Below are positions 1 to 64,000 of a DNA stretch of 64,000 nt, piece after piece. Location: assembly GCA_963930775.1 (NCBI GenBank), contig OZ005689.1, positions 3,472,001 through 3,536,000 of the forward strand, given 5' to 3'. Source of the DNA: Cliona cf. orientalis. Its lineage: Eukaryota; Porifera; Demospongiae; Clionaida; Clionaidae. Position 1 is the first letter of the stretch. The number at the start of each line of letters is the position of its first letter. A program made the position numbers and the translations under genes. The notes beneath the pieces were generated by a model. The model ran no database searches, was not told the origin of the DNA, and saw nothing but the letters and a program-made list of their open reading frames with translations.

Positions 1-182
1 GAAGATAATTATTGATCATTTGGGAACTACAATACTTTGATCACCACTGTGTAGCTATCTAGGTATACTATCAGTTGCTGTAGCTATAGTATTCAACATC
101 CCATTGTTCAGTCTACCTTAACTTGCTGTATCAGGCCGGGCCTTGTAGTAAATGACTCGTAGTCTCAAGAGAATCAGCCAAA

Positions 183-3100
183 ATGAAGGCAAGTATAGAG
201 ACCATTGATTGTGATACAATTAACTATATATAGGCTCTGCATTCTTTAATCAATCAATCCATCAGCTTTATAGCAGTAACTATTTAAATTTAAATGCATA
301 TGTAGGATGGAATATTACTGATTGGAGTTCTAGTTGCTGGATACCTATGTCAAAATATTGGTAAGAAACTTTGTCAAACATACACAATCTATAGAATCTA
401 TAATAATATTATTATTAGCTATTGATATTCGATCATGTTAGGAGCAGAGAATAATATGTTGACTGTCACCAGTGGGTGCGCTTGCCCTGGCCAAAACATT
501 ACACTGAAGTGTATCGTAACGTCCACATCTGGAGGGAGTAGCACTGTGTGGAGGGGAAGCTTCTTCGACTGTCCAAGCGAGAACAATGAGATCACCTTTC
601 GTCACAGTCGGTTCGTACCAGGTGCTATGGAAACGTGCACAGATGGATCCATTGTGGGTCAGAGTCTGAGCAGTGATAATGACAGCTTTACTTCACAACT
701 CAGTGTTAGAGTGAGCCCTGGAATAGTTGGACAAAATCTCAACTGTGAGCACGATGATGGATCAGCCATACTTCCTGTTGGATCGGTAAAAATGTCTGCA
801 GGTATAGGTACACTAAATAAGTACAGTTACAGTACAAGGCTGTGAAATGTGACCAACTGCGAGAAAAGGGATCCGGACCATTTGGGACTTTGCGTTTGTC
901 GTATGTAGCTTGTACTGGTATGCATAGAGTATACATGTAACTGATGTATATTCCGCTAGATAAAAATTTGGATTTCATGCATGTAGGAAATGTGTAGGAT
1001 AGGGCAAAATTTTCTACATGTTTAATATTAATTTTATCAAGTTTACAAAAACTCTGGCCTATCCTCTGCCAAACATGTATCGGAAAGCTCATGTATTGGT
1101 AAGCACAACGTAAAGGAAATCTTACATTTGGTCCTTAATTCTGTAAGTGTATCTGCTCTTTGCTGGTGCCAATACGCTGATACAAGTATACTCAGTACTA
1201 CATTAATTTTGTAGAAAGCAAGTTGAACATTGTCATGACAAAAATTAATCTTGTTTCACACTAACATGAATGGTCCCTTTCTCGTAGCACCGGGTCACAA
1301 AATTTAATAGCTATAAACAGGACAGTCACTCGGCTTATAATAATAATACCGGTATAATATTATAGCTGTAGTAGCACTTCTTTCCTGGACCAGTTGTTTT
1401 AATTAAGCTGCACAATTATTACAATACCGTATATATAGCCGGAAAATTTGGCGGTTTGGCGGTCTATATTACAACCGCCAAATTAAAATCCGCCAAAATT
1501 TCCTACTCGCATATATACGTATGGCGATCCCGTACCGAACCGCCAAATTTATATCCGCCAGTATTCTTGTAATAGCGATTTTGGGCTCAACCGCCAAATT
1601 TAATGCCCGCCAATATTTCGATCCGGCTATACGGTATCAAATGGCCAAAGGTGTAGGATTGTCCTATACAGTATCATAATTATTACATTACAGCTGCTCT
1701 TCCTCCTGCTACTAACATCAGTTATGCATTGACCAGGATTGAACAATCAGTGACACTCACATTCTCGTGGACCATTTCGGTGTTAGGATGCCATGATGTG
1801 ATTTTCAATATCCAAGCATCAAACTGTGGCAGCTGCCCAACTACTACCAGATACACTAATGTTACTTGTATGGACATACCAACTGATGGTAGCATGTGTA
1901 CGTTTGCTGTGCACACAGTTGTCTGTGGAAACACTACTGGGAATACTAGAATCATGTTGCCATTACTGGATGACCGTGGCTTCTCAAACACCACAGGCGT
2001 GAGTAATTTCCAACATGTACATTGTACACATGCATGTGAATGCTATAAATGCTTGCACATAATATTACATTAGTTCCCAAGTTGGCACTTCAGGAATATC
2101 CGGCCCATCCACACTCTTTAATATTCTTAAGCCTTTCTTGTTGGTTTTGCCACTGGTACTATACTACCGTATAGCGGGAAACCTACGAGGGAGAAAACTT
2201 TCACAAATTTTGCGATTTTCAACCATCCGCAAAAGTTTTCTCCACGAAATTCTAGGCATGCCACACCCATCATGCGACCAGTTTTAGCATTCCGCGAAAG
2301 TTTTCTCCGCAAACTGCTCCTTTCCTACCAATCCGCGAAAGTTTCTCCCTCGAAATTTTCCCGCTATACAGTATAATATTATAGTATACGACTGCTTCAA
2401 AAGTCTTACATCACTAGCTACATTTTGCCACAGATATCACTACCAAGTAGTGACGTTCACTATTCATTTTTTTACAGTGATATAATTATATATTCTCAAG
2501 CTGGGGCATATAATATAATTAAGGTGCTTGTGTAGCAACAAATAATACATACATACACCGTCACATAGCTGTAGCATTATTATATTAAAGCGCTATTATA
2601 TGGAGATAGCCACCAATTTCATCAGTGCCCATATTACTATTAATAATAATTGCGATCTCAATCATATACCATTACTATTCAGGATTGTTCAGTGCATATT
2701 GCCTCCATCATTGTGCTGGGAATTCTGTTGATTGCGTGTCTCACAGCCAGTTTAACTGTGATAGCTCTCCTGGTTAAAGCAAAGCTCAAGGTCCAGGCAG
2801 AGCTGATGGCAGCCAACACAGCACTTAATTAATGTAATGAATGATCAGATAAAATCAAGCCGACTAGATGTGAAGCAGAGTGATATTGATACCAGTGGAA
2901 ATGTTGCTTATTCAAAATCAAGTGGATTATTGTTAAAGAAAGTTGATGTTGACACTAAGGATAATGTTGCGTACTCAAGATCGGATGAACTACCTGTGAC
3001 TCTGGCACAACGAGAAGTTAAAACCAAGGATAATGTTGCTTACTCAAGATCGGACGAACTAACCATGAAGCAAAGAGAAGTTAAAACTAAGGATAATGTT

Positions 3101-3196
3101 GCTTACTCAAGATCGGACGAACTTAGTATAACCATGAAGCAAAGAGAAGTTAAAACTAAGGATAATGTTGCTTATGGCTTACATACTATTGGCTAG
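183..3196 (+). CDS. R1: Ig-like/FN3-like transmembrane receptor with NxxY-repeat tail
   Basis: Predicted exons are 183-188, 306-360, 442-801, 1694-1998, 2683-2790 and 2849-3196 (393 aa). The first coding exon is only ATG AAG, followed by a GC-AG intron (AAG|GCAAGT). Exon 2 supplies a hydrophobic signal peptide (ILLIGVLVAGYLC). Exon 3 is an Ig-like domain (CACPG near its start, several further Cys). Exon 4 is an FN3-like domain with SNCGSCP and NVTC. Exon 5 is a membrane helix (about aa 246-270). The tail carries five NVAY motifs, four followed by serine and the last in DNVAYG, spaced by a repeated S-x-EL unit; NxxY is the consensus read by PTB domains. Exons 5 and 6 lie in different frames. 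I joined them with a 58-nt intron (GTCCAG...TCAG) whose donor is weak, so a frameshift is the alternative. Partners are unknown. Confidence 0.7.
1427..1634. mobile_element. Inverted-repeat MITE, CCGTATA-type ends
   Basis: Lies in the long intron of R1. The ends are inverted copies of CCGTATA...AGCCGG, flanked by TA on both sides. The interior repeats the motif CCGCCAAATT in both orientations. There is no coding capacity. The same family begins again at the right edge of the window (63976). Confidence 0.75.
2167..2371. mobile_element. Inverted-repeat MITE, CCGTATAGCGGG-type ends
   Basis: In the R1 intron before the membrane exon. Terminal inverted repeats CCGTATAGCGGG / CCCGCTATACAG (one change) have TA on each side. 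The interior repeats GCGAAAGTTTTCTCC-like words on both strands. It shares its outermost bases with the element at 61775-62336. Confidence 0.7.
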
Positions 3197-4529
3197 TCTA
3201 AGAGTTCATCATTATTAATCTTAACTTTATTCTGTGTTAATTGCCATCCCATGCCGCGGCCTTTGTGCCAATTATAGCACTTCACCATCAACAATCATAA
3301 TATAGACAATAATATAAAGATTCTTGAGAAGTGTACATAGCTACACACTATTGTCATGCATAATACACATGTGAGTTACTGTTTCGATGACAAACATTAA
3401 TCTTGTCCTAAAGTAATGTACATAGATTCAAAGCATGGATCTATATTGTGTATAAGGCTAATATTATGTAGTCTGTGGGTTGTCAACTGCAGCTATCTTA
3501 TTGTGCGGGTAGTGACCACGTATAATCGTATGCTTACTGCACGGCGTACAATGATAAGGTATTGGAATGGGCTCACTACACCAGTGTGGGGGTCCCAGAC
3601 CAAACTTGAGTGCCAACTGGTCGTGGGGATCAGCGTGGAAGTCCCAACCCGCATATTAAGTCCGAGTGCCAACTGGTATGACGGTGGTGATGCTCAGCGT
3701 GGGAGTCCCAACCCTAGATGTTGAGTGCCAACTGGTGTCACTGGTTCTGAGTTAGGTACAGTATTAGGCCCACTGAGCTACAAGTTGATTCCCCCAATGC
3801 TTGAGATTGGGATTCCGGGGAAGGGTTAGGGTGGGGTTACCGTTACTGAAAGAGGCTTTCCTTGTGCCACAGGGTACGCATGTGCGTTGACCTGGTGTGC
3901 GTTAATTGGGTACGCATGGCCCACACGGGCACATGCGCATTTCCCTCCGGCAAGATATTCGCTGCGGGTCAGGGGTCTGCCACGTCATGTTGCCATTAAC
4001 AATTGTTTATGCAAGCATAAACGTAATATTCTGCCAGTTTTGATGCCTCCTCTCCAGACAGAATGTAATTATCAATATAATATTATTACCATGATCACCC
4101 TTTTCTTTCACAATTCAGTTAGACTTAGTATGTAACTAGATTGTCTCGATATTATAATATTGTTCTTGTAATGGGAACGGTATAGTATTGGTCGTGCACG
4201 TGTGAGCTAAAGACAACTGACAGAATAATGGAACCATTGACATTGTTGATAACAATGCTTACCTATAGTTTATAGGTAAACAGTTGGCTAAAATTAATAT
4301 GCATGATAACATTGAATATGTCAATATGATAATAGAATGCTTTCCCACTGCAGCAGTAGCTATTAGTAAACACTATACGGTAACTGTTACTGGAATAATT
4401 TTGGGAAAACGTTCAGTTTTTGTACATCACACTCTAATAGTAGCACTTGCTCTAATCTGCCAGAGAAAGTATACAGTTCATGAAGGGATATATCAACGTT
4501 GGGGTAAACTATATTTAGTATTTTATATA
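3197..4529. other. Intergenic stretch with degenerate tandem repeat at about 3580-3740
   Basis: No gene is supported here. Around 3580-3740 the phrases GAGTGCCAACTGGT and GTGGGAGTCCCAACC recur three times in degenerate form, with a period of roughly 65 bp. The short open frames look like chance. Confidence 0.5.
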
Positions 4530-4715
4530 TGTAATATACTTTACTTGTAAGAATGATAATGATTCAAGGAATAAAACGTCGACAGGTACACACACAATAT
4601 ATTGCATACATTAAAAGGAAGTGACATCACAATACATCATAATAATGAACACGCATGCGCAATAGATAGTTAAATACAGTACACAGTTATAGTTGATAGA
4701 ATACATTATTCCACA
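4530..4715 (-). repeat. 3' LTR of the Ty3/Gypsy element
   Basis: Downstream LTR in the sense of transcription. It is 186 bp and preceded on the minus strand by a purine-rich tract at 4716-4727. The host duplication ATATA directly abuts it at 4525-4529. Confidence 0.93.
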
Positions 4716-4727
4716 TCTCCCCTTTTT
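4716..4727 (-). promoter_or_regulatory. Polypurine tract of the Ty3/Gypsy element
   Basis: On the minus strand the twelve bases before the 3' LTR read AAAAAGGGGAGA. This is the expected position for the second-strand primer in an LTR element. Confidence 0.85.
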
Positions 4728-4921
4728 GTTTATTTCGAGAATCGATCTGGGGGATGAACAACTATTCCAGTTTGTGATCATGTTCGAATAACTTGAGTAT
4801 CCTGTGACTGTCCACTCTCTCCGTTTCCGACTGTCTCTGGCCTCTCACTCATAGTGTTCTCTGACCTGGGTCTCAAGTGTCTCCTATTTCTCCTAACCTG
4901 TCCAGTTGGAGTGTCTACAGC

Positions 4922-6234
4922 TTAGGATCTGGGTGTTTCCAACTGTTGCGACACAGTGCCAGGAGATTGGTTACCTTGAGTAGAGACCCACACTGGTGTA
5001 CCTTCTGGTAGCTCAATAGCAGTATGTGTGTGGTGTCTCTGATCGTAATTTCTCTTTTGTTGCAGTTTGTGCTGCTTGTCTTTCTCTCTGAAATCTTTCA
5101 GGTGAGGCCAATCGGGAGTGAGATACTTCTTTATTTGTGGTACATCTGTACGAATGCGTCTCCCCATAAGGAGTTCCGCTGGACTCAATCCACACCACGG
5201 AAGCGGCGTTGCTCGGTAACTTAGCAATGCTAGGTATGGGTCGTCAGTGTCAGAGATTAGCTTCTTTACGGTTTTCACCGTCCTCTCTGCCAAGCTATTG
5301 GACTGTGGGTAGTGTGGACTGCTGGTTACAAGAGTGAAGCAATATCTCTCTGCAAATTCCTTCATCTCTTGCGAAGCAAACTGTGGTCCATTATCGCTCA
5401 TGAACTCGACTGGTATGCCGTGACAGGAAAATATCCCTTTCAACGCAGAGATAACTCCAGCAGATGTAGTTGAGGTCAGCTTCTGTATTTCCATGTATCT
5501 GGAGTAATAATCCACCACTACCAGGTATGTAGAATCTTTCAGCTGAAATAAATCGGCACCAACTTTCTCCTATAGGTGACTTGGTAGAGCTGACTGTAAC
5601 ATTGGTTCTACTGGGGGTGGTGTGTTCTTCATGCACGTAGGACATCTTCTGACAAAGCTTTCCACCTGCTTAGACACTCCTGGCCACCACACCGAGGATG
5701 AAACTCGAAGTCGACATCTCTGAATTCCTCGGTGTCCATGGTGTATTTTCATTAGGATCTCATACTGAAGACTCTCTGGTACAACGACTCTCGTACCGTG
5801 CAGTAGTAGGTCATCAGCTACTGAAAGCTTGTCTTTCTCTCCCCAGTATTTCTTCAGAATTCCCTTGATTGCATGTCTCGCTGGCCACCCATTCTGTGTA
5901 AATCCAATGACCTTTGAGCAAATAGGATCGTCTTTCTGCGCCTCTCGAAACTGTTGCATTCTCTTTTTGCTTGCTGGTAGCTGTTCCACAAGTGAATCGA
6001 CGAATCTCTCAACGTCCTCATCTCCCTCACATACGCCTTCGACTGACTTGATGGGAGCACGTGAAAGTGTATCGGCGGTGTACAAATACATCCCGGGGAC
6101 GTGAGCGATGGAATAGTTAAATCTCGTGAGGCGTAGTCGAAATCTCAATACTCTTGGTGGCAACCTATCCAGTTGCGTTGCTCCCAGTAGAGGTACCAAG
6201 GGTTTGTGGTCGGTTTCGATTTGGATGTGCTTGC
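4922..6234 (-). pseudogene. RNase H end and integrase of the Ty3/Gypsy element, interrupted
   Basis: In the second frame the RNase H tail (DTLSRAP) is followed by the integrase zinc-binding region (HHGHRG ... CPTCMK). An in-frame TAG at 5570-5572 interrupts the link to the core. The core shows the D,D,E triad in context: VVDYYSRY, SDNGPQF and SLAERTVK. The C-terminal part (GTPVWV) ends at 4922, about 195 bp before the polypurine tract. Integrase would insert the DNA copy; here it cannot be made as one chain. Confidence 0.88.
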
Positions 6235-7014
6235 CGAGACATAGTCAGCAAACTTCTCACATGCCCAAACAAGAGCAAGGGCCTCTTTCTCGATCTGCGA
6301 GTAACGTTTTTCGGTCTCGGTCATAGATTTGGAGGCATATGCGATTGGTTTCCACTCCTCTCTCTCGTGACTCTGCAAGAGGACGGCCCCCAGTCCATAT
6401 GTGGACGCATCAGCTCGGATCTTCATCTTTGCGTTTGGATCATACAAGGCGAGCACTGTAGGTCTTGTTAACTCCTCCTTCACCTTCTTGAATGCCTCCT
6501 CCTGCGCTGGTCCCCATAACCATGCTTTCCTGGGACTCAGAAGTTCACGCAGGGGTTGTGAACACTCAGCTAGGTTGGGGCTGAACTTTCCTAGCTGGTT
6601 AACCATGCCCATGAACCTTCTTAGTTCCTTCAGGTTCTTTGGTGCCTCCATTTCAACAATGGCTCTCGTCTTCTCGGGATCGGATGATACGCCTTCTTTT
6701 CCTACCACTTGGCCCAAAAAGGTAAGCGACTCCTTGCTAAATTCACATTTCTCTTTGTTGAGGGTGCCCCCGGCTGACTCAATCTTCTTCAGAACGGCGT
6801 ATAATCTGGCATCATGCTCCTCCTGAGTCTTGCCATACACGAGAACGTCATCTACGTGCACCATTGCACCTTCAAGGCCGGCAAGAGTCTCAACTATTCG
6901 ACGCTGAAAGTGTTCTGGCGCGCTGTTAATCCCGAACAGTAGCTTGTTGAATCGAAATCTGCCGAATGGTGTGATGAATATAGTCAAATCACGCGAGCTT
7001 TCTTCCAGGGGTAC
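6235..7014 (-). pseudogene. Reverse transcriptase and RNase H segment of the Ty3/Gypsy element
   Basis: Same frame as the upstream Gag-Pol segment, resuming after the TAG at 7015-7017. It contains the catalytic VHVDDVLVYG segment (polymerase motif C, xxDD), then an RNase H domain with RADAS and the segment around IEKEALALVWACEKF. Near 6235-6245 the homologous reading moves to another frame, which breaks RNase H. Without read-through the product would be severed from Gag and integrase. Confidence 0.88.
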
Positions 7015-8598
7015 CTACCAAAATCCAGAATTACAGTCTAGCTTACTGAACACTGTAGCTCCAGCTAGTTTGCTCAGGTTCTCCTCCACTGTTGGAAGGG
7101 GGTGGACTTCTCTCAAAACATTTTCATTAAGTGCACGGTAGTCAACACATATACGGATGGCGCCCGATTTCTTGGGGACGACAACCATCCCCGCACACCA
7201 GGTTGATGGTTTCTCTACTTTGGAAATTACCCCCAGAGACTCCATCCTCGCCAGTTCTTTCTGGACCTTCTCTCGTAGCGGGAAGGGGACGTTCCGTGGG
7301 GTGTACAATGCAAAAGGCTGTGCATCAGGCTTTAGCTCGATCTTGTATTCCCCCTTTAGGGTTCCTAGGCCAGTAAACAAAGATGGGTACTGTTCCAATA
7401 TGGTTTTCTGGATGGTCTCTACTTTTGCAAGCATTTTCAGGGCTTTGATTGCAGGCAGTCCCAACAGGTTATTCTGTATACCCTTTACCACATACACCGT
7501 CTGCTCAGCTGATCTGTTACTGTACATTAGACATGCAGTGAAGTCACACGTTACATCGAGTGGAGTTTTGTTAGCTGTTACGAGACATTTGGTAGTGCTT
7601 CTCCTTTCCAACTTGGAATCTCGGGTTAGGCGGTTCATCGTTTCTTCTGTAATTACCGAAACCTCTGCCCCAGTGTCCACTTTGAAAATTACAGTCTGTC
7701 CATTTACCGATAGGGACTCGTTCCATGAAGTACTACCATTCTCATCGCTGACTGCATCCAGAAAGGAAGCGTCATCCAATTCCGTAGTGTAGTCTTCGGC
7801 AACCTCAGAAACTTTGGAGAAACACTGTGACTTGTAGTGTCCTTTCTTCTTGCAGTTGTGGCAGGTCGCTTCCCTGGCTGGGCAATGCTGTCTGGAGTGT
7901 GGTCCCTTGCCACACCTAGTACACTTATTGCGGGTTGTAGAACGGTGCCCTGCTGTCTCTGTGGTCTTGTTACTTGGCTTTGTTTTCTTATTGGATTTCT
8001 GGGGGCGCACACCTGCCCCTCGGTTGCCGATCGCCTCCACAGGTAAGCCCTCTCCTTGAAACCCGCTCTTCAGCTGTACCTGCTGCTCTCGTACTGCTTC
8101 TCTCTGCCTGACCATCGTTTTTGCTGACTCCAGCGTAAGGTCGGCGTCCAACTGTAGCTTTTGCAACATGGCTTCGTCTCGGATGCCAACGACTATCCGG
8201 TCGCGTATCATTTCGTCTCGAAGATCGCCGTATTCACAGTTCTCGCTCAGCTGGTAGAGGCACGTTATGAACTGCTCTACCAACTCGTCTTGCTTTTGAC
8301 ATCTCCGATTAAACCTGGCTCTCTCAAAAATCACATTTTTTCTGACTTGAAAAAATGAGTCAAATTTCGCGATCACCTTGTCATAGTCTTTCTGGTCGCT
8401 CTCGGAGATTTTCGTTGACAGCAGTGTGTCCTCTGCTTCCTCTCCCATCGTGTAGAGGAGCATAGTAACTTGTCGTTGTTTGGTCTCTGTGGAGAGACCC
8501 GATGCTTGGCGGAACTGCTCGAATCTCCTCTTCCACTTCTGCCATTCGTCTGGTTGGTGGAAGGGAAACGGTAAGGGTGGTTTTAGCTGAACAGCCAT
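7015..8598 (-). CDS. Gag, protease and N-terminal reverse transcriptase of the Ty3/Gypsy element
   Basis: Open frame of 527 codons. Residues 1-180 are a capsid-like Gag region. Two zinc knuckles follow at about 226-259: CTRCGKGPHSRQHC (CX2CX4HX4C) and CHNCKKKGHYKSQC. The aspartic protease motif DTGAE lies near residue 308, and the start of the reverse transcriptase follows (CVDYRALN and the FSKLD segment). Gag and Pol share one frame with no shift between them. The frame ends at an in-frame TAG (7015-7017) inside the reverse transcriptase; the same frame continues below. The capsid would package the RNA and the protease would cut the polyprotein. Confidence 0.92.
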   Translation of the reverse strand: MAVQLKPPLPFPFHQPDEWQKWKRRFEQFRQASGLSTETKQRQVTMLLYTMGEEAEDTLLSTKISESDQKDYDKVIAKFDSFFQVRKNVIFERARFNRRCQKQDELVEQFITCLYQLSENCEYGDLRDEMIRDRIVVGIRDEAMLQKLQLDADLTLESAKTMVRQREAVREQQVQLKSGFQGEGLPVEAIGNRGAGVRPQKSNKKTKPSNKTTETAGHRSTTRNKCTRCGKGPHSRQHCPAREATCHNCKKKGHYKSQCFSKVSEVAEDYTTELDDASFLDAVSDENGSTSWNESLSVNGQTVIFKVDTGAEVSVITEETMNRLTRDSKLERRSTTKCLVTANKTPLDVTCDFTACLMYSNRSAEQTVYVVKGIQNNLLGLPAIKALKMLAKVETIQKTILEQYPSLFTGLGTLKGEYKIELKPDAQPFALYTPRNVPFPLREKVQKELARMESLGVISKVEKPSTWCAGMVVVPKKSGAIRICVDYRALNENVLREVHPLPTVEENLSKLAGATVFSKLDCNSGFW

Positions 8599-8614
8599 AG
8601 TTGCTGCTTTACCA

Positions 8615-8629
8615 CCACTCCTGACACCA
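8615..8629 (-). promoter_or_regulatory. Primer-binding site complementary to tRNA-Leu(CAA) 3' end
   Basis: The minus-strand sequence directly after the 5' LTR reads TGGTGTCAGGAGTGG. This is the complement of a tRNA 3' end ...CCACTCCTGACACCA. From family knowledge, that acceptor end fits animal tRNA-Leu(CAA), whose 5' end begins GTCAGGA. There is no gap between LTR and site. Confidence 0.85.
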
Positions 8630-8815
8630 TGTAATATACTTTACTTGTAAGAATGATAATGATTCAAGGAATAAAACGTCGACGGGTACACACACAATAT
8701 ATTGCATACATTAAAAGGAAGTGACATCACAATACATCATAATAATAAACACGCATGCGCAATAGATAGTTAAATACAGTACACAGTTATAGTTGATAGA
8801 ATACATTATTCCACA
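8630..8815 (-). repeat. 5' LTR of the Ty3/Gypsy element
   Basis: Upstream LTR in the sense of transcription (minus strand). It is 186 bp, terminates TG...CA, and differs from the other LTR at two positions (the CGACGGGTAC and AATAAACAC segments). It is immediately followed on the minus strand by the tRNA primer-binding site. Confidence 0.93.
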
Positions 8816-8931
8816 ATATAGTATTTAAAAGGTAGCAATGCAAATTCTACACATACGACTTGATACAAGGATAATTTAATAACTAGACACGAGTATACTT
8901 TCAGCAGCATTTGTTCAGTCTTCTGTACTTA

Positions 8932-9333
8932 CCGTATTTCCTCGAGTAGACGCCGCGGCGACTAATTTTTTCCCTCTGCTGAAACTAGCGGCGACTATTC
9001 GAGGGCGGCGAGTGACAAAAACTTTCATAGTAGTAGCTAGAATTGCATACAAGAATAATGAAAAGGTTTGTTCTAAGTTCAATACCTATCTGCTTTTCAT
9101 CGTCTGCCTTCGTCAGAAGCTTCACTAGTCTCTTGATGGCTTTCTCGCGTACAGTAGCACCGGTCGCAAGCACGTGGACACCGTTTAAGGGCGTGGCAAG
9201 TGGGCTCTAATTAGTGAGTGCGGCGATAACTTGATTCGAGGGCAGCGACAGTAAAGATCGGGCATGTGTAGCTAGCGGCGACTATTCGAGTGCGGCGTCT
9301 ATTCAAGGGCGGCGTTTGATCGAGGAAATACGA
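8932..9333. mobile_element. Inverted-repeat MITE, CCGTATTTCCTCGA-type ends
   Basis: Ends CCGTATTTCCTCGA / TCGAGGAAATACGA with TA outside. The interior repeats GGCGACTATTCGAG-like words. A small open frame inside (8985-9173, minus) is not supported as a gene. Confidence 0.75.
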
Positions 9334-9547
9334 TATTACAGTTAAGAGGCAAATACCATGTAGACAAAAAGGATTTAATCTAAAGACGATTATACCATAG
9401 CATCACTACTATAATACTTCTGGAAGGTGAATCTTACCATAGTATTGGGCTATATCATGTGCTATTGAAACAAACATGCACCTGGCATGGGTGCTAGCGC
9501 TTGCAGACTGTGTACATGTGCACACTATTATTAAGTTATACAGCTAC

Positions 9548-9866
9548 CTCATAAAGGATAGAAGTCAGTGCGTTCATATTTTTTTCATCTGATTCAAAGC
9601 TCTCACAAACACCTTATAGCCCTCTAATTCTTTACTCTAGGTTATTATTCTATCACTGAGGTTTTGAGTTTAATTGTTCTAAAGAGGTGATATTCAAGGC
9701 GAAGAATAATCTGCCTGCTTTCTACATGATCATAATTACACATTAGCATAGTCATTACTGGATGTGAGAAACAAATGTTCCTTTGTTTGGGTATATAAGT
9801 TCACCTTAAATAAGCGAAAAGACCTGCCTATAATTATGTATCTTGAATTCAGCTTTAGCATAGCAA
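9548..9866 (-). pseudogene. Decayed A/B cytoplasmic module downstream of R2
   Basis: On the minus strand 9866-9759 resembles the A exon of R2 (GRSFRLF compared with GRSFCLF), and 9721-9548 resembles the B exon at 12876-12706 (GRLFFALNI and GYKVFV). The B copy contains a stop and shifts frame, and the A copy has lost the usual donor position. I read this as the remnant of an additional A/B repeat of R2, as in R4, which has three. It is not expected to be translated. Confidence 0.65.
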
Positions 9867-10959
9867 CTATAATTATTGTGTTGGGCTGCCACGGTGGGAC
9901 ACACCCCTGATGACGCGGGTTGGTAGCTATGTGCAAAAGTCACGTGAAAAATAATTATTAATGATTTCGTATCTTCCCTGGTTATGGGGGATCAAATGTA
10001 TAAAAATTTAATGTTCGAGTGTAAATAGAACGAATCTGATGAAAAAATTGGAGAAAGCACTAGCAATGAAAAACAGCAATCGATGTCCAACTATAGGTTT
10101 ATTGTTGTCAGCTCTAGTGTCACTGTGCTCTAAACAATCGCAAATGATCACCATCAGTCTATGATACCTTTCCATTTTTATAGGTGCTTTCTAGGACACA
10201 TTTTTCGATGAATGTAGAAGAGCTTGAGTTTCTGCCATGTATAAATCCCGTACTGCATAGACGTTCAGTTGAATAGAATGGGTGAGAAAACTTGAAAGTC
10301 AAGATGTTCGATGAAAATTGAGCTTAGCCTATTAGAATGTTCGAATAATTTAATTTGAAGCAAGCTCAGTAGTGTAGCTACCTACATAGTGCAATTAGCA
10401 GCATGCAGTATATACCGTAAATCTGGAAAATTTTGTTGTTGAAATATTTTCGTAGTCCCGGCCTGTCAACTACGAAATTAAATATCACGAAATATTTTCT
10501 ATGTTGAAATTTTTAAGCGGTGAAATACTAGAGCGTGTGCGCATGCGCAAAATTATACTATTGCATATATAGGGTTTGGCACTACTCCACATGTGCAGTG
10601 ATTGGCAATGCGTATATTATATTATCATCAACCGTTAGGCTACCCACACTATAAACTTTTTTGATTTCTAGGATCTACTATAATTGCTAGCTGCCCTCAC
10701 CACGCTTAGAGTCATATAAGTTCTCGCATCCAATTAATAAATGAACAATAGTGATAGCGATGGCATGGCAAAGCCAGCAAAGAGTTAACTGTAAGCAAAA
10801 AATAATTATGTAAAAACGGGGGAATGAATTCGAAGTGATATGGCAGTGAAATTTGTACTTCAGATCATAATAAAATTTAATTATTTTATAATACCCCCCC
10901 CCCCCCCCCCCCGGTAACACAGTTTGCTATGATGAATATTGTATACTTTTTGATAATTA
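9867..10959. other. AT-rich stretch with one unpaired CCGTA-type end and a poly-C tract
   Basis: No gene seen. TACCGTAAATCTGG at 10414 looks like a single transposon end without a matching partner. A run of about 20 C lies near 10893-10912. The rest shows no structure I can name. Confidence 0.4.
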
Positions 10960-11291
10960 CCGAAGAATCCCGCGATTACGCCCCACCCCCTTTGTGCATG
11001 CTAGGATTGGGCAAAAGTGGGGAGGGGGCTTATACGCGGGATCCTAACATTTCCGTGTGACGACCATTACCGACCGTCGAATGCCACGTGGGCGCGCGAT
11101 CTCTGCACTTTCTCTGGCAGTCTGGTGGGCAAAACTCGAGAAAAACGACAAAGTAAGGCATATCATGACACAAATAGCTAGTTTGCTAGCTGTAGCTACT
11201 GTTTTTATTGACTTATGGACTCCATTTTACAGTCAGGGAGGGGGGGGGGGCTTATGCGCGAGGGGGGGAGCGTAATCGCGGGATTCTACGG
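10960..11291. mobile_element. Inverted-repeat MITE with CCGAAGAATCCCGCGATTA ends
   Basis: Left end CCGAAGAATCCCGCGATTA. The right end is its inverse, with the outer bases TTCTACGG and TA. The interior includes a G-run and the degenerate words CCCCACCCCC and GGGGGGGCTTA in opposite orientation. Confidence 0.7.
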
Positions 11292-11411
11292 TATTAGTAT
11301 TTACATGTATTAACATAATAATTTAGCATTATGCTGTACAGTGTAATACAATGGCATAAATGTACAGGTATAAATTTAATCCTATAATATTATATTAAAT
11401 TAATCAGAGTA

Positions 11412-11850
11412 CAGTGGAACCCCGCATAAAGGACACCCCTCAAAGGCAGACACCTGCCATAAAACGGATAATTCTGAATGGCTGGATTGTATTCAAGCCC
11501 CCTCAACAGTGGACACCCCACTATTCCGTATAACGGACACTTATTTTGGTCCCGTTCAACCTGCGCAATACTGAACAATCTCGCATAACGGATGGTTAGG
11601 CCACACACACCATTTAAATCGGTCGGTTTTAGCGACCAGTAACTACAGCAAAGCTTAATCATTTCTCAAATTCTTGTTTAGGAGCTGTCAGCTAGTTGAC
11701 AGATACGGTCTTTTCGTCCTGCTTTATCATAGCTGTGCGATTGTAGGAGGGGTGTGGACAACCACTAACCCCTGAGCTAAGGATACCTCGCTACAGCGGA
11801 CAAAATTTTTGGTCCCAATGTGTGGTATCCGTTTTAGAGGGATTCCACTG
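11412..11850. mobile_element. Pogo-like MITE, CAGTGGAACCCC-type ends
   Basis: Begins TA|CAGTGGAACCCCGCATAAAGG and ends ...GGGATTCCACTG|TA. Subrepeats of the phrase 'ATAAAGGACAC' and 'ATAACGGACAC' lie inside. CAGT-starting ends with a TA target are typical of the Tc1/mariner/pogo superfamily; no transposase is encoded. Confidence 0.75.
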
Positions 11851-12107
11851 TAAATAATTAGATAGGGGTAATGTCAGTAGCATTTTCAGTATTACTTTTC
11901 GTAGCATCTTTAGTAGCACCTCCAGTATTACCTTTAGTAGCAGTATTACCATTAGTAGCACCTCCAGCAATAGCATTTCTAGGATTAGCAGCACCTTCAG
12001 TATTACATTGAGTTTTCTGGACCTACATGTAAAGCATGGCATACCAGCATGCAGTAATAGCAGTACTAGTAGTCAGACATTGGATAATTTCTAAGCATAT
12101 ATTATTA

Positions 12108-12635
12108 CAGTCGAGCCTCCGAACAAAGGACACTTTGGGAACGGGCCTCTTGTCCTTTGCTCGGAGGTTCATGATTTTTCAACCCATTTTGATTGTATTA
12201 TCCTTAACAAGTTAGTAAATGCACTGAAATGCATGATATATAAGAGCAGTAGAGATGATAATAAAGTTTTCAGTATCAATATAGCACAGGCTGAATTTTT
12301 CTTTGTTTCTGAAGTACTGGTTACTCCAAAATCGTTATCTATTATTATCGCGCATGCGGCATAATATTGCGACCGCCTAGATTGCGGCAAAGGTGGGCGT
12401 GGTATCGTTAATTTAAGGGTGTGATTTCCGGATGTCGGCTATTTAGAGGCAGTTTTGCACAAAAAGTGCACATTGGGAGCTTGGATCTTGTCCGCTGTCC
12501 GGAATCGAGAAGCGTCCGCTTCTCGGAGGTTGTTAATGTACTATAATTATGCTAAATTCAATTGGTAACATGGCACTTGTCCGCTGTAGAGAGGTTGTCC
12601 GCTTCTCGGAGGGTCCGTTATCAGAGGCTCGACTG
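12108..12635. mobile_element. Pogo-like MITE, CAGTCGAGCCTC-type ends
   Basis: Begins TA|CAGTCGAGCCTCCGA and ends TCAGAGGCTCGACTG|TA. Internal repeats of TTCTCGGAGG occur. It lies immediately 3' of the last exon of R2 and may provide or disturb its 3' untranslated region. Confidence 0.78.
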
Positions 12636-12690
12636 TATCCTACAATTTTGTGTAATCTCAGTGCTACAATTACAATTATACATGACAAAA

Positions 12691-15600
12691 TTAATAGCAA
12701 TTTACCTTATAAAGGACACAAGTTGGTTCTTTCAAGTGTTTCTCATCAGACTCCAAGTTCTCAACAAATACTTTATAGCCCTTAAACAATTTTCTCAAGC
12801 TTGTCATTTTATCACTGAAGTTTCGATTTTGTTTTATGGTGGAGATATTCGAGGCAAAGAATAATTTACCTATTATCTACATGATTATAACAAACCATAA
12901 CGTCTTTTATTATACAGTAGCATTATTATTACCTCATGTAAGAAAGTAATATTTCTTTGTTCAGGTATATCTTCAAGTTCACCTTCAAATAAACAGAAAG
13001 ATCTGCCAACACATATCTTCAATTCAGAGTTTACTTCTTTGGTAAGCTCCTTAAGCTCATAGTCCTTATAGACGTCAATTAATTTGATATCATCAACTGG
13101 AACCTCCTGTAGTTGAAACCGTTCAACTATTTTGTCTGCTTCTGGTGCTTGAGTCCTCCTGAATTCTCCATTTTGCTTAATCTCTTTCCATGCATCATGA
13201 TCAGATGCAGTCACTAGATAAATGTCATTAATAAAAATTTTATGTGACACCATGTGATGTGACTAAAGCATATAGAGTCAGCACCCATAACTGTGTGTAT
13301 AAGGACCATACAGTTACACTGTGACTGTGGAGGGGTGTATCTGCTGCATTAGAAACAATACCTAGTAAGTGATCTCTATGGTTGTAATATTAGCTACTCA
13401 CAATTATAATTATTATGATCTATTCATCTCACAACGTCTGCCCTTTTATAGCTCTGCATGAATGCAAAGGCTTTAGCATAGAATGTCCGTGATAAAAACA
13501 AGATTTGAGCAAAGTAAGCCCCCCCTCCCCCAGTCTCGTTTGTCCTGAGGTCAAATTCTTTCCACTACTATTAAATATCCCATAATAGATATATATAGTC
13601 AACCATAATTTTCCACAAGACTGCATGATGTACATTGTAATCAAGCTAGATTTAATTATGGAATTGAGCACGCCTCTGGATATATTATGAGGGTTAACCT
13701 ATTGCCATAAATACCTGGCTTCAAGCACATAGTTTTCAGAGCGTGCATCTATTGCCGGGTAAGCGCCACTATACTGCAATTGAAGGAATCAATGTAACCA
13801 TCTTCTATATACAAATGAAACTTAAATCCTCTAATACAAAAGTATGCTGTGAACACAGTAAAACCTAGAGCTCACCAGGGCATATACATCTATCCTATAT
13901 ACACACATTGTACTGTATCTAAGAGATGTGAGCTGAAGCATGCCATCGATCTGTCGACGATCGACCTTCACCTCCACATTGTGATAGGTTATGCACATGA
14001 GCAGAAGCATGTGGCCTGCAATGGGTATTGTTGATAGGCGTGGCCAATAATACATAGTGTTTGCGATGCTAATGAATCTTGCCGATTTTGACAGATTTGT
14101 TGTGCTATGAGTCATTAAGATTGTTCATTATTGAGTCAACACCATTTCAAGGTCATAATTTGCACTAGTGCATGAATTATAGAACCTATATGGCTGCATA
14201 GACCTTGTACATGAATCTTAAAAGTAGACAAAATAGCACTGAAATATAAGTTTACATAATTGTTAATGGCAAGTTCTTGGTTGATTCAACATCAATACCA
14301 CTTACATGGTAGTGATTCTGTAAATGGTATTCTCTTGTGTTTCACCATAACAATACGTCGTCGAACTATTACCACCATTATTGTGATGATAAACACCATA
14401 ATCACTCCAATAACAACAACAACACTGATACCAATAGCGGCCCTTGTATTGGCATTACCTGCATATAACATGATCATTATCACGTAAACATAATTATTAC
14501 AATCAGGTTGTACATGCATGTATGGTAACAAGAAGTATCGTAGTGTCCCAGGCAAGTGCCCACTCCCAGGTAACGTCCATGTACCCCATTTCAAGGGGTC
14601 AATGTAGCAGCTTCTATACAAATGTATGGAATTTTGATTCTGGGTAAGCGCCTATGTGGGCCAAAATCACGAGTTATGCTTAAGTGCCCATGGGAACTTA
14701 CCCGGGATACTACGGTATTAGCTATCAAATAGGAGTAGCCAGAACTCAAACTCCCAATCTTCAGATTCTAGTAAGATCAGGAAGAATGTATATGTATTTG
14801 AAACACGTGCCTACTTCCGAAAAACACACACATATGGTACCGTAAAGTCTGGTTAATAAGCGCATGCGCTTATCACTCTGGGTGGTAAGGAAACATGCGC
14901 CTATTAGACGATGTGCACTTAATAGAGAGTGAAGTTTTGGCCCCGCCCACTGCCAGCATGTTCGAGCGCTCAGTCACAAAGCTAGCAAGTTATGAACACA
15001 GCGATTCTTGGAGTAAGCTCTGTAACAGTTCATGGAAGTATGATCGGAAGCCATCGCTGGAAGATAACCGTGGAAAAATAGCCGATTTCTTTGGCGAGAC
15101 TCGCTTTGGTCAAAGTCAAGAGTTTGAACCCGTCTCAGTGGAACATCGCAGTGTTGAGTATAGTCAATCTCGTTCAGCTGGCTATCCGAAAATGGGTTGG
15201 AAAATTAGTTCTAGCCATGTAAAACATGGAACACTCTTGATCGAACGGCGAATACCGCTGCCGTTTTATTGGGCGCATGCGCTTATTAGACAGTACTTAA
15301 TAACAGGAAGGAAGCATGCGCTTATTAAATAATATGTGCTTAATAAGCATGTGCGCTTATTAACCAGACTTTACGGTATTTCAACATGATCTCATTTAAA
15401 CACTATGCGCATGCATGCATGAGGCCACCATGCAGGTGTTAAAATTAACTATAGAGCTCTGCACAGCACATACTTCTGCACTTGAAGCTATCTTTTGGCC
15501 AAAATTTGAGTACTTCATTGCGCTTACGAGTTGCTTAGATACCTAGCTACATCTTGAGATAATATTACGGCAATTTTCATGCCCAATGACAATGATATGC

Positions 15601-18600
15601 ATGTGGGATAATAACATCTTGGAGTTTAATGACTAAGCGTGAACAGAAAGGGTTTTCTATGTGAAGAATATACATCAATGGTTTTTCTTTAATAGTATGA
15701 GCTCACTCGGATACAGTCACACAGGTGTTCCAACTACACTGGTGCTTGACATGAAATTGCAATTGCTATGATTACAGCAAGAAGCAGAATCTACTACTAT
15801 GATGATGACTCCAACAATATCTTCTCCTGAATTAAGCTGTATAGCTAAATGCAGCCCAAAAATAATATTATAATACCGTAGAAACTGGTTGTTAAGCACA
15901 TGCGCTTATAACACGCGGCAGCAAGAAAATATGCGCTTAATAAAAAGTATGCGCTTAAAAAAGTGCTAAAACACGGTAGGTGGGGCGTGCGTAAAGAACA
16001 TGTCGAGGGTAGAAAGGCCTACAGTGATCGCCAAGGAGCGACCAGAGAGCGTAATTCTCGACGTTTTCTTCCCCAGCCTACTTCTAGCCTTCTTTCTGGG
16101 CTCGTGTAACCAATCGCTCGTCGTTCAGGTGGCTTGCTGGGCATGTGCGCCTAACAAAGAACGGTGAAGCTCGCACAAAACTATGCGCTTAACAGTGAGC
16201 AGCGCTTAACAACCAGTTTCTACGGTATTAGCTATAAGTGTCCACTGTCATCAGCTTGTTTTGTTTCTCATGCTTGAAGTTGCATGTATGACGTAAAGGA
16301 TACTGACACAGGTCAAGAAGAGTACACGCTGATTATGGCACAGGTCAAACTTTGTTAAGCGCATAGACGTTCACTCATGGACAGTCTGCTCATGGATCGG
16401 TAGTATAACTCAGTCTTTATCTTGGAGATAATCTTGCCCTGCCTTGGTCCAATAACTTTTACTATTGAACTGCACCCTGTTTACATGTACCAAACCAGTT
16501 CAAACTGAACCACGTTTACATGCATGCGTTTGACCCGAGTTAAGATATTCATGGTGCACGTAATCCACTTCTAATCCATATCAGGATGTGGGTTACAACC
16601 TGGGTTAACTAATTCAGTTTACAAGTGGGTCAGCATGTAACGTCGATTCTGACCCGAGTTAAGCATTACATGTAAATGGGGCTTTATAGAGTGAAGCTAA
16701 ATAAACTCACTATGTGATAAGAATTCTAGTGTATACCACTTTGGAACACACAGTATAATATTACAGATCTTTCATTAGTTTTCATGCAACATAATAACAT
16801 GGGCTTCTTTTGTGCCATGCAGCAGATATTGACACAGTAGTGACGTAAAGCACAAGGGCCATAGCACTTGAACAACTTAGTCTAATATTTACATGATACA
16901 GTGGAACCTGCCTTAGCGGTCACCTGGACAAGGTGGTCACCTCCTTAATGCAGCCATATCCTCTAGGTCCCAAACAGCCACAATGCATTTTCTATAGAAT
17001 ACAACCTGGATAAGATGGCCACCTGCCTATTGCTTATACCGGCCAGTCCCATGGCGTTTACACTAGTACAAATTAGCCTGCCTATAGTGGCCACTGTAGG
17101 ACAGCCCCCAGGGAAACCTCACTTGGCTGCCAGGTACAATTTGTGGGTTTGTTAGACCACCTGCTAATCGCACTTGCAGGCATTCCCAGCACTCCTACAC
17201 TGCTCTATTGCAGCCCATAGTTACGTTCGCAACCTCACTTCTCCTACAAGCCACACCCCCCATTTTTTGCATATTGCAGCCACCTCTCTAATGCAGCCAC
17301 AGATATTTGGCCCAATGGTGACAGCTTTAGACAGGTTCTACTGTAATACCGTTAATATTTCTAGAGGTCTAATTTTCACAGCTTTTGCGGAAAAAATGAT
17401 GCCAAAAAGCATGGTTGTACAGTGTACATAACGTGATAACACTTGTCTGCAAACATTAAACCACAAAAACTTTGAAGACTAGCCATCCATGAAAATTAAC
17501 CCCATGAGCTTTATGGTAATCACAGTAATTACCAGTCATTTGCACATCTCCAGATTATGCATTACACATACAATGCTTGCAAAACAGTTTATATTCATTA
17601 TAACATTAATCTTCTTTCATGCACCATTATGTGCCCTAAGTTTACCTGTACCCACTGATGTTCTGACCTCCACAGTGACTCTGAAGCTATTACTGCTAGC
17701 TGTGACTAAGAAGCAATCTGAATCTCCAGTCGCCACACTCAATGGAATAGTATTAGGAGCCTCCACAGTACTATTCTGTCCAGGACTGGAGGCTAGAATC
17801 TGATCACACTGTTGAAAAAAACATGACTTAATGGATAGATCCCTCTCATCCAGAAAGTTACAAGTGATGGTTGACGTAGCTGAGTCATATTCCACATGTA
17901 CAAATTCATTGGTACATCCTATGTGATATATATTATGGGAAAACATATATATAAGCACCAGAAATCATAGCATTGGGGGATGCTATACAAAAGTGTCAGC
18001 ACGCTCTGAGCTCAAGACAAGGTACGTGCATTGCCAATCCCTTTTGTGAGATACAATATCACAGCATATTGATTAAAATTTAATACCTATAGTCATAGGA
18101 TCGGTGGCTGGTCCTCGTCCAAGCCTACTTGATGCAGAGAGAGTCACATCAATTTCAGCCGATGGAGGGCAAGTAATATCAATTGAACGCTGACACTCGT
18201 CCTCGCTCTCTTGGCAAGCAGCTATGTTCATGTTTTCATTAGAATAGGAGAAGCTGTAGCCAACAACAGGACTGGGGCCATCACCTGCTATGCTCAAGAA
18301 TGGCTGCAGTGTGTATGCAAAGGTATAACATATCATACTTAATAAATAATTGTACACCCACCTCTGGATATATAGTGATTATCACTTTAGTTAATGTTGA
18401 AGATGATCCAGGAGAGTACACGGGTATTATGTCCACTCGTGGACCTGTAAATGAAATCTACAATCATGTACATGTACATGTACATGACATAGAACAGAAT
18501 GTGTAAATTTAATATGATACTTACGTCTTAGTGTCACAGTGATTACATTATTCACGGCTACAGTTTCCATTTGTCCACAAATTTCACTATAAATGCTGAA

Positions 18601-19021
18601 AGAACATAATAATATAGTAGCTATTGGTAGATTAGAGCAGGTGGCTCCATTCCTTCTGGTTGTACATCTGACACTACTACAATTTGAAGTAACATTATAG
18701 CCAATTGATTCTGAGCAGAGGGAGTTCACTTCAGTCCAGCTGATTGTTATTTCTGTCATATTCACACTTAACACCTGGAATCCACTAAGTTCTGGTAGAT
18801 AATCAGATGCTGAAACAAAAACCATGTTATGTATAACAATAATAATTATTATACTACATTCATACCTTATGGAGGTGGCATATTAATTTCTTAGGGTAGT
18901 TAGTATAATAATAATAAATTAAATTAAATTTGAAGGCAGAAGCAAAGTGGGCTAACCCACAAAATTTTAATGTTGACTTAGCCCCCCGAATCTTGAAAAC
19001 ATGTTTAAAAATTAATGTGTT

Positions 19022-19056
<35 letters not shown>

Positions 19057-21794
19057 TTAATTTATTATTACAGCCTCCTTATTATTTAGGCCACACAGAA
19101 TATACTGTTAATTTCATAATTCTAATTATTATCATCAGTGCATAACACTCTATAATACACATATAGACACTAGCAGGCATACATGTACACCCTTACAATA
19201 TTATATGCCCTGAATGCTATCTACATGAGTACAATAATGTGCACCAGAACAGGGTGCTGGTACTACGAGTTGGGGAGGCACCTGGCTATGTCACTATATA
19301 TAAACTAAAAGCCTCTATGACATACTTAAACTTAACTATGCACTTGACGGTCACTGCCTCTTTACACTGTCACTACATTGACAACTGACCAGCAAAGCAC
19401 AGAATGGCAATCAGTCATGTATCTGATTATGAGGTATGTGCCATGTAAACACAGACTGGCAATCCTCCGCCTATCTTTGTGGCGAGGGTTAATAATAATA
19501 TTATCATAGTATAATAATATTATTATGACAAGTGACCACAGGGTCATGCCCTATTGTACAGTGGCAGCTGTGTTTACAGTGCTAAAACCACTAGTGAGAT
19601 TGATTATTACTTTTGCTTGTATCACTAGCAAAGACTCGGAATTAGAGCTAGACAGTGCTAGAGTAAAATATTTTTGATGCATCTTAAAAAATATCTATAG
19701 TTGGGCCCTCCTGCTAAAGGCAGAAGCCTTTCAAGTTGCCATTTCTTGCTCAACAACTATCATTGATTTCGAACACCACAAAAATAGCATCCCCCAAAAA
19801 TTACCTGCACATAGCAACCACACCAAATATTGGGAATCTAAACATCAGGAACGTAATGATAAGCTTATTACCAATGGCCTTGGTAAAGGCAGATGTGGAA
19901 ACAGGCTAGAGAAGAGAAATACATTATCCTGGAAAAAATTCCAGGATCCAGCCGGGATTTGAACTCGGGACCTCCTGATTTCTAGTCAGACACTCTTACC
20001 ACTGAGCTACTAGACCCAGGTGGCAGCGGAGTGTAGGAAGATGGCATTTCCATAGGACCTCATTCAAATTCCGACTATGTGTCTCTCTTCTCAATAATGT
20101 AATGTATTCTCTAGCCTGTTTCCACATCTGCCTTTACCAAGGCCATTGGTAATAAGCTTATCATTATTAACCAACGCCACCAGTCAGGCCATGACTGAGA
20201 GGGACTGCTTGGAGGGCTTCGGCCACAGTTGTGCATCTCGCTACTCTGCAGCACGCACAGCTCAGTCCCACCACCCTTTGAGAAGAGAGATACATAGTCG
20301 GAATTTGAATGAGGTCCTATGGAAATGCCATCTTCCTACACTCCGCTGCCACCTGGGTCTAGTAGCTCAGTGGTAAGAGTGTCTGACTAGAAATCAGGAG
20401 GTCCCGAGTTCAAATCCCGGCTGGATCCTGGAATTTTTTCCAGGATAATGTATTTCTCTTCTCTAGCCTGTTTCCATCAGGAACGTAATTGAGAACTAAA
20501 TATCATAAGCCAGATAAAGGCTAAAGCAGGCGAGGGAGAAGTGAAGTTAGTGGAAAAAAGAAAATCAGGATTCACCCGGGATTTGATCCCAGGACCAGGG
20601 ATTCCTCCAGAACAGAATCCAAACCGGGTGCTTAATGATATTCATAGGCTTTTAAATTAAGTTGTGGTTTTAAACTCCACCCATTTCTTTAATGTTCAAT
20701 ATAGGCATATTCAATAGACAGTGATAACTAGGTCACAGAAGGCATGGGGGGTTTGAATCGCATGCAGGGAGAGTGAGGCTATTTTTGTACTCAAACTTGG
20801 ATTTGTAATCATTATAAACAAATACTTACCATACGCAAAATTTAATGTAGTAGAACCTATCAATGTTAGTCCCATATCAGAGTCGTGAGTACACTGTATA
20901 GTCTTATTGTTGAGACTAGTGCTGACGCTCACAATCAATTGTGAGGAATAGCAATCATTCATCACTCCATCACTCCTTGCTTCAATGGCACCACTGTTAC
21001 AGCTTCCAACAGCTCCTGCCAAAGTATTGAACTGGGTATGGCGCAGTTGGATTTCATTGTTGCTGTTGGAGCAGCTGAATGCAGTTCCACTCCACAACGT
21101 GCTGCCTGCCCCAATTACAACGCATCTAAATGCGAGGTTCTGACCTGGACATGCACAGGCGGCACCTTCAGGCTCCTTGAATAAAGGGCTCGCTAAAGGA
21201 GTAAACGGTCAAAAAAAATTGAATACTGTTACTAGTAGGTAGTGAAAGTAGTTATACTATATCACCATAATTTCATCCAGGCCATATCTATTTGATATGC
21301 TGTTGCTTGGACATTGACGAAACAGAATCGGGGTTAGTAGGTCGAGAATAAATCAATAGTAACTTTATCGACCACAGTGACACCCACGTTGAAGACAATA
21401 ATATTCGAGATTTTAATCAACAGGCACTTCATCTCACCTAGATAGAGAACCAAATACCACGGTAGATGAAATAGCCAATAGCGTATGCGGACACTGTCAA
21501 CACATGATGCACTCCTTTTTCAGTTGGATCGATCCAACCGGCGTTTGGGTCCGAGCAACAACATATTCATATCTATTAATATTACCAGAGGGCCTAATCC
21601 ATCATTTATAGCTTTAATAAAACAGTTGATAGCTACTACTGACTGGCTATAGTCGCGTACCTGACTCGGATATAGAGAAGAGGTCCAGGCCAACAATCAC
21701 GTACAATAAAGTGATCAGCTGACGCTGTAGATCAGGATAATTATTACGCTAACTTTTAATATCAAAGCTTGGTCTTAAACCTTACCATTGACAT
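12691..21794 (-). CDS. R2: Ig-like/FN3 receptor with cytoplasmic A/B module
   Basis: Exons (minus): 21794-21786, 21724-21661, 21192-20830, 18809-18525, 18444-18362, 18303-18087, 17918-17646, 14458-14306, 13213-12933 and 12876-12691. All phases join in one frame. The first coding exon is ATG TCA ATG|GTAAGG, then a hydrophobic signal exon (LITLLYVIVGLDLFS). Next come an Ig-like domain (CACPG, MWSGTAFSC), an FN3-like domain, a second FN3-like domain split over two exons, a cysteine-rich domain (GCTNEF...SIKSC) and a membrane helix followed by RRR at about aa 437-463. One A module (GRSFCLF) and one B module (GYKVFV) follow. After B the reading runs into TAA at 12691-12693; a donor (AAG|GTAAAT) at 12706/12705 means splicing onward is possible, but the next module is decayed. 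Its closest relative here is R4. Confidence 0.72.
14840..15376. mobile_element. Inverted-repeat MITE, CCGTAAAGTCTGGTTAATAAG ends, in an R2 intron
   Basis: Terminal inverted repeats of about 25 bp (CCGTAAAGTCTGGTTAATAA and its inverse), TA on both sides. GCGCTTATTA is repeated inside. A 145-codon open frame on the plus strand (14895-15332) spans most of it but has no recognisable domain. Confidence 0.8.
15717..15847 (-). pseudogene. Relic membrane-helix exon in an R2 intron
   Basis: After an AG acceptor on the minus strand the reading is GEDIVGVIIIVV, like the start of the R4 membrane exon (EDEAK..VGG). The frame is then lost, and the hydrophobic continuation lies in another frame. The intact helix exon of R2 is 14458-14306. 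I read this as a duplicated, decayed exon. Confidence 0.5.
15876..16225. mobile_element. Inverted-repeat MITE, CCGTAGAAACTGGTTGTTAAG ends, in an R2 intron
   Basis: Ends CCGTAGAAACTGGTTGTTAA and its inverse, with TA outside. ATGCGCTTAACA-type words are repeated inside. The architecture matches 14840-15376 although most of the end sequence differs. Confidence 0.8.
16899..17343. mobile_element. Pogo-like MITE, CAGTGGAACCTGCCT ends, in an R2 intron
   Basis: Begins TA|CAGTGGAACCTGCCTTAG and ends AGACAGGTTCTACTG|TA. The interior repeats GGTCACCT and GGCCACCT. No transposase. Confidence 0.75.
19944..20017 (-). tRNA. Second tRNA-like sequence, opposite strand
   Basis: A 74-nt near-identical reverse copy of the unit at 20355-20428, with the same AGA anticodon loop and short variable region. 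Part of the same foldback; not proposed as a functional tRNA gene. Confidence 0.45.
20355..20428 (+). tRNA. tRNA-like sequence, anticodon AGA, inside a repeat
   Basis: A cloverleaf is drawable: acceptor GGGTCTA with TGGATCC, a D arm AGCTCAGTGGTAAGAG, an anticodon stem TCTGA/TCAGG with loop CTAGAAA (AGA at 34-36), and a T arm with loop TTCAAAT and one mismatch. The AGA anticodon would imply serine, but the long variable arm of tRNA-Ser is missing. It is therefore more likely a tRNA-derived transposon part than a decoding tRNA. Confidence 0.5.
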
Positions 21795-21897
21795 TAATTT
21801 CTCAGAGTCGAGTCAATGGCCTACTATAAAGTCATCATCCAGGGCGAGGTCACGAACAACAATTTAATGCGCGATGTCATAGCTACATGTGGGCGTA

Positions 21898-23055
21898 TAG
21901 TCTCGTGCCCCCCCCCAGCCCCCTTCGCGAGGGGTTGTACTAAAAGTAGGAACGAGGAAATGAGAAACGAGAAATTGGAAATGAGGAAATGGAAACGGAA
22001 ATGGAAATGGTCGTCACTAGATAAACAATTAAGTTTTCAGTTGCATGCAAATTCCTATAGCTCGTGCAGGTAACAGACTAGTTTCATAGCCATGGACGCT
22101 GTTAAAGTGTGCACATCCAGCACATATTTGATTCCTGCTCTTGTGTGTCTGTTCAGGTTTAGTCTCAGACTCTGGGTGTGTATCTACATCACAGAGTCTC
22201 AGCCTGGACTCAGTCTGGCTTTCCTAGTATCACTGAAGGACCAACTACACACCTTATAGATCAGTGATTCAAAAGGACAGTTTGGGGGGAGCATTTTCTG
22301 ATCCATATGTGTAAAGTGTGTGTAAGTAGACATAAGAAAATTATGACGACCTACTAGTACTACGTATTACTGTACGGCATTGTACGTGTAATAGCATCAA
22401 TTCTACTAGCTGTAATTTTACTCACCGGAGTCACCGCTGCAAATAATATGGCCACGAGTATACCTTTATGTGTATTTCGCTATAGTCACAAAAACTATAG
22501 AATCAGGCTGTCTGGCCTGCCAGAGTCCTGAGACTACCTGGCATGACTCAGTATCGGCCCCTGATACAGGCTGGTAGATGTAGCTACAAGGTCCAACAAT
22601 CTCAAATTTGTTGGTGACTGTATTGAAGATGTCACAGTGACTTGCTTTGGTTTACTTGCATCATACCAAGCTCTGAGTGACCATGGGGTGGCCAATGATC
22701 TGAACTTGGTTGGTGACTCAGTAGCTATAAACATCTTATGGAATCCAGCCTGAATTGTTGCTTATGTGACTGAAAGGGGGTACACATGCATAAGCACCCC
22801 TATTTCATAGTAACTACAAGAGATCTATGATAGTATCTATAATTTTGACAAACAAAACCTTTACAACCGACATTTTGATACACCATATGGCATCTACCTC
22901 GGTATTGTCAACTAGCAACAACGACGACCATTTCCATTTCCTCATTTCCAATTTCTCGTTTCTCATTTCCCCGTTCCTACTTTTAGTACCACCCCTTCGC
23001 AATACGCGATTCGAGCTCCATGCACGCGCGAGAAAGGGGGCTGGGCACGAGACTA
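21898..23055. mobile_element. MULE-like element, TAGTCTCGTGCCC ends, 9-bp duplication
   Basis: Inverted ends TAGTCTCGTGCCC / GGGCACGAGACTA are extended by CAGCCCCCTT-type sequence. A further inverted pair contains GGAAATGAGAAACGAGAAAT. Flanks GTGGGCGTA (21889-21897) and GTAGGCGTA (23056-23064) are 9-bp direct repeats with one mismatch, the length typical of Mutator-like elements. It lies just upstream of the R2 start. No transposase seen. Confidence 0.72.
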
Positions 23056-23226
23056 GTAGGCGTAGTCCACCGACCCTTTACCAAACAAACAGAAATGCAT
23101 AATATACCTATTTGGAGCCTACTAGTCTAAGACACTCTTGGTCATGCCTTACTAAACCCAAACCCAAATCTAAGATCATCGAAATCCGGACGGTTTTTAT
23201 AAAGCAACCCATAACTTTCGGACATA

Positions 23227-23445
23227 CCGTATTTCTTCTAAAAATTCGGCATGGAAATAATAATATTGCTTTAGCTTCGCCGAATTTTTAGAGGTTAATA
23301 TTCATCATTCTGCTGCGTGCGCATTCCATTCCCGTTTCTAGCATATACGCATGACGACCTTTGCCGAAAAATTAGAGACTATATTCAATCATTCGGTAAA
23401 GGGTGCCGAATAATTAGAAGGGCCGAATTTTTAGAAGAAATACGG
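23227..23445. mobile_element. Inverted-repeat MITE, CCGTATTTCTTCTAAAAATTC ends
   Basis: Ends CCGTATTTCTTCTAAAAATT and its inverse, TA on each side. The interior repeats GCCGAATTTTTAGA in both directions. No coding capacity. Confidence 0.8.
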
Positions 23446-23486
23446 TAACAATAATTTTAAATGATAGAGTACTCAGTAGATAGAGC

Positions 23487-24612
23487 TAGAGTAAATGATC
23501 AGATTTCGGACACCAGGTTGATTCGGACACCTGCGCAGCCGATACGAAGGACTTGGGGGAGGGGTCTTGGCATGATTACGTACCTTAGCCCGTATGGGGA
23601 CGGTGCCCCAGCAATATGGCCATCGAAGTCCCGCTAGTACTGGTATGGCAGGCTCGAATTCATGCTGTCCGAACTCATCAATGGTCGGACGCTTTAATTA
23701 TTCGTCGGACAGGCCGTACGTCGAAGTCCTAGGTCAACTTTTAGTGATCATATGTGAAGTGCTCCCGCTGCCCGTCACGCGAAGCGTTTGACCTTTGACC
23801 CCCGAAGTCATCAATGGTCGGACGCTTTAATTATTCGTCGGACAGGCCGTACGTCGAAGTCCTAGGTCAACTTTTAGTGATCATATGTGAAGTGCTCCCG
23901 CTGCCCGTCACGCGAAGCGTTTGACCTTTGACCCCCGAAGCATGCGAACGGCGCTGCGCAACCAAGCTCCAGCAGGTGGAAATTTTCAAAACGGCATTTA
24001 AATGATCTCTACAACCTAAAACTACTATTTTCGATAATTTACAACGTATCTGACTGGTAAAAAGGTACAAAATGTGTGAAATATATCACCTCCGTGGTGG
24101 CTGGATCAGGCTGTCCCATGGAGAAGAGTTCAACATTGTCTTTCTTTGTTTTTACAACTCATTAGGTGCAGTAAACGTAAGAAATATCCTTTATGACCCA
24201 TATCAATGCCATCCAAATTACTAAAACCGCCGTTTAGAAGTTTTTTGTATTTTAGTCGTCGGATTTAGCTCCGAGGCACAGCGCGATACACTCGCCGTGG
24301 GATCAAAGGTCAAATGCGCCGCGTGAAGGGCTGCTGGAGCACTTCACATAGGATCACAAAAAGTTGACCTAGGACATCGACGGACGGCATGTCCGACGAA
24401 AAGTTAAAGCGTCCGACCATTGATGAGTTCGGACAGCATGAATTCGAGCCTGCCACACCAGTACTAGCGGGACTTCGATGGCCATTGCTGGGGTACAATC
24501 CTCACACGGGCTAATGTACGTAGTCATACTGAGACCACTCCCCCAAGTCACACGTATCGGCTGCGCAGGTGTCCGAATCAACCTGGTGTCCGAAATCTCA
24601 TCATTTACTCTA
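23487..24612. mobile_element. Long-arm foldback element with internal tandem duplication
   Basis: Arms of about 310 bp (23487-23803 and 24301-24612) are inverted copies at roughly 85-90% by eye, starting AGAGTAAATGATCAGATTTC. A 133-bp block at the inner edge of the left arm occurs twice in direct tandem (23671-23803 and 23804-23936), nearly identical. Open frames inside are arm shadows. No TA duplication is obvious. Confidence 0.75.
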
Positions 24613-25910
24613 CCAGTCAGCTAACGAATGACGCAAACCGTATGTCCCAATCTTTGTTGCAACGTGTGCAAATTATGCTCAAAGATACAGTATTACAAAT
24701 TTATAAACCGGACCTCCGCTTCAAATCTCGGACATGCTTGCATATTCTATCTTGGTGATGATCAGAATCGGTCAACGCTGCTACAGGTACATGCACTAGC
24801 AGCTAACTGCGGTCCACCATTTCGATCGTGTTTAGCCACGCCCACCAGTGGGACTCCACCCAATCATTTCGCTGAATCGGACGCAAATAGAGGATGACTA
24901 CTGGCTAGCTCCACTTCAAGTGTAAGCTAAAGAAAGTTGTAGAAAGCATGGAATCATTTAGTATATGGCCTACCATGACTGTGATTCCGACCAAACTCAT
25001 CTAAAACCGCATGTCCGGGATTCGACGATATCCGATGATTGGTAAATTACTCTAGCAGTAATAATAGGGTAAGTGTAGCTAAAACCTGGACTCCGGATTC
25101 TGGACTGGACTGTGGACTGAGATTTGGACTCAATTTTGGACTGATGCTCAGTTCAGCATTTCCAACAATAAACTCTTCCCAGACCCAACCCCAAACAGCC
25201 CTGGGTATGGGTGTGATGTTGAGCCAGCTGTAAAATTTAATGGTTATACTAGGTACGTAGCTACATGACACCCCACTGTGTAGCTATAGCTAATCACAAG
25301 TGAATACCGAATGTGTACGTTAAATGGAGCAGAATCAGTTTCAGTATTGAATGTAATAATTATGCTGAAATGCTGTAATGTTAAGAGAGGGAGGGGGGAG
25401 TTAAGGGGACAAAATGTTGTTAACGTCATAATGACATTAAATTTTCCACAAGGACTTTAGATAAGCCCCTAACTATGTAACTAGACTGTGTATATACTAT
25501 ATTTAGCTACTGCATACGCATTAGCTACTTAGATGTAGGAATTTATAGCTAGCTATATATACTCATGGTGCAATCGAAAGATCAAGCTTCAAGCTTCAAG
25601 TGAAAGCAATATCTTGTACAAACAATGTCATGTTTAATTTAGACTAGCTATTATAATGCATAAATCAATAGTAAACATCCGCATAATATAAACACTATTA
25701 GCATGATGACACATAGCTACAATGTATTTATATAAGGATAGACTGCTGCATGAATCAACAGTAAAAAATCGAGCATATATAAACACTATTAGCATTATGA
25801 TAATAGTTTTAACTTTTAGAAAAACATTCAGTTTTAATTAATTTTGTGGATGATACTCCACAGCTCTTGTTCTAACAGGCGTGTGAAAGAAGAGAAGTAG
25901 CTACGTACCG
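24613..25910. other. Upstream region of R3 without recognised genes
   Basis: No gene supported. At 25085-25140 the word GGACT recurs in a short degenerate run. The stretch 25313-25475 (an inverted segment containing TTTTCCACAAGGACTTTAGA) resembles sequence at 32190-32545 upstream of the R4 Ig exon, so the two loci may share a dispersed repeat or an old promoter-proximal duplication. Confidence 0.4.
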
Positions 25911-27845
25911 ATGGTGCAGTTTATGGCAGGACGCTATGGATCTGGGTATCTTTCAATAAGGCCACGTGGATCTTTCATTCTCGTGCTTCTTTTCAGCAAT
26001 CATATATCAAGTAAGAAACTGACAAAATTATGTAGAATAGTACGAAAAAAATTAGCAGCAGTTATTAAACAAGTAATTATTATTTACAACGTCGTACTGC
26101 ACCTTATAATAGCCATACCCATAATAATTAGGTACTATATCTGAAGCCATAGCAAGATGCGTCTGTCCTGGTGACAAGCTGACCTACAGGTGTTCAATTC
26201 AGGGAGGTTCCATTAATGGAGCTACTATCTGGAATGGAACTGCTTTTAGTGGCTGTCATCAAGATGAGATTCTACTACGACACTTAGGAGACTCAATTGG
26301 CACTTGTAATAATGGAGCTATAGTGGCAACTTCACTTCACAGCTCAATGTCACCATCACTCCAGAAACTGCTGGAAAGACTATCACGTGTGCTTATGATG
26401 CAATGACTGGTGACAAAACTCATAACATGATTAAGTTTTCCATGGTAGTTCCAGGTAACTAATTACCTCTCCAGAATGATATTATAGTCCAGCAAGTAGC
26501 ACATTATAGGCAGAATCCTGTTAGTTACTAAGTACCTGTCTGCATGCTATACATATTCAAATACTGATTATTGTTAATCATAACTGCAGGTCAGTTACAA
26601 CCATGTGCACCAAATAAACTTTATATCAGCGCTATAATAATTATTATTATGGTGACAGGTCTAGCAATAGGTAGAATCTTCGTTAGCTACTTGTGTATAT
26701 ATGTTATTTAAGCAGTTGGTCACATGTAATTATCACTATAGGTCACTTATCACCCCCAAACAAACTTTATATCAGTACTGCCAACTTTGTTTCAAGACGT
26801 CTTAGATTCAGCTGGAGTCCAGTTGCCTCTGGTTGTCCCGTTATCCATTACAACATCCTAGCATCAAACTGTGGCAGCTGCCCCACAACCACCAATCACA
26901 CCAATGTCACCTGCACTGATGTACCAACTGAAAACAGTGTGTGCACATTTGCTATACAGACTGTGCTCTGTGGGAGTCTTGTTGGTGACAAAAGTGACCC
27001 AGTTATCGTAACTACTACAAGAGCTGAAGGTTGGTATGTGAGCTATAATTGCATCCACTGCAGACTTACACTTTTAGTACTTAAACAGCTTCTCTTTCCA
27101 CCCTCATTCCCGGAGCACTGATGTTGTTTTTAGCTGTGGTGCTCATAACTGGATGCATTCTGTATGTCATACTTATGAAACGATTGAAAACATGCTCACA
27201 GTAAGATCTTTGTTATTGCTTTCTGTAGCTAAGTGCATGATGTAAGTATCCTAAATTCTGTACATGTTTATAATGCACGTGTGTCTTGCATAACAAACCC
27301 AAACTTTAAGACCAAAACTGAAATAAGTTCAGCACTTCCCTGCATTGAACAAAGATTTATTTTACCATTAAATTTATCAATTTTGGCCTCTTCTGCCAAA
27401 GCCACTTCTATTAGCTGCATGGAGGGCTATTAAATTATAGAACGTTAAGACCAAAATTGAAATAAGTTCAGCACTAGAATTCCCTGCATTGAATAATGTT
27501 TTATTTTACCATAAAGTTTATCTCATCAATTTTTTTGACCTCTTCTACCGAATCCACTTCAATTAGCTACATGCATGGAGGGCTATTAAATTACTGTAAC
27601 AGTACAAAGACTTAATTACCTTATAAGATAAATCATTATACATTCAGGTGCAACAAAGTTCAAGAGAATAGTGAGGTGCCATATAATATTATACACGCAT
27701 AGTATTATTATTAGCGGAAATAAATTGTCATTTACAACAAAATTTAATACTGTAGTCTACATTTATCTCTATCAGGGAGCAGACAGTATGGGGTACTCTG
27801 TATGTGAGAGACCGTCTTCCAATAGATCCAGGAATAATAATGTAA
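25911..27845 (+). pseudogene. R3: damaged Ig-like/FN3-like receptor
   Basis: Signal exon 25911-26010 (SFILVLLF). The Ig-like exon, about 26153-26454, starts CVCPGD and has IWNGTAFSGC, but near 26325-26340 a deletion relative to R6 shifts the frame, so its length no longer fits phase 1 to phase 1. The FN3-like exon 26742-27029 (SNCGSCP, NVTC) and short helix exon 27134-27200 are intact in phase. A possible last exon 27776-27845 joins in the expected phase 2 and ends in TAA. The frameshift suggests a pseudogene, unless that exon is skipped, which its symmetric phase would allow. Confidence 0.6.
27306..27593. repeat. Tandem duplication of about 140 bp in an R3 intron
   Basis: Two direct copies (27306-27437 and 27445-27593) start at TTAAGACCAAAAxTGAAATA and end at GGAGGGCTATTAAATTA, with small indels. 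No function suggested. Confidence 0.75.
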
Positions 27846-29356
27846 GTTAATTGCTAATTATTAATAATGTCCAATAACAAAGTCTGTAGGGCCGTCAATA
27901 AGCCAAAAATTCAATCCTATTAATAATTTTATTCACAGCTGCAGATTGAGTATGATAAAACATTTCATGAAAACTGAATCGGAACTGAACAAACATTCAT
28001 CTTGATAACTATCCGTGATATGACATTGATAATAGCTAGGCTCTAATACAGCAGTTATATAATAGTAGCTACTATCATAATAATGGATGTATAGAATTAG
28101 CTATCATGCATATTGAATTTTGCATGCCACACCACCTCTACACGCGAAAATTTTCTTCGTGAACTTACTACTTCATGCTTTTGCGCTTGCACATATTTCT
28201 GTCGACCATTTACCCGATCATGCTTACTTTCTAGGATCTGGAAACTTAGCCTCGTCTCTAAGCATCCCATTTACACACGAAAAGGTACGATGGCCTTGGA
28301 GATAAGGCTATGGAAATAGACCCGCTACCATAGAATGGCACATCGATGGGGAGGGGAGGCCTCAAGGCACTATACCAGTCATGCGAGCTCAAGGCCGGAA
28401 GAATTTAAAGAATAATATTATGCTGATTCAGCAGTTTGGCGACAACAGCCGCCAAGGAGACTGCTACCTAGTGATAGGGGTTTTTCCCTTCCTATTTCTA
28501 GATATTATTAGCTTGATTCGGGAGATTTGATTTCGTTTTATCACTGTGTAGCTAAATCCGATTGTGATCCGATTTGGTCCTGGGGTTCCGGAGGCTATCA
28601 TATGTATGCACAAATAGAATTCGAAACCACCTAAACTGTATTAAGTTAGAGCATTCATTGATGGTGTACTAGCTTAGCTAATAGCCTGTGAAATTCCCAA
28701 AAATCCCAGCAATCAAGCAATAAGTTCAGCGGAGAAATTAATGCTAAGTCAGCAAAATTAATATGCCTTATAGGGCTACAATTGTTTGCGGATACAAATT
28801 TTAGCGAAATAGCGTATTTAGGGGGTAGCTACTCATTCTAGCGAATTTTTTTTCAAAATTAACATTCTATTTACCGGTATGATATATTCGAAATTGTAGA
28901 AAATTTTAATATTCGCGAGTACAATAATGTTATTATTTTTAGCAAAAGTTAGGCAAATCGCCAATTTCGCTAGTTCTTGGTAGATACGGAACGGGTAAAA
29001 TTTAATGAGAAATGAGAAATTGGAACTTCTGAGGAATGGAAACTGAAATGAAAATGGTCATTATTGTTGCTAGCTGATAATACCGATATGAATGCTCGTA
29101 CATCAAAGCATCAGTTAAGACTTTATTTGTCAAATTATAGACAGATTTCTTGTAGCTAATTACAATAAAATAAGGGTGCTTAGCTATGCATGTATACCCC
29201 TTTCAGTCCGCACATATTCCCTCGCCTTTCACTGATTCCGTGTAACGATACTGGCAGTGATACTGGCTACATGTGACTATCAAAGCGGGACTCACTTTTT
29301 TCACTTGATCCGAAGAACGGAGTGGATGTACAAGCCCACGTATTTTGATGTATATA
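27846..29356. other. Intergenic stretch, no gene recognised
   Basis: Overlapping open frames at 28113-28319 have no recognisable domain. Near 29005-29070 a short segment resembles the GGAAATGAGAAACGAG part of the MULE-like element at 21898-23055, in degraded form. Otherwise I see nothing. Confidence 0.4.
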
Positions 29357-29932
29357 TAAGGTAAATGTCCCTATTATGAGTCACTTAAGCAAGTGATATG
29401 CCATATATGTAATTGGGGAGTTATTTTTTGTGGTTAAATTTTTTATGGACTTCCCAATGTGTCTATTAGCTACATCGGGTACGAATGAGATCTCCCCTAT
29501 TAAAAGATGTGATTTTTAAAAAATTATCTTGTCAGCACTATTACGGGAGATATTATGGACCGCCTGCTGGTATTATGGGTCACTACTTTCAGTGCCATGA
29601 ACTCAACCATGATAAAGCTTCTTTAACAGATGGGATGTACTTAGCAGCCATCCAGAAGCGAGGCGTAGTTGTGAATACTAGATAGGAGTGGCTAAATATG
29701 CCAAAAGAAATTATTTTATTAAAATGATTCATCGAAGTTTGAAAACCCTTCTCTAAATATAAAATAAGCAGAAACTTACATGAAAATTCAATTGGGAATG
29801 GAAACAATTTATCAGATAATAATATCTCATAAGGTACAATACACTGGCCCCAGCAATAGTTGGATACTTGCAAATTAATTAGTCTTGATGACCCATAATA
29901 CAGGCTGACTCATAATAGGTACATCTACCTTA
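29357..29932. mobile_element. Inverted-repeat element, TAAGGTAAATGTCCCTATTATG ends
   Basis: Left TAAGGTAAATGTCCCTATTA and right TAATAGGTACATCTACCTTA form imperfect terminal inverted repeats of about 27 bp, ending in TGAGTCA. The interior has a 66-codon open frame without a domain. The target duplication is unclear. Confidence 0.6.
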
Positions 29933-30239
29933 CATGTAGCTATTTGTACGTATTATTTATTAATACTAGTGCTGATGAAAATCATCTGTGCGGGGCGAGC
30001 CTTCGCAAAAGTCACAAGATTTCTTTGAAAGCACATAGGCATGCATGCGCACATGGGGTTGGTACCTCAATAGCTAGGTCTGAGAAGCTATATACCACGA
30101 CAGTGAAAGTATCACAGATTGCTAGTATAATAGCTATAGTCCAATAATGTTGATCACCTATGCTAGTAGTCTACATGCCATGATCATGAGTCCAAATACC
30201 ATGACGACCATTACCTTACGCGTTCAAAATAATTTAACT

Positions 30240-30440
30240 CTCTCCTGATCACCCCACAAACTAGAGCTCTGTAGAGCACATACCCCGCGCGCTCTGTAGC
30301 GTACTGTAGCGTAGTACTGCAACACTCTGCGTTTTATGACCTGACGACCCTTTCCAACACTGAGCTTGAGCATGCGCAGTCGCATCAGTATGCTAAAGAG
30401 TGGGTGTGGTCGATAAACCACAGGCATGTTGAACAGAAAA
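30240..30440 (+). repeat. Dispersed repeat, copy 1 (AGAGCTCTGTAGAGCAC family)
   Basis: About 180 bp match 42406-42600 in the same orientation. Shared words include AGAGCTCTGTAGAGCACATA, GACGACCCTTTCCAACA, GAGCATGCGCAGTC and GTGGTCGATAAACCACAGGC. It is probably a short interspersed element. Weaker starts occur near 52950 and 15452. Confidence 0.65.
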
Positions 30441-30880
30441 TACACGATTTTTAGCACTAGTAAGCCCTTTTGAGCAATTCGAAGCCCGTATAAACCAGTT
30501 TTTCACCGATATTTACCGATTGGTTGTGCTTACAGTACGCACAGACGCCTAGAACTCGAGATCTGGCGATTTTCGTGCCGACAACGACGACGACAACAAC
30601 AACGACAGACGGACAAATTAAACCGATTGCTTTACCCCTTGCGCATGCGCGCGGGGTAACAAACCGCTTCCTATACCTCGTCAGATCATGTATTCGGGGC
30701 TCGCTCAGGCTCGAGCTCGCCCCGAATAAGGGGCGTGGCATTGGCGTGGCATGGTATTGCACTTTCGTTCTTCGGATCGAGTGGAAGAAGTGAGTCCCCT
30801 ATCAAAACAGCGCAGAGAACTGAAGAGCTAGCACTCATTGACGGACGTGACACCATGGTAGGCCTGGTATTTTAATGATT

Positions 30881-31989
30881 GGGGTATTCCAGATAATGGG
30901 CCAGTACAGTTAATAAGAATACACCCCTGTTGAGGAACACTTTTCCAGTTCCCCTGAAGACAAGTAATCGGATAAATTTCCCCCAGAGGACTTAATTAAA
31001 ATGGAGGCAGTGACCCCCAAGACATTGTTAAAATGCACCATTTTACCCCCAGAACATCATTAAAATAGCCTCAACACCCCCAAGACTTCATCAAGCCAAG
31101 CTACCTCCTCAGGATACAATTATCATTAACTATAATATAGAATAGCCCAATGAGGATACACCCCTATGGAGGAAGGTTGATTAGTATTGTAGGGTCAAGA
31201 TTTAATGAAATATTGAGGGTAATTTTATGGATTTTAATGAGGTATTGTAGGCACCATTGTAGATGGTAATGAAGTATTGAGGGGGCATTGCAGTGAATAA
31301 TTAGTATTGATGGAGTAGCTGGTCAGGGTTAGTCTCGTGCGCCAGCTCCTCCTACGCAAAAAGGGAGAAAGGATCTGGTAAATATCGTACTATCCACTTG
31401 TCCCCGTGGAATGCACATGACGTCATAGAATGTGACATCACTAACCGCAAACATCACAACCAGACAAGAACGAAGTGATAACTTCTAGCTGTTTCTCCTT
31501 CAATGACATATAGCCTAACTCAGCGCTTGCTGTCTTCACTGTGTCCTCGAGCTTCTCCATCGTTCCTGCCAAGAATGTCTCACGGGTCAGCCCCTCTTAC
31601 GAGTGACCGCCAACTTTATTGTATATGCATATAATTTAAGCAGCTACTTCGCGCGTTGCGTTACGTCCTGGATGGTCATGTGACTAGATACTGCCATTTC
31701 ATTGGTAGTTTATATAGCCTACATGGGGACAAGCGGATGGTACGTTATTTACCAGACCCTTTCTCCCTTTTTGTGTAGGAGGGGCTGGCGCGCAAGACTA
31801 GGTCAGGGTATCGAGGAATTATTATTAGTTTTGTAGGGTAAAATCCATATTACTAATTAGTTTGATAGGGTAAAATGAGCAAATTGATTAGTTTTGATGG
31901 TTATTTTTGCACTTCAATTGGTATTTAGGCGTAATAAATACAAATCTCTTCCTCCATAGGGGTGTACGCCTATTATCTGGAATAGCCCA
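30881..31989. mobile_element. Inverted-repeat element split by a nested MULE-like insertion
   Basis: Outer ends GGGGTATTCCAGATAATGGG and its inverse near 31960-31989, each followed inward by ACACCCCT and AGGA. Related sequence in inverted form also occurs inside, near 31130-31172. Internal words such as TTTAATGAAGTATTGAGGG recur. A TAGTCTCG element is nested at 31330-31800. Confidence 0.65.
31330..31800. mobile_element. MULE-like MITE, TAGTCTCGTGCGCCAGC ends, perfect 9-bp duplication
   Basis: Inverted ends TAGTCTCGTGCGCCAGC / GCTGGCGCGCAAGACTA. Flanks GGTCAGGGT at 31321-31329 and 31801-31809 are identical. Long arms of about 75 bp include AAAAGGGAGAAAGG. Non-coding. Confidence 0.85.
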
Positions 31990-32061
31990 TTATATAGATG
32001 ATGTAAGCTTCAAGGTGTGGTTGCATATTTCTCTATGATGCTTTTCTAGGTACACACAAGA

Positions 32062-35000
32062 ATGGTTCCGCAGTTATACAATTTTAAACCTGCAGAAAGC
32101 TTGCTCTTTTTATTTTTGCTTTCGTTTCAGACATGTGATTCAGGTATAATTTGATTAGCTTGTCCAAAGTCCTTGGCAGTGGAAAACGTAACGTCATTAT
32201 GATGTTAACTTTTATCCCCCTCCCCCTCGGCTCCCTCCCCTAACCCCTTTCTTAATGTCACAGCAGTTCAGCATACTCGGATTCAATACTGAAAGATTGA
32301 TTCTGTTTCATTTAGCTTAGCTACACATTTGGTATTCTACAGTGCTATATGTCTTCTTGGATTCATTGCCGGCTTACCTGTGCTTCTTTGATAGCTTCTT
32401 CCTTGCCTGATCAAGCTACACTTCTAGCTATGCTAGTGCTGACAATGCAGTTGTAAAAGGTCATGGACTAAGACCCCCTCCCCCCTAATGTCATAATGAT
32501 TGTTAATTTTTCCACAAGCACTTTGGATAAGCCCCCTAATAATATTATAGGATCATGTAAATTTTTACTTATGATAATAATAATAATTATTATTACAGTT
32601 TCAGCTAGCAATGCATTTCTGACTACACCGAACATCAACTGTGCCTGTCCTGGTGAGGAGGTAACATTCACATGTACAGTTGTTGGAGGGGGCATCACAG
32701 TATGGAGTGGAACTGCCTTCGATTGCTCTAGTGGCACAAATGACATTTCATTAAGCCATACCCGGTTCATGGAGGGAATTTCTAAAAGCTGCAATGGTGG
32801 TGCCACAGTAGCTACGAGTCTTGGGGTTACTAATGACCGTTACACCTCGCAACTCCGTGTTCAAGTCAGCAGTGATCTTAACAGTAGGACTGTACAGTGT
32901 GCACACGACTCCAATGCGGGACCAATGACTGCTGTTGGTACAAGTACTTTAGTAGTCGTCAATAGTAAGTTTATTATTGTCTATACATACATATTGAGCA
33001 TCCATGCGTGCATGCATGCACCGTAAAAATCATTATTTAGCTATATACCTCAATTAATGCATATGTTGCAGCACCTGAAGCACCTACCATTCAATCTAAC
33101 GTCAGTGATGGTCACATTGTGCTGATCTGGGTACCACAATCAACTTGTGCTCCTCTCTACTACAGAGTCATATCTAATTGTAGTACATGCCCCTCTGGTA
33201 CTACGAATTTGACAACAGCCAGTTGTCCTATACCACAACAGTGGACAGATAGAGTTGTGTGTGCTTTCAGTGTAAGGAGTGAGATTTGTGGTGGTAACCT
33301 CACTGGTATGTCTGAAAGCCCTAAGCTGGTCACATTTCAAGGTACATACACACGAGAAATTATAAGCTCATCATTATTTGTGTATCTTTTGTCTGTGCAT
33401 ATACTGGGTTATTTCCTTTGGTATGCATACACATTCATGTAATAGTATAGTGTACTGTCAGTGCACGCATGCATAACACACTGTATGCAACATTCTGTAT
33501 TAGTGGGAAGTGCTAAATCTACAATATGTAACAGTTTGTTTGATGAGGCATTATGGCTATCTTGTGTGTAGTAATCATAACAATGTCCTGTTTACTTTAA
33601 TGACGTGAGTTGACCTCATATCAGTGATTTGCTATCTGTTACCTTATTTGTAGAGCCCACTGTGAATATTGTACCCATATATTCTGAAGACAACACTTTG
33701 ATTAAAATCATAGTTCGTGGAATCAATCTTGGGGTAGGTGCTCCACCCTATTGCTATTGCTATTGCACAATGCATGAATATTATGTTAATATGAATACAG
33801 ATTGTTGAGTCAGAACGTACGACTATATATTTGACAGAATACAATATCACCTTTTCGAATCCTGATACCAACATGGTGATATACTCAGCTCCTTACTTGA
33901 CTTGTCGTAGAGATACTTGTGATCAGACTGATATCACTCCACCTTCCTTATCACAAATTTGTTCGTCTTCAACCATCACTGTTACTGTCCATGCAGATTA
34001 TGGATTAGGAGAAAGGCTGCTCTCCGATCCAATTGACATAGGTATGTGGTACCATTGGAAAAATTAAATAGCTTATACTGACTGCCTGAATTTCTCAAAA
34101 TTTAATGCTAATGAAATTCTATCATTCGAAGTAACCAGTATACATACAGGATTTATTAAGTAGAAACAATAGGACGAAATACATGATACAAGAGTGGGCA
34201 CTTTCATTTCGTGTATCCTATGTATGCACATGAGAACTATTGTGAGTAGTCTTTGTATTATTACATTGTGTGGGTGCTCTTGTTTGAGAGGGAGAATGGT
34301 TAACTGTTTTGCTTGGCTGATGAGAAGAAATTCGTTCTTTAGGGTGTACAAACCGATTTATTGATGTGCGATACAACCCGGCTGATTCTACCATATCCTG
34401 TGTATCCTTAAATCCAACGAATACTTCGATTAAGTCATGCCATGTCACTTATGTATGGAAGCCGAGAAGTGCAATTTCCCGCACGACGCCCATTTCCGCA
34501 TGCGGAGGGCCAGCTCCGCATGCGGACGTACGTTCTCCGCGTGCGGAGAGCCAGCTCCGCATGCGGGCAAACGTTCTCCGCGTGCGGAGACCCTGCTCCG
34601 CATGCGGGGGTGTCTTCTCCGCGTGCGGAGACCCTGCTCCGCATGCGGAGATATCTTCTCGGCGTGCGGAGACTCTGCTCCGCATGCGGAGGTACGTCTC
34701 CGCACGCCGAGAAGTGCATCTCCGCATGCGGAGCAGGGTCTCCGCACGCCGAGAAGTGCACTTCCGCATGCGGAGCAGGGTCTCCGCACGCCGAGAGCAC
34801 TTCCGCATGCGGAGCAGGGTCTCCGCATGCGGAGGTAGCTACGTCTCCGCACGCCGAGAAGTGCATCTCCGCATGCGGAGCAGGGTCTCCGCACGCCGAA
34901 AAGTGCACCTCCGCATGCGGAGCAGGGTCTCCGCACGCCGAGAAGTGCATCTCCGCACGCGGAAAACGTTTCAACCCGCGTGCGTGGGTGCATTTCCGCA

Positions 35001-38000
35001 CGCGGAGAACGTTTACCCGCGTGCGGAGCTGGCTCTCCGCATGCGAAGAACGTTTGCCCGCATGCGGAGCTGGCTCTCCGCATGCGAAGAACGTTTGCCC
35101 GCATGCGGAGCTGGCTCTCCGCACGCGGAGAACGTACGTCCGCATGCGGAGCTGGCCCTCCGCATGCGGAAATGGGCGTCGTGCGGGAAATTGCACTTCT
35201 CGGCTTCCACACTTATGGACTATGTGGTCAAGAACAGACAAAAACTGTTGAAGGTGTCTGTAACATTACATTGATGATTCTTCGTGGTTCCTACTGCTAC
35301 ACCGTCATAGCAAGCAGTGAAACTTTTACTATTGCAGTGGTGGGGACGATAAAAAGTTAGTCATGTTTCCCCCAGCATACCTGAATCAGGGTGAGCCACC
35401 TGGTTTGACTTTAGGCTAATTAGATAAACATCAAAGAAATGGGTGGAGTTTAAGCGTATAGCTTGATATGAATATCTGTAAGCACCCGGTTTGGATTCTA
35501 TTCTGGGGGAATCCCTGACATCAATTTTTGTACCCCTATGAATATTGATGATATTATCCTGACTCTTCAGAAGATGAGGCGAAATCAAATGTGACTGCTA
35601 TTGTTGGTGGTGTGGTGGGGGGTGCCTTGCTCATCATAGTCTTGGTAGTTGTGCTGATCGTTGTAATCGTAATAGCTCGCGCTGTGCCCAAGCTAAGCCG
35701 TCAAAGAGGAAATGGTAATGGTAATGCATCAAGTACGTATTATTGTCAGTTTCAGTGCAATATTATAATATTTAACTTTAGGTTTTCTGCAAATTCCTAG
35801 TATTATGCCCAGAGTTGAGATGAAGCTGAAGCTAGAATTTATCACAAACAGAGTCTTTGAGAAGCTAGACATTAAGAAAAACTGTACAGTAAGGGAAGCT
35901 ATTGAAAGCAGTAACAAAAAGTTTAAGCGTGGACGAGCATACTACGAATTCATTCATGAAAAAGAAAAAATATCAGATGATAAGGAATTAATCTTTATGA
36001 ACAAGGTTGAGTGATGATTCTGATGAAATCACCAATTTTATTATTTCAGTGTTTCACTATTGTTGGTGTATGCAGGATACCGGTGAATATTTCTTTCCAA
36101 CTGTTTCTGTTGATGTGCTCTATAAAAACAAACTACTGGGTGAAGGAGTACCCAAACCACAGTATAAGAGGTATCGAATGTTTGTCCAGAGCACTGGATC
36201 AGGAGCAAGGTACCTTCCAGCTGGAAGTTTACTACTTTATGAGCAGGTATATAGTTAATTTTGAAACAAAATATAATGTTGCAGTAGTGTCCCTGGGTAT
36301 TAAGCACAATGCATGGACACTTAAATAATTATTGCTTGTGATTGTGGCCATGCAGCATGGTCATCTCATTGCTGTATGATACATGGATACTTATCTGGGA
36401 CTGGGCACATACCTGGGAGAATAGTGACACTATAATTACGTCCAGAGTCCCAATTCACAAATCAATATTCGGCCGACCGATGAGGTAATTATGATGAAAT
36501 TATGATGAAACCTATGATGAAATTGGGGTGATAACTGCTTCAAAATGTTTAGCTCGCATGACAGGGTGTTGAGACCCAGAATTCGAACCTAGCGTAGAAG
36601 AGATCACAGGGGCGGATCTAGGATTTTTAGTATGGTGGGGTTGTAGGTATAATTGCGCGCAAAATTTTTTGCAACCACGCCCACTTTATATGAGCCACGC
36701 CCACTTTTAATCTTGCACCCCAGAGAGTGACACACTGTAGGTATAGAGCTTTACCACGCCTAGCACCACAGCTGACTCTTGTGGTCTACAGTAGATTATT
36801 CATAGCTGAAGCCATGTTCAGGGTGTACCACTAACCACCGTGCACCACCTGTTGGTTTGAGGCCAATTATGTACTACACAGCTTGTCTGCTGCTAACCAT
36901 ACAGTGGCAGCTACTGTGCCAAGCTATAGTAAGCCTTATATATAAGTGGGAGGGGCTGCTCAAAATCGTTTGGGGGGGGGGGGGGGTTTGCAACCCCAGC
37001 AACCCCCCCCCCCTAGATCCGCCCCTGGATCGTCGACTATCGATGAGATATGGCAATTCTCTCAGTTCGCTTTCTTTGGCGAGCTCGCACTCGGGGGGGG
37101 GGGGGGGGGGGGAGGGGGGATTTCCCTATTCAGTCTATTTGGTCTAGCACATGGCAGGTGGAGGTCACGTCCGGGTCAACCGGCTCAAGCCGCGCACCCC
37201 AATATTCGCATATACAGAACATGCGCAGTTTGTCAATGTGTCCTAGTTCGAATTATGCATGGCGGCGTATTCATGAGGGACTCGGGATGTAGTCTAAGTT
37301 TTTCATTACATCCCCAGTAGAAATTTACTTTTCTGTGGTTGTGAGGTAATTATGGTGTAATGTATGATGAAACCTATGGTGTAATCTCTTAGGTAATCTA
37401 TGAGGTAATTATGAGAAAATCCAGGGCCTCAATGGAGCCTTTCTGAGACTTGAAAATCAGTATATATGTAGAGTATCTGATGCCTGTATCCAGCGAATAC
37501 ATTTAAAGCTGAGTGCTACTTTCTCCGATGAGTACCGCTGGCCGAACTTCACGCGTTCTCTTGGCTGACGTAATCCCGTAGATAAATAAAGCTAGCCTTG
37601 CGCTATATTTAGCATGCACCAAGGCACGACCGATCTGAAGTTCGGAAGCTGTACTGTTCAGTCGAGTTCATCTCCTGTGACTGAAGCATCAAACTTGTCC
37701 CTATTGAGGTCCAGAGTTGATCTCAGACTCCATCTCTGCGATTGAGGCACCGGCATCGATTGCTATATTGATGACCATTTACCACATGCACCATTAGAAC
37801 TATGCAGCTACTGGGGATGTGGTCAAGTTTTCATAGTAATATTAATTTCACATAATATATGTAGAGTCTGAATCAGTGTACATAATGCCAAGACTTTCTG
37901 AATCATTTATTGGTATGATTATGGTATTTAGTTGCTTTTTTTATCTAAAGGTACAATCAAATCCATGGAATCCAGAGAAGGCTCCACTCCAACAAGTGAT

Positions 38001-38908
38001 TTCAAATCACTTTGTGACTACAACTATATCCAAAAGCTGTACAGTAAAAGAATTTCAAGTGAAACATGATTTGAGAGTCAATTCTGCAAATTTTTTTGTA
38101 GAATGTACTAACACAATCGTAAAGGACTTTCGTGATGTGATGTTAATGGATAAGGTGATGTTTGGGTTTGGGTTTGGGCAGACTAACCTAATGCGTGGCT
38201 GTACTTTTGATACAAATTATTACAGAAAAGTGGCAAGTTATTCACAGGTCCGACTGCTCGATCTAATGCAAGTGAATATCTTGATAAGTACAAAGTGTTT
38301 GTGATGCAGTGTGATATGGAAAATTTAAAGCTTGAGTCAGGCACAACTGTGTTACACCAGGTACTGTTATAAGAGCCGGAAAATTATATACATGCATGAG
38401 CATATTAGCTATAATTATGAGCAGTAATAATATTTTTATGGTGAATACATAATTTATGTAGAATCCTGAGTCTAGAAAGAATCTAAAATTCCATATGTTG
38501 GAAGTGGATAAAGATGTTCAGATGGCTAAATTTGTCAAGGAGAAGCTTGGAGTCAAGTTTGAGAATGGGAGAGCATTTTACGAATTTACTCAAACAGAAG
38601 AAGATTTGCTCTTCTATAGAGATATAGTGGTAATGCCTAAGGTAAACATCAGTACACCACAGTTTTGTGCACATGAGCATTATTTTACACTTAGTCTATC
38701 ATAATTTTGGTAGTCATCTGATATCAGCAAGATGCAACATGGAGATGAATTCAAATCAAGTATTGTACGGTTTTATTGGCTGTCACGTTCAGTACCTGGT
38801 ATAGGAATCAAACAACCAATGTTTGACGATTATCGAGTGTTTGTGCAGAGTACCTCACAGGGCTCAAGATGCCTCAAGGCTAAAACACGATTACTTTATA
38901 AGATTTAA
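32062..38908 (+). CDS. R4: Ig-like/FN3 receptor with three cytoplasmic A/B modules
   Basis: Exons: 32062-32143, 32605-32964, 33072-33341, 33654-33733, 33801-34041, 34343-35355 (carrying a 754-bp insertion), 35571-35732, 35782-36005, 36076-36246, 37951-38154, 38226-38360, 38462-38641 and 38732-38908. Without the insertion and one target copy, all phases join to 844 aa. Order: signal peptide (LLFLFLLSFQTC), Ig-like (CACPGE, TVWSGTAFDC), FN3-like, a second FN3-like over two exons, a cysteine-rich domain (GCTNRF...SIKSC), a membrane helix (about aa 439-465), then A1-B1-A2-B2-A3-B3. A modules share xGRAxYEF and end in a phase-0 boundary after M-x-K. B modules share YxVFVQS and LLY. The function of A/B is unknown. 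The insertion shifts frame and would truncate the protein before the membrane. Confidence 0.75.
34456..35209. mobile_element. GC-rich foldback element inserted in a coding exon of R4
   Basis: 754 bp, starting TGGAAGCCGAGAAGTGC and ending in its exact inverse. Flanks CACTTATGTA (34446-34455) and CACTTATGGA (35210-35219) form a 10-bp target duplication with one mismatch. The body is a stack of CTCCGCATGCGGAG palindromes alternating with CTCCGCACGCCGAG-type words, with a period near 40 bp, symmetric about the middle. Because the unit is nearly self-complementary and lacks stop trinucleotides, long open frames run through it on both strands; they are not genes. The GC content is far above the surroundings. 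Confidence 0.88.
36435..37828 (+). repeat. Left arm of a large inverted duplication
   Basis: Matches 40683-42132 in reverse over its whole length apart from nested insertions. It starts ATTACGTCCAGAGTCCC and ends CTACTGGGGATGTGGTCAAG. Internally it contains two adjacent inverted-repeat units, one ended by ACGTCCAGAGTCCC and one by CATCCCCAGTAG. It lies in the R4 intron between exons 9 and 10. Runs of GATGAAACCTATGATGAAAT occur near 36500. Confidence 0.8.
36607..37027. mobile_element. hAT-like MITE, CAGGGGCGGATCTAGG ends, nested in the left arm
   Basis: Ends CAGGGGCGGATCTAGG / CCTAGATCCGCCCCTG. The corresponding place in the right arm (about 41940) lacks it, giving a natural empty site. Short flanking direct repeat GATC. 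CAGGGGCGG ends are common among hAT elements (family knowledge). G-runs and C-runs lie near its right side. Confidence 0.8.
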
Positions 38909-40154
38909 TTTTATTACAAGCACCAATATAATATAATTATTGAGTTATGTATTAATTTGTGCAATGCACACAATAATATTATTAGTAAACATTAGATTCT
39001 CTGGATTTGATGTCACAGCTGTGGCTGCAATAGGCTGCATATGTGAAGCCATTGTACACTATCAGCTAGTAGCTTGCTGTGTGGGATGTCAACACAGCTG
39101 CGGTACTAGTACAAGGTGTGTTGCAACCACTTAATATATAATATTACTAGTACGATGACATCAAATCCAGAAAGAGGTACTGCTATGATCATAATATTAT
39201 ATATATTGTGTGTGCATGATGCCGCGCACACTCGAGATCTCTTGAGTGTACCATTATTCCGTTACTAACTGTTAAGTGTATACATGTATCAATAATCAAT
39301 TGATCATGGTTAAAAGGTGTAGCCTCCTTTATCAAAATATCTTCCTACACCACTTGTTTTTGTTCTTTTTTTTGTTCCTCTTTAGGCCACTCCAATACGA
39401 TTAGTTGTTTCCCATTTCCCGCCCGCATCGATTTTGAGAAAGCCAGATTTTGTCCATTATTAGTGTATTTCTATACCGCATGCTCTCTGGTGATAGGCGA
39501 TCATGTTTCATTATTCGAATGGAACGCTACGTTGATCCATAGACGGCTGAATTTACTCGGACTTTTGCATGGTATCTTACAGCTCTAGCAATAATGAATA
39601 ATGAATAATGAACCACCCGCCCGCATGCATTCGTTCAGCTTCTGAAATGGGAAACAAGGAATCTTATTGTTGTGGCCTTAGTGTAATTTATCAATGCTAT
39701 CTATTATGATGTTCTCTTAATAATTTCAACAGTGCAGTGGCATAATAATAATAGTATACGTATCCAGGATGATAATGCCCACGCGCGAATCGTAACCACG
39801 CCCCTCACTAGGTCGTACCGCCAAACTCGGCATAGGCGAGCTCTAGATCTCGGCATCTCATGATAAACAGTCAGTTCAGCGACTAGCTAGCCTCGTTCCC
39901 AGGCCCAGAGAAGCTGCTACCAACAATAATTTAACTTACTAGTTGTTTTTTTTTTGTTCAAGGTTCGCTCCCTGAACTGCTAGCGCGTTCTCAGGCTAAA
40001 TTCTGTACTGCTGTTGGCCTCGGGTATATATTATTATACGGTACCGCCCGCGCACGGCACCAGCTCCTGTCGGACATGCAGATAATGGCATAATAATTAT
40101 TATGTACAGAAGATGCAAGTAATTTCAAATTCTAGCTCTTTCTCCCCTCCCCCA

Positions 40155-40197
<43 letters not shown>

Positions 40198-40682
40198 ATA
40201 ATGATAAGCTTTATCCCCATGCTCTCTTTCTTCCTTCCCTTTCTTCATTTTGCTATAATAATAGTGTGCTATCAACTTAGCTACATGGAAATGGGAGAGG
40301 GAAAGTGTGGGGACAAGGCTGCAGAAAATATCAGTATCTCTCCCCCGCCAGTGCCCGCCTGATACCCTGGATCAGAAATAGCTAGCTAGAGCTGCTTGGG
40401 TACGAGGCATGGACCTTCTAGCTAGCTATCAATTTTTCAAAGGAAGAGCAGGGAACAAGTCTATATAACTTGAAAAGGCTATACATCCTTCATATATAAT
40501 AATACAATAGTATGCATGCATAGGCCATTGCCGGTTTGGCATAAAGCATTTTCATTGTGAAGTAACACTATGGTAAAATTATTATGCCAAATAGCTACAT
40601 ACCTACATCCAAGTTGAGGATACTCCTTTAATTATGACAGTTAATTACCTTGGCATAAAATTTCCCTTTTAATAGAATGAAC
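38909..40682. other. 3' flank of R4 with one inverted-repeat element and a poly-C run
   Basis: No further gene seen. An imperfect inverted-repeat element lies at about 39383-39680 (AGGCCACTCCAATACGATTA, with the matching reverse at TTATTGTTGTGGCCTTA). A run of over 40 C near 40150-40195 is at risk of assembly error. Around 40640-40670 GGCATAAAATTTCCC appears and recurs at 42195 and 42255. Confidence 0.5.
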
Positions 40683-42132
40683 ACTTGACCATATCCCCAG
40701 TAGCTGCACAGTGTAATGGTGCATGTGGTAACAGCTCAGTATTCCTTCCGAACTTCAGGCTGGTCGCGCTGCTGCAGTCTCGCGCGGGCCAGTCCCTTGA
40801 CAATGATGCGTGCTATATATAGTGCAAGGCTAGTTTTATTTATCCACGGCATTACGTAAGCCAAGAAAACACGTGAAGTTCAACCAACGGTACTTCTCAG
40901 AGAAAGTAGCGCTCAGCTTGTATATAATCTATTCGCTGGATACACGCGTAAGATACTCTACATACCGTATAGCTCCAAATTTTCGTGGTCCAAAAATTTC
41001 GTGAAACTGCTGAAAATCCCATGAAAGAAAATTTTCGTGATAAAAATTTCGTGATCGCTACATTTTTTCGTGATTACCGCCGCGCGGCAACGCCCGTGCG
41101 GACAATTCACGTTGTCGCTACGCCCACAACTGCACGTGGCTCGCATTTTGCTATAGTGTGAAGATCTAGAGAAAGATGATACAATTCAAGTCCCAGTCAC
41201 GAGCCTCTTTTTCTACCTTTAGCGCCTTCCGCTGTCGTCTCTTTGGCTACCTCTTCAACGTGATTGTTAGCGGATTCAATACAAGAAGAAAGAAGTTGTT
41301 TGGACGTCCTTGCGGATTTGGCAGGCAACTTTTGTTCGTTTTTTGAAAGTAAGCGTACAGATTCTGAGACAGCTTTAACATACTTAGTTCCACACGTTCA
41401 CTAGCACTCGGGCGTACGCACGATCGCTTGGGTAGCCACACCCACAATAGTACTAAATTTTCGTGAGGAAAATTTTCGTGATCAGAAGTCAAATCACGAA
41501 ATTCACGAAAATATTGTGCCACGAAAATTTGGAGCTATACGGTATTTACTGATTTTCAAGTCCCAGAAAGGCTCCAGCGAGGCTCTAGATTTTTTCATAA
41601 TTACCTCATAGGTTGCATCATAATTTCACCATAGGTTACACCATAATTACCTAATAACCACAGAAAAGTAAATTGCTACTGGGGATATAATGAACAACTT
41701 GGAGACTACGTCCAGAGTCCCTCACGAATATATACGCCGCCATAAATTCGAACTAGGACACACTGACAAACTGCGCATGCTCCGTATACGCGTACAATAT
41801 TGGGGCGCGCGGCTTGAGCCGGTTGACCCGGACGTGACCTCCACCTGCCATGTGCTAGACTGAATAGGGAAATCCCCCCGAGTGCGTGCTCGCCAAAGAA
41901 AGCGAACTGAGAGAATCGCCATATATCATCGATAGTCCACGATCTCTTCTACGCTAGTTTCGAATTCTGGGTCCCAACACCCTCTCATGTGAGCTAAACA
42001 TTTTGAAGCAGTTTTCACCCAATTTCATCATAGGTTTCATCATCATTTCATCATAGGTTTCATCATCATTTGTCATAATTACCTCATCGCGAGGCCGAAT
42101 ATCGATTTGTGAATTGGGACTCTGGACGTAAT
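40683..42132 (-). repeat. Right arm of the inverted duplication
   Basis: Reverse counterpart of 36435-37828. It lacks the CAGGGGCGG element but carries its own nested CCGTATAGC element at 40965-41542. The two arms flank the last four coding exons of R4. Mismatches are scattered, so the duplication is not very recent. Confidence 0.8.
40965..41542. mobile_element. Inverted-repeat MITE, CCGTATAGCTCCAAATTTTC ends, with empty site
   Basis: Ends CCGTATAGCTCCAAATTTTC and its inverse, TA on both sides. The left arm of the duplication has the uninterrupted sequence CAGTATATATGTAGAG at this place, so insertion duplicated only TA. The interior repeats AAATTTTCGTGA in both orientations. Confidence 0.88.
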
Positions 42133-42405
42133 AAGCTAAGTCGTATACATGAGGTAATCTTATGCCAACATCACTGGCATAAAGCCCTCCCTTGCTGTAC
42201 AGCAAGGCAGACTTGGCATAAAATTTTCCCTTGATGCAGCAAGCAGGGATTGGCATAAAAATCTCCCTTGGTACGGCACGAAAATTTTTTCAATTTTATG
42301 CTAAATTATGTATGACCGCTCCTGTCACATGACTTCACCATGGTACACCAGTGTGACACTGCACTGCGCACTACAAAATAGAGAGGATTTATACGAGAAC
42401 TAGTC

Positions 42406-42600
42406 TAAGAGCTCTGTAGAGCACATATCCCGCGCGCTCTGTAGCCACTGTAGTGTAGTATCGCAACACTCTGCGGCATATAATATAGCTGCTCTTTGAC
42501 TTGACGACCCTTTCCAACATTGAGCTTGAGCATGCGCAGTCAGCATACTATTATGCTAAAATAGTGGGTGTGGTCGATAAACCACAGGCAGAAAATGCAC
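42406..42600 (+). repeat. Dispersed repeat, copy 2 (AGAGCTCTGTAGAGCAC family)
   Basis: Second copy of the repeat at 30240-30440, same orientation, with small indels (an extra TATAATATAGCTGCTC segment). Confidence 0.65.
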
Positions 42601-42949
42601 GATTTGTAGCAAGCGTAGGGATGTATAGTAGATGCAATTATCCCTTACAAATCTTGTTTGTGTACTTTTTGATCCTGCCATCCCTACTTCATCCTCCAAT
42701 TTTATTCAATTGTTTTTATACTTGTTCCTGTTCTTTTTTTATTGCACATAGTGCATTTTATCAATGCCATCTTACATGGCTTGCTCAAAACTTCTGTCCA
42801 GTGTAGACGATGGGAGATGCCGAAGTTTCGTAGCCACGCCTCTCGTTAACTTGTGTTCATATGCCTATGTGATGAAGCAGGCTGATAAAGAAACACCTTC
42901 TTCTATTCCTGCTTCAATCGCAGCTGTCCTCCTCTCGTCCCAAACTCCC

Positions 42950-44411
42950 CTATAGACCATAACGTACATCATGCTTCCCTGAAAGTCTAAAGTGCTCCTC
43001 AGAATACATTGCTGATATGCTTGCCCTACTTGACACCTCTAAGTCGTCAGGCCCTGATGATGTATCGTCATTGATGCTAAGATCTACCGCACACAGCATT
43101 GCTCCAAGCCTTGCAAACTTGTTTAACACCTCACTAGCTGAAGGATTGCTGCCATCTGAATGGAAAGTTGCAAGGGTGGTCCCCGTTCCAAAATCAGCTG
43201 CTCTGAAGGATTCTGTGTCCAGATATAGACCAATCTCAATTCTTCCTACTGTTAGCAAGATCCTTGAGCGCCACGTCAGTGAAATCATTCTCAATCACAT
43301 CTGTGAAGCCTACCCAATCTCAGACCGTCAGTGGGGATTCATGCACCAACGCTCCTCCACTTCTGCTCTGACATCTGTCATATAATATGACTGGCTCTCT
43401 GCTCTCGATAATGGTCAAGAGGTGTGTGTTATTCTTTGATGTGCAAAAGGCATTTATATTAAATCAGTCCCTCATTTGCCTCTGTTGCAAAAGCTCGAAC
43501 AAATCGGCATCAACCCCTACATTTTGAGATGGGTACGTAACTACCTAACGGAGAGAGAACAGTTTGTAGTAGTTGAGGGGTCGCACTCTCCTACACTTAA
43601 GGTATTATCTGGAGTCCCTCTAGGTTCTGTTCTCGGCCCCTTACTGTTTGTTATCTACATTAATGATGTCGCTAATTGCATCTCTGGAGGAAGTAAGATC
43701 AATCTTTTTGCTGATGACATTGCGCTTTACAGAATTATTACCAGCCATGACGATTATTCAGTATTCCAATCTGATGTTAACTCTATCGACTCTTGTTTAT
43801 CTGCCAAACACCTTACCTCCTCTTGTACCACATTGCTCAAACTGTACATTTCTTTCATCAGGCCTCATGTTGAGTATGCTGCAGCAGCTTGGGATCCCTT
43901 TCTTAGGAAAGACATTGACCTCATAGAAGATGTCCAAAAGTATGCCCTTAAAGTCTGCTTAAAATCTTGGAGTGTCAACTACAGTGAGCTATTGGAGCGA
44001 TCACATCTTCCTACCTTGCAGGTCAGAAGGCATGAAGCTAAACTTTGCCATCTTTATAAAATTGTGAACAAAGAAACTTTTTTCCCTAATGCTCCAACCT
44101 TAACAAGAACGCTATCATACCCCAGTCGTTCAGTTCACTCGAAAGCTCTCATTCCCATACATGCACATTCGTCACAATTCTTGCACTCCTTCCCAAGTGC
44201 CATATCTGCATGGAACTCGCTACCCTTAGATACTGCCTCTGCCTCAACTATCTACTCCTTTAAGACTGCCATAAAACACTAACTCATTCACTACAGCTAA
44301 TCATTGTTATTATTTTCTTTGGTTGCATGCCCGTAATAGCTATTAGCTAATTCACGTAATCCCTGCATTACCCTGCAGAAATTTCATAAATAAAAAATCA
44401 TAAATAAAAAG
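42950..44411 (+). mobile_element. Non-LTR retrotransposon, 5'-truncated, internally deleted
   Basis: Reverse-transcriptase motifs run in order: SSGPDD, YRPISILP and YPISDRQWGF in one frame (43017-43385), then DVQKAF after a frame change, GVPLGSVLGPLLF, and the catalytic FADDIALY. After about 43830 the expected thumb region is missing, and the conserved C-terminal segment (YISFIRPHVEYAAAAWDPF) follows directly, ending in a stop at 44280-44282. A short AT-rich 3' tail with two CATAAATAAAAA-like units ends the element. The order fits the CR1/Jockey/L2 side of the non-LTR tree (family knowledge). Inactive. Confidence 0.85.
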
Positions 44412-44627
44412 AAGGCTGTTTTAGGCGGCCCAAGTAGTGATGAGACTCTTCTGTTTAGGGAGAAAACCAAGTTCTAAATTTTATTGTTAGCAGCAGCTAC
44501 TCGGCATAATTCTATGATCTGTTAAGGGCGGAGAACAGGTAGCAAAAGTGGGGCGGGGGGGGGGGGGGGGCTCAGACCTTTGACTGTGTACTGTGACAAC
44601 CGTTAGGCTGTGGGCGCCGCGGGCATA

Positions 44628-46172
44628 CCGTGTTTATGCTAATAGAACGCATGATCCAATTACCGCAAGAAAATTCAATTCCAGGAATTTCTATTAGAAC
44701 GGAAGCGACTGTCTGTAATTATTTTCTATGAATCCAATTAGCGCAATGGTGCTAAGGTGAGGTTATTGCGCATGCTCAAACCGCGTGCTGCACGGTTAAA
44801 CCACACCTGCTTAGTAATGAACCGTTGGCGGCTCTGTCTCTCGGACTCGTTGCTAGCTATAGTTAACCAAATCGCAAGTGTCGTTCGTCGTTCATGAGGG
44901 TACTAAACTACACTCGGGACTGACCATAGTTGGAACTGCACTAAGTCCAGCAGCCAGGGCCTCAGGCTGCGATCAGCACGATTCAGTGGCATCACTAACC
45001 ATGCATGCGGCGCGGCTGTCAGAAGGCCTTTCTCAGGCTATCCTCGTGATGATCGGGGCCAGGGGCACAGGTACGATACCATCGATAGCCACTATTCGTC
45101 GTCGCTCAAAGCTATGCTAATTGTTCTATTACAACGCAACATCTAATTAACGCAAGAAAATTCACTTCCTGGAATTGTTTTGACTCTAATTGTGCGCAAA
45201 CCAGATTTGAAATTATTTTTTTTTGCTTGCGTTCTATTAGCATAAGGTTCCTATTAGGTACAGGCCGAATGCCGCAAGGTCAAAGGTCAGTAGGTGTGTA
45301 CCTCCTTGCGCTTACTAGGGCGCATGTGTAGTCTAGCGAGCTAGCCCCGCCTCCTTCGAGCGTGCAAGATCTTAAGAAGAGGGGAGTGGCTAGCTCGCTA
45401 GTGCGGTGCACGCGCGTGCGTAAGCTTAGTCTTAGTCTGGGTGCCAGCCCCTTCACAAGATATTTAATTGTATATCTTCATATAGGTGAAGCAGTTATCC
45501 TGGTAGTAACTATCTAGATCGTCTAGTTGAAAGAGGTTCAATCATTGAATCTGGGACTTCATACAAGATTTCGTCATCATGCTAAAGTCCTGGACTTAGT
45601 ATGCTATGGTGCATGTACATTTAGCTACTAACTGATTGAGGCCTTTCAAGAAATTTGTAATGATTCTCATGACATTGTGGTGATGAATGCACTACCTCTT
45701 TCAAGTTTTTATGTTCAAACACGTATTGGTAGAGAATATGGGTGCCTCTCCAAACTGAATTTGATATCATAGTACTAAGTTCAGACCAAAAGTGACCTAT
45801 TGACTACCATCAAAATTTGGCACTAAAATTGCTACTGGCATCTCTTAGAGTCATGGGCTCCTGGTTCCCTCCTCCATGACTTGCTCAGTAGGTGACTAAA
45901 ATTGATAGTCTGGGTGCCAGCCCCTCCTTGTGAACTTCTGATAGCCAGATTAGTCTCTAATAAGCTATCTCTTAGATCATGCTGGTCCACATAGGGCTCG
46001 GGGCTGTGTGTTCGATAGCGGCGCAGGGCCGCGATCCATTGCTAGGGGCATACATAATATAGGTTACGTAGTCTATATTATCTATGCTAGGGGAGGGGTC
46101 CCTAAGTGGTCATTGACCTTTGACCTCGCGGCATTCGGCCTGTACCTAACGGGAACCTTAGCATAAACACGG
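44628..46172. mobile_element. Composite inverted-repeat element, CCGTGTTTATGCTAA ends
   Basis: Outer ends CCGTGTTTATGCTAA and TTAGCATAAACACGG with TA outside. A third copy of the end occurs internally near 45225-45247 (GCGTTCTATTAGCATAAGG). A second inverted pair, AGGTACAGGCCGAATGCCGC (near 45258) and its reverse (near 46127-46148), spans the right half. This is consistent with one element inserted in another's end, or a tandem composite. Confidence 0.65.
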
Positions 46173-46558
46173 TACCATATGCATACCTTTGGTTGTAGAG
46201 CAGCTGCCATGTGGGTAAAGCCAAACCTCTGGAATACCCGCACTCGCGCAAGTGCGATCATGGTACAATAAACTTATTTACCATACATGGGAACAATTCT
46301 AAATTTGATCTACAGCTGCTTCTATATGTCTATTTATGTAACAAACACTATGATGCAATATGCAATTGTCATAAAAAATTTCCTGACGCTCTTCATCGCT
46401 GCCCATAAATAGAGGGGGCCGTGCCATGGCGCCGACCTCTACTAAGATGTCTTCAAAGGTAGCTTAAGAGATCTGAAATGCAAGAAGACAAGGTAATGAT
46501 AGTATTGTATAGCAAAAATGAAAGAAATCGGATGAAGTAGTGAGGAGTTATGAATAAT

Positions 46559-46887
46559 ATCAAGAGTATATAATAGAGAGGGAGGGAGAGTATCCTACTT
46601 CACTATGGGCCTGTGTTACAACACTTTACGGGGGTCATGACCTTTGTAATGATATTCACAGGCTTGAGGCCTCAGTACTAGCCCCTTGTGGGCATGTAGC
46701 TAAACCTCACGTACTGTAGAGCACTAGTGCAGGTTGATGCAGCTGCTATGTGATGTTGAAGGACAATCTGTGAAACCACTTTGTATGTGAATATCATTAC
46801 AAAGGTCATGACCCCCGTAAAGGGTTGTAACACAGGCCCATAGTGAAGTAGGATACTCTCCCTCCTTCTCTATTATATACTCTTGAT
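46559..46887. mobile_element. MITE with about 105-bp near-perfect inverted arms
   Basis: Arms 46559-46672 and 46786-46887 are inverse copies (ATCAAGAGTATATAATAGAG at the outside, CTTTACGGGGGTCATGACCT further in). The spacer is about 110 bp. No coding capacity; duplication at most AAT. Confidence 0.8.
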
Positions 46888-46998
46888 AATATGAACTAGA
46901 GCTGAATTTCGCACAAAACGCGATAGCTTGGCGGAAGCGCGCTTCCGGGTTAAATTAAATTTGTGCATAGGTATATGGACTTCCGCTAATTTGGCGGA

Positions 46999-47250
46999 AC
47001 GACTGCTGAGAAGCTTCTGTGCACAGAAGATGAGATTCTGGAAATGCTACTGTCAATAGACACAACCAAGTCAAGTGGGCCAGACGGCATATCAGGTACT
47101 ATGCTGAAACAAACAGCTACCAGCACTGCTCCTGGAATTACAAAGCTCATGAATATGTCAATTCATTCCCGGGGAAATTTCCTACTGCCTGGAAAACATC
47201 GTCTGTTGTTCCAATTCCGAAAGGGAACAATCATACCTGTGTGTCACTGA
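46999..47250 (+). mobile_element. Fragment of a second non-LTR retrotransposon
   Basis: A short reading with TKSSGPDGISGTMLK and SIHSRGNF matches the same N-terminal reverse-transcriptase region as the element at 42950-44411 but differs clearly in sequence. It breaks off after about 80 codons, so only a truncated relic remains. Confidence 0.7.
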
Positions 47251-47364
47251 GATGAAAATGCACACACTACCATCACACTCAAAACTCAGAGCACAACTGA
47301 AGAAAGAGGGTGAGCACACAGCTTTTATGCACAAAGTATGCACACGGTACTAACCACACACACT

Positions 47365-47612
47365 GACAGGACTAGTCTATCTACTGAGAACCAATGGGAG
47401 TCCTTGGGGTGTCCCAAGGACTTCTAAGGGACAAAGGGAACAGACAGGACTAGTCTATCTACTGAGAACCAGTGGGAGTCCTTGGGGTGTCCCAAGGACT
47501 TACAAAGGAACAGACAGGAGCAGAGAGGACTAGTCTATCTACTGAGAGCCAGTGGAAGTCCTTGGGGTGTCCCAAGGACTTCTAAGAGACACTTAAAGGG
47601 AACAGACAGGAC
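47365..47612. repeat. Three tandem copies of a 78-80-bp repeat
   Basis: The unit begins GACAGGACTAGTCTATCTAC and contains GTCCTTGGGGTGTCCCAAGG, an inverted repeat in itself. Copies start at 47365, 47443 and 47523. A hybrid fourth start lies at about 47608. Confidence 0.85.
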
Positions 47613-49653
47613 TAGGCACAGGGACAGACAGGATTGTACATATGAAGATGTGCAGACCCTTATTTATAAAGAAAGGGGACTGGGACTGTCCAAGGGGAAA
47701 GGGAATGCTGTTGGTAAATCTGGACATGAGTGATATGTTATTGTGTTCGGCTGATTTACCATGTTTACCCTTGGAGGTGGTTGGGAATTTTGGAGTTGAA
47801 TAATACTATAATGTAGTGTTTTGACAAGACTATTGCCGATGTATGCATTCTGCGTAAACATAGTGTCAGGCCATGAATATGGGGAAGCTTTGTTGATACT
47901 ATAGGGTGGATCAGTTCAAATGCTGATTTGTCTGTCAATGAATCTCCTATACAAATTTGCATCCCATAAGATTGAAATCAAAATTATACCTATAATAATA
48001 TACTTAAATGCATTTAACCCTCATTGGATTACATGCAACCACAGTATGTAATTTATGGCTTCCCCAAATTGAGGAATGAATGGTTGGTAACACTGCAGGG
48101 CCACTCCTTCATCGACACCTTTATACCATACTATTATTACATTCAGCCAATACATTAAAATAATAATATAGCCAATGGGCCACAGCCGATACAGCATAAA
48201 ACAGCCAATACATGTATAGATAGCGATTAGCAGTAGCCAAAACAGTGCATGCATGCTGCTATAATTATGCAGAGCACAAGACATAACATTATTTCACTTA
48301 ACACTGGATGTGCCACCATTAAAGGGGGAGTGTGTATGTCGGCGACAAAAAAGGATTAATATGACAAGGAGAAAAAAAACAACAGAAAGGGGTGAAGGAG
48401 TGACTGCAAAGGTCCTTTAAATACTATTAATAATGATCTGAAAGTACTAAGACATTCACTTACTACACAAGCCAGTTGCTGCCCCCACCTCAAAAAAATT
48501 CATGTTCGTATTTATAATGGGTGCCCCTACCTACTAATTAATTACTGAATATTGTGCTTACGTTATAAGCCTGTATGTGTGCTTCTGTCTCAATAACAAA
48601 CTCGTGGGACTCCTCATCTTTGACAAGGGCTGCTATTAGACCAGCCACACTAGACGCTTTCAGTTACCACTGGTGTCACACTGCACGAGGACTGAACTCC
48701 TATACATGCCTGAACTGAGATATACACAAGTAAGCTAGATCTTCACCTCTCTCTCAGTTGTTCTCTCTCTCACCCTTCTTAGCTACTTAAGGAACTGGCT
48801 CTAGGCACAGCTTGGGTCTCCCTTTGTACAAACGTTTATGTCTCCATGGAGATGGGTGCCCTCTGTTGCGACCTTTGGTACTCCACCGAACATTAGCAAA
48901 AGCACACTGCATTAACAAGGAATGATGTCATTGATTAAACAGTATAACTCCGCCCCTAGTTCCCATGGTAACCACTGACTGTGTATTTAGGTAATAAGGA
49001 GCTGATTAGATTTTGTTAGAGGGCCTTGTCCTGGCTCCGAGATCTCATTCACTTGTGCTCCGTCATCTGCTTATGAAACAAACAAATAAACAAAAATACG
49101 TATGACCGTAGCTACACTTTAATTCACACAATAGCTGCAACATTCACAGGGGTAGCTAAATAAAAAAAATGTAGCTATTTCAAATTCGCCTTGAGGTTGT
49201 CCTTTGGGCGGAAGCAGTGGAAATGGGGGACAAATATAACTTCGTGGTCTTTGTTACAATCAACTTACATAGTTGCAGGTGTGGCTGTACAATACCAACT
49301 CCTCCTGGGTCTCTTAAACTCTGTCTCCTTCGTATCAGTGGGCAAGTCGTGCGTACCTATCCTGTGCACCCCGAGCTAAAAGTGGATCCTGAGTGCCACA
49401 CAAGCATCCCAGACGTTGAGTAGCATTTCAAGTTTACAACAATTATTCTTGAACCCTAAATAGCTAGCTAATCATATTTTTTTTGTTTATCATGCATGTA
49501 TTTTATGCAGTAGCTAGCAAGGATTGATGGCAATAGCTAACTAGTTGTGTTAGTGTGTGCTCACTTATGTCTTGTTGATATGATTGAAAGTAAAACTTTA
49601 TTTACCGAGTGAAAGTAAATATACGATTTGTTAGGTGTCAACTACGTGTGTAC
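47613..49653. other. Intergenic stretch with no recognised gene
   Basis: Only short chance open frames. No paired ends or clear repeats were identified by eye. Confidence 0.35.
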
Positions 49654-49777
49654 AATTAGTACTGTAACATAGCATGCCTATGATGCTACTAAATCTTTTG
49701 AAAAACACCACTGCTAATTAGTACTGTAACATAGCATGCCTATGATGCCACTAAATCTTTTGAAAAACACCACTGCT
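49654..49777. repeat. Two tandem 62-bp units upstream of R5
   Basis: Units at 49654 and 49716 (AATTAGTACTGTAACATAGC...). A single related unit lies upstream of R6 near 56818, so the upstream regions of R5 and R6 are duplicated together with their first exons. Confidence 0.8.
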
Positions 49778-49992
49778 AATAGCTATACTTGTAGCCATAC
49801 ATAGTACATCATATGATTTTAGCAATTTGGGGAAAATATACAATAATAATTTTTGATAACAACTCACTAGTAGCTCTTTCAAAGCCTATGAAAAATTGAT
49901 ACACATGGGAATCACATCAAAGTCAGCCGGCTTAAAGAATAAATCATTGACAAGTAGCTAACATTATAACTTATCACCCAGATTTCCTACAG

Positions 49993-50760
49993 ATGAAGTC
50001 ATCACCAGATTTTGTTCGGTTGAGCTTTATTTATTTGCTCCAAACCTTCAAGTGCATGCAGGGTAAGTGTGGTTCTACAAGAATCATAATGCAATAATTA
50101 TCACAGTCATTCATATTGTTAGGTACACATCCACCACCAAGTAATCTTCATATCAGTACTGCTAATTTTCTCTCAAGACAACTAACTTTCAGCTGGAGTC
50201 CAGTTGCTTCCGACTGTCATGCTATCCATTACAACATCCTAGCATCAAACTGTGGCAGCTGCCCCACTACCACCAACCACACCAATGTCACCTGTAGTGA
50301 CATTCCAAGCAATGGAAGCACATGTGCATTTGCTGTACAGTCTATGGTTTGTGGGAATATCCTGGGAAATTTTAGTGACTTGATCAGTGTGACCACAATG
50401 AATGGAGATGAAACTAGCATGATCCCAGCTAATGCTAATACTACTGGGAAAGATCAAATTTATATCATGACCACACAACACACTCCATATACACATGTAG
50501 TCATTTACTCTGCCCCAGCCAGCTCGGAAAAGAAGACATTTATCTCATCAATACTGCTAGCAACTCTTTTTGTTATATTGGTGACTATCTCTACTCTAAT
50601 AATTGTTGTACTGATGTGCAAAATAAAGCACAAGCAAGTGACACTAAATCAAGGGTTACCCAGTCCAAATTTATCGCCCAATGTGGAATTGAACACAGTA
50701 ATAGACATTTCCGATAATGTAGCTTATGGTATGTGTACAAGAGGTAGACGCTACTTATGA
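49993..50760 (+). CDS. R5: short receptor, one FN3-like domain, membrane helix, NxxY tail
   Basis: Exon 1 49993-50062 encodes a signal peptide (FVRLSFIYLLQTF) ending CAG G|GTAAGT. Exon 2 50123-50760 holds everything else (235 aa in total). Its FN3-like domain (aa 24 to about 120) has SNCGSCP, NVTC and MVCGN. A linker follows, then a membrane helix at about aa 178-202 (VILVTISTLIIVVLMC) and a tail with DNVAYG, the same motif that ends the R1 tail. No Ig-like exon is present. A strong donor (TTATG|GTATGT) after NVAYG could extend the gene to an exon I did not find; otherwise it stops at 50758. Exon 1 and its upstream DNA are close copies of those of R6. Confidence 0.75.
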
Positions 50761-51610
50761 AAAATTTCAAACAATAATAATAAGTTTTTATAGTTGTTGT
50801 ATACTATGAATAATTGGGGGTGAGTGTCAGTGAGTTCGAGCTATTACATGGTAATATATGGCAGTTTTCATCAATTACCTTTTCTCTCATTTTGGGTATG
50901 TTGCATGAGCTAGTGATGAAGGCATTTAGGCATGACAAGAGTAATTTAAAACTCAGGAGTAGATTAGATAGGAGTGTTGAACTATAGTACAAACGTAGTA
51001 ACAGTGTTCCGGTACACTCCTATCTAATTTACTCCTGATAAAATGGTGGTCAAAATCAACAGTGTTTCAGTAGCTAGAAGATACATATTAATTTTTAAAG
51101 TACATGTGCTGGATCATGGATGGGTTGGCGTTCGATTCTAATCAGTGCTAAGCAGTCAGAGTTATGTGATAATAATATTATGTGACACATGACACATGTA
51201 GCACGATTTCTTTGTTTCTGACAGTAGCAGCACCACCGATCGACACGAGTGACCTTTGTCTAGACTCCTGTATCAAGTTTCTGTGGTTAGCTATGAGTAT
51301 CAGTCTGTCAGTCTGCATTAGTCTTCATCAGTACGTACAATTATTATAAGTTGGATGTCATAGAAAAGAGGCTCATTATATATACAGTTACTGTAGCTAT
51401 TCTAGGCAGCTTTTGTAGGTATCTCGATATAATATTGTTACGAAAAGCAGTTACTTTATGATATCATTAGCTTGAATTTTGGGGGGGCATTGCCCCCCCC
51501 CCCCCCCCCCCCCCCCCCCGGTTCCGCCGCCTATGCATTCTAGCACTCAAGAACTATAATATAGCTATACCCATCTCTACAGAGTGTAAGTTGTAGCTAT
51601 ATATACACCA
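50761..51610. other. Intergenic stretch 3' of R5
   Basis: Segments near 50815-51010 and 51010-51060 contain opposite copies of CTCCTATCTAATCTACTCCTG-like words, suggesting an old inverted repeat. A C-run of about 30 lies at 51497-51520. No gene seen. Confidence 0.4.
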
Positions 51611-52010
51611 TAGGCTCCAACTGTCCCTGAATCTCCGGGACAGTCCCGAATTTTTAGCAACTGTCCCGCGTCCCGGAAGGCTCTACTACAATTGTATTAT
51701 TGGTCCCGGAAGAGGTCCAGACACTGGCATAAACACTGTAGCAGTAGTAGTACAACTAGTCACTTACTTGTGGTAAAATGAACAAGCTGCTTGTGGTAGT
51801 GCCTTACAAACTTTGGTTTTTGCAGTAGCAACACTACAAGAAGTCTACTAGGCTTGCAAATTCATGCTCTAGAAAATATATTCTGGCCATTGTTGTCAAC
51901 AAATTCAATCATATTGGGTGTGGTATGGGTGGAGTTTTAATTAATGATGGGCGTATCTAGTGGGTGTGGTCTATGTCCCTGGAGCTGTTCAGGAAAAGTT
52001 GGAGCCTATG
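51611..52010. mobile_element. Inverted-repeat element, TAGGCTCCAAC ends, 8-bp duplication
   Basis: Ends TAGGCTCCAACTGTCC and AGTTGGAGCCTATG. Direct repeats ATACACCA at 51603-51610 and 52011-52018. An 8-bp duplication is the hAT length. Inside, the CCGGGACAGTCCCGAATTTTT and GTCCCGCGTCCCGGAAG segments are mutually related. Non-coding. Confidence 0.7.
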
Positions 52011-53477
52011 ATACACCATGGATCCACTCTTGCTTTCGTGTGATCAATGTGTTGGTCTATGTCAGAGTTTATCAGGTCTCCTCTGTTATTGAGTTGTCAG
52101 CCTTTAATCTGTATTAGCTATATAATAATATAGTCTTGTTATTGTACTATACACAAAAATATATAATTATACACTCTTTTATGAAAGTCCCCATGACAAT
52201 ATTATCACAAAGGAAAACTTAGAGCTTTCTGTGGCAAAGGAAAAGCAATCTTTTATCATGTGATATACAATGTCATGTGCATGTATGCAAGTAATGTTTG
52301 TAGGCATATCAGAATCCCCAAAAATCGCCTATACATGTAAATAGTACTACACTGTAGTATCCCAAGTGTTGGGTTGGGATCACTTCTGGCATTGCAGGGC
52401 TCCAGGGAAACTCCATAAATATATACCACATACTCAATTATGGTGGCATGCAAATTTAATATTGCTAATGGATAACTTCAATTGACTTGCTCCAGAGCAT
52501 TTCATACTTTTATAAGGGTAACTCAAGGTGCTCATTTCAAAATTTTTAGTAGTTTCAACCATGTTTGAATTTCGAAGTGTTCGGTCAAAAATAGCTCAAT
52601 AAGAATTTTACTGTGTGTAAAAATAACATAATATTATGTACATAATTATGAGAAAATGTGTTGCAAATGAAATTTTTGGTTCAAATCTTCCGTAGCTAGA
52701 CTATAGCTATTTCTTTCAAAAAATACGCTACATGCATGGAAAGTGCACACATTTTAAGCTCGTTGTTGTTTCTAAAGAATTCATGGTTCATCTTATGGAT
52801 AATAATATATTATTATTATTAAGAATAAATTCCATTTCAAAAAACAGTGTAAATATGTGCATATGTGCATGTGCACGTATGAACATGTGTGTACACCACT
52901 ATGAGGGCTTATGTATGTCTTAGAGTGGACGTCTAAACTACCAATAATAACTAGAGCTCTCTAGAGCCCAAAACCCTCGGCGCGTTGCATGGCCTTTGTT
53001 GCACGTACAAGCTGGCAATGGTAACTATGTTGATCTCCTGAGTCCTCACATGCATGCATCTCAAGCTCAAATTGAGGGGTGTCGTACCAGTTTGGAGGTG
53101 GAGTAAGGCCTTATCTCATCTCTGGTCTAGTGACTAGACTAAGCTGTATTCTGTGTAGGCTCACTTTTCTGGTACTATTTGTGACTAGCCTCTCATCTGC
53201 TGATTCTCAGTGATGCTATTACTCATTCTCTTGCTTTCCTTAGGCCAGTGGAATAAACTGGAAGTCACACATACACACACACAGATTTCTGCCATGGAAC
53301 AAATTCAATATATAGGACACTGCTTGCAGACTGGAGGCATTATCAAATCACAAAATACAATAACTCTGAACAGAAAGTGTTGCATGTGAACTGGGTGGTA
53401 GAGAACCAAAGGTGTTAGCCTTGTACCCCCCAAGGGACTGGGTACAAGGCTACAAGCACATTCATATTAGTACTATT
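52011..53477. other. Intergenic stretch with no recognised gene
   Basis: Only chance open frames. A weak match to the start of the AGAGCTCTGTAGAGCAC repeat occurs near 52951. Confidence 0.35.
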
Positions 53478-53609
53478 AAGCTTTTTACTATGCCATATAC
53501 TGTGTACAGTAGATAAGTTTTAAGCTTTTTACTATGCCATATACTGTGTACAGTAGATAAGTTTTAAGCTTTTTACTATGCCATATACTGTGTACAGTAG
53601 ATAAGTTTT
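53478..53609. repeat. Three perfect tandem copies of a 44-bp unit
   Basis: Units starting AAGCTTTTTACTATGCCATA at 53478, 53522 and 53566, identical by eye. The last unit runs straight into the left end of the element at 53607, so the array overlaps that insertion point. Confidence 0.9.
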
Positions 53610-54619
53610 AAGGTACCATTAAATTGCGTGGGCGTGAGGTGGGGGATGTGACACCTAAACCACATCAAAGTCATTAGTGAGGTGCATGTTGTGTAACCAC
53701 GCCCTTTTAATTGCACAGGTCTCAGGGGTGTGGCTGCTAGAGCCGGAAGTGTTCATTTAATATCCTCCATGGACCGGAAGCCGAGCCGGAAGGGAGGGGC
53801 CAGGCCACGCCCAAAACAGCCCCACCCTGTTCCCCAAGGACCACCATTCTCAATCAAGAGCCTACTAACCACCGGATGTCCACCGGAAGCCCACAATCAA
53901 TCCCAATTAAAACACACAGCTTCCTCAAGGCCAAAACACACACAAACACTTGGAGGCCGTTCTGCCACACCGCCCACGCAAGAGCTCACCTCATTTCCTG
54001 TGTGGGCGGAGCAACAACACGTCATCGCAACCACATCCGCTTCAAACCATCGTCAGCTTCCGTCCAGCCGTACAGGCCCCTCGATCGCACCGCCGTACAG
54101 TGCCTCATTAACAGACATGGCCTCACCTTTGACCTCCTGCCACGCCCCCAAAGCCTCCTCGCGGGGTTCAAAGGTCACCACCGCTTCCGGGACACGCCCA
54201 CCTATCGCCGAGGCCAAGTCCCAGGCGCCGATGTCCAAGCACTGGCCCGTGAAGCCACGCCCAATCGGAAGCAATAAAACCTGCATTAACGCACACGCAC
54301 ACACTCCACACAGTGCCAGGAACACGCCCACATGCTTAATTAGGCCTAATAAGCTTTTTTTTTTTTTTAAGTCGTTGCGGTTAATAGTTAAGAAAGAATG
54401 CTTTGATCTTGCTTTGATGTGGGCAATTACCGGCCTTTTCTTCAGGGGCCACTTCCGGTCGCTAATTACACGCGCATAATCATCCCTGGCCGATTCTGGA
54501 CACGCCCACCTTCGACCAAAAGCACTCGTATGGCCTCTTCGGCCACGCCCCTTCACGATTCGCTAATTGAATTAGCCATTCCTGACGCTCACGCCCACGC
54601 AATTAAATGGTACCTTAAA
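53607..54619. mobile_element. GC-rich inverted-repeat element of 1.0 kb
   Basis: Ends TTTAAGGTACCATTAAATTG / CAATTAAATGGTACCTTAAA extend inward through GCGTGGGCGTGAG. The interior is GC-rich compared with its surroundings and has several overlapping open frames on both strands (up to 249 codons), none with a recognisable domain. They are rich in P, R, H and T, as expected from composition. A non-autonomous DNA transposon is the simplest reading; a captured gene piece is possible. Confidence 0.7.
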
Positions 54620-54719
54620 CGGCTGCTGGGAAGCCTTTCAAGTGAATGGGTAGCCCGTAGACACGTACTAATAGACAGTGCAGGACAATGTATACGGTAG
54701 CATGACTTCCGTGTAAATA

Positions 54720-55142
54720 GAGACAAGTGCATTGGGTGTGGCTTGAAGTCAAGAAGCTAAGCAGTTTATACTTCGCTGACTATTGGCAGGCAGGCAGCAG
54801 CTTTACAGTAGTTGTAGCTGGAACCACTTAGTTTGTACCTTGAAAGAAGTCTACTATTGTTCATTCTGTCCATCGAAAAGCTGCCAAGGTGCGTGGAAGG
54901 ATGGTCCTATGGTGGAAGGTAGCGGTCCTGAGCAAATATCGCCAGAACTGGAGAACAAAGCGTTTTCGGCGAAATCCACACAATACATGGCTTTGAAACG
55001 CCATAAGGAATCATATAACACGAGCTTGAGACTCGCAAACGAAGTATATAGCAGTTACAGAGTTAACAGACAGACAGACAGACGGACAGACAGACACACA
55101 GAACGACTACCGTAACCCTACGGCGCATGCGCCGAGGGTTAA
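54720..55142 (+). repeat. Possible interspersed element ending in a GCGCATGCGC palindrome
   Basis: A 110-codon open frame (54783-55115) without a domain runs into an ACAGACAGACGG microsatellite, then CCCTACGGCGCATGCGCCGA and GGGTT. The segment ending near 30660 has a similar finish (GACAGACGG, then TACCCCTTGCGCATGCGC and GGGGTA). The common 3' arrangement suggests a repeat family. Confidence 0.4.
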
Positions 55143-55695
55143 TCATGCATGAAGCCAGCTTCTGAAATTGAAGTGTTAGCTACAATAGCAGCCATACAGG
55201 TATCCACACCAATCATCAGTAGAATAAACAGAGGGGTACTTAGCTACATGCTATATTAATAATAATATTTCAAGTTTGGAGTTAATTATTTTTGAGTTAT
55301 AGGCCTCCAAAGCAATCGACATGTTACATGCCATGCTCCTAGTACACATACACCTGGCCGGCAGAAAAATGGTGATGCTTATATTATAGAAACAGCCATA
55401 ATAAAATTAATATTATGTCTCTGCAACCACTCATTGACAATGAAATTTTTACAGAACAAAGACTAAAATTAAGGCATCTTCAAGCCTCCTTTATTAGGCC
55501 ATACCAAATTGATTATATGTTTCACGGACAGGCTGACTACAAAATTAATGTTGACCCGGGTGGCAGGGAAAAAAATAAAAATAAAAAGATGAATCTCATT
55601 AAAAAATGTCATTAAAAGAAACCATAAACCACCAAAAGTATCCCTCCCATGATTATCACCACAATTCGAGATTTGACAACATCTTGACCACGTTT
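55143..55695. other. Stretch without recognised gene
   Basis: A 66-codon frame at 55415-55615 ends in a lysine/asparagine-rich AT tract and is not supported. Confidence 0.35.
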
Positions 55696-56161
55696 AGGGG
55701 TAGGTAAATTATGCTAATTTTTTGGCCTATAATGCTATTCTTAAATGCTCAAAAAATCCCTAATAATGCTCCAGAAGTGCACCTATAATTCCCAATACAT
55801 TGCCCATTATGCTCTGGTTGAATCATGCAACTATAATGATAATAAAAACCGAGTAGCTGTTAATCAACCTTTGTCACAATACCTGGACTACATAATATTT
55901 TGGACTCATAAAGGGTTGATCAATCAGCTGGTACCCAATTTCGAATCCGAACACATGACAGTGCAAAATTGAAATGGCTGCACTCTATGATAATGTAACT
56001 GAGTCTCCTCATGTCTCATAATATTGCAATTGTGTGCCCTAAAATTCTCAAAATTATGCCAGCTGATGCCTATAATGCTAGCATAATTCTCAAATGCTTA
56101 CACAGTGTCACACCTATTATGCTAAAAATTATGCCAGCATAATTTACCTACCCCTCATTAA
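55696..56161. mobile_element. Inverted-repeat element, AGGGGTAGGTAAATTATGCT ends
   Basis: Inverted ends AGGGGTAGGTAAATTATGCT and AGCATAATTTACCTACCCCT, with 8-bp direct repeats CCACGTTT at 55688-55695 and 56162-56169. Internal repeats of ATAATGCTA-type words. Consistent with a hAT-length duplication; non-coding. Confidence 0.7.
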
Positions 56162-57083
56162 CCACGTTTGACCAGGGTGCATTGCTCAACCATGCATGTA
56201 GCCATGATGCAGATGGCAATCGACAACAAAGTCAGCCACTTCAACTGCACTGTACATGGTGCTGTACTAGTACATGTAGCTATCATTACTAGTACTAGTA
56301 GATTGATGCTCTAATTAATTATAATGTGCTTTTACCACACCCACTCATATCATTTGTCCACACCCACTAATTTATATTTTTTTCCTGATTTCTTATAAAA
56401 ATGGACCCACCGGATCCGTGAAACATGAAATCAAATTGGTGTGGCCTTATTATGTGTAGCGTAAGGAATAATCTAAAATTATTTTGATAAAAAAAGACAT
56501 CTGGAAAAGTGCATGTAGCTAGCTACAAAATTAAATACTAAACTATTAATAATAATTGCTAGATCTGGCTTATTTTCCACTATCTACGGTTCAGTGCATG
56601 TAGCTATGCATGAAAATAATATTGCATGATCTTGTCATGTCCTGAGCATGCATGCATGCATGCACTGGAATAAAAAAACTACCATTAAAGTGTATGTATG
56701 TATGACTGTCCCAACAAAAACTGTCAACTGATTAGCTTTACTGTCGATACATAGGAAAAGAAAACATTACTTTCAGAGAAAGTAAACTGACTTATCAGTT
56801 GTCAACTGCATGTGTATAATTATTACTGTAACATAGCACGCCTATGACGCCACTAAGTCTTCTCAAAACACACCACAATACTTCGAAATTTATGTTGTAT
56901 GTTATACATAGTGCATTATATAGAGTAGTTGGGAAAAAAGTTTATGATAGCGACTCATATTACGTACCACTTTCAATTTCCTACAAACAGTTTTACTGCA
57001 TGGGCTAGAAATCACATCAAGAAGTCAGCCAGCTTAATCATAAAGAACCAGTATAGCTAGCTTGTCAACCACATTTCCTACAG

Positions 57084-60000
57084 ATGAAGTTATCGCCAAA
57101 TTTTGTTCTGTTGAGTTTTATTTATTTGCTCCAAACCTTCAAGTGCATGCAGGGTAAGTGTGGTTCTACAAGAATCATAAAATATTACTACCATTATGCT
57201 ACTACAATATTCTATAGGTGTAACTGGAATACCTGAGCAATCAAAGTTGGTACTAACAAAGGGATGTGCCTGTCCTGGTGGCACATTAACTTATGAATGT
57301 TCTATTGTGGGTGATCAGGGAGGAGCCACCATTTGGTTTGGAAGTGCTTTCAACTGTGCAAGTAATGAATCTGTTCTATTTCATAGTCGTTTCACAGACT
57401 CAGGAACGCTAGATGAGTGTAACAATGGAGCTATAGTGGTGCGAAGTCTCTCTGCTAATGGCAATATCTACACTTCACAACTCAATGTCACAGTCACACC
57501 TGGTATAGCTGGAAAGACTATCATGTGCATTCATGATCCCTTGACTGGTCAATGCCAAACTCAAACCAATCGGAGACTGAGTGTTCCATTATCCATAGTA
57601 GTTCCAGCAGGTAATTACTACTCAAACTATTACTGTTATGGCTCTGAAGTGGGCTTTACAAAGCGATTGAGAATGTGTATAACGACTGTATTTTAAATAT
57701 CCTGATAATTATCACAATCTTTATTATTAGGCACATATGCACCACCTAGGAATCTTTACATCAGTACTGCTAACTTTCTCTCAAGACAACTAACTTTCAA
57801 CTGGAATGCAGTGGCCCCTGATTGTCCTGCGGTTAGTTACAACATCCAAGCATCAAACTGTGGCAGCTGCCCTGCCACCACCAACTATACCAATGTAACT
57901 TGTACTGACATACCGACTGATGGTAGCAAATGTACTTTTGCTATACGTACCGTGGTCTGTGGGAATATCATTGGAAAATTAAGCGAAGTAATGAACATAA
58001 CTCCTGCAGTAGATATGCATATTAATCATAATGGTAAATATTCAGTAGTATATTACCCAGTATGTGTTTATTATAATGATAATATTATTATTCAGGCACT
58101 GTAGATTCATTTTCCACTCTAGTTGCTGGAGGAATACTGATATCTATTGCTCTGGTGCTCATATTTGGATGCATCATATTTGAAGTTATCAAGCGATCAA
58201 AGATATGTCAAAGATCACAGTATGTCATTGACTTAACTATAATTATTACAAGTATAGACAATTGAATAAAATTGAAGGATGAAGTAGGGATATGGCAGAG
58301 TCAAAAAGTACACAAACAAGATTTGTAAGGGATAACACTGGTGTAAGAAGCATGGGTGCATCGGATGCTGGTGCATCCATGAAATTTTACTATTATGAAT
58401 ACCATAATCAAGACAGCAGTCTTGATAATCCAATAGTCTCGTGAACCACACCCTCCTACTTCCGTAGCGCTGGCATCATGTCACGTATCACCAGCATGTG
58501 GAGAGGTGACGCAATACATCCAGTGCTGCGGAAGTAGGAGGGTGTGATTCACGAGACTAAGTATAATTATGTTGTAGTAGCTACATAACATGCATTAAAG
58601 ATAATGCCCCACTGCTGAGCAACATCATGACTTGATATCAAACTTAATTGTGATTTGATATCAAATTATTCTGCCATCAGAGGTGGGGCTGCATGTTGTT
58701 TGTGGTGGACATATGCACATCATGAAATGGAAAGCTTCTGGAAGTTCAGTTATGGCCTGCCTGTGGGTCTAATATTACTACAAGTATAAAAACAATTGAA
58801 GAATGAAGTAGGGATAGCAGGATCAAAAAGTACACAAACAAGAGATACATGTAATCGTATCTACTATATATCCCTATACCCTTGTTTTTCTCGACTATTA
58901 TGCACCTATTAATGTCGATAATATTATTACGTTTGTTGAGTGCGGTAAGTGGGGTTGTTCCCTAGTTGTCATAATGGTTCGAGTTTATCAGTTTTGATTC
59001 AATCACATTATTACTGGTTATTTTGTACCCCTCAAAAAGCAAGTGTAATATTATATAGTAGATACTAGTCTCGCTAGCCACACCCTTCAATCTCAAGAGA
59101 AAGAGGGTCTGGTGACCATGCGTATAGCTAGTTGTTCCGTCGGAATGCAATAATTACAAAAGATGTCACGGGTAACCGCAAATAACGCGAGGCCAACTGC
59201 ATTGCGCACGCGCCGTCAGTAAAGCGTTGCCAAGCAATAAATTCAAATCTCGAATCTGATTGGACGCGACCAAATCCTGTCGCCAGAATAACTCGTTGTA
59301 TGCATGGTCACCAGACCCCCCTTTCCCTCGGATTGTGGGGTGTGGCTTGCGAGACTAAGTAGATACAATTATCTCTTGTTTGTGTACTTTTTGATCCTGT
59401 CATCCCTACTTTATTCTTCAGTTGTTTTTATACTTGTGCCCCCCACTGCCCCCCCCCCCCCCTTCCTATGCCTATATGCTAAAGTGAGCAATCCAGTCTT
59501 GAGTTAGCCCTGGAAATAAGAAAGAAAGAAAGACTGAGAAATGGCCATTATATTTTTTGAACATTTGGTTCTGGCTACAATTGATTTGATGAATGATCTT
59601 GGTATTATTATATATATACTTTAGATCCTACTTGTAATAAATATAGTGATCTGATTAGTTATACTGTAGTATCTATCCTTCATAAAATACCTTGTAAGCC
59701 CCATAAAAAAACCTTGTAAGCTCCATAAAAAACCTTGTAAATTTTGTTTGCCTATGGCTAGTTTATTGCTAGGCAATTGTTTATTTACAAAGCCTTTGGG
59801 CATTGTTGCTAGGATCTAAATTAGTTAGACACTGTTTAGGAGGTTTCTACGTGATTTAGAAGAACTCAGGGCTCAGTAGAACCCTCGCTTCGCTCGGGAT
59901 TCTACACAGAGCCCTTCTGTCTTCTAAATCACGTAGAAACCTCCTAAACAGTGTCTAACTATTATTTAGACAACAAAAAAATTATTATTTTTCAGAAGAT

Positions 60001-63000
60001 TATTATAGTCCGTGTCATTACATGAGGGCATGGATACACAGTGTAACGCTACAACTGCCGGAAGTCCATACGTTTATCGGAATTTTATGGTTTGTACAGT
60101 ATGTAAGCTTATGGGAGATAATGATATGCGCAAACCGCGCCTGCATACTAAATTAGTGTCAACTTTTATGTAACTCTACCAACTTTTCTGTTCATCCAAG
60201 AAGGCTGTTCTTGAGCTCAAAATGTAGCTCGAAGGTAGTACTAAACGATGGTATACATTTCAAGGCCATCAGATGGCAAACAACCGAGCTAACAGCGCTT
60301 GAGGCATACCACCTCTCACTGTATATGGGTATGGTTTTAAGTGGTACATTTTAGTAACAGTAAAGCTTAGGCTTACCGGCTTTAACCTGGCATAGAACCC
60401 TTGAACTATTTGTACAACAATCGAGAATGATTTTGCTCGAGTACCTTCAGAGTTACAGAGACATCAACATCGAAGATAATACGTACAATTCAACAGCGCG
60501 TAACTTTTGTCCAGAATGTTGCAATTTTGTCTAGTAAACGACAAATAGAAGCTCTACCATAGCGCTAGCTACTACCCAACTCGAAAGACTCCAGCTCTAG
60601 TAACAAAACTTCTGTGGCCTTCGCAGTATAGCCACTATCTCGATCGCTTGTGTCTGAGGTCAACTTCAAAAGTGGTACATTTCAGTAACAGACATCCCCA
60701 GACTCTCAAACTCGAGATTTACAATCCTTCCATATAGCTCCTTTAGAAGCCTTGGAATGGAACCAGTACCTACTATAAGTATGGAGAACCAAGGCCCTAA
60801 AATCTCAAAAAATGAAGCCTAGCTAGATGCTGATCAGTAGCACGGTCCTAGTGTTGCATAGATTACAGACTTTGTGGGCGCAAACACGGAGTATTGGTCA
60901 ACCACACGGTCATGGCCCCACTAGATAATGATATTCACGATGCCAGGTGTGCTGTAAACCACTACTATGCATCCTCTTCCGCTTTTCAGATAAAATTGCA
61001 GTTGTATATAGCGTACACTGGATGCATCTTGGATGCACCCGGTTGCTATGAACGCGCGGCGCGGGCGGAGAGAAGTCCACACTACAAGGCTCGATCAGGA
61101 TTGGTCAGAACTGTAGGGCCGTGTGCACAAAGAAGAGTGGCATTAATGCCTCGGGCCATAGAGACGCATTGTCGAACGATCGGCGCGAAAGCGCTGCGCG
61201 TTTCGAGAAGCCTGCTAAGCAGGCGCTGGCACTAGCCACCGAGCCTCGAGTAAAGCGAGAGGCGAGGTCTGTTCTTTGTCATACCTGTCAGTAGTCCGGT
61301 AGCAACGTTCGAGCAGAGTGAGAACATCGCCATTGAAGGAGCCAGAGTAGTTGCTTGCTATGAGGGGTGTGGCCTTCGCAACCGCTTCAATCTGCGCATG
61401 CGCACGCGCACGGTACTATCTTGCCCCGACAGGATACTGCTTGTGCATGAACTACATCTCTATGTTTTGTGAGCATGTACTGTTAATAGATGATCATGCA
61501 TGCTAGCCACATTATCCCATGATTGTGACATTAAACATACTTGTTAGCTAGATAGATAATTTGCTGTCTATAGATTTTGATTTTCATACTTAGAAATTTC
61601 ACAAAGTTAGCTACCTATTTTGAGATATTTGAGTACCGCATTTCTTCTTGTAATGTATTACTTATACGGCATATCCACGTCATCCCTACATAATTATAGA
61701 GTCTACCGACTCTATGATAATGATCACATGCAAATCAAAACAAGGCATTGTTCATAATTCAATGTTTGGGAATACTGTATAGCGGGTAAATTTGGCGAAT
61801 CACTCCCTTAAAGATATTGGCGAATTTTAAATTTGGCGACTTGACAAATTGTGAACGCAAGCGCATGACGCGATAAACAAGTGACGTAATGCATGGATCA
61901 GCTGGCCGGCCGGCCACTCCATTCGCCGAGCTAGCTAGCAGCTGTCAAAAAATTTAATAGAGACGTGTCAGATCGAGAGTTGTGTTCGAGGCCACCATAG
62001 CTATTTACAAGAACATTTGGAGCCCATCTGTTGGAGAAGAGTTAGATTGCAGGTGTGAGCCAACAATACCGAGGATCCATATGCTGTCGGTGTAGTACGT
62101 AGAAGCACTGTGGTTGGCCGCGTCCCCCGAAAGATATCGGCTGCATGTTCACTTTTCTTGAATCAATCTAATTTGCTGAATTCGCACTGCTCTCGTTCAC
62201 ATGCGCATGCGCACACGTAGTCATTACGTCATAAAAATACGTTATGTAAATATTGGCGAGTTTTAATTTGGCGATTTTCTTCAAAATTCGCCAAATTGCC
62301 AAATTAAAAACCTCGCCAAAGTTTCCCGCTATACGGTATCTTAGTTAGGCATGGCATAATACAATAATAATGCACTTTTATGGTGTCTATTATGTTTCAG
62401 AAGCAGCCACTTAGAACGAAATAATGACCAAAATACTGAGGTAACATTAGCTATATAATAGCTAGATGAAAATCACTTTTATCACAGCAAGAAAGACTTG
62501 AGTGCACAAGAGTTCCATGGCTTGTTCACTGAGAGTTTCCAAATTTGGGAAATGAGCTCAGTGTGCAAGCTTGGACACTCAGGAAATTAATGTTATCTTT
62601 CATTTGTGGTTGCTTGTAAACTGAGTTCATTCCCAAATTTGGAAACTGCTTGGAAACAACAAGTGAACAAGGAGTGTAACGCTTGTGCACTGCAGTCATT
62701 CATACAGTTTATTTTGTACCGCAGATGGATAACCATTTTGAGAGAACTCACCTTGATTTGAATAGCCTGTTACACAGACTTTCTGGCAAGATACCCGATT
62801 CTCAGTGGTACCAGTTTGGGCTGACTATTGGGGTATCGAAGCGGATTCTCAATCAACTAGAGCACTATCCAGCAGAAAGCCGCCTTGCTGAATTACTCGA
62901 CTATTGGCTTAAACATCATCAAACAGGTCAACCAACATGGAAAGAAATAACAAATGCTTGTCAAAAGATCAGTGAGCTAGACAGTAAGCCTGAATATAGT

Positions 63001-63012
63001 AAGTTGAAGTAA
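57084..63012 (+). CDS. R6: Ig-like/FN3-like receptor with a cytoplasmic Death domain
   Basis: Exons: 57084-57153, 57218-57610, 57731-58033, 58096-58219, 62401-62440 and 62725-63012 (405 aa, phases 1, 1, 1, 2, 0). Signal peptide (FVLLSFIYLLQTF); Ig-like domain (CACPGG, TIWFGSAFNC, CNNGAIV, YTSQLNV); FN3-like domain (SNCGSCP, NVTC, VVCGN); membrane helix at about aa 262-287 (GGILISIALVLIFGC) followed by KRSK; a 13-residue linker exon; then a Death domain at about aa 318-395 with the family's W..FGLTIGVS, LLDYWLKHH and PTWKEITNACQKI pattern. Death domains bind other Death domains in apoptosis and NF-kB signalling (family knowledge). The 4.2-kb intron before the linker carries five or more repeats, so the link rests on matching phases, not transcripts. 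A polyadenylation signal AATAAA lies at 63122-63127. Confidence 0.72.
58265..58345 (-). repeat. Dispersed 80-100-bp repeat, one of four copies
   Basis: Word order on the minus strand: ATCCCTTACAAATCTTGTTT, GTGTACTTTTTGATC, CATCCCTACTTCATCC. Other copies lie at about 42630-42720 (+), 58785-58860 (-) and 59360-59440 (+). No target duplication determined. Confidence 0.7.
58434..58559. mobile_element. 126-bp MITE with TAGTCTCGTG ends, in an R6 intron
   Basis: Almost entirely two inverted arms (TAGTCTCGTGAACCACACCC and its reverse, continuing TCCTACTTCCG). No matching 9-bp flanks, unlike its relatives. Confidence 0.75.
59066..59357. mobile_element. MULE-like MITE, TAGTCTCGCTAGCCACACCC ends, perfect 9-bp duplication
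   Basis: Ends TAGTCTCGCTAGCCACACCC / GTGTGGCTTGCGAGACTA. Direct repeats AGTAGATAC at 59057-59065 and 59358-59366. Arms include AGAGGGTCTGGTGACCATGC. Lies in the R6 intron. Confidence 0.85.
59821..59961. repeat. Near-perfect 141-bp hairpin in an R6 intron
   Basis: Arms of about 45 bp (TTAGTTAGACACTGTTTAGG and TTTCTACGTGATTTAGAAGA inside) with an exact inverse after a short spacer containing a second small stem (CCCTCGCTTCGCTCGGG). It would form a strong RNA hairpin on either strand. Confidence 0.85.
59962..61774. other. Part of the R6 long intron with no recognised element
   Basis: The phrase AGTGGTACATTTxAGTAACAG occurs twice (near 60340 and 60671). A 113-codon frame at 60894-61235 has no domain. 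Nothing else supported. Confidence 0.35.
61775..62336. mobile_element. Inverted-repeat MITE, CTGTATAGCGGG/CCCGCTATACGG ends
   Basis: TA|CTGTATAGCGGG at the left, CCCGCTATACGG|TA at the right. The interior repeats TTTGGCGA-type words in both orientations. It lies about 65 bp upstream of the linker exon of R6 and in the same intron. Confidence 0.75.
62501..62691. mobile_element. Inverted-repeat MITE between the last two exons of R6
   Basis: Ends AGTGCACAAG and CTTGTGCACT, with inner inverted blocks GAGTTTCCAAATTTGGG / CCCAAATTTGGAAACT. It makes up most of the 284-bp intron. Confidence 0.7.
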
Positions 63013-64000
63013 CTTATGCATTCCGGTTGCTCATTAGCTATCTATGATAATAGGTTGTTTAAACGAGCACACTGCCAGTAACGTCATACAAGAGAGATGC
63101 CAAAGTCATACAACAAGTATCAATAAACCTCGATCTCTCTATTCTGAAGATGTATACGACAAGACATCCCACTGATATTGCAAAACCACGCACAAGTGTG
63201 TTATAATTAGCTCACTATTCTGCACTGATTCATGTAGCTATGCATATAATTTTTCCCTATAAAAACTTGATGCATAAACAGGGATACACAATAGTACAGA
63301 GTACTAATAATAAATACATACTCTAATGATTAAAAACTTTTAAGATGAATAATACAAAAAAGTTGCCTTTCACAGCTTCAGTTGCTTCATAAATGACACA
63401 TATATAGCTATAGTTGTTTGTTGAGACACACAAGCTGTCCAGAGGTCACAAGTTCGTAAAGTGTTGGGAGAAAGGAGTATTGATATGAACGGTTCGGGCA
63501 AGTGGCATAGCTAGTTGCTGATCATGGGGTGCTTGGAGATTTCTGATATTCTCACGAGTGGTGGCATGTGTTGGAAATAGCACAGATTGTGTATGATTTC
63601 AAACAGTAGACCAAATTTTAGATACGCTTCTCTAGTGTTGGCAGGTTGAACAAGTCCGGTAATTAATTATAGCTACCCAGCACCCCCCCCCCCCCCCGAT
63701 GTGCTGCAAACTTGAGACCAAACTTTTTGAGCTTTCAAGCTTAATATGTTTGTCATGGATCAGGGGTGTAGCCAGGATTTAATTTAAGCCACGCCCACTT
63801 ATTAACCGGTAAGGTCGAAGTTCAAATAGTCACAGATCGACTAAGTTCACCCATACGTAAGTCACTGGCCAGTATTCAATTAAATGGCTGTATACAATCG
63901 GTGGACTGGACTGGTGGACTGGACCAGTGGATTGGACTGATAGACTTTCATTTAAATGCACGGAGATGCTCCAAACCGTATAGCCGGAAAATTTGGTGGG
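63013..64000. other. 3' flank of R6, and the start of another CCGTATAGCC element
   Basis: Contains the R6 polyadenylation signal at 63122, a C-run near 63684-63697, and from 63976 a CCGTATAGCCGGAAAATTTG end like that of 1427-1634, cut by the window edge. No gene seen. Confidence 0.5.

Follow-up and report, generated by a model that had tools for sequence, protein, structure and literature searches.

The window, a 64,000-nucleotide stretch of the Cliona cf. orientalis genome (C1:3472001-3536000), contains six loci, R1 to R6, that appear to encode receptors in short exons. The sequence-only reading gave all six a common ectodomain. This holds for the FN3-type exon, present in 6/6, and for the Ig-type exon in R1, R2, R4 and R6, but R5 lacks an Ig exon and that of R3 is frameshifted. 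R2 is on the minus strand and the others are on the plus strand. The R1 signal-peptide exons, the R1 and R4 transmembrane exons and a linker exon of R6 were read directly from the sequence.

R1 begins with two predicted signal-peptide exons (183-188 and 306-360), the first intron of which would be GC-AG, followed by an Ig-type exon of phase 1-1 with the motif GCACPG (442..801), an FN3-type exon with SNCGSCP (1694..1998) and a predicted transmembrane exon (2683..2790). A candidate 58-nt GT-AG intron (2791-2848) would splice the transmembrane exon to a cytoplasmic tail (2849..3196) that contains DNVAYSRSDEL repeats and ends in DNVAYG. R3 has an Ig-type exon (CVCPG, 26128..26461), an FN3-type exon with SNCGSCP (26742..27029) and a transmembrane exon (27116-27200). 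It is likely a pseudogene because the frame of the Ig exon changes near 26330; the HMM match of this exon ends at position 64 of 91. In R5 a signal-peptide exon (49993..50062) is not followed by an Ig exon, and a single exon (50123..50760) encodes FN3 with SNCGSCP, a transmembrane segment and a short tail with DNVAYG.

R4 and R2 are longer. R4 has an Ig-type exon (CACPG, 32599..32964), an FN3-type exon (SNCSTCP, 33072..33341), a second domain in two exons (33654-33733 and 33801-34041) that is FN3-like by appearance only, and a GCTN exon (34342..35357). A MITE-like element (34450-35215), which has 240-nt inverted arms, 87% complementary, and a GC-rich minisatellite core, splits the GCTN exon. 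A predicted transmembrane exon (35575..35735) and a cytoplasmic A/B module of three tandem units (35782..38908) follow, both with approximate borders (A1 35782-36007, B1 about 36079-36249, A2/B2 about 37950-38367, A3/B3 about 38461-38908). R2 encodes an Ig-type exon with approximate borders (CACPG, 20831..21190), a divergent FN3-type exon (SNCSSVRC, 18524..18810), two extra exons (about 18450-18080) like those of the second FN3-like domain of R4, a GCTN extracellular exon (17645..17920), a transmembrane exon (14307..14457) and one A/B unit that we could find (12706..13214, with A at about 13214-12932 and B at about 12875-12706).

R6 has a 5' cassette (56691..57616) composed of upstream DNA, a signal exon (57084-57153) and an Ig exon (57218-57610), then an FN3-type exon with SNCGSCP (57731..58033) and a transmembrane exon that ends in phase 2 (58096..58219). 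A candidate linker exon (62401..62440, phase 2 to 0) and a Death domain exon (62725..62983, ORF to 63012) sit 4.2-4.5 kb beyond the transmembrane exon. The R6-Death domain join is an unproven candidate that spans more than 4 kb, with agreeing exon phases. The earlier claim of differing tails thus stands for the NxxY motifs of R1 and R5, the A/B modules of R2 and R4 and the presence of a Death domain at 62725-63012, but not as proof that R6 uses it. Nor are all the loci intact: R3 is frameshifted, the GCTN exon of R4 is split and R5 lacks a full ectodomain.

SNCGSCP had been described as conserved down to the DNA level. This is correct for R1, R3, R5 and R6, where the 20-mer GCATCAAACTGTGGCAGCTG occurs exactly at 1816, 26861, 50242 and 57850, but R2 and R4 have the variants given above. 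The sharing of GCATCAAACTGTGGCAGCTG is beyond chance because 100 shuffles gave 0 matches.

Fold of the ectodomain exons

Within the four full Ig exons of the window C27, W39 and C103 are invariant (4/4), and C27 and C103 are invariant in 19/19 aligned rows. AlphaFold and Foldseek support, with low confidence, a V-type Ig fold: the model (pLDDT 66, built from 4 sequences) appears to form an Ig beta-sandwich, and no Foldseek match reached E<=0.001. The entries matched by the model are TCR entries only, a result that would be compatible with other Ig classes as well. Searching the PDB with a 19-row Ig profile gave four weak matches, two of them non-Ig. We call the exon Ig-type by fold and not by Pfam, because 0/19 members match the Pfam Ig models at E<=1.

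The FN3 exon matched FN3 domains by fold/profile comparison, and its predicted structure (AlphaFold and Foldseek) supports an FN3 fold; the Pfam fn3 scores are sub-threshold (12.4 and 13.1 vs 25 bits). Its matches include cytokine receptors and sDscam, and the core near SNCGSCP is very conserved.

The family and its tails across the genome

We searched the whole genome (216.8 Mb, 149 contigs) for the ectodomain exons and tallied the tails behind them. There are at least 150 Ig exons and at least 150 FN3 exons, with the main concentration on C1: 122 of the 150 scored Ig exons (of 372 candidates) and 141 of the 150 scored FN3 exons (of 340 candidates). Among these same scored sets, C1:2.74-3.02 Mb holds 78 Ig and 87 FN3 exons, every one on the minus strand, and the stretch that includes the window (C1:3.02-3.90 Mb) holds 30 and 39. 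The clustered receptor family proposed from the window is therefore borne out on a larger scale than claimed, its exons crowding C1 2.74-3.90 Mb, and three tail types recur behind the ectodomain at several loci.

A dense array of 200 kb contains 54 Ig/FN3 exon pairs at <=800 bp, which together with R4 and R6 form the set of 56 genes used below. The 800-bp limit reduced 59 pairs to 56 by removing long-distance mispairings (e.g. Ig 2866168 with the FN3 exon of a neighbour), and it left R2 out of the counts; R1, R3 and R5 are outside the set as they have no full-length Ig and FN3 pair inside 800 bp. Most ectodomain exon borders that we read by hand are in phase 1. A heuristic scan covered 52 genes, with 4/56 set aside because Ig and FN3 share one frame; the top-scoring donor following Ig was in phase 1 in 44/51 and the top-scoring acceptor preceding FN3 in 36/52. 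Symmetrical phase-1 exons would be exchangeable without disruption of the frame.

Tyrosine tails have the motif YExx...DN[VI]AYG. N[VIA]AY lies in the frame of the FN3 exon in 44/54 array genes and is absent from that frame in 10/54; where the tail frame is >=85 aa, NxAY is kept in 44/47. These tails were picked by NxAY, which fixes N, A and Y, so only other positions are informative: all 44 have D or E at position -4, 39 have T at -6 and 41 have G at +1. The second tyrosine, in N[VI]AYGHT, has at +3 T in 28, I in 6, A in 3 and V in 2 of 44 (the four commonest letters). A YExx-type tyrosine, sometimes YEDI/YENI-like, precedes NxAY with 17, 20 or 21 residues between them in 47/56 cases and 17-22 in 52/56. 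The tyrosine tails do not contain an ITAM, that is, two YxxL/I at short spacing.

The Death domain of R6 matches Pfam PF00531 (24.3 bits vs a cut-off of 22.6), and a sequence search of the PDB gave no match at E<=1. Its relatives at E<=1e-3 number at least 127, with 150 of the 264 candidates scored. Measured start to start among the matches listed, 11/127 begin <=2 kb downstream of an ectodomain exon on the same strand; in the controls, 4 have an ectodomain exon downstream and 0 have one on the opposite strand. For 111/127 no listed ectodomain exon lies within 8 kb upstream, and the majority of the Death domains listed may therefore be parts of other genes. The order Ig, FN3, TM, Death domain is found in L041, L042, L043 and two genes in L044 (contig C2), and also in L033, where the FN3 exon is interrupted by other sequence and the Ig exon is cut by the start of the locus. 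A final PxxP/YE exon follows the Death domain in L033, L042, L043 and the first L044 gene; L041 showed no such exon, and the locus ends before the second L044 gene does.

The A module has 25 matches in the genome. By the same start-to-start measure among the matches listed, 13 are <=5 kb downstream of an ectodomain exon, a single C16 locus supplying three of these; control arrangements give 1 and 3. Ten of the 25, including three on C5 and one on C8, have no listed ectodomain exon within 8 kb. The A/B module, whose A and B parts lie on separate exons, had no match in the PDB (best E 1.1; 0.72 for the A exon of R2) and no Pfam family near its cut-off.

A gene on C12 encodes a silicatein-like protein, in which five exons match a silicatein query sequence at 73-84%. 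Silicateins are known from sponges, so this gene by itself would make a demosponge the most likely host. The active site of this gene is CGASYAF, and that of a cathepsin-like gene in the same genome is CGSCWAF.

Exchange between genes and selection

R6 is mosaic in structure. It matches a tyrosine-tail gene of the dense region in the upstream DNA, the signal exon and the Ig exon, but not in the FN3, transmembrane and downstream exons. Positions 56691-57616 are 84.7% identical over 937 columns to C1:2830708-2829831(-), and 56999-57616 are 90.6% identical over 626 columns to the same gene. The similarity stops at the Ig/FN3 intron, beyond which the FN3 exons are 78% identical over 207 nt, within the family background. 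The Ig tree groups R6 with this gene (100/99), and the FN3 tree groups the gene with five others to the exclusion of R6 (99/94). The mosaic is independent of the join between R6 and the Death domain because the transmembrane exon of R6 differs too. R5 and R6 are alike over about 500 bp upstream (75-78%) and in FN3 (80%, near the family background), with no match between their transmembrane or tail exons; the alignment skips from 57180 to 57705 on the R6 side, consistent with the position of the missing R5 Ig exon.

Among the 56 genes, 7 of the 36 pairs with Ig >=90% identical have FN3 <=80%, and 7 of the 52 pairs with FN3 >=90% have Ig <=80%. The Ig tree requires at least 3 changes of the Death-domain label on well-supported branches and the FN3 tree is compatible with a single origin of these tails, both trees having few columns and long branches. 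In the 200-kb dense array we found tyrosine tails only, and neither Death domains nor A/B exons, so tails are not freely exchanged and exchange looks occasional. The recurrence of tails in the genome and the mosaic gene support the proposal of a common ectodomain with differing cytoplasmic modules.

Median dN/dS, computed for whole exons from non-independent pairs with dS of 0.03-0.4, is 0.50 for Ig (125 pairs, 1 above 1), 0.39 for FN3 (148 pairs, 0 above 1) and 0.45 for the transmembrane/tail stretch (126 pairs of 45 genes, 1 above 1). This pattern is one of constraint, and the tail is no more constrained than the ectodomain. We looked for pervasive positive selection and saw no sign of it, almost every close pair having a dN/dS under 1. 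The description of the cluster as rapidly evolving fits its copy number and recombination, both of which look high, but not these medians.

Function and alternative explanations

We consider it probable that these genes form a demosponge multigene family of single-pass surface receptors, built from modular exons, with three tail types and mosaics, for which non-self recognition is the most likely role. Each gene would encode a signal peptide, one V-type Ig domain, one FN3 domain, a transmembrane segment and a tail, as short exons. The Ig domain may bind a ligand on other cells, self or foreign. Phosphorylated tyrosine tails may recruit SH2- and PTB-type adaptors, Death-domain tails may assemble death-domain adaptors, and A/B tails would be a third class of output. 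Tandem duplication, with exchange near the Ig/FN3 intron and at the FN3/TM junction, would couple one recognition domain to different outputs over evolutionary time, and the targets could be microbes or conspecific tissue. The immune or allorecognition function suggested earlier is a putative one; a recognition role fits because of the high copy number and recombination. Several points count against this explanation. Among the window loci, R3 and R4 appear damaged, R5 lacks an Ig domain, and splicing would require an intron of 58 nt in R1 and one of 4.2 kb in R6. The lack of Death domain and A/B exons in the dense array, the weak Ig matches, the low dN/dS and the FN3 tree, which is compatible with a single origin of Death-domain tails, weigh on the same side. 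More tentatively, and with doubt on our part, the cluster could be a sponge non-self locus in which germline exchange of an upstream-signal-Ig cassette serves three outputs, an early-animal parallel to the leukocyte receptor and Alr complexes.

Exchange of tails may be apparent only, if parts of ectodomains were converted onto resident tails. This is a possibility we take seriously and do not favor: the R6 block, which runs from upstream DNA to Ig and stops at the Ig/FN3 intron, and the discordant Ig and FN3 pairs agree with it, but R5 and R6, alike upstream and in FN3 and not in TM/tail, fit replacement of the 3' part too, and conversion and tail shuffling have an identical outcome. It is unlikely that the family consists of ordinary adhesion or cytokine-type receptors, tandem-expanded without a self/non-self role. 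Ig plus FN3 does resemble many developmental receptors, and the FN3 matches, the conserved SNCGSCP core and the low dN/dS point the same way, yet at least 150 copies per exon, near-identical duplicates, mosaics and varied tails are, from general knowledge, unusual for developmental receptors.

Two further readings concern individual genes and their integrity. The Death domain at 62725 could belong to a separate downstream gene, leaving R6 without such a tail; the 4.2 kb that separate the TM exon from the candidate linker exon and an in-frame ATG as the first codon of the Death domain exon agree with this. We think it improbable, given that L033 and L041-L044 have a Death domain that starts some 0.7-1.5 kb after a same-strand ectodomain exon of this family, and that the phases of the TM, linker and Death domain exons of R6 agree. 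That the cluster is largely decaying pseudogenes is very improbable: NxAY is retained in most array genes with a long tail frame, and dN/dS is about 0.4-0.5 in Ig, FN3 and tail, to be set against the R3 frameshift, the R4 insertion, stops in some exon matches and the 10 array genes without NxAY in the FN3-exon frame.

Compared with known systems, the putative sponge family resembles Hydractinia Alr in being a cluster of duplicated single-pass receptors whose Ig domains are V-like and unusual and whose tails have tyrosine motifs. It differs in its Ig-FN3 ectodomain, with Death-domain and A/B tails, a comparison in which genes alone were read on the sponge side; no canonical ITAM pairs were seen in the sponge family tails, cf. 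Hydractinia Alr. Vertebrate KIR/LILR and fish NITR likewise form tandem Ig clusters with similar ectodomains and different signalling tails, whereas the sponge genes have a membrane-proximal FN3 domain and YExx/NxxY, Death domain or A/B tails. The Geodia cydonium RTK and SAM are also sponge receptors with Ig-like ectodomains; here the ectodomain is one Ig plus FN3, and no kinase place is listed near the cluster. Tyrosine-kinase matches listed on C1 are at 0.97 and 11.1 Mb only, none of those listed is on C1 2.7-4.7 Mb, and none of the 27/155 matches checked is within 100 kb of a listed ectodomain exon. The sponge aggregation factor cluster and NLR family are also large families proposed in self/non-self or microbe recognition, whereas the genes described here would be single-pass Ig-FN3 receptors; the 18 window ORFs scanned contain none of the Pfam domains of those families, the Death domain excepted. 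Class I cytokine receptors share an Ig plus FN3 ectodomain, and p75NTR/UNC5-type receptors are likewise single-pass with an intracellular Death domain, but the ectodomain similarity is sub-threshold and the Death-domain genes described here add a PxxP/YE exon in several loci.

To our knowledge, it is not settled which receptors sponges use to reject foreign tissue. A megabase-scale cluster of predicted V-type Ig genes with several signalling outputs would provide loci and exons for genotyping in fusion/rejection assays. The cluster also bears on how early animals may have built immune-receptor clusters through exon exchange, and, judged from its genes, it is a good candidate for the discrimination of friend from foe in sponges.

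tRNA genes and putative mobile elements in the window

The extracellular GCTN exon of receptor locus R4 is interrupted by a MITE-like element (34450-35215), which has inverted arms of 240 nt that are 87% complementary and a core consisting of a GC-rich minisatellite with several open frames. Judging by the look of the ORFs, we also assign a Gag-pol-like LTR retroelement (4922-8640, minus strand) and a LINE-type reverse transcriptase (42963-44282, plus strand). The interval between the Ig and FN3 exons of R2 holds two mutually inverted tRNA-Ser(AGA) genes (19943-20017, minus strand, and 20355-20429, plus strand).

Duplication within the receptor array

The dense family array on contig C1 contains a segmental duplicate pair (2802775-2805698 and 2932638-2935561) comprising two adjacent genes, with at least 99.6% identity in Ig and FN3 exons alike. 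This duplication is recent.

Cytoplasmic domains elsewhere in the genome

Among the matches listed, about 42 of the 127 Death domains resembling that of R6 are on contig C2 (about 11.0-13.9 Mb), with no Ig/FN3 exon close by among the exons listed; these possibly represent a second receptor family. Other Death domains lie within open frames of ~800-960 amino acids (C2, 2.95-3.00 Mb; C3, 11.07 Mb; C18, 6.25-6.48 Mb) that are NLR-like by size only. Tandem tyrosine-kinase-type domains in long open frames occur on C7 (1.89-2.14 Mb) and C9 (1.56-1.62 Mb). The A module, the first part of the A/B cytoplasmic tail unit in R2 and R4, may also be employed by genes outside the Ig/FN3 receptor family, because three copies on C5 (1013841-1015883) have no adjoining Ig/FN3 exon among those listed.
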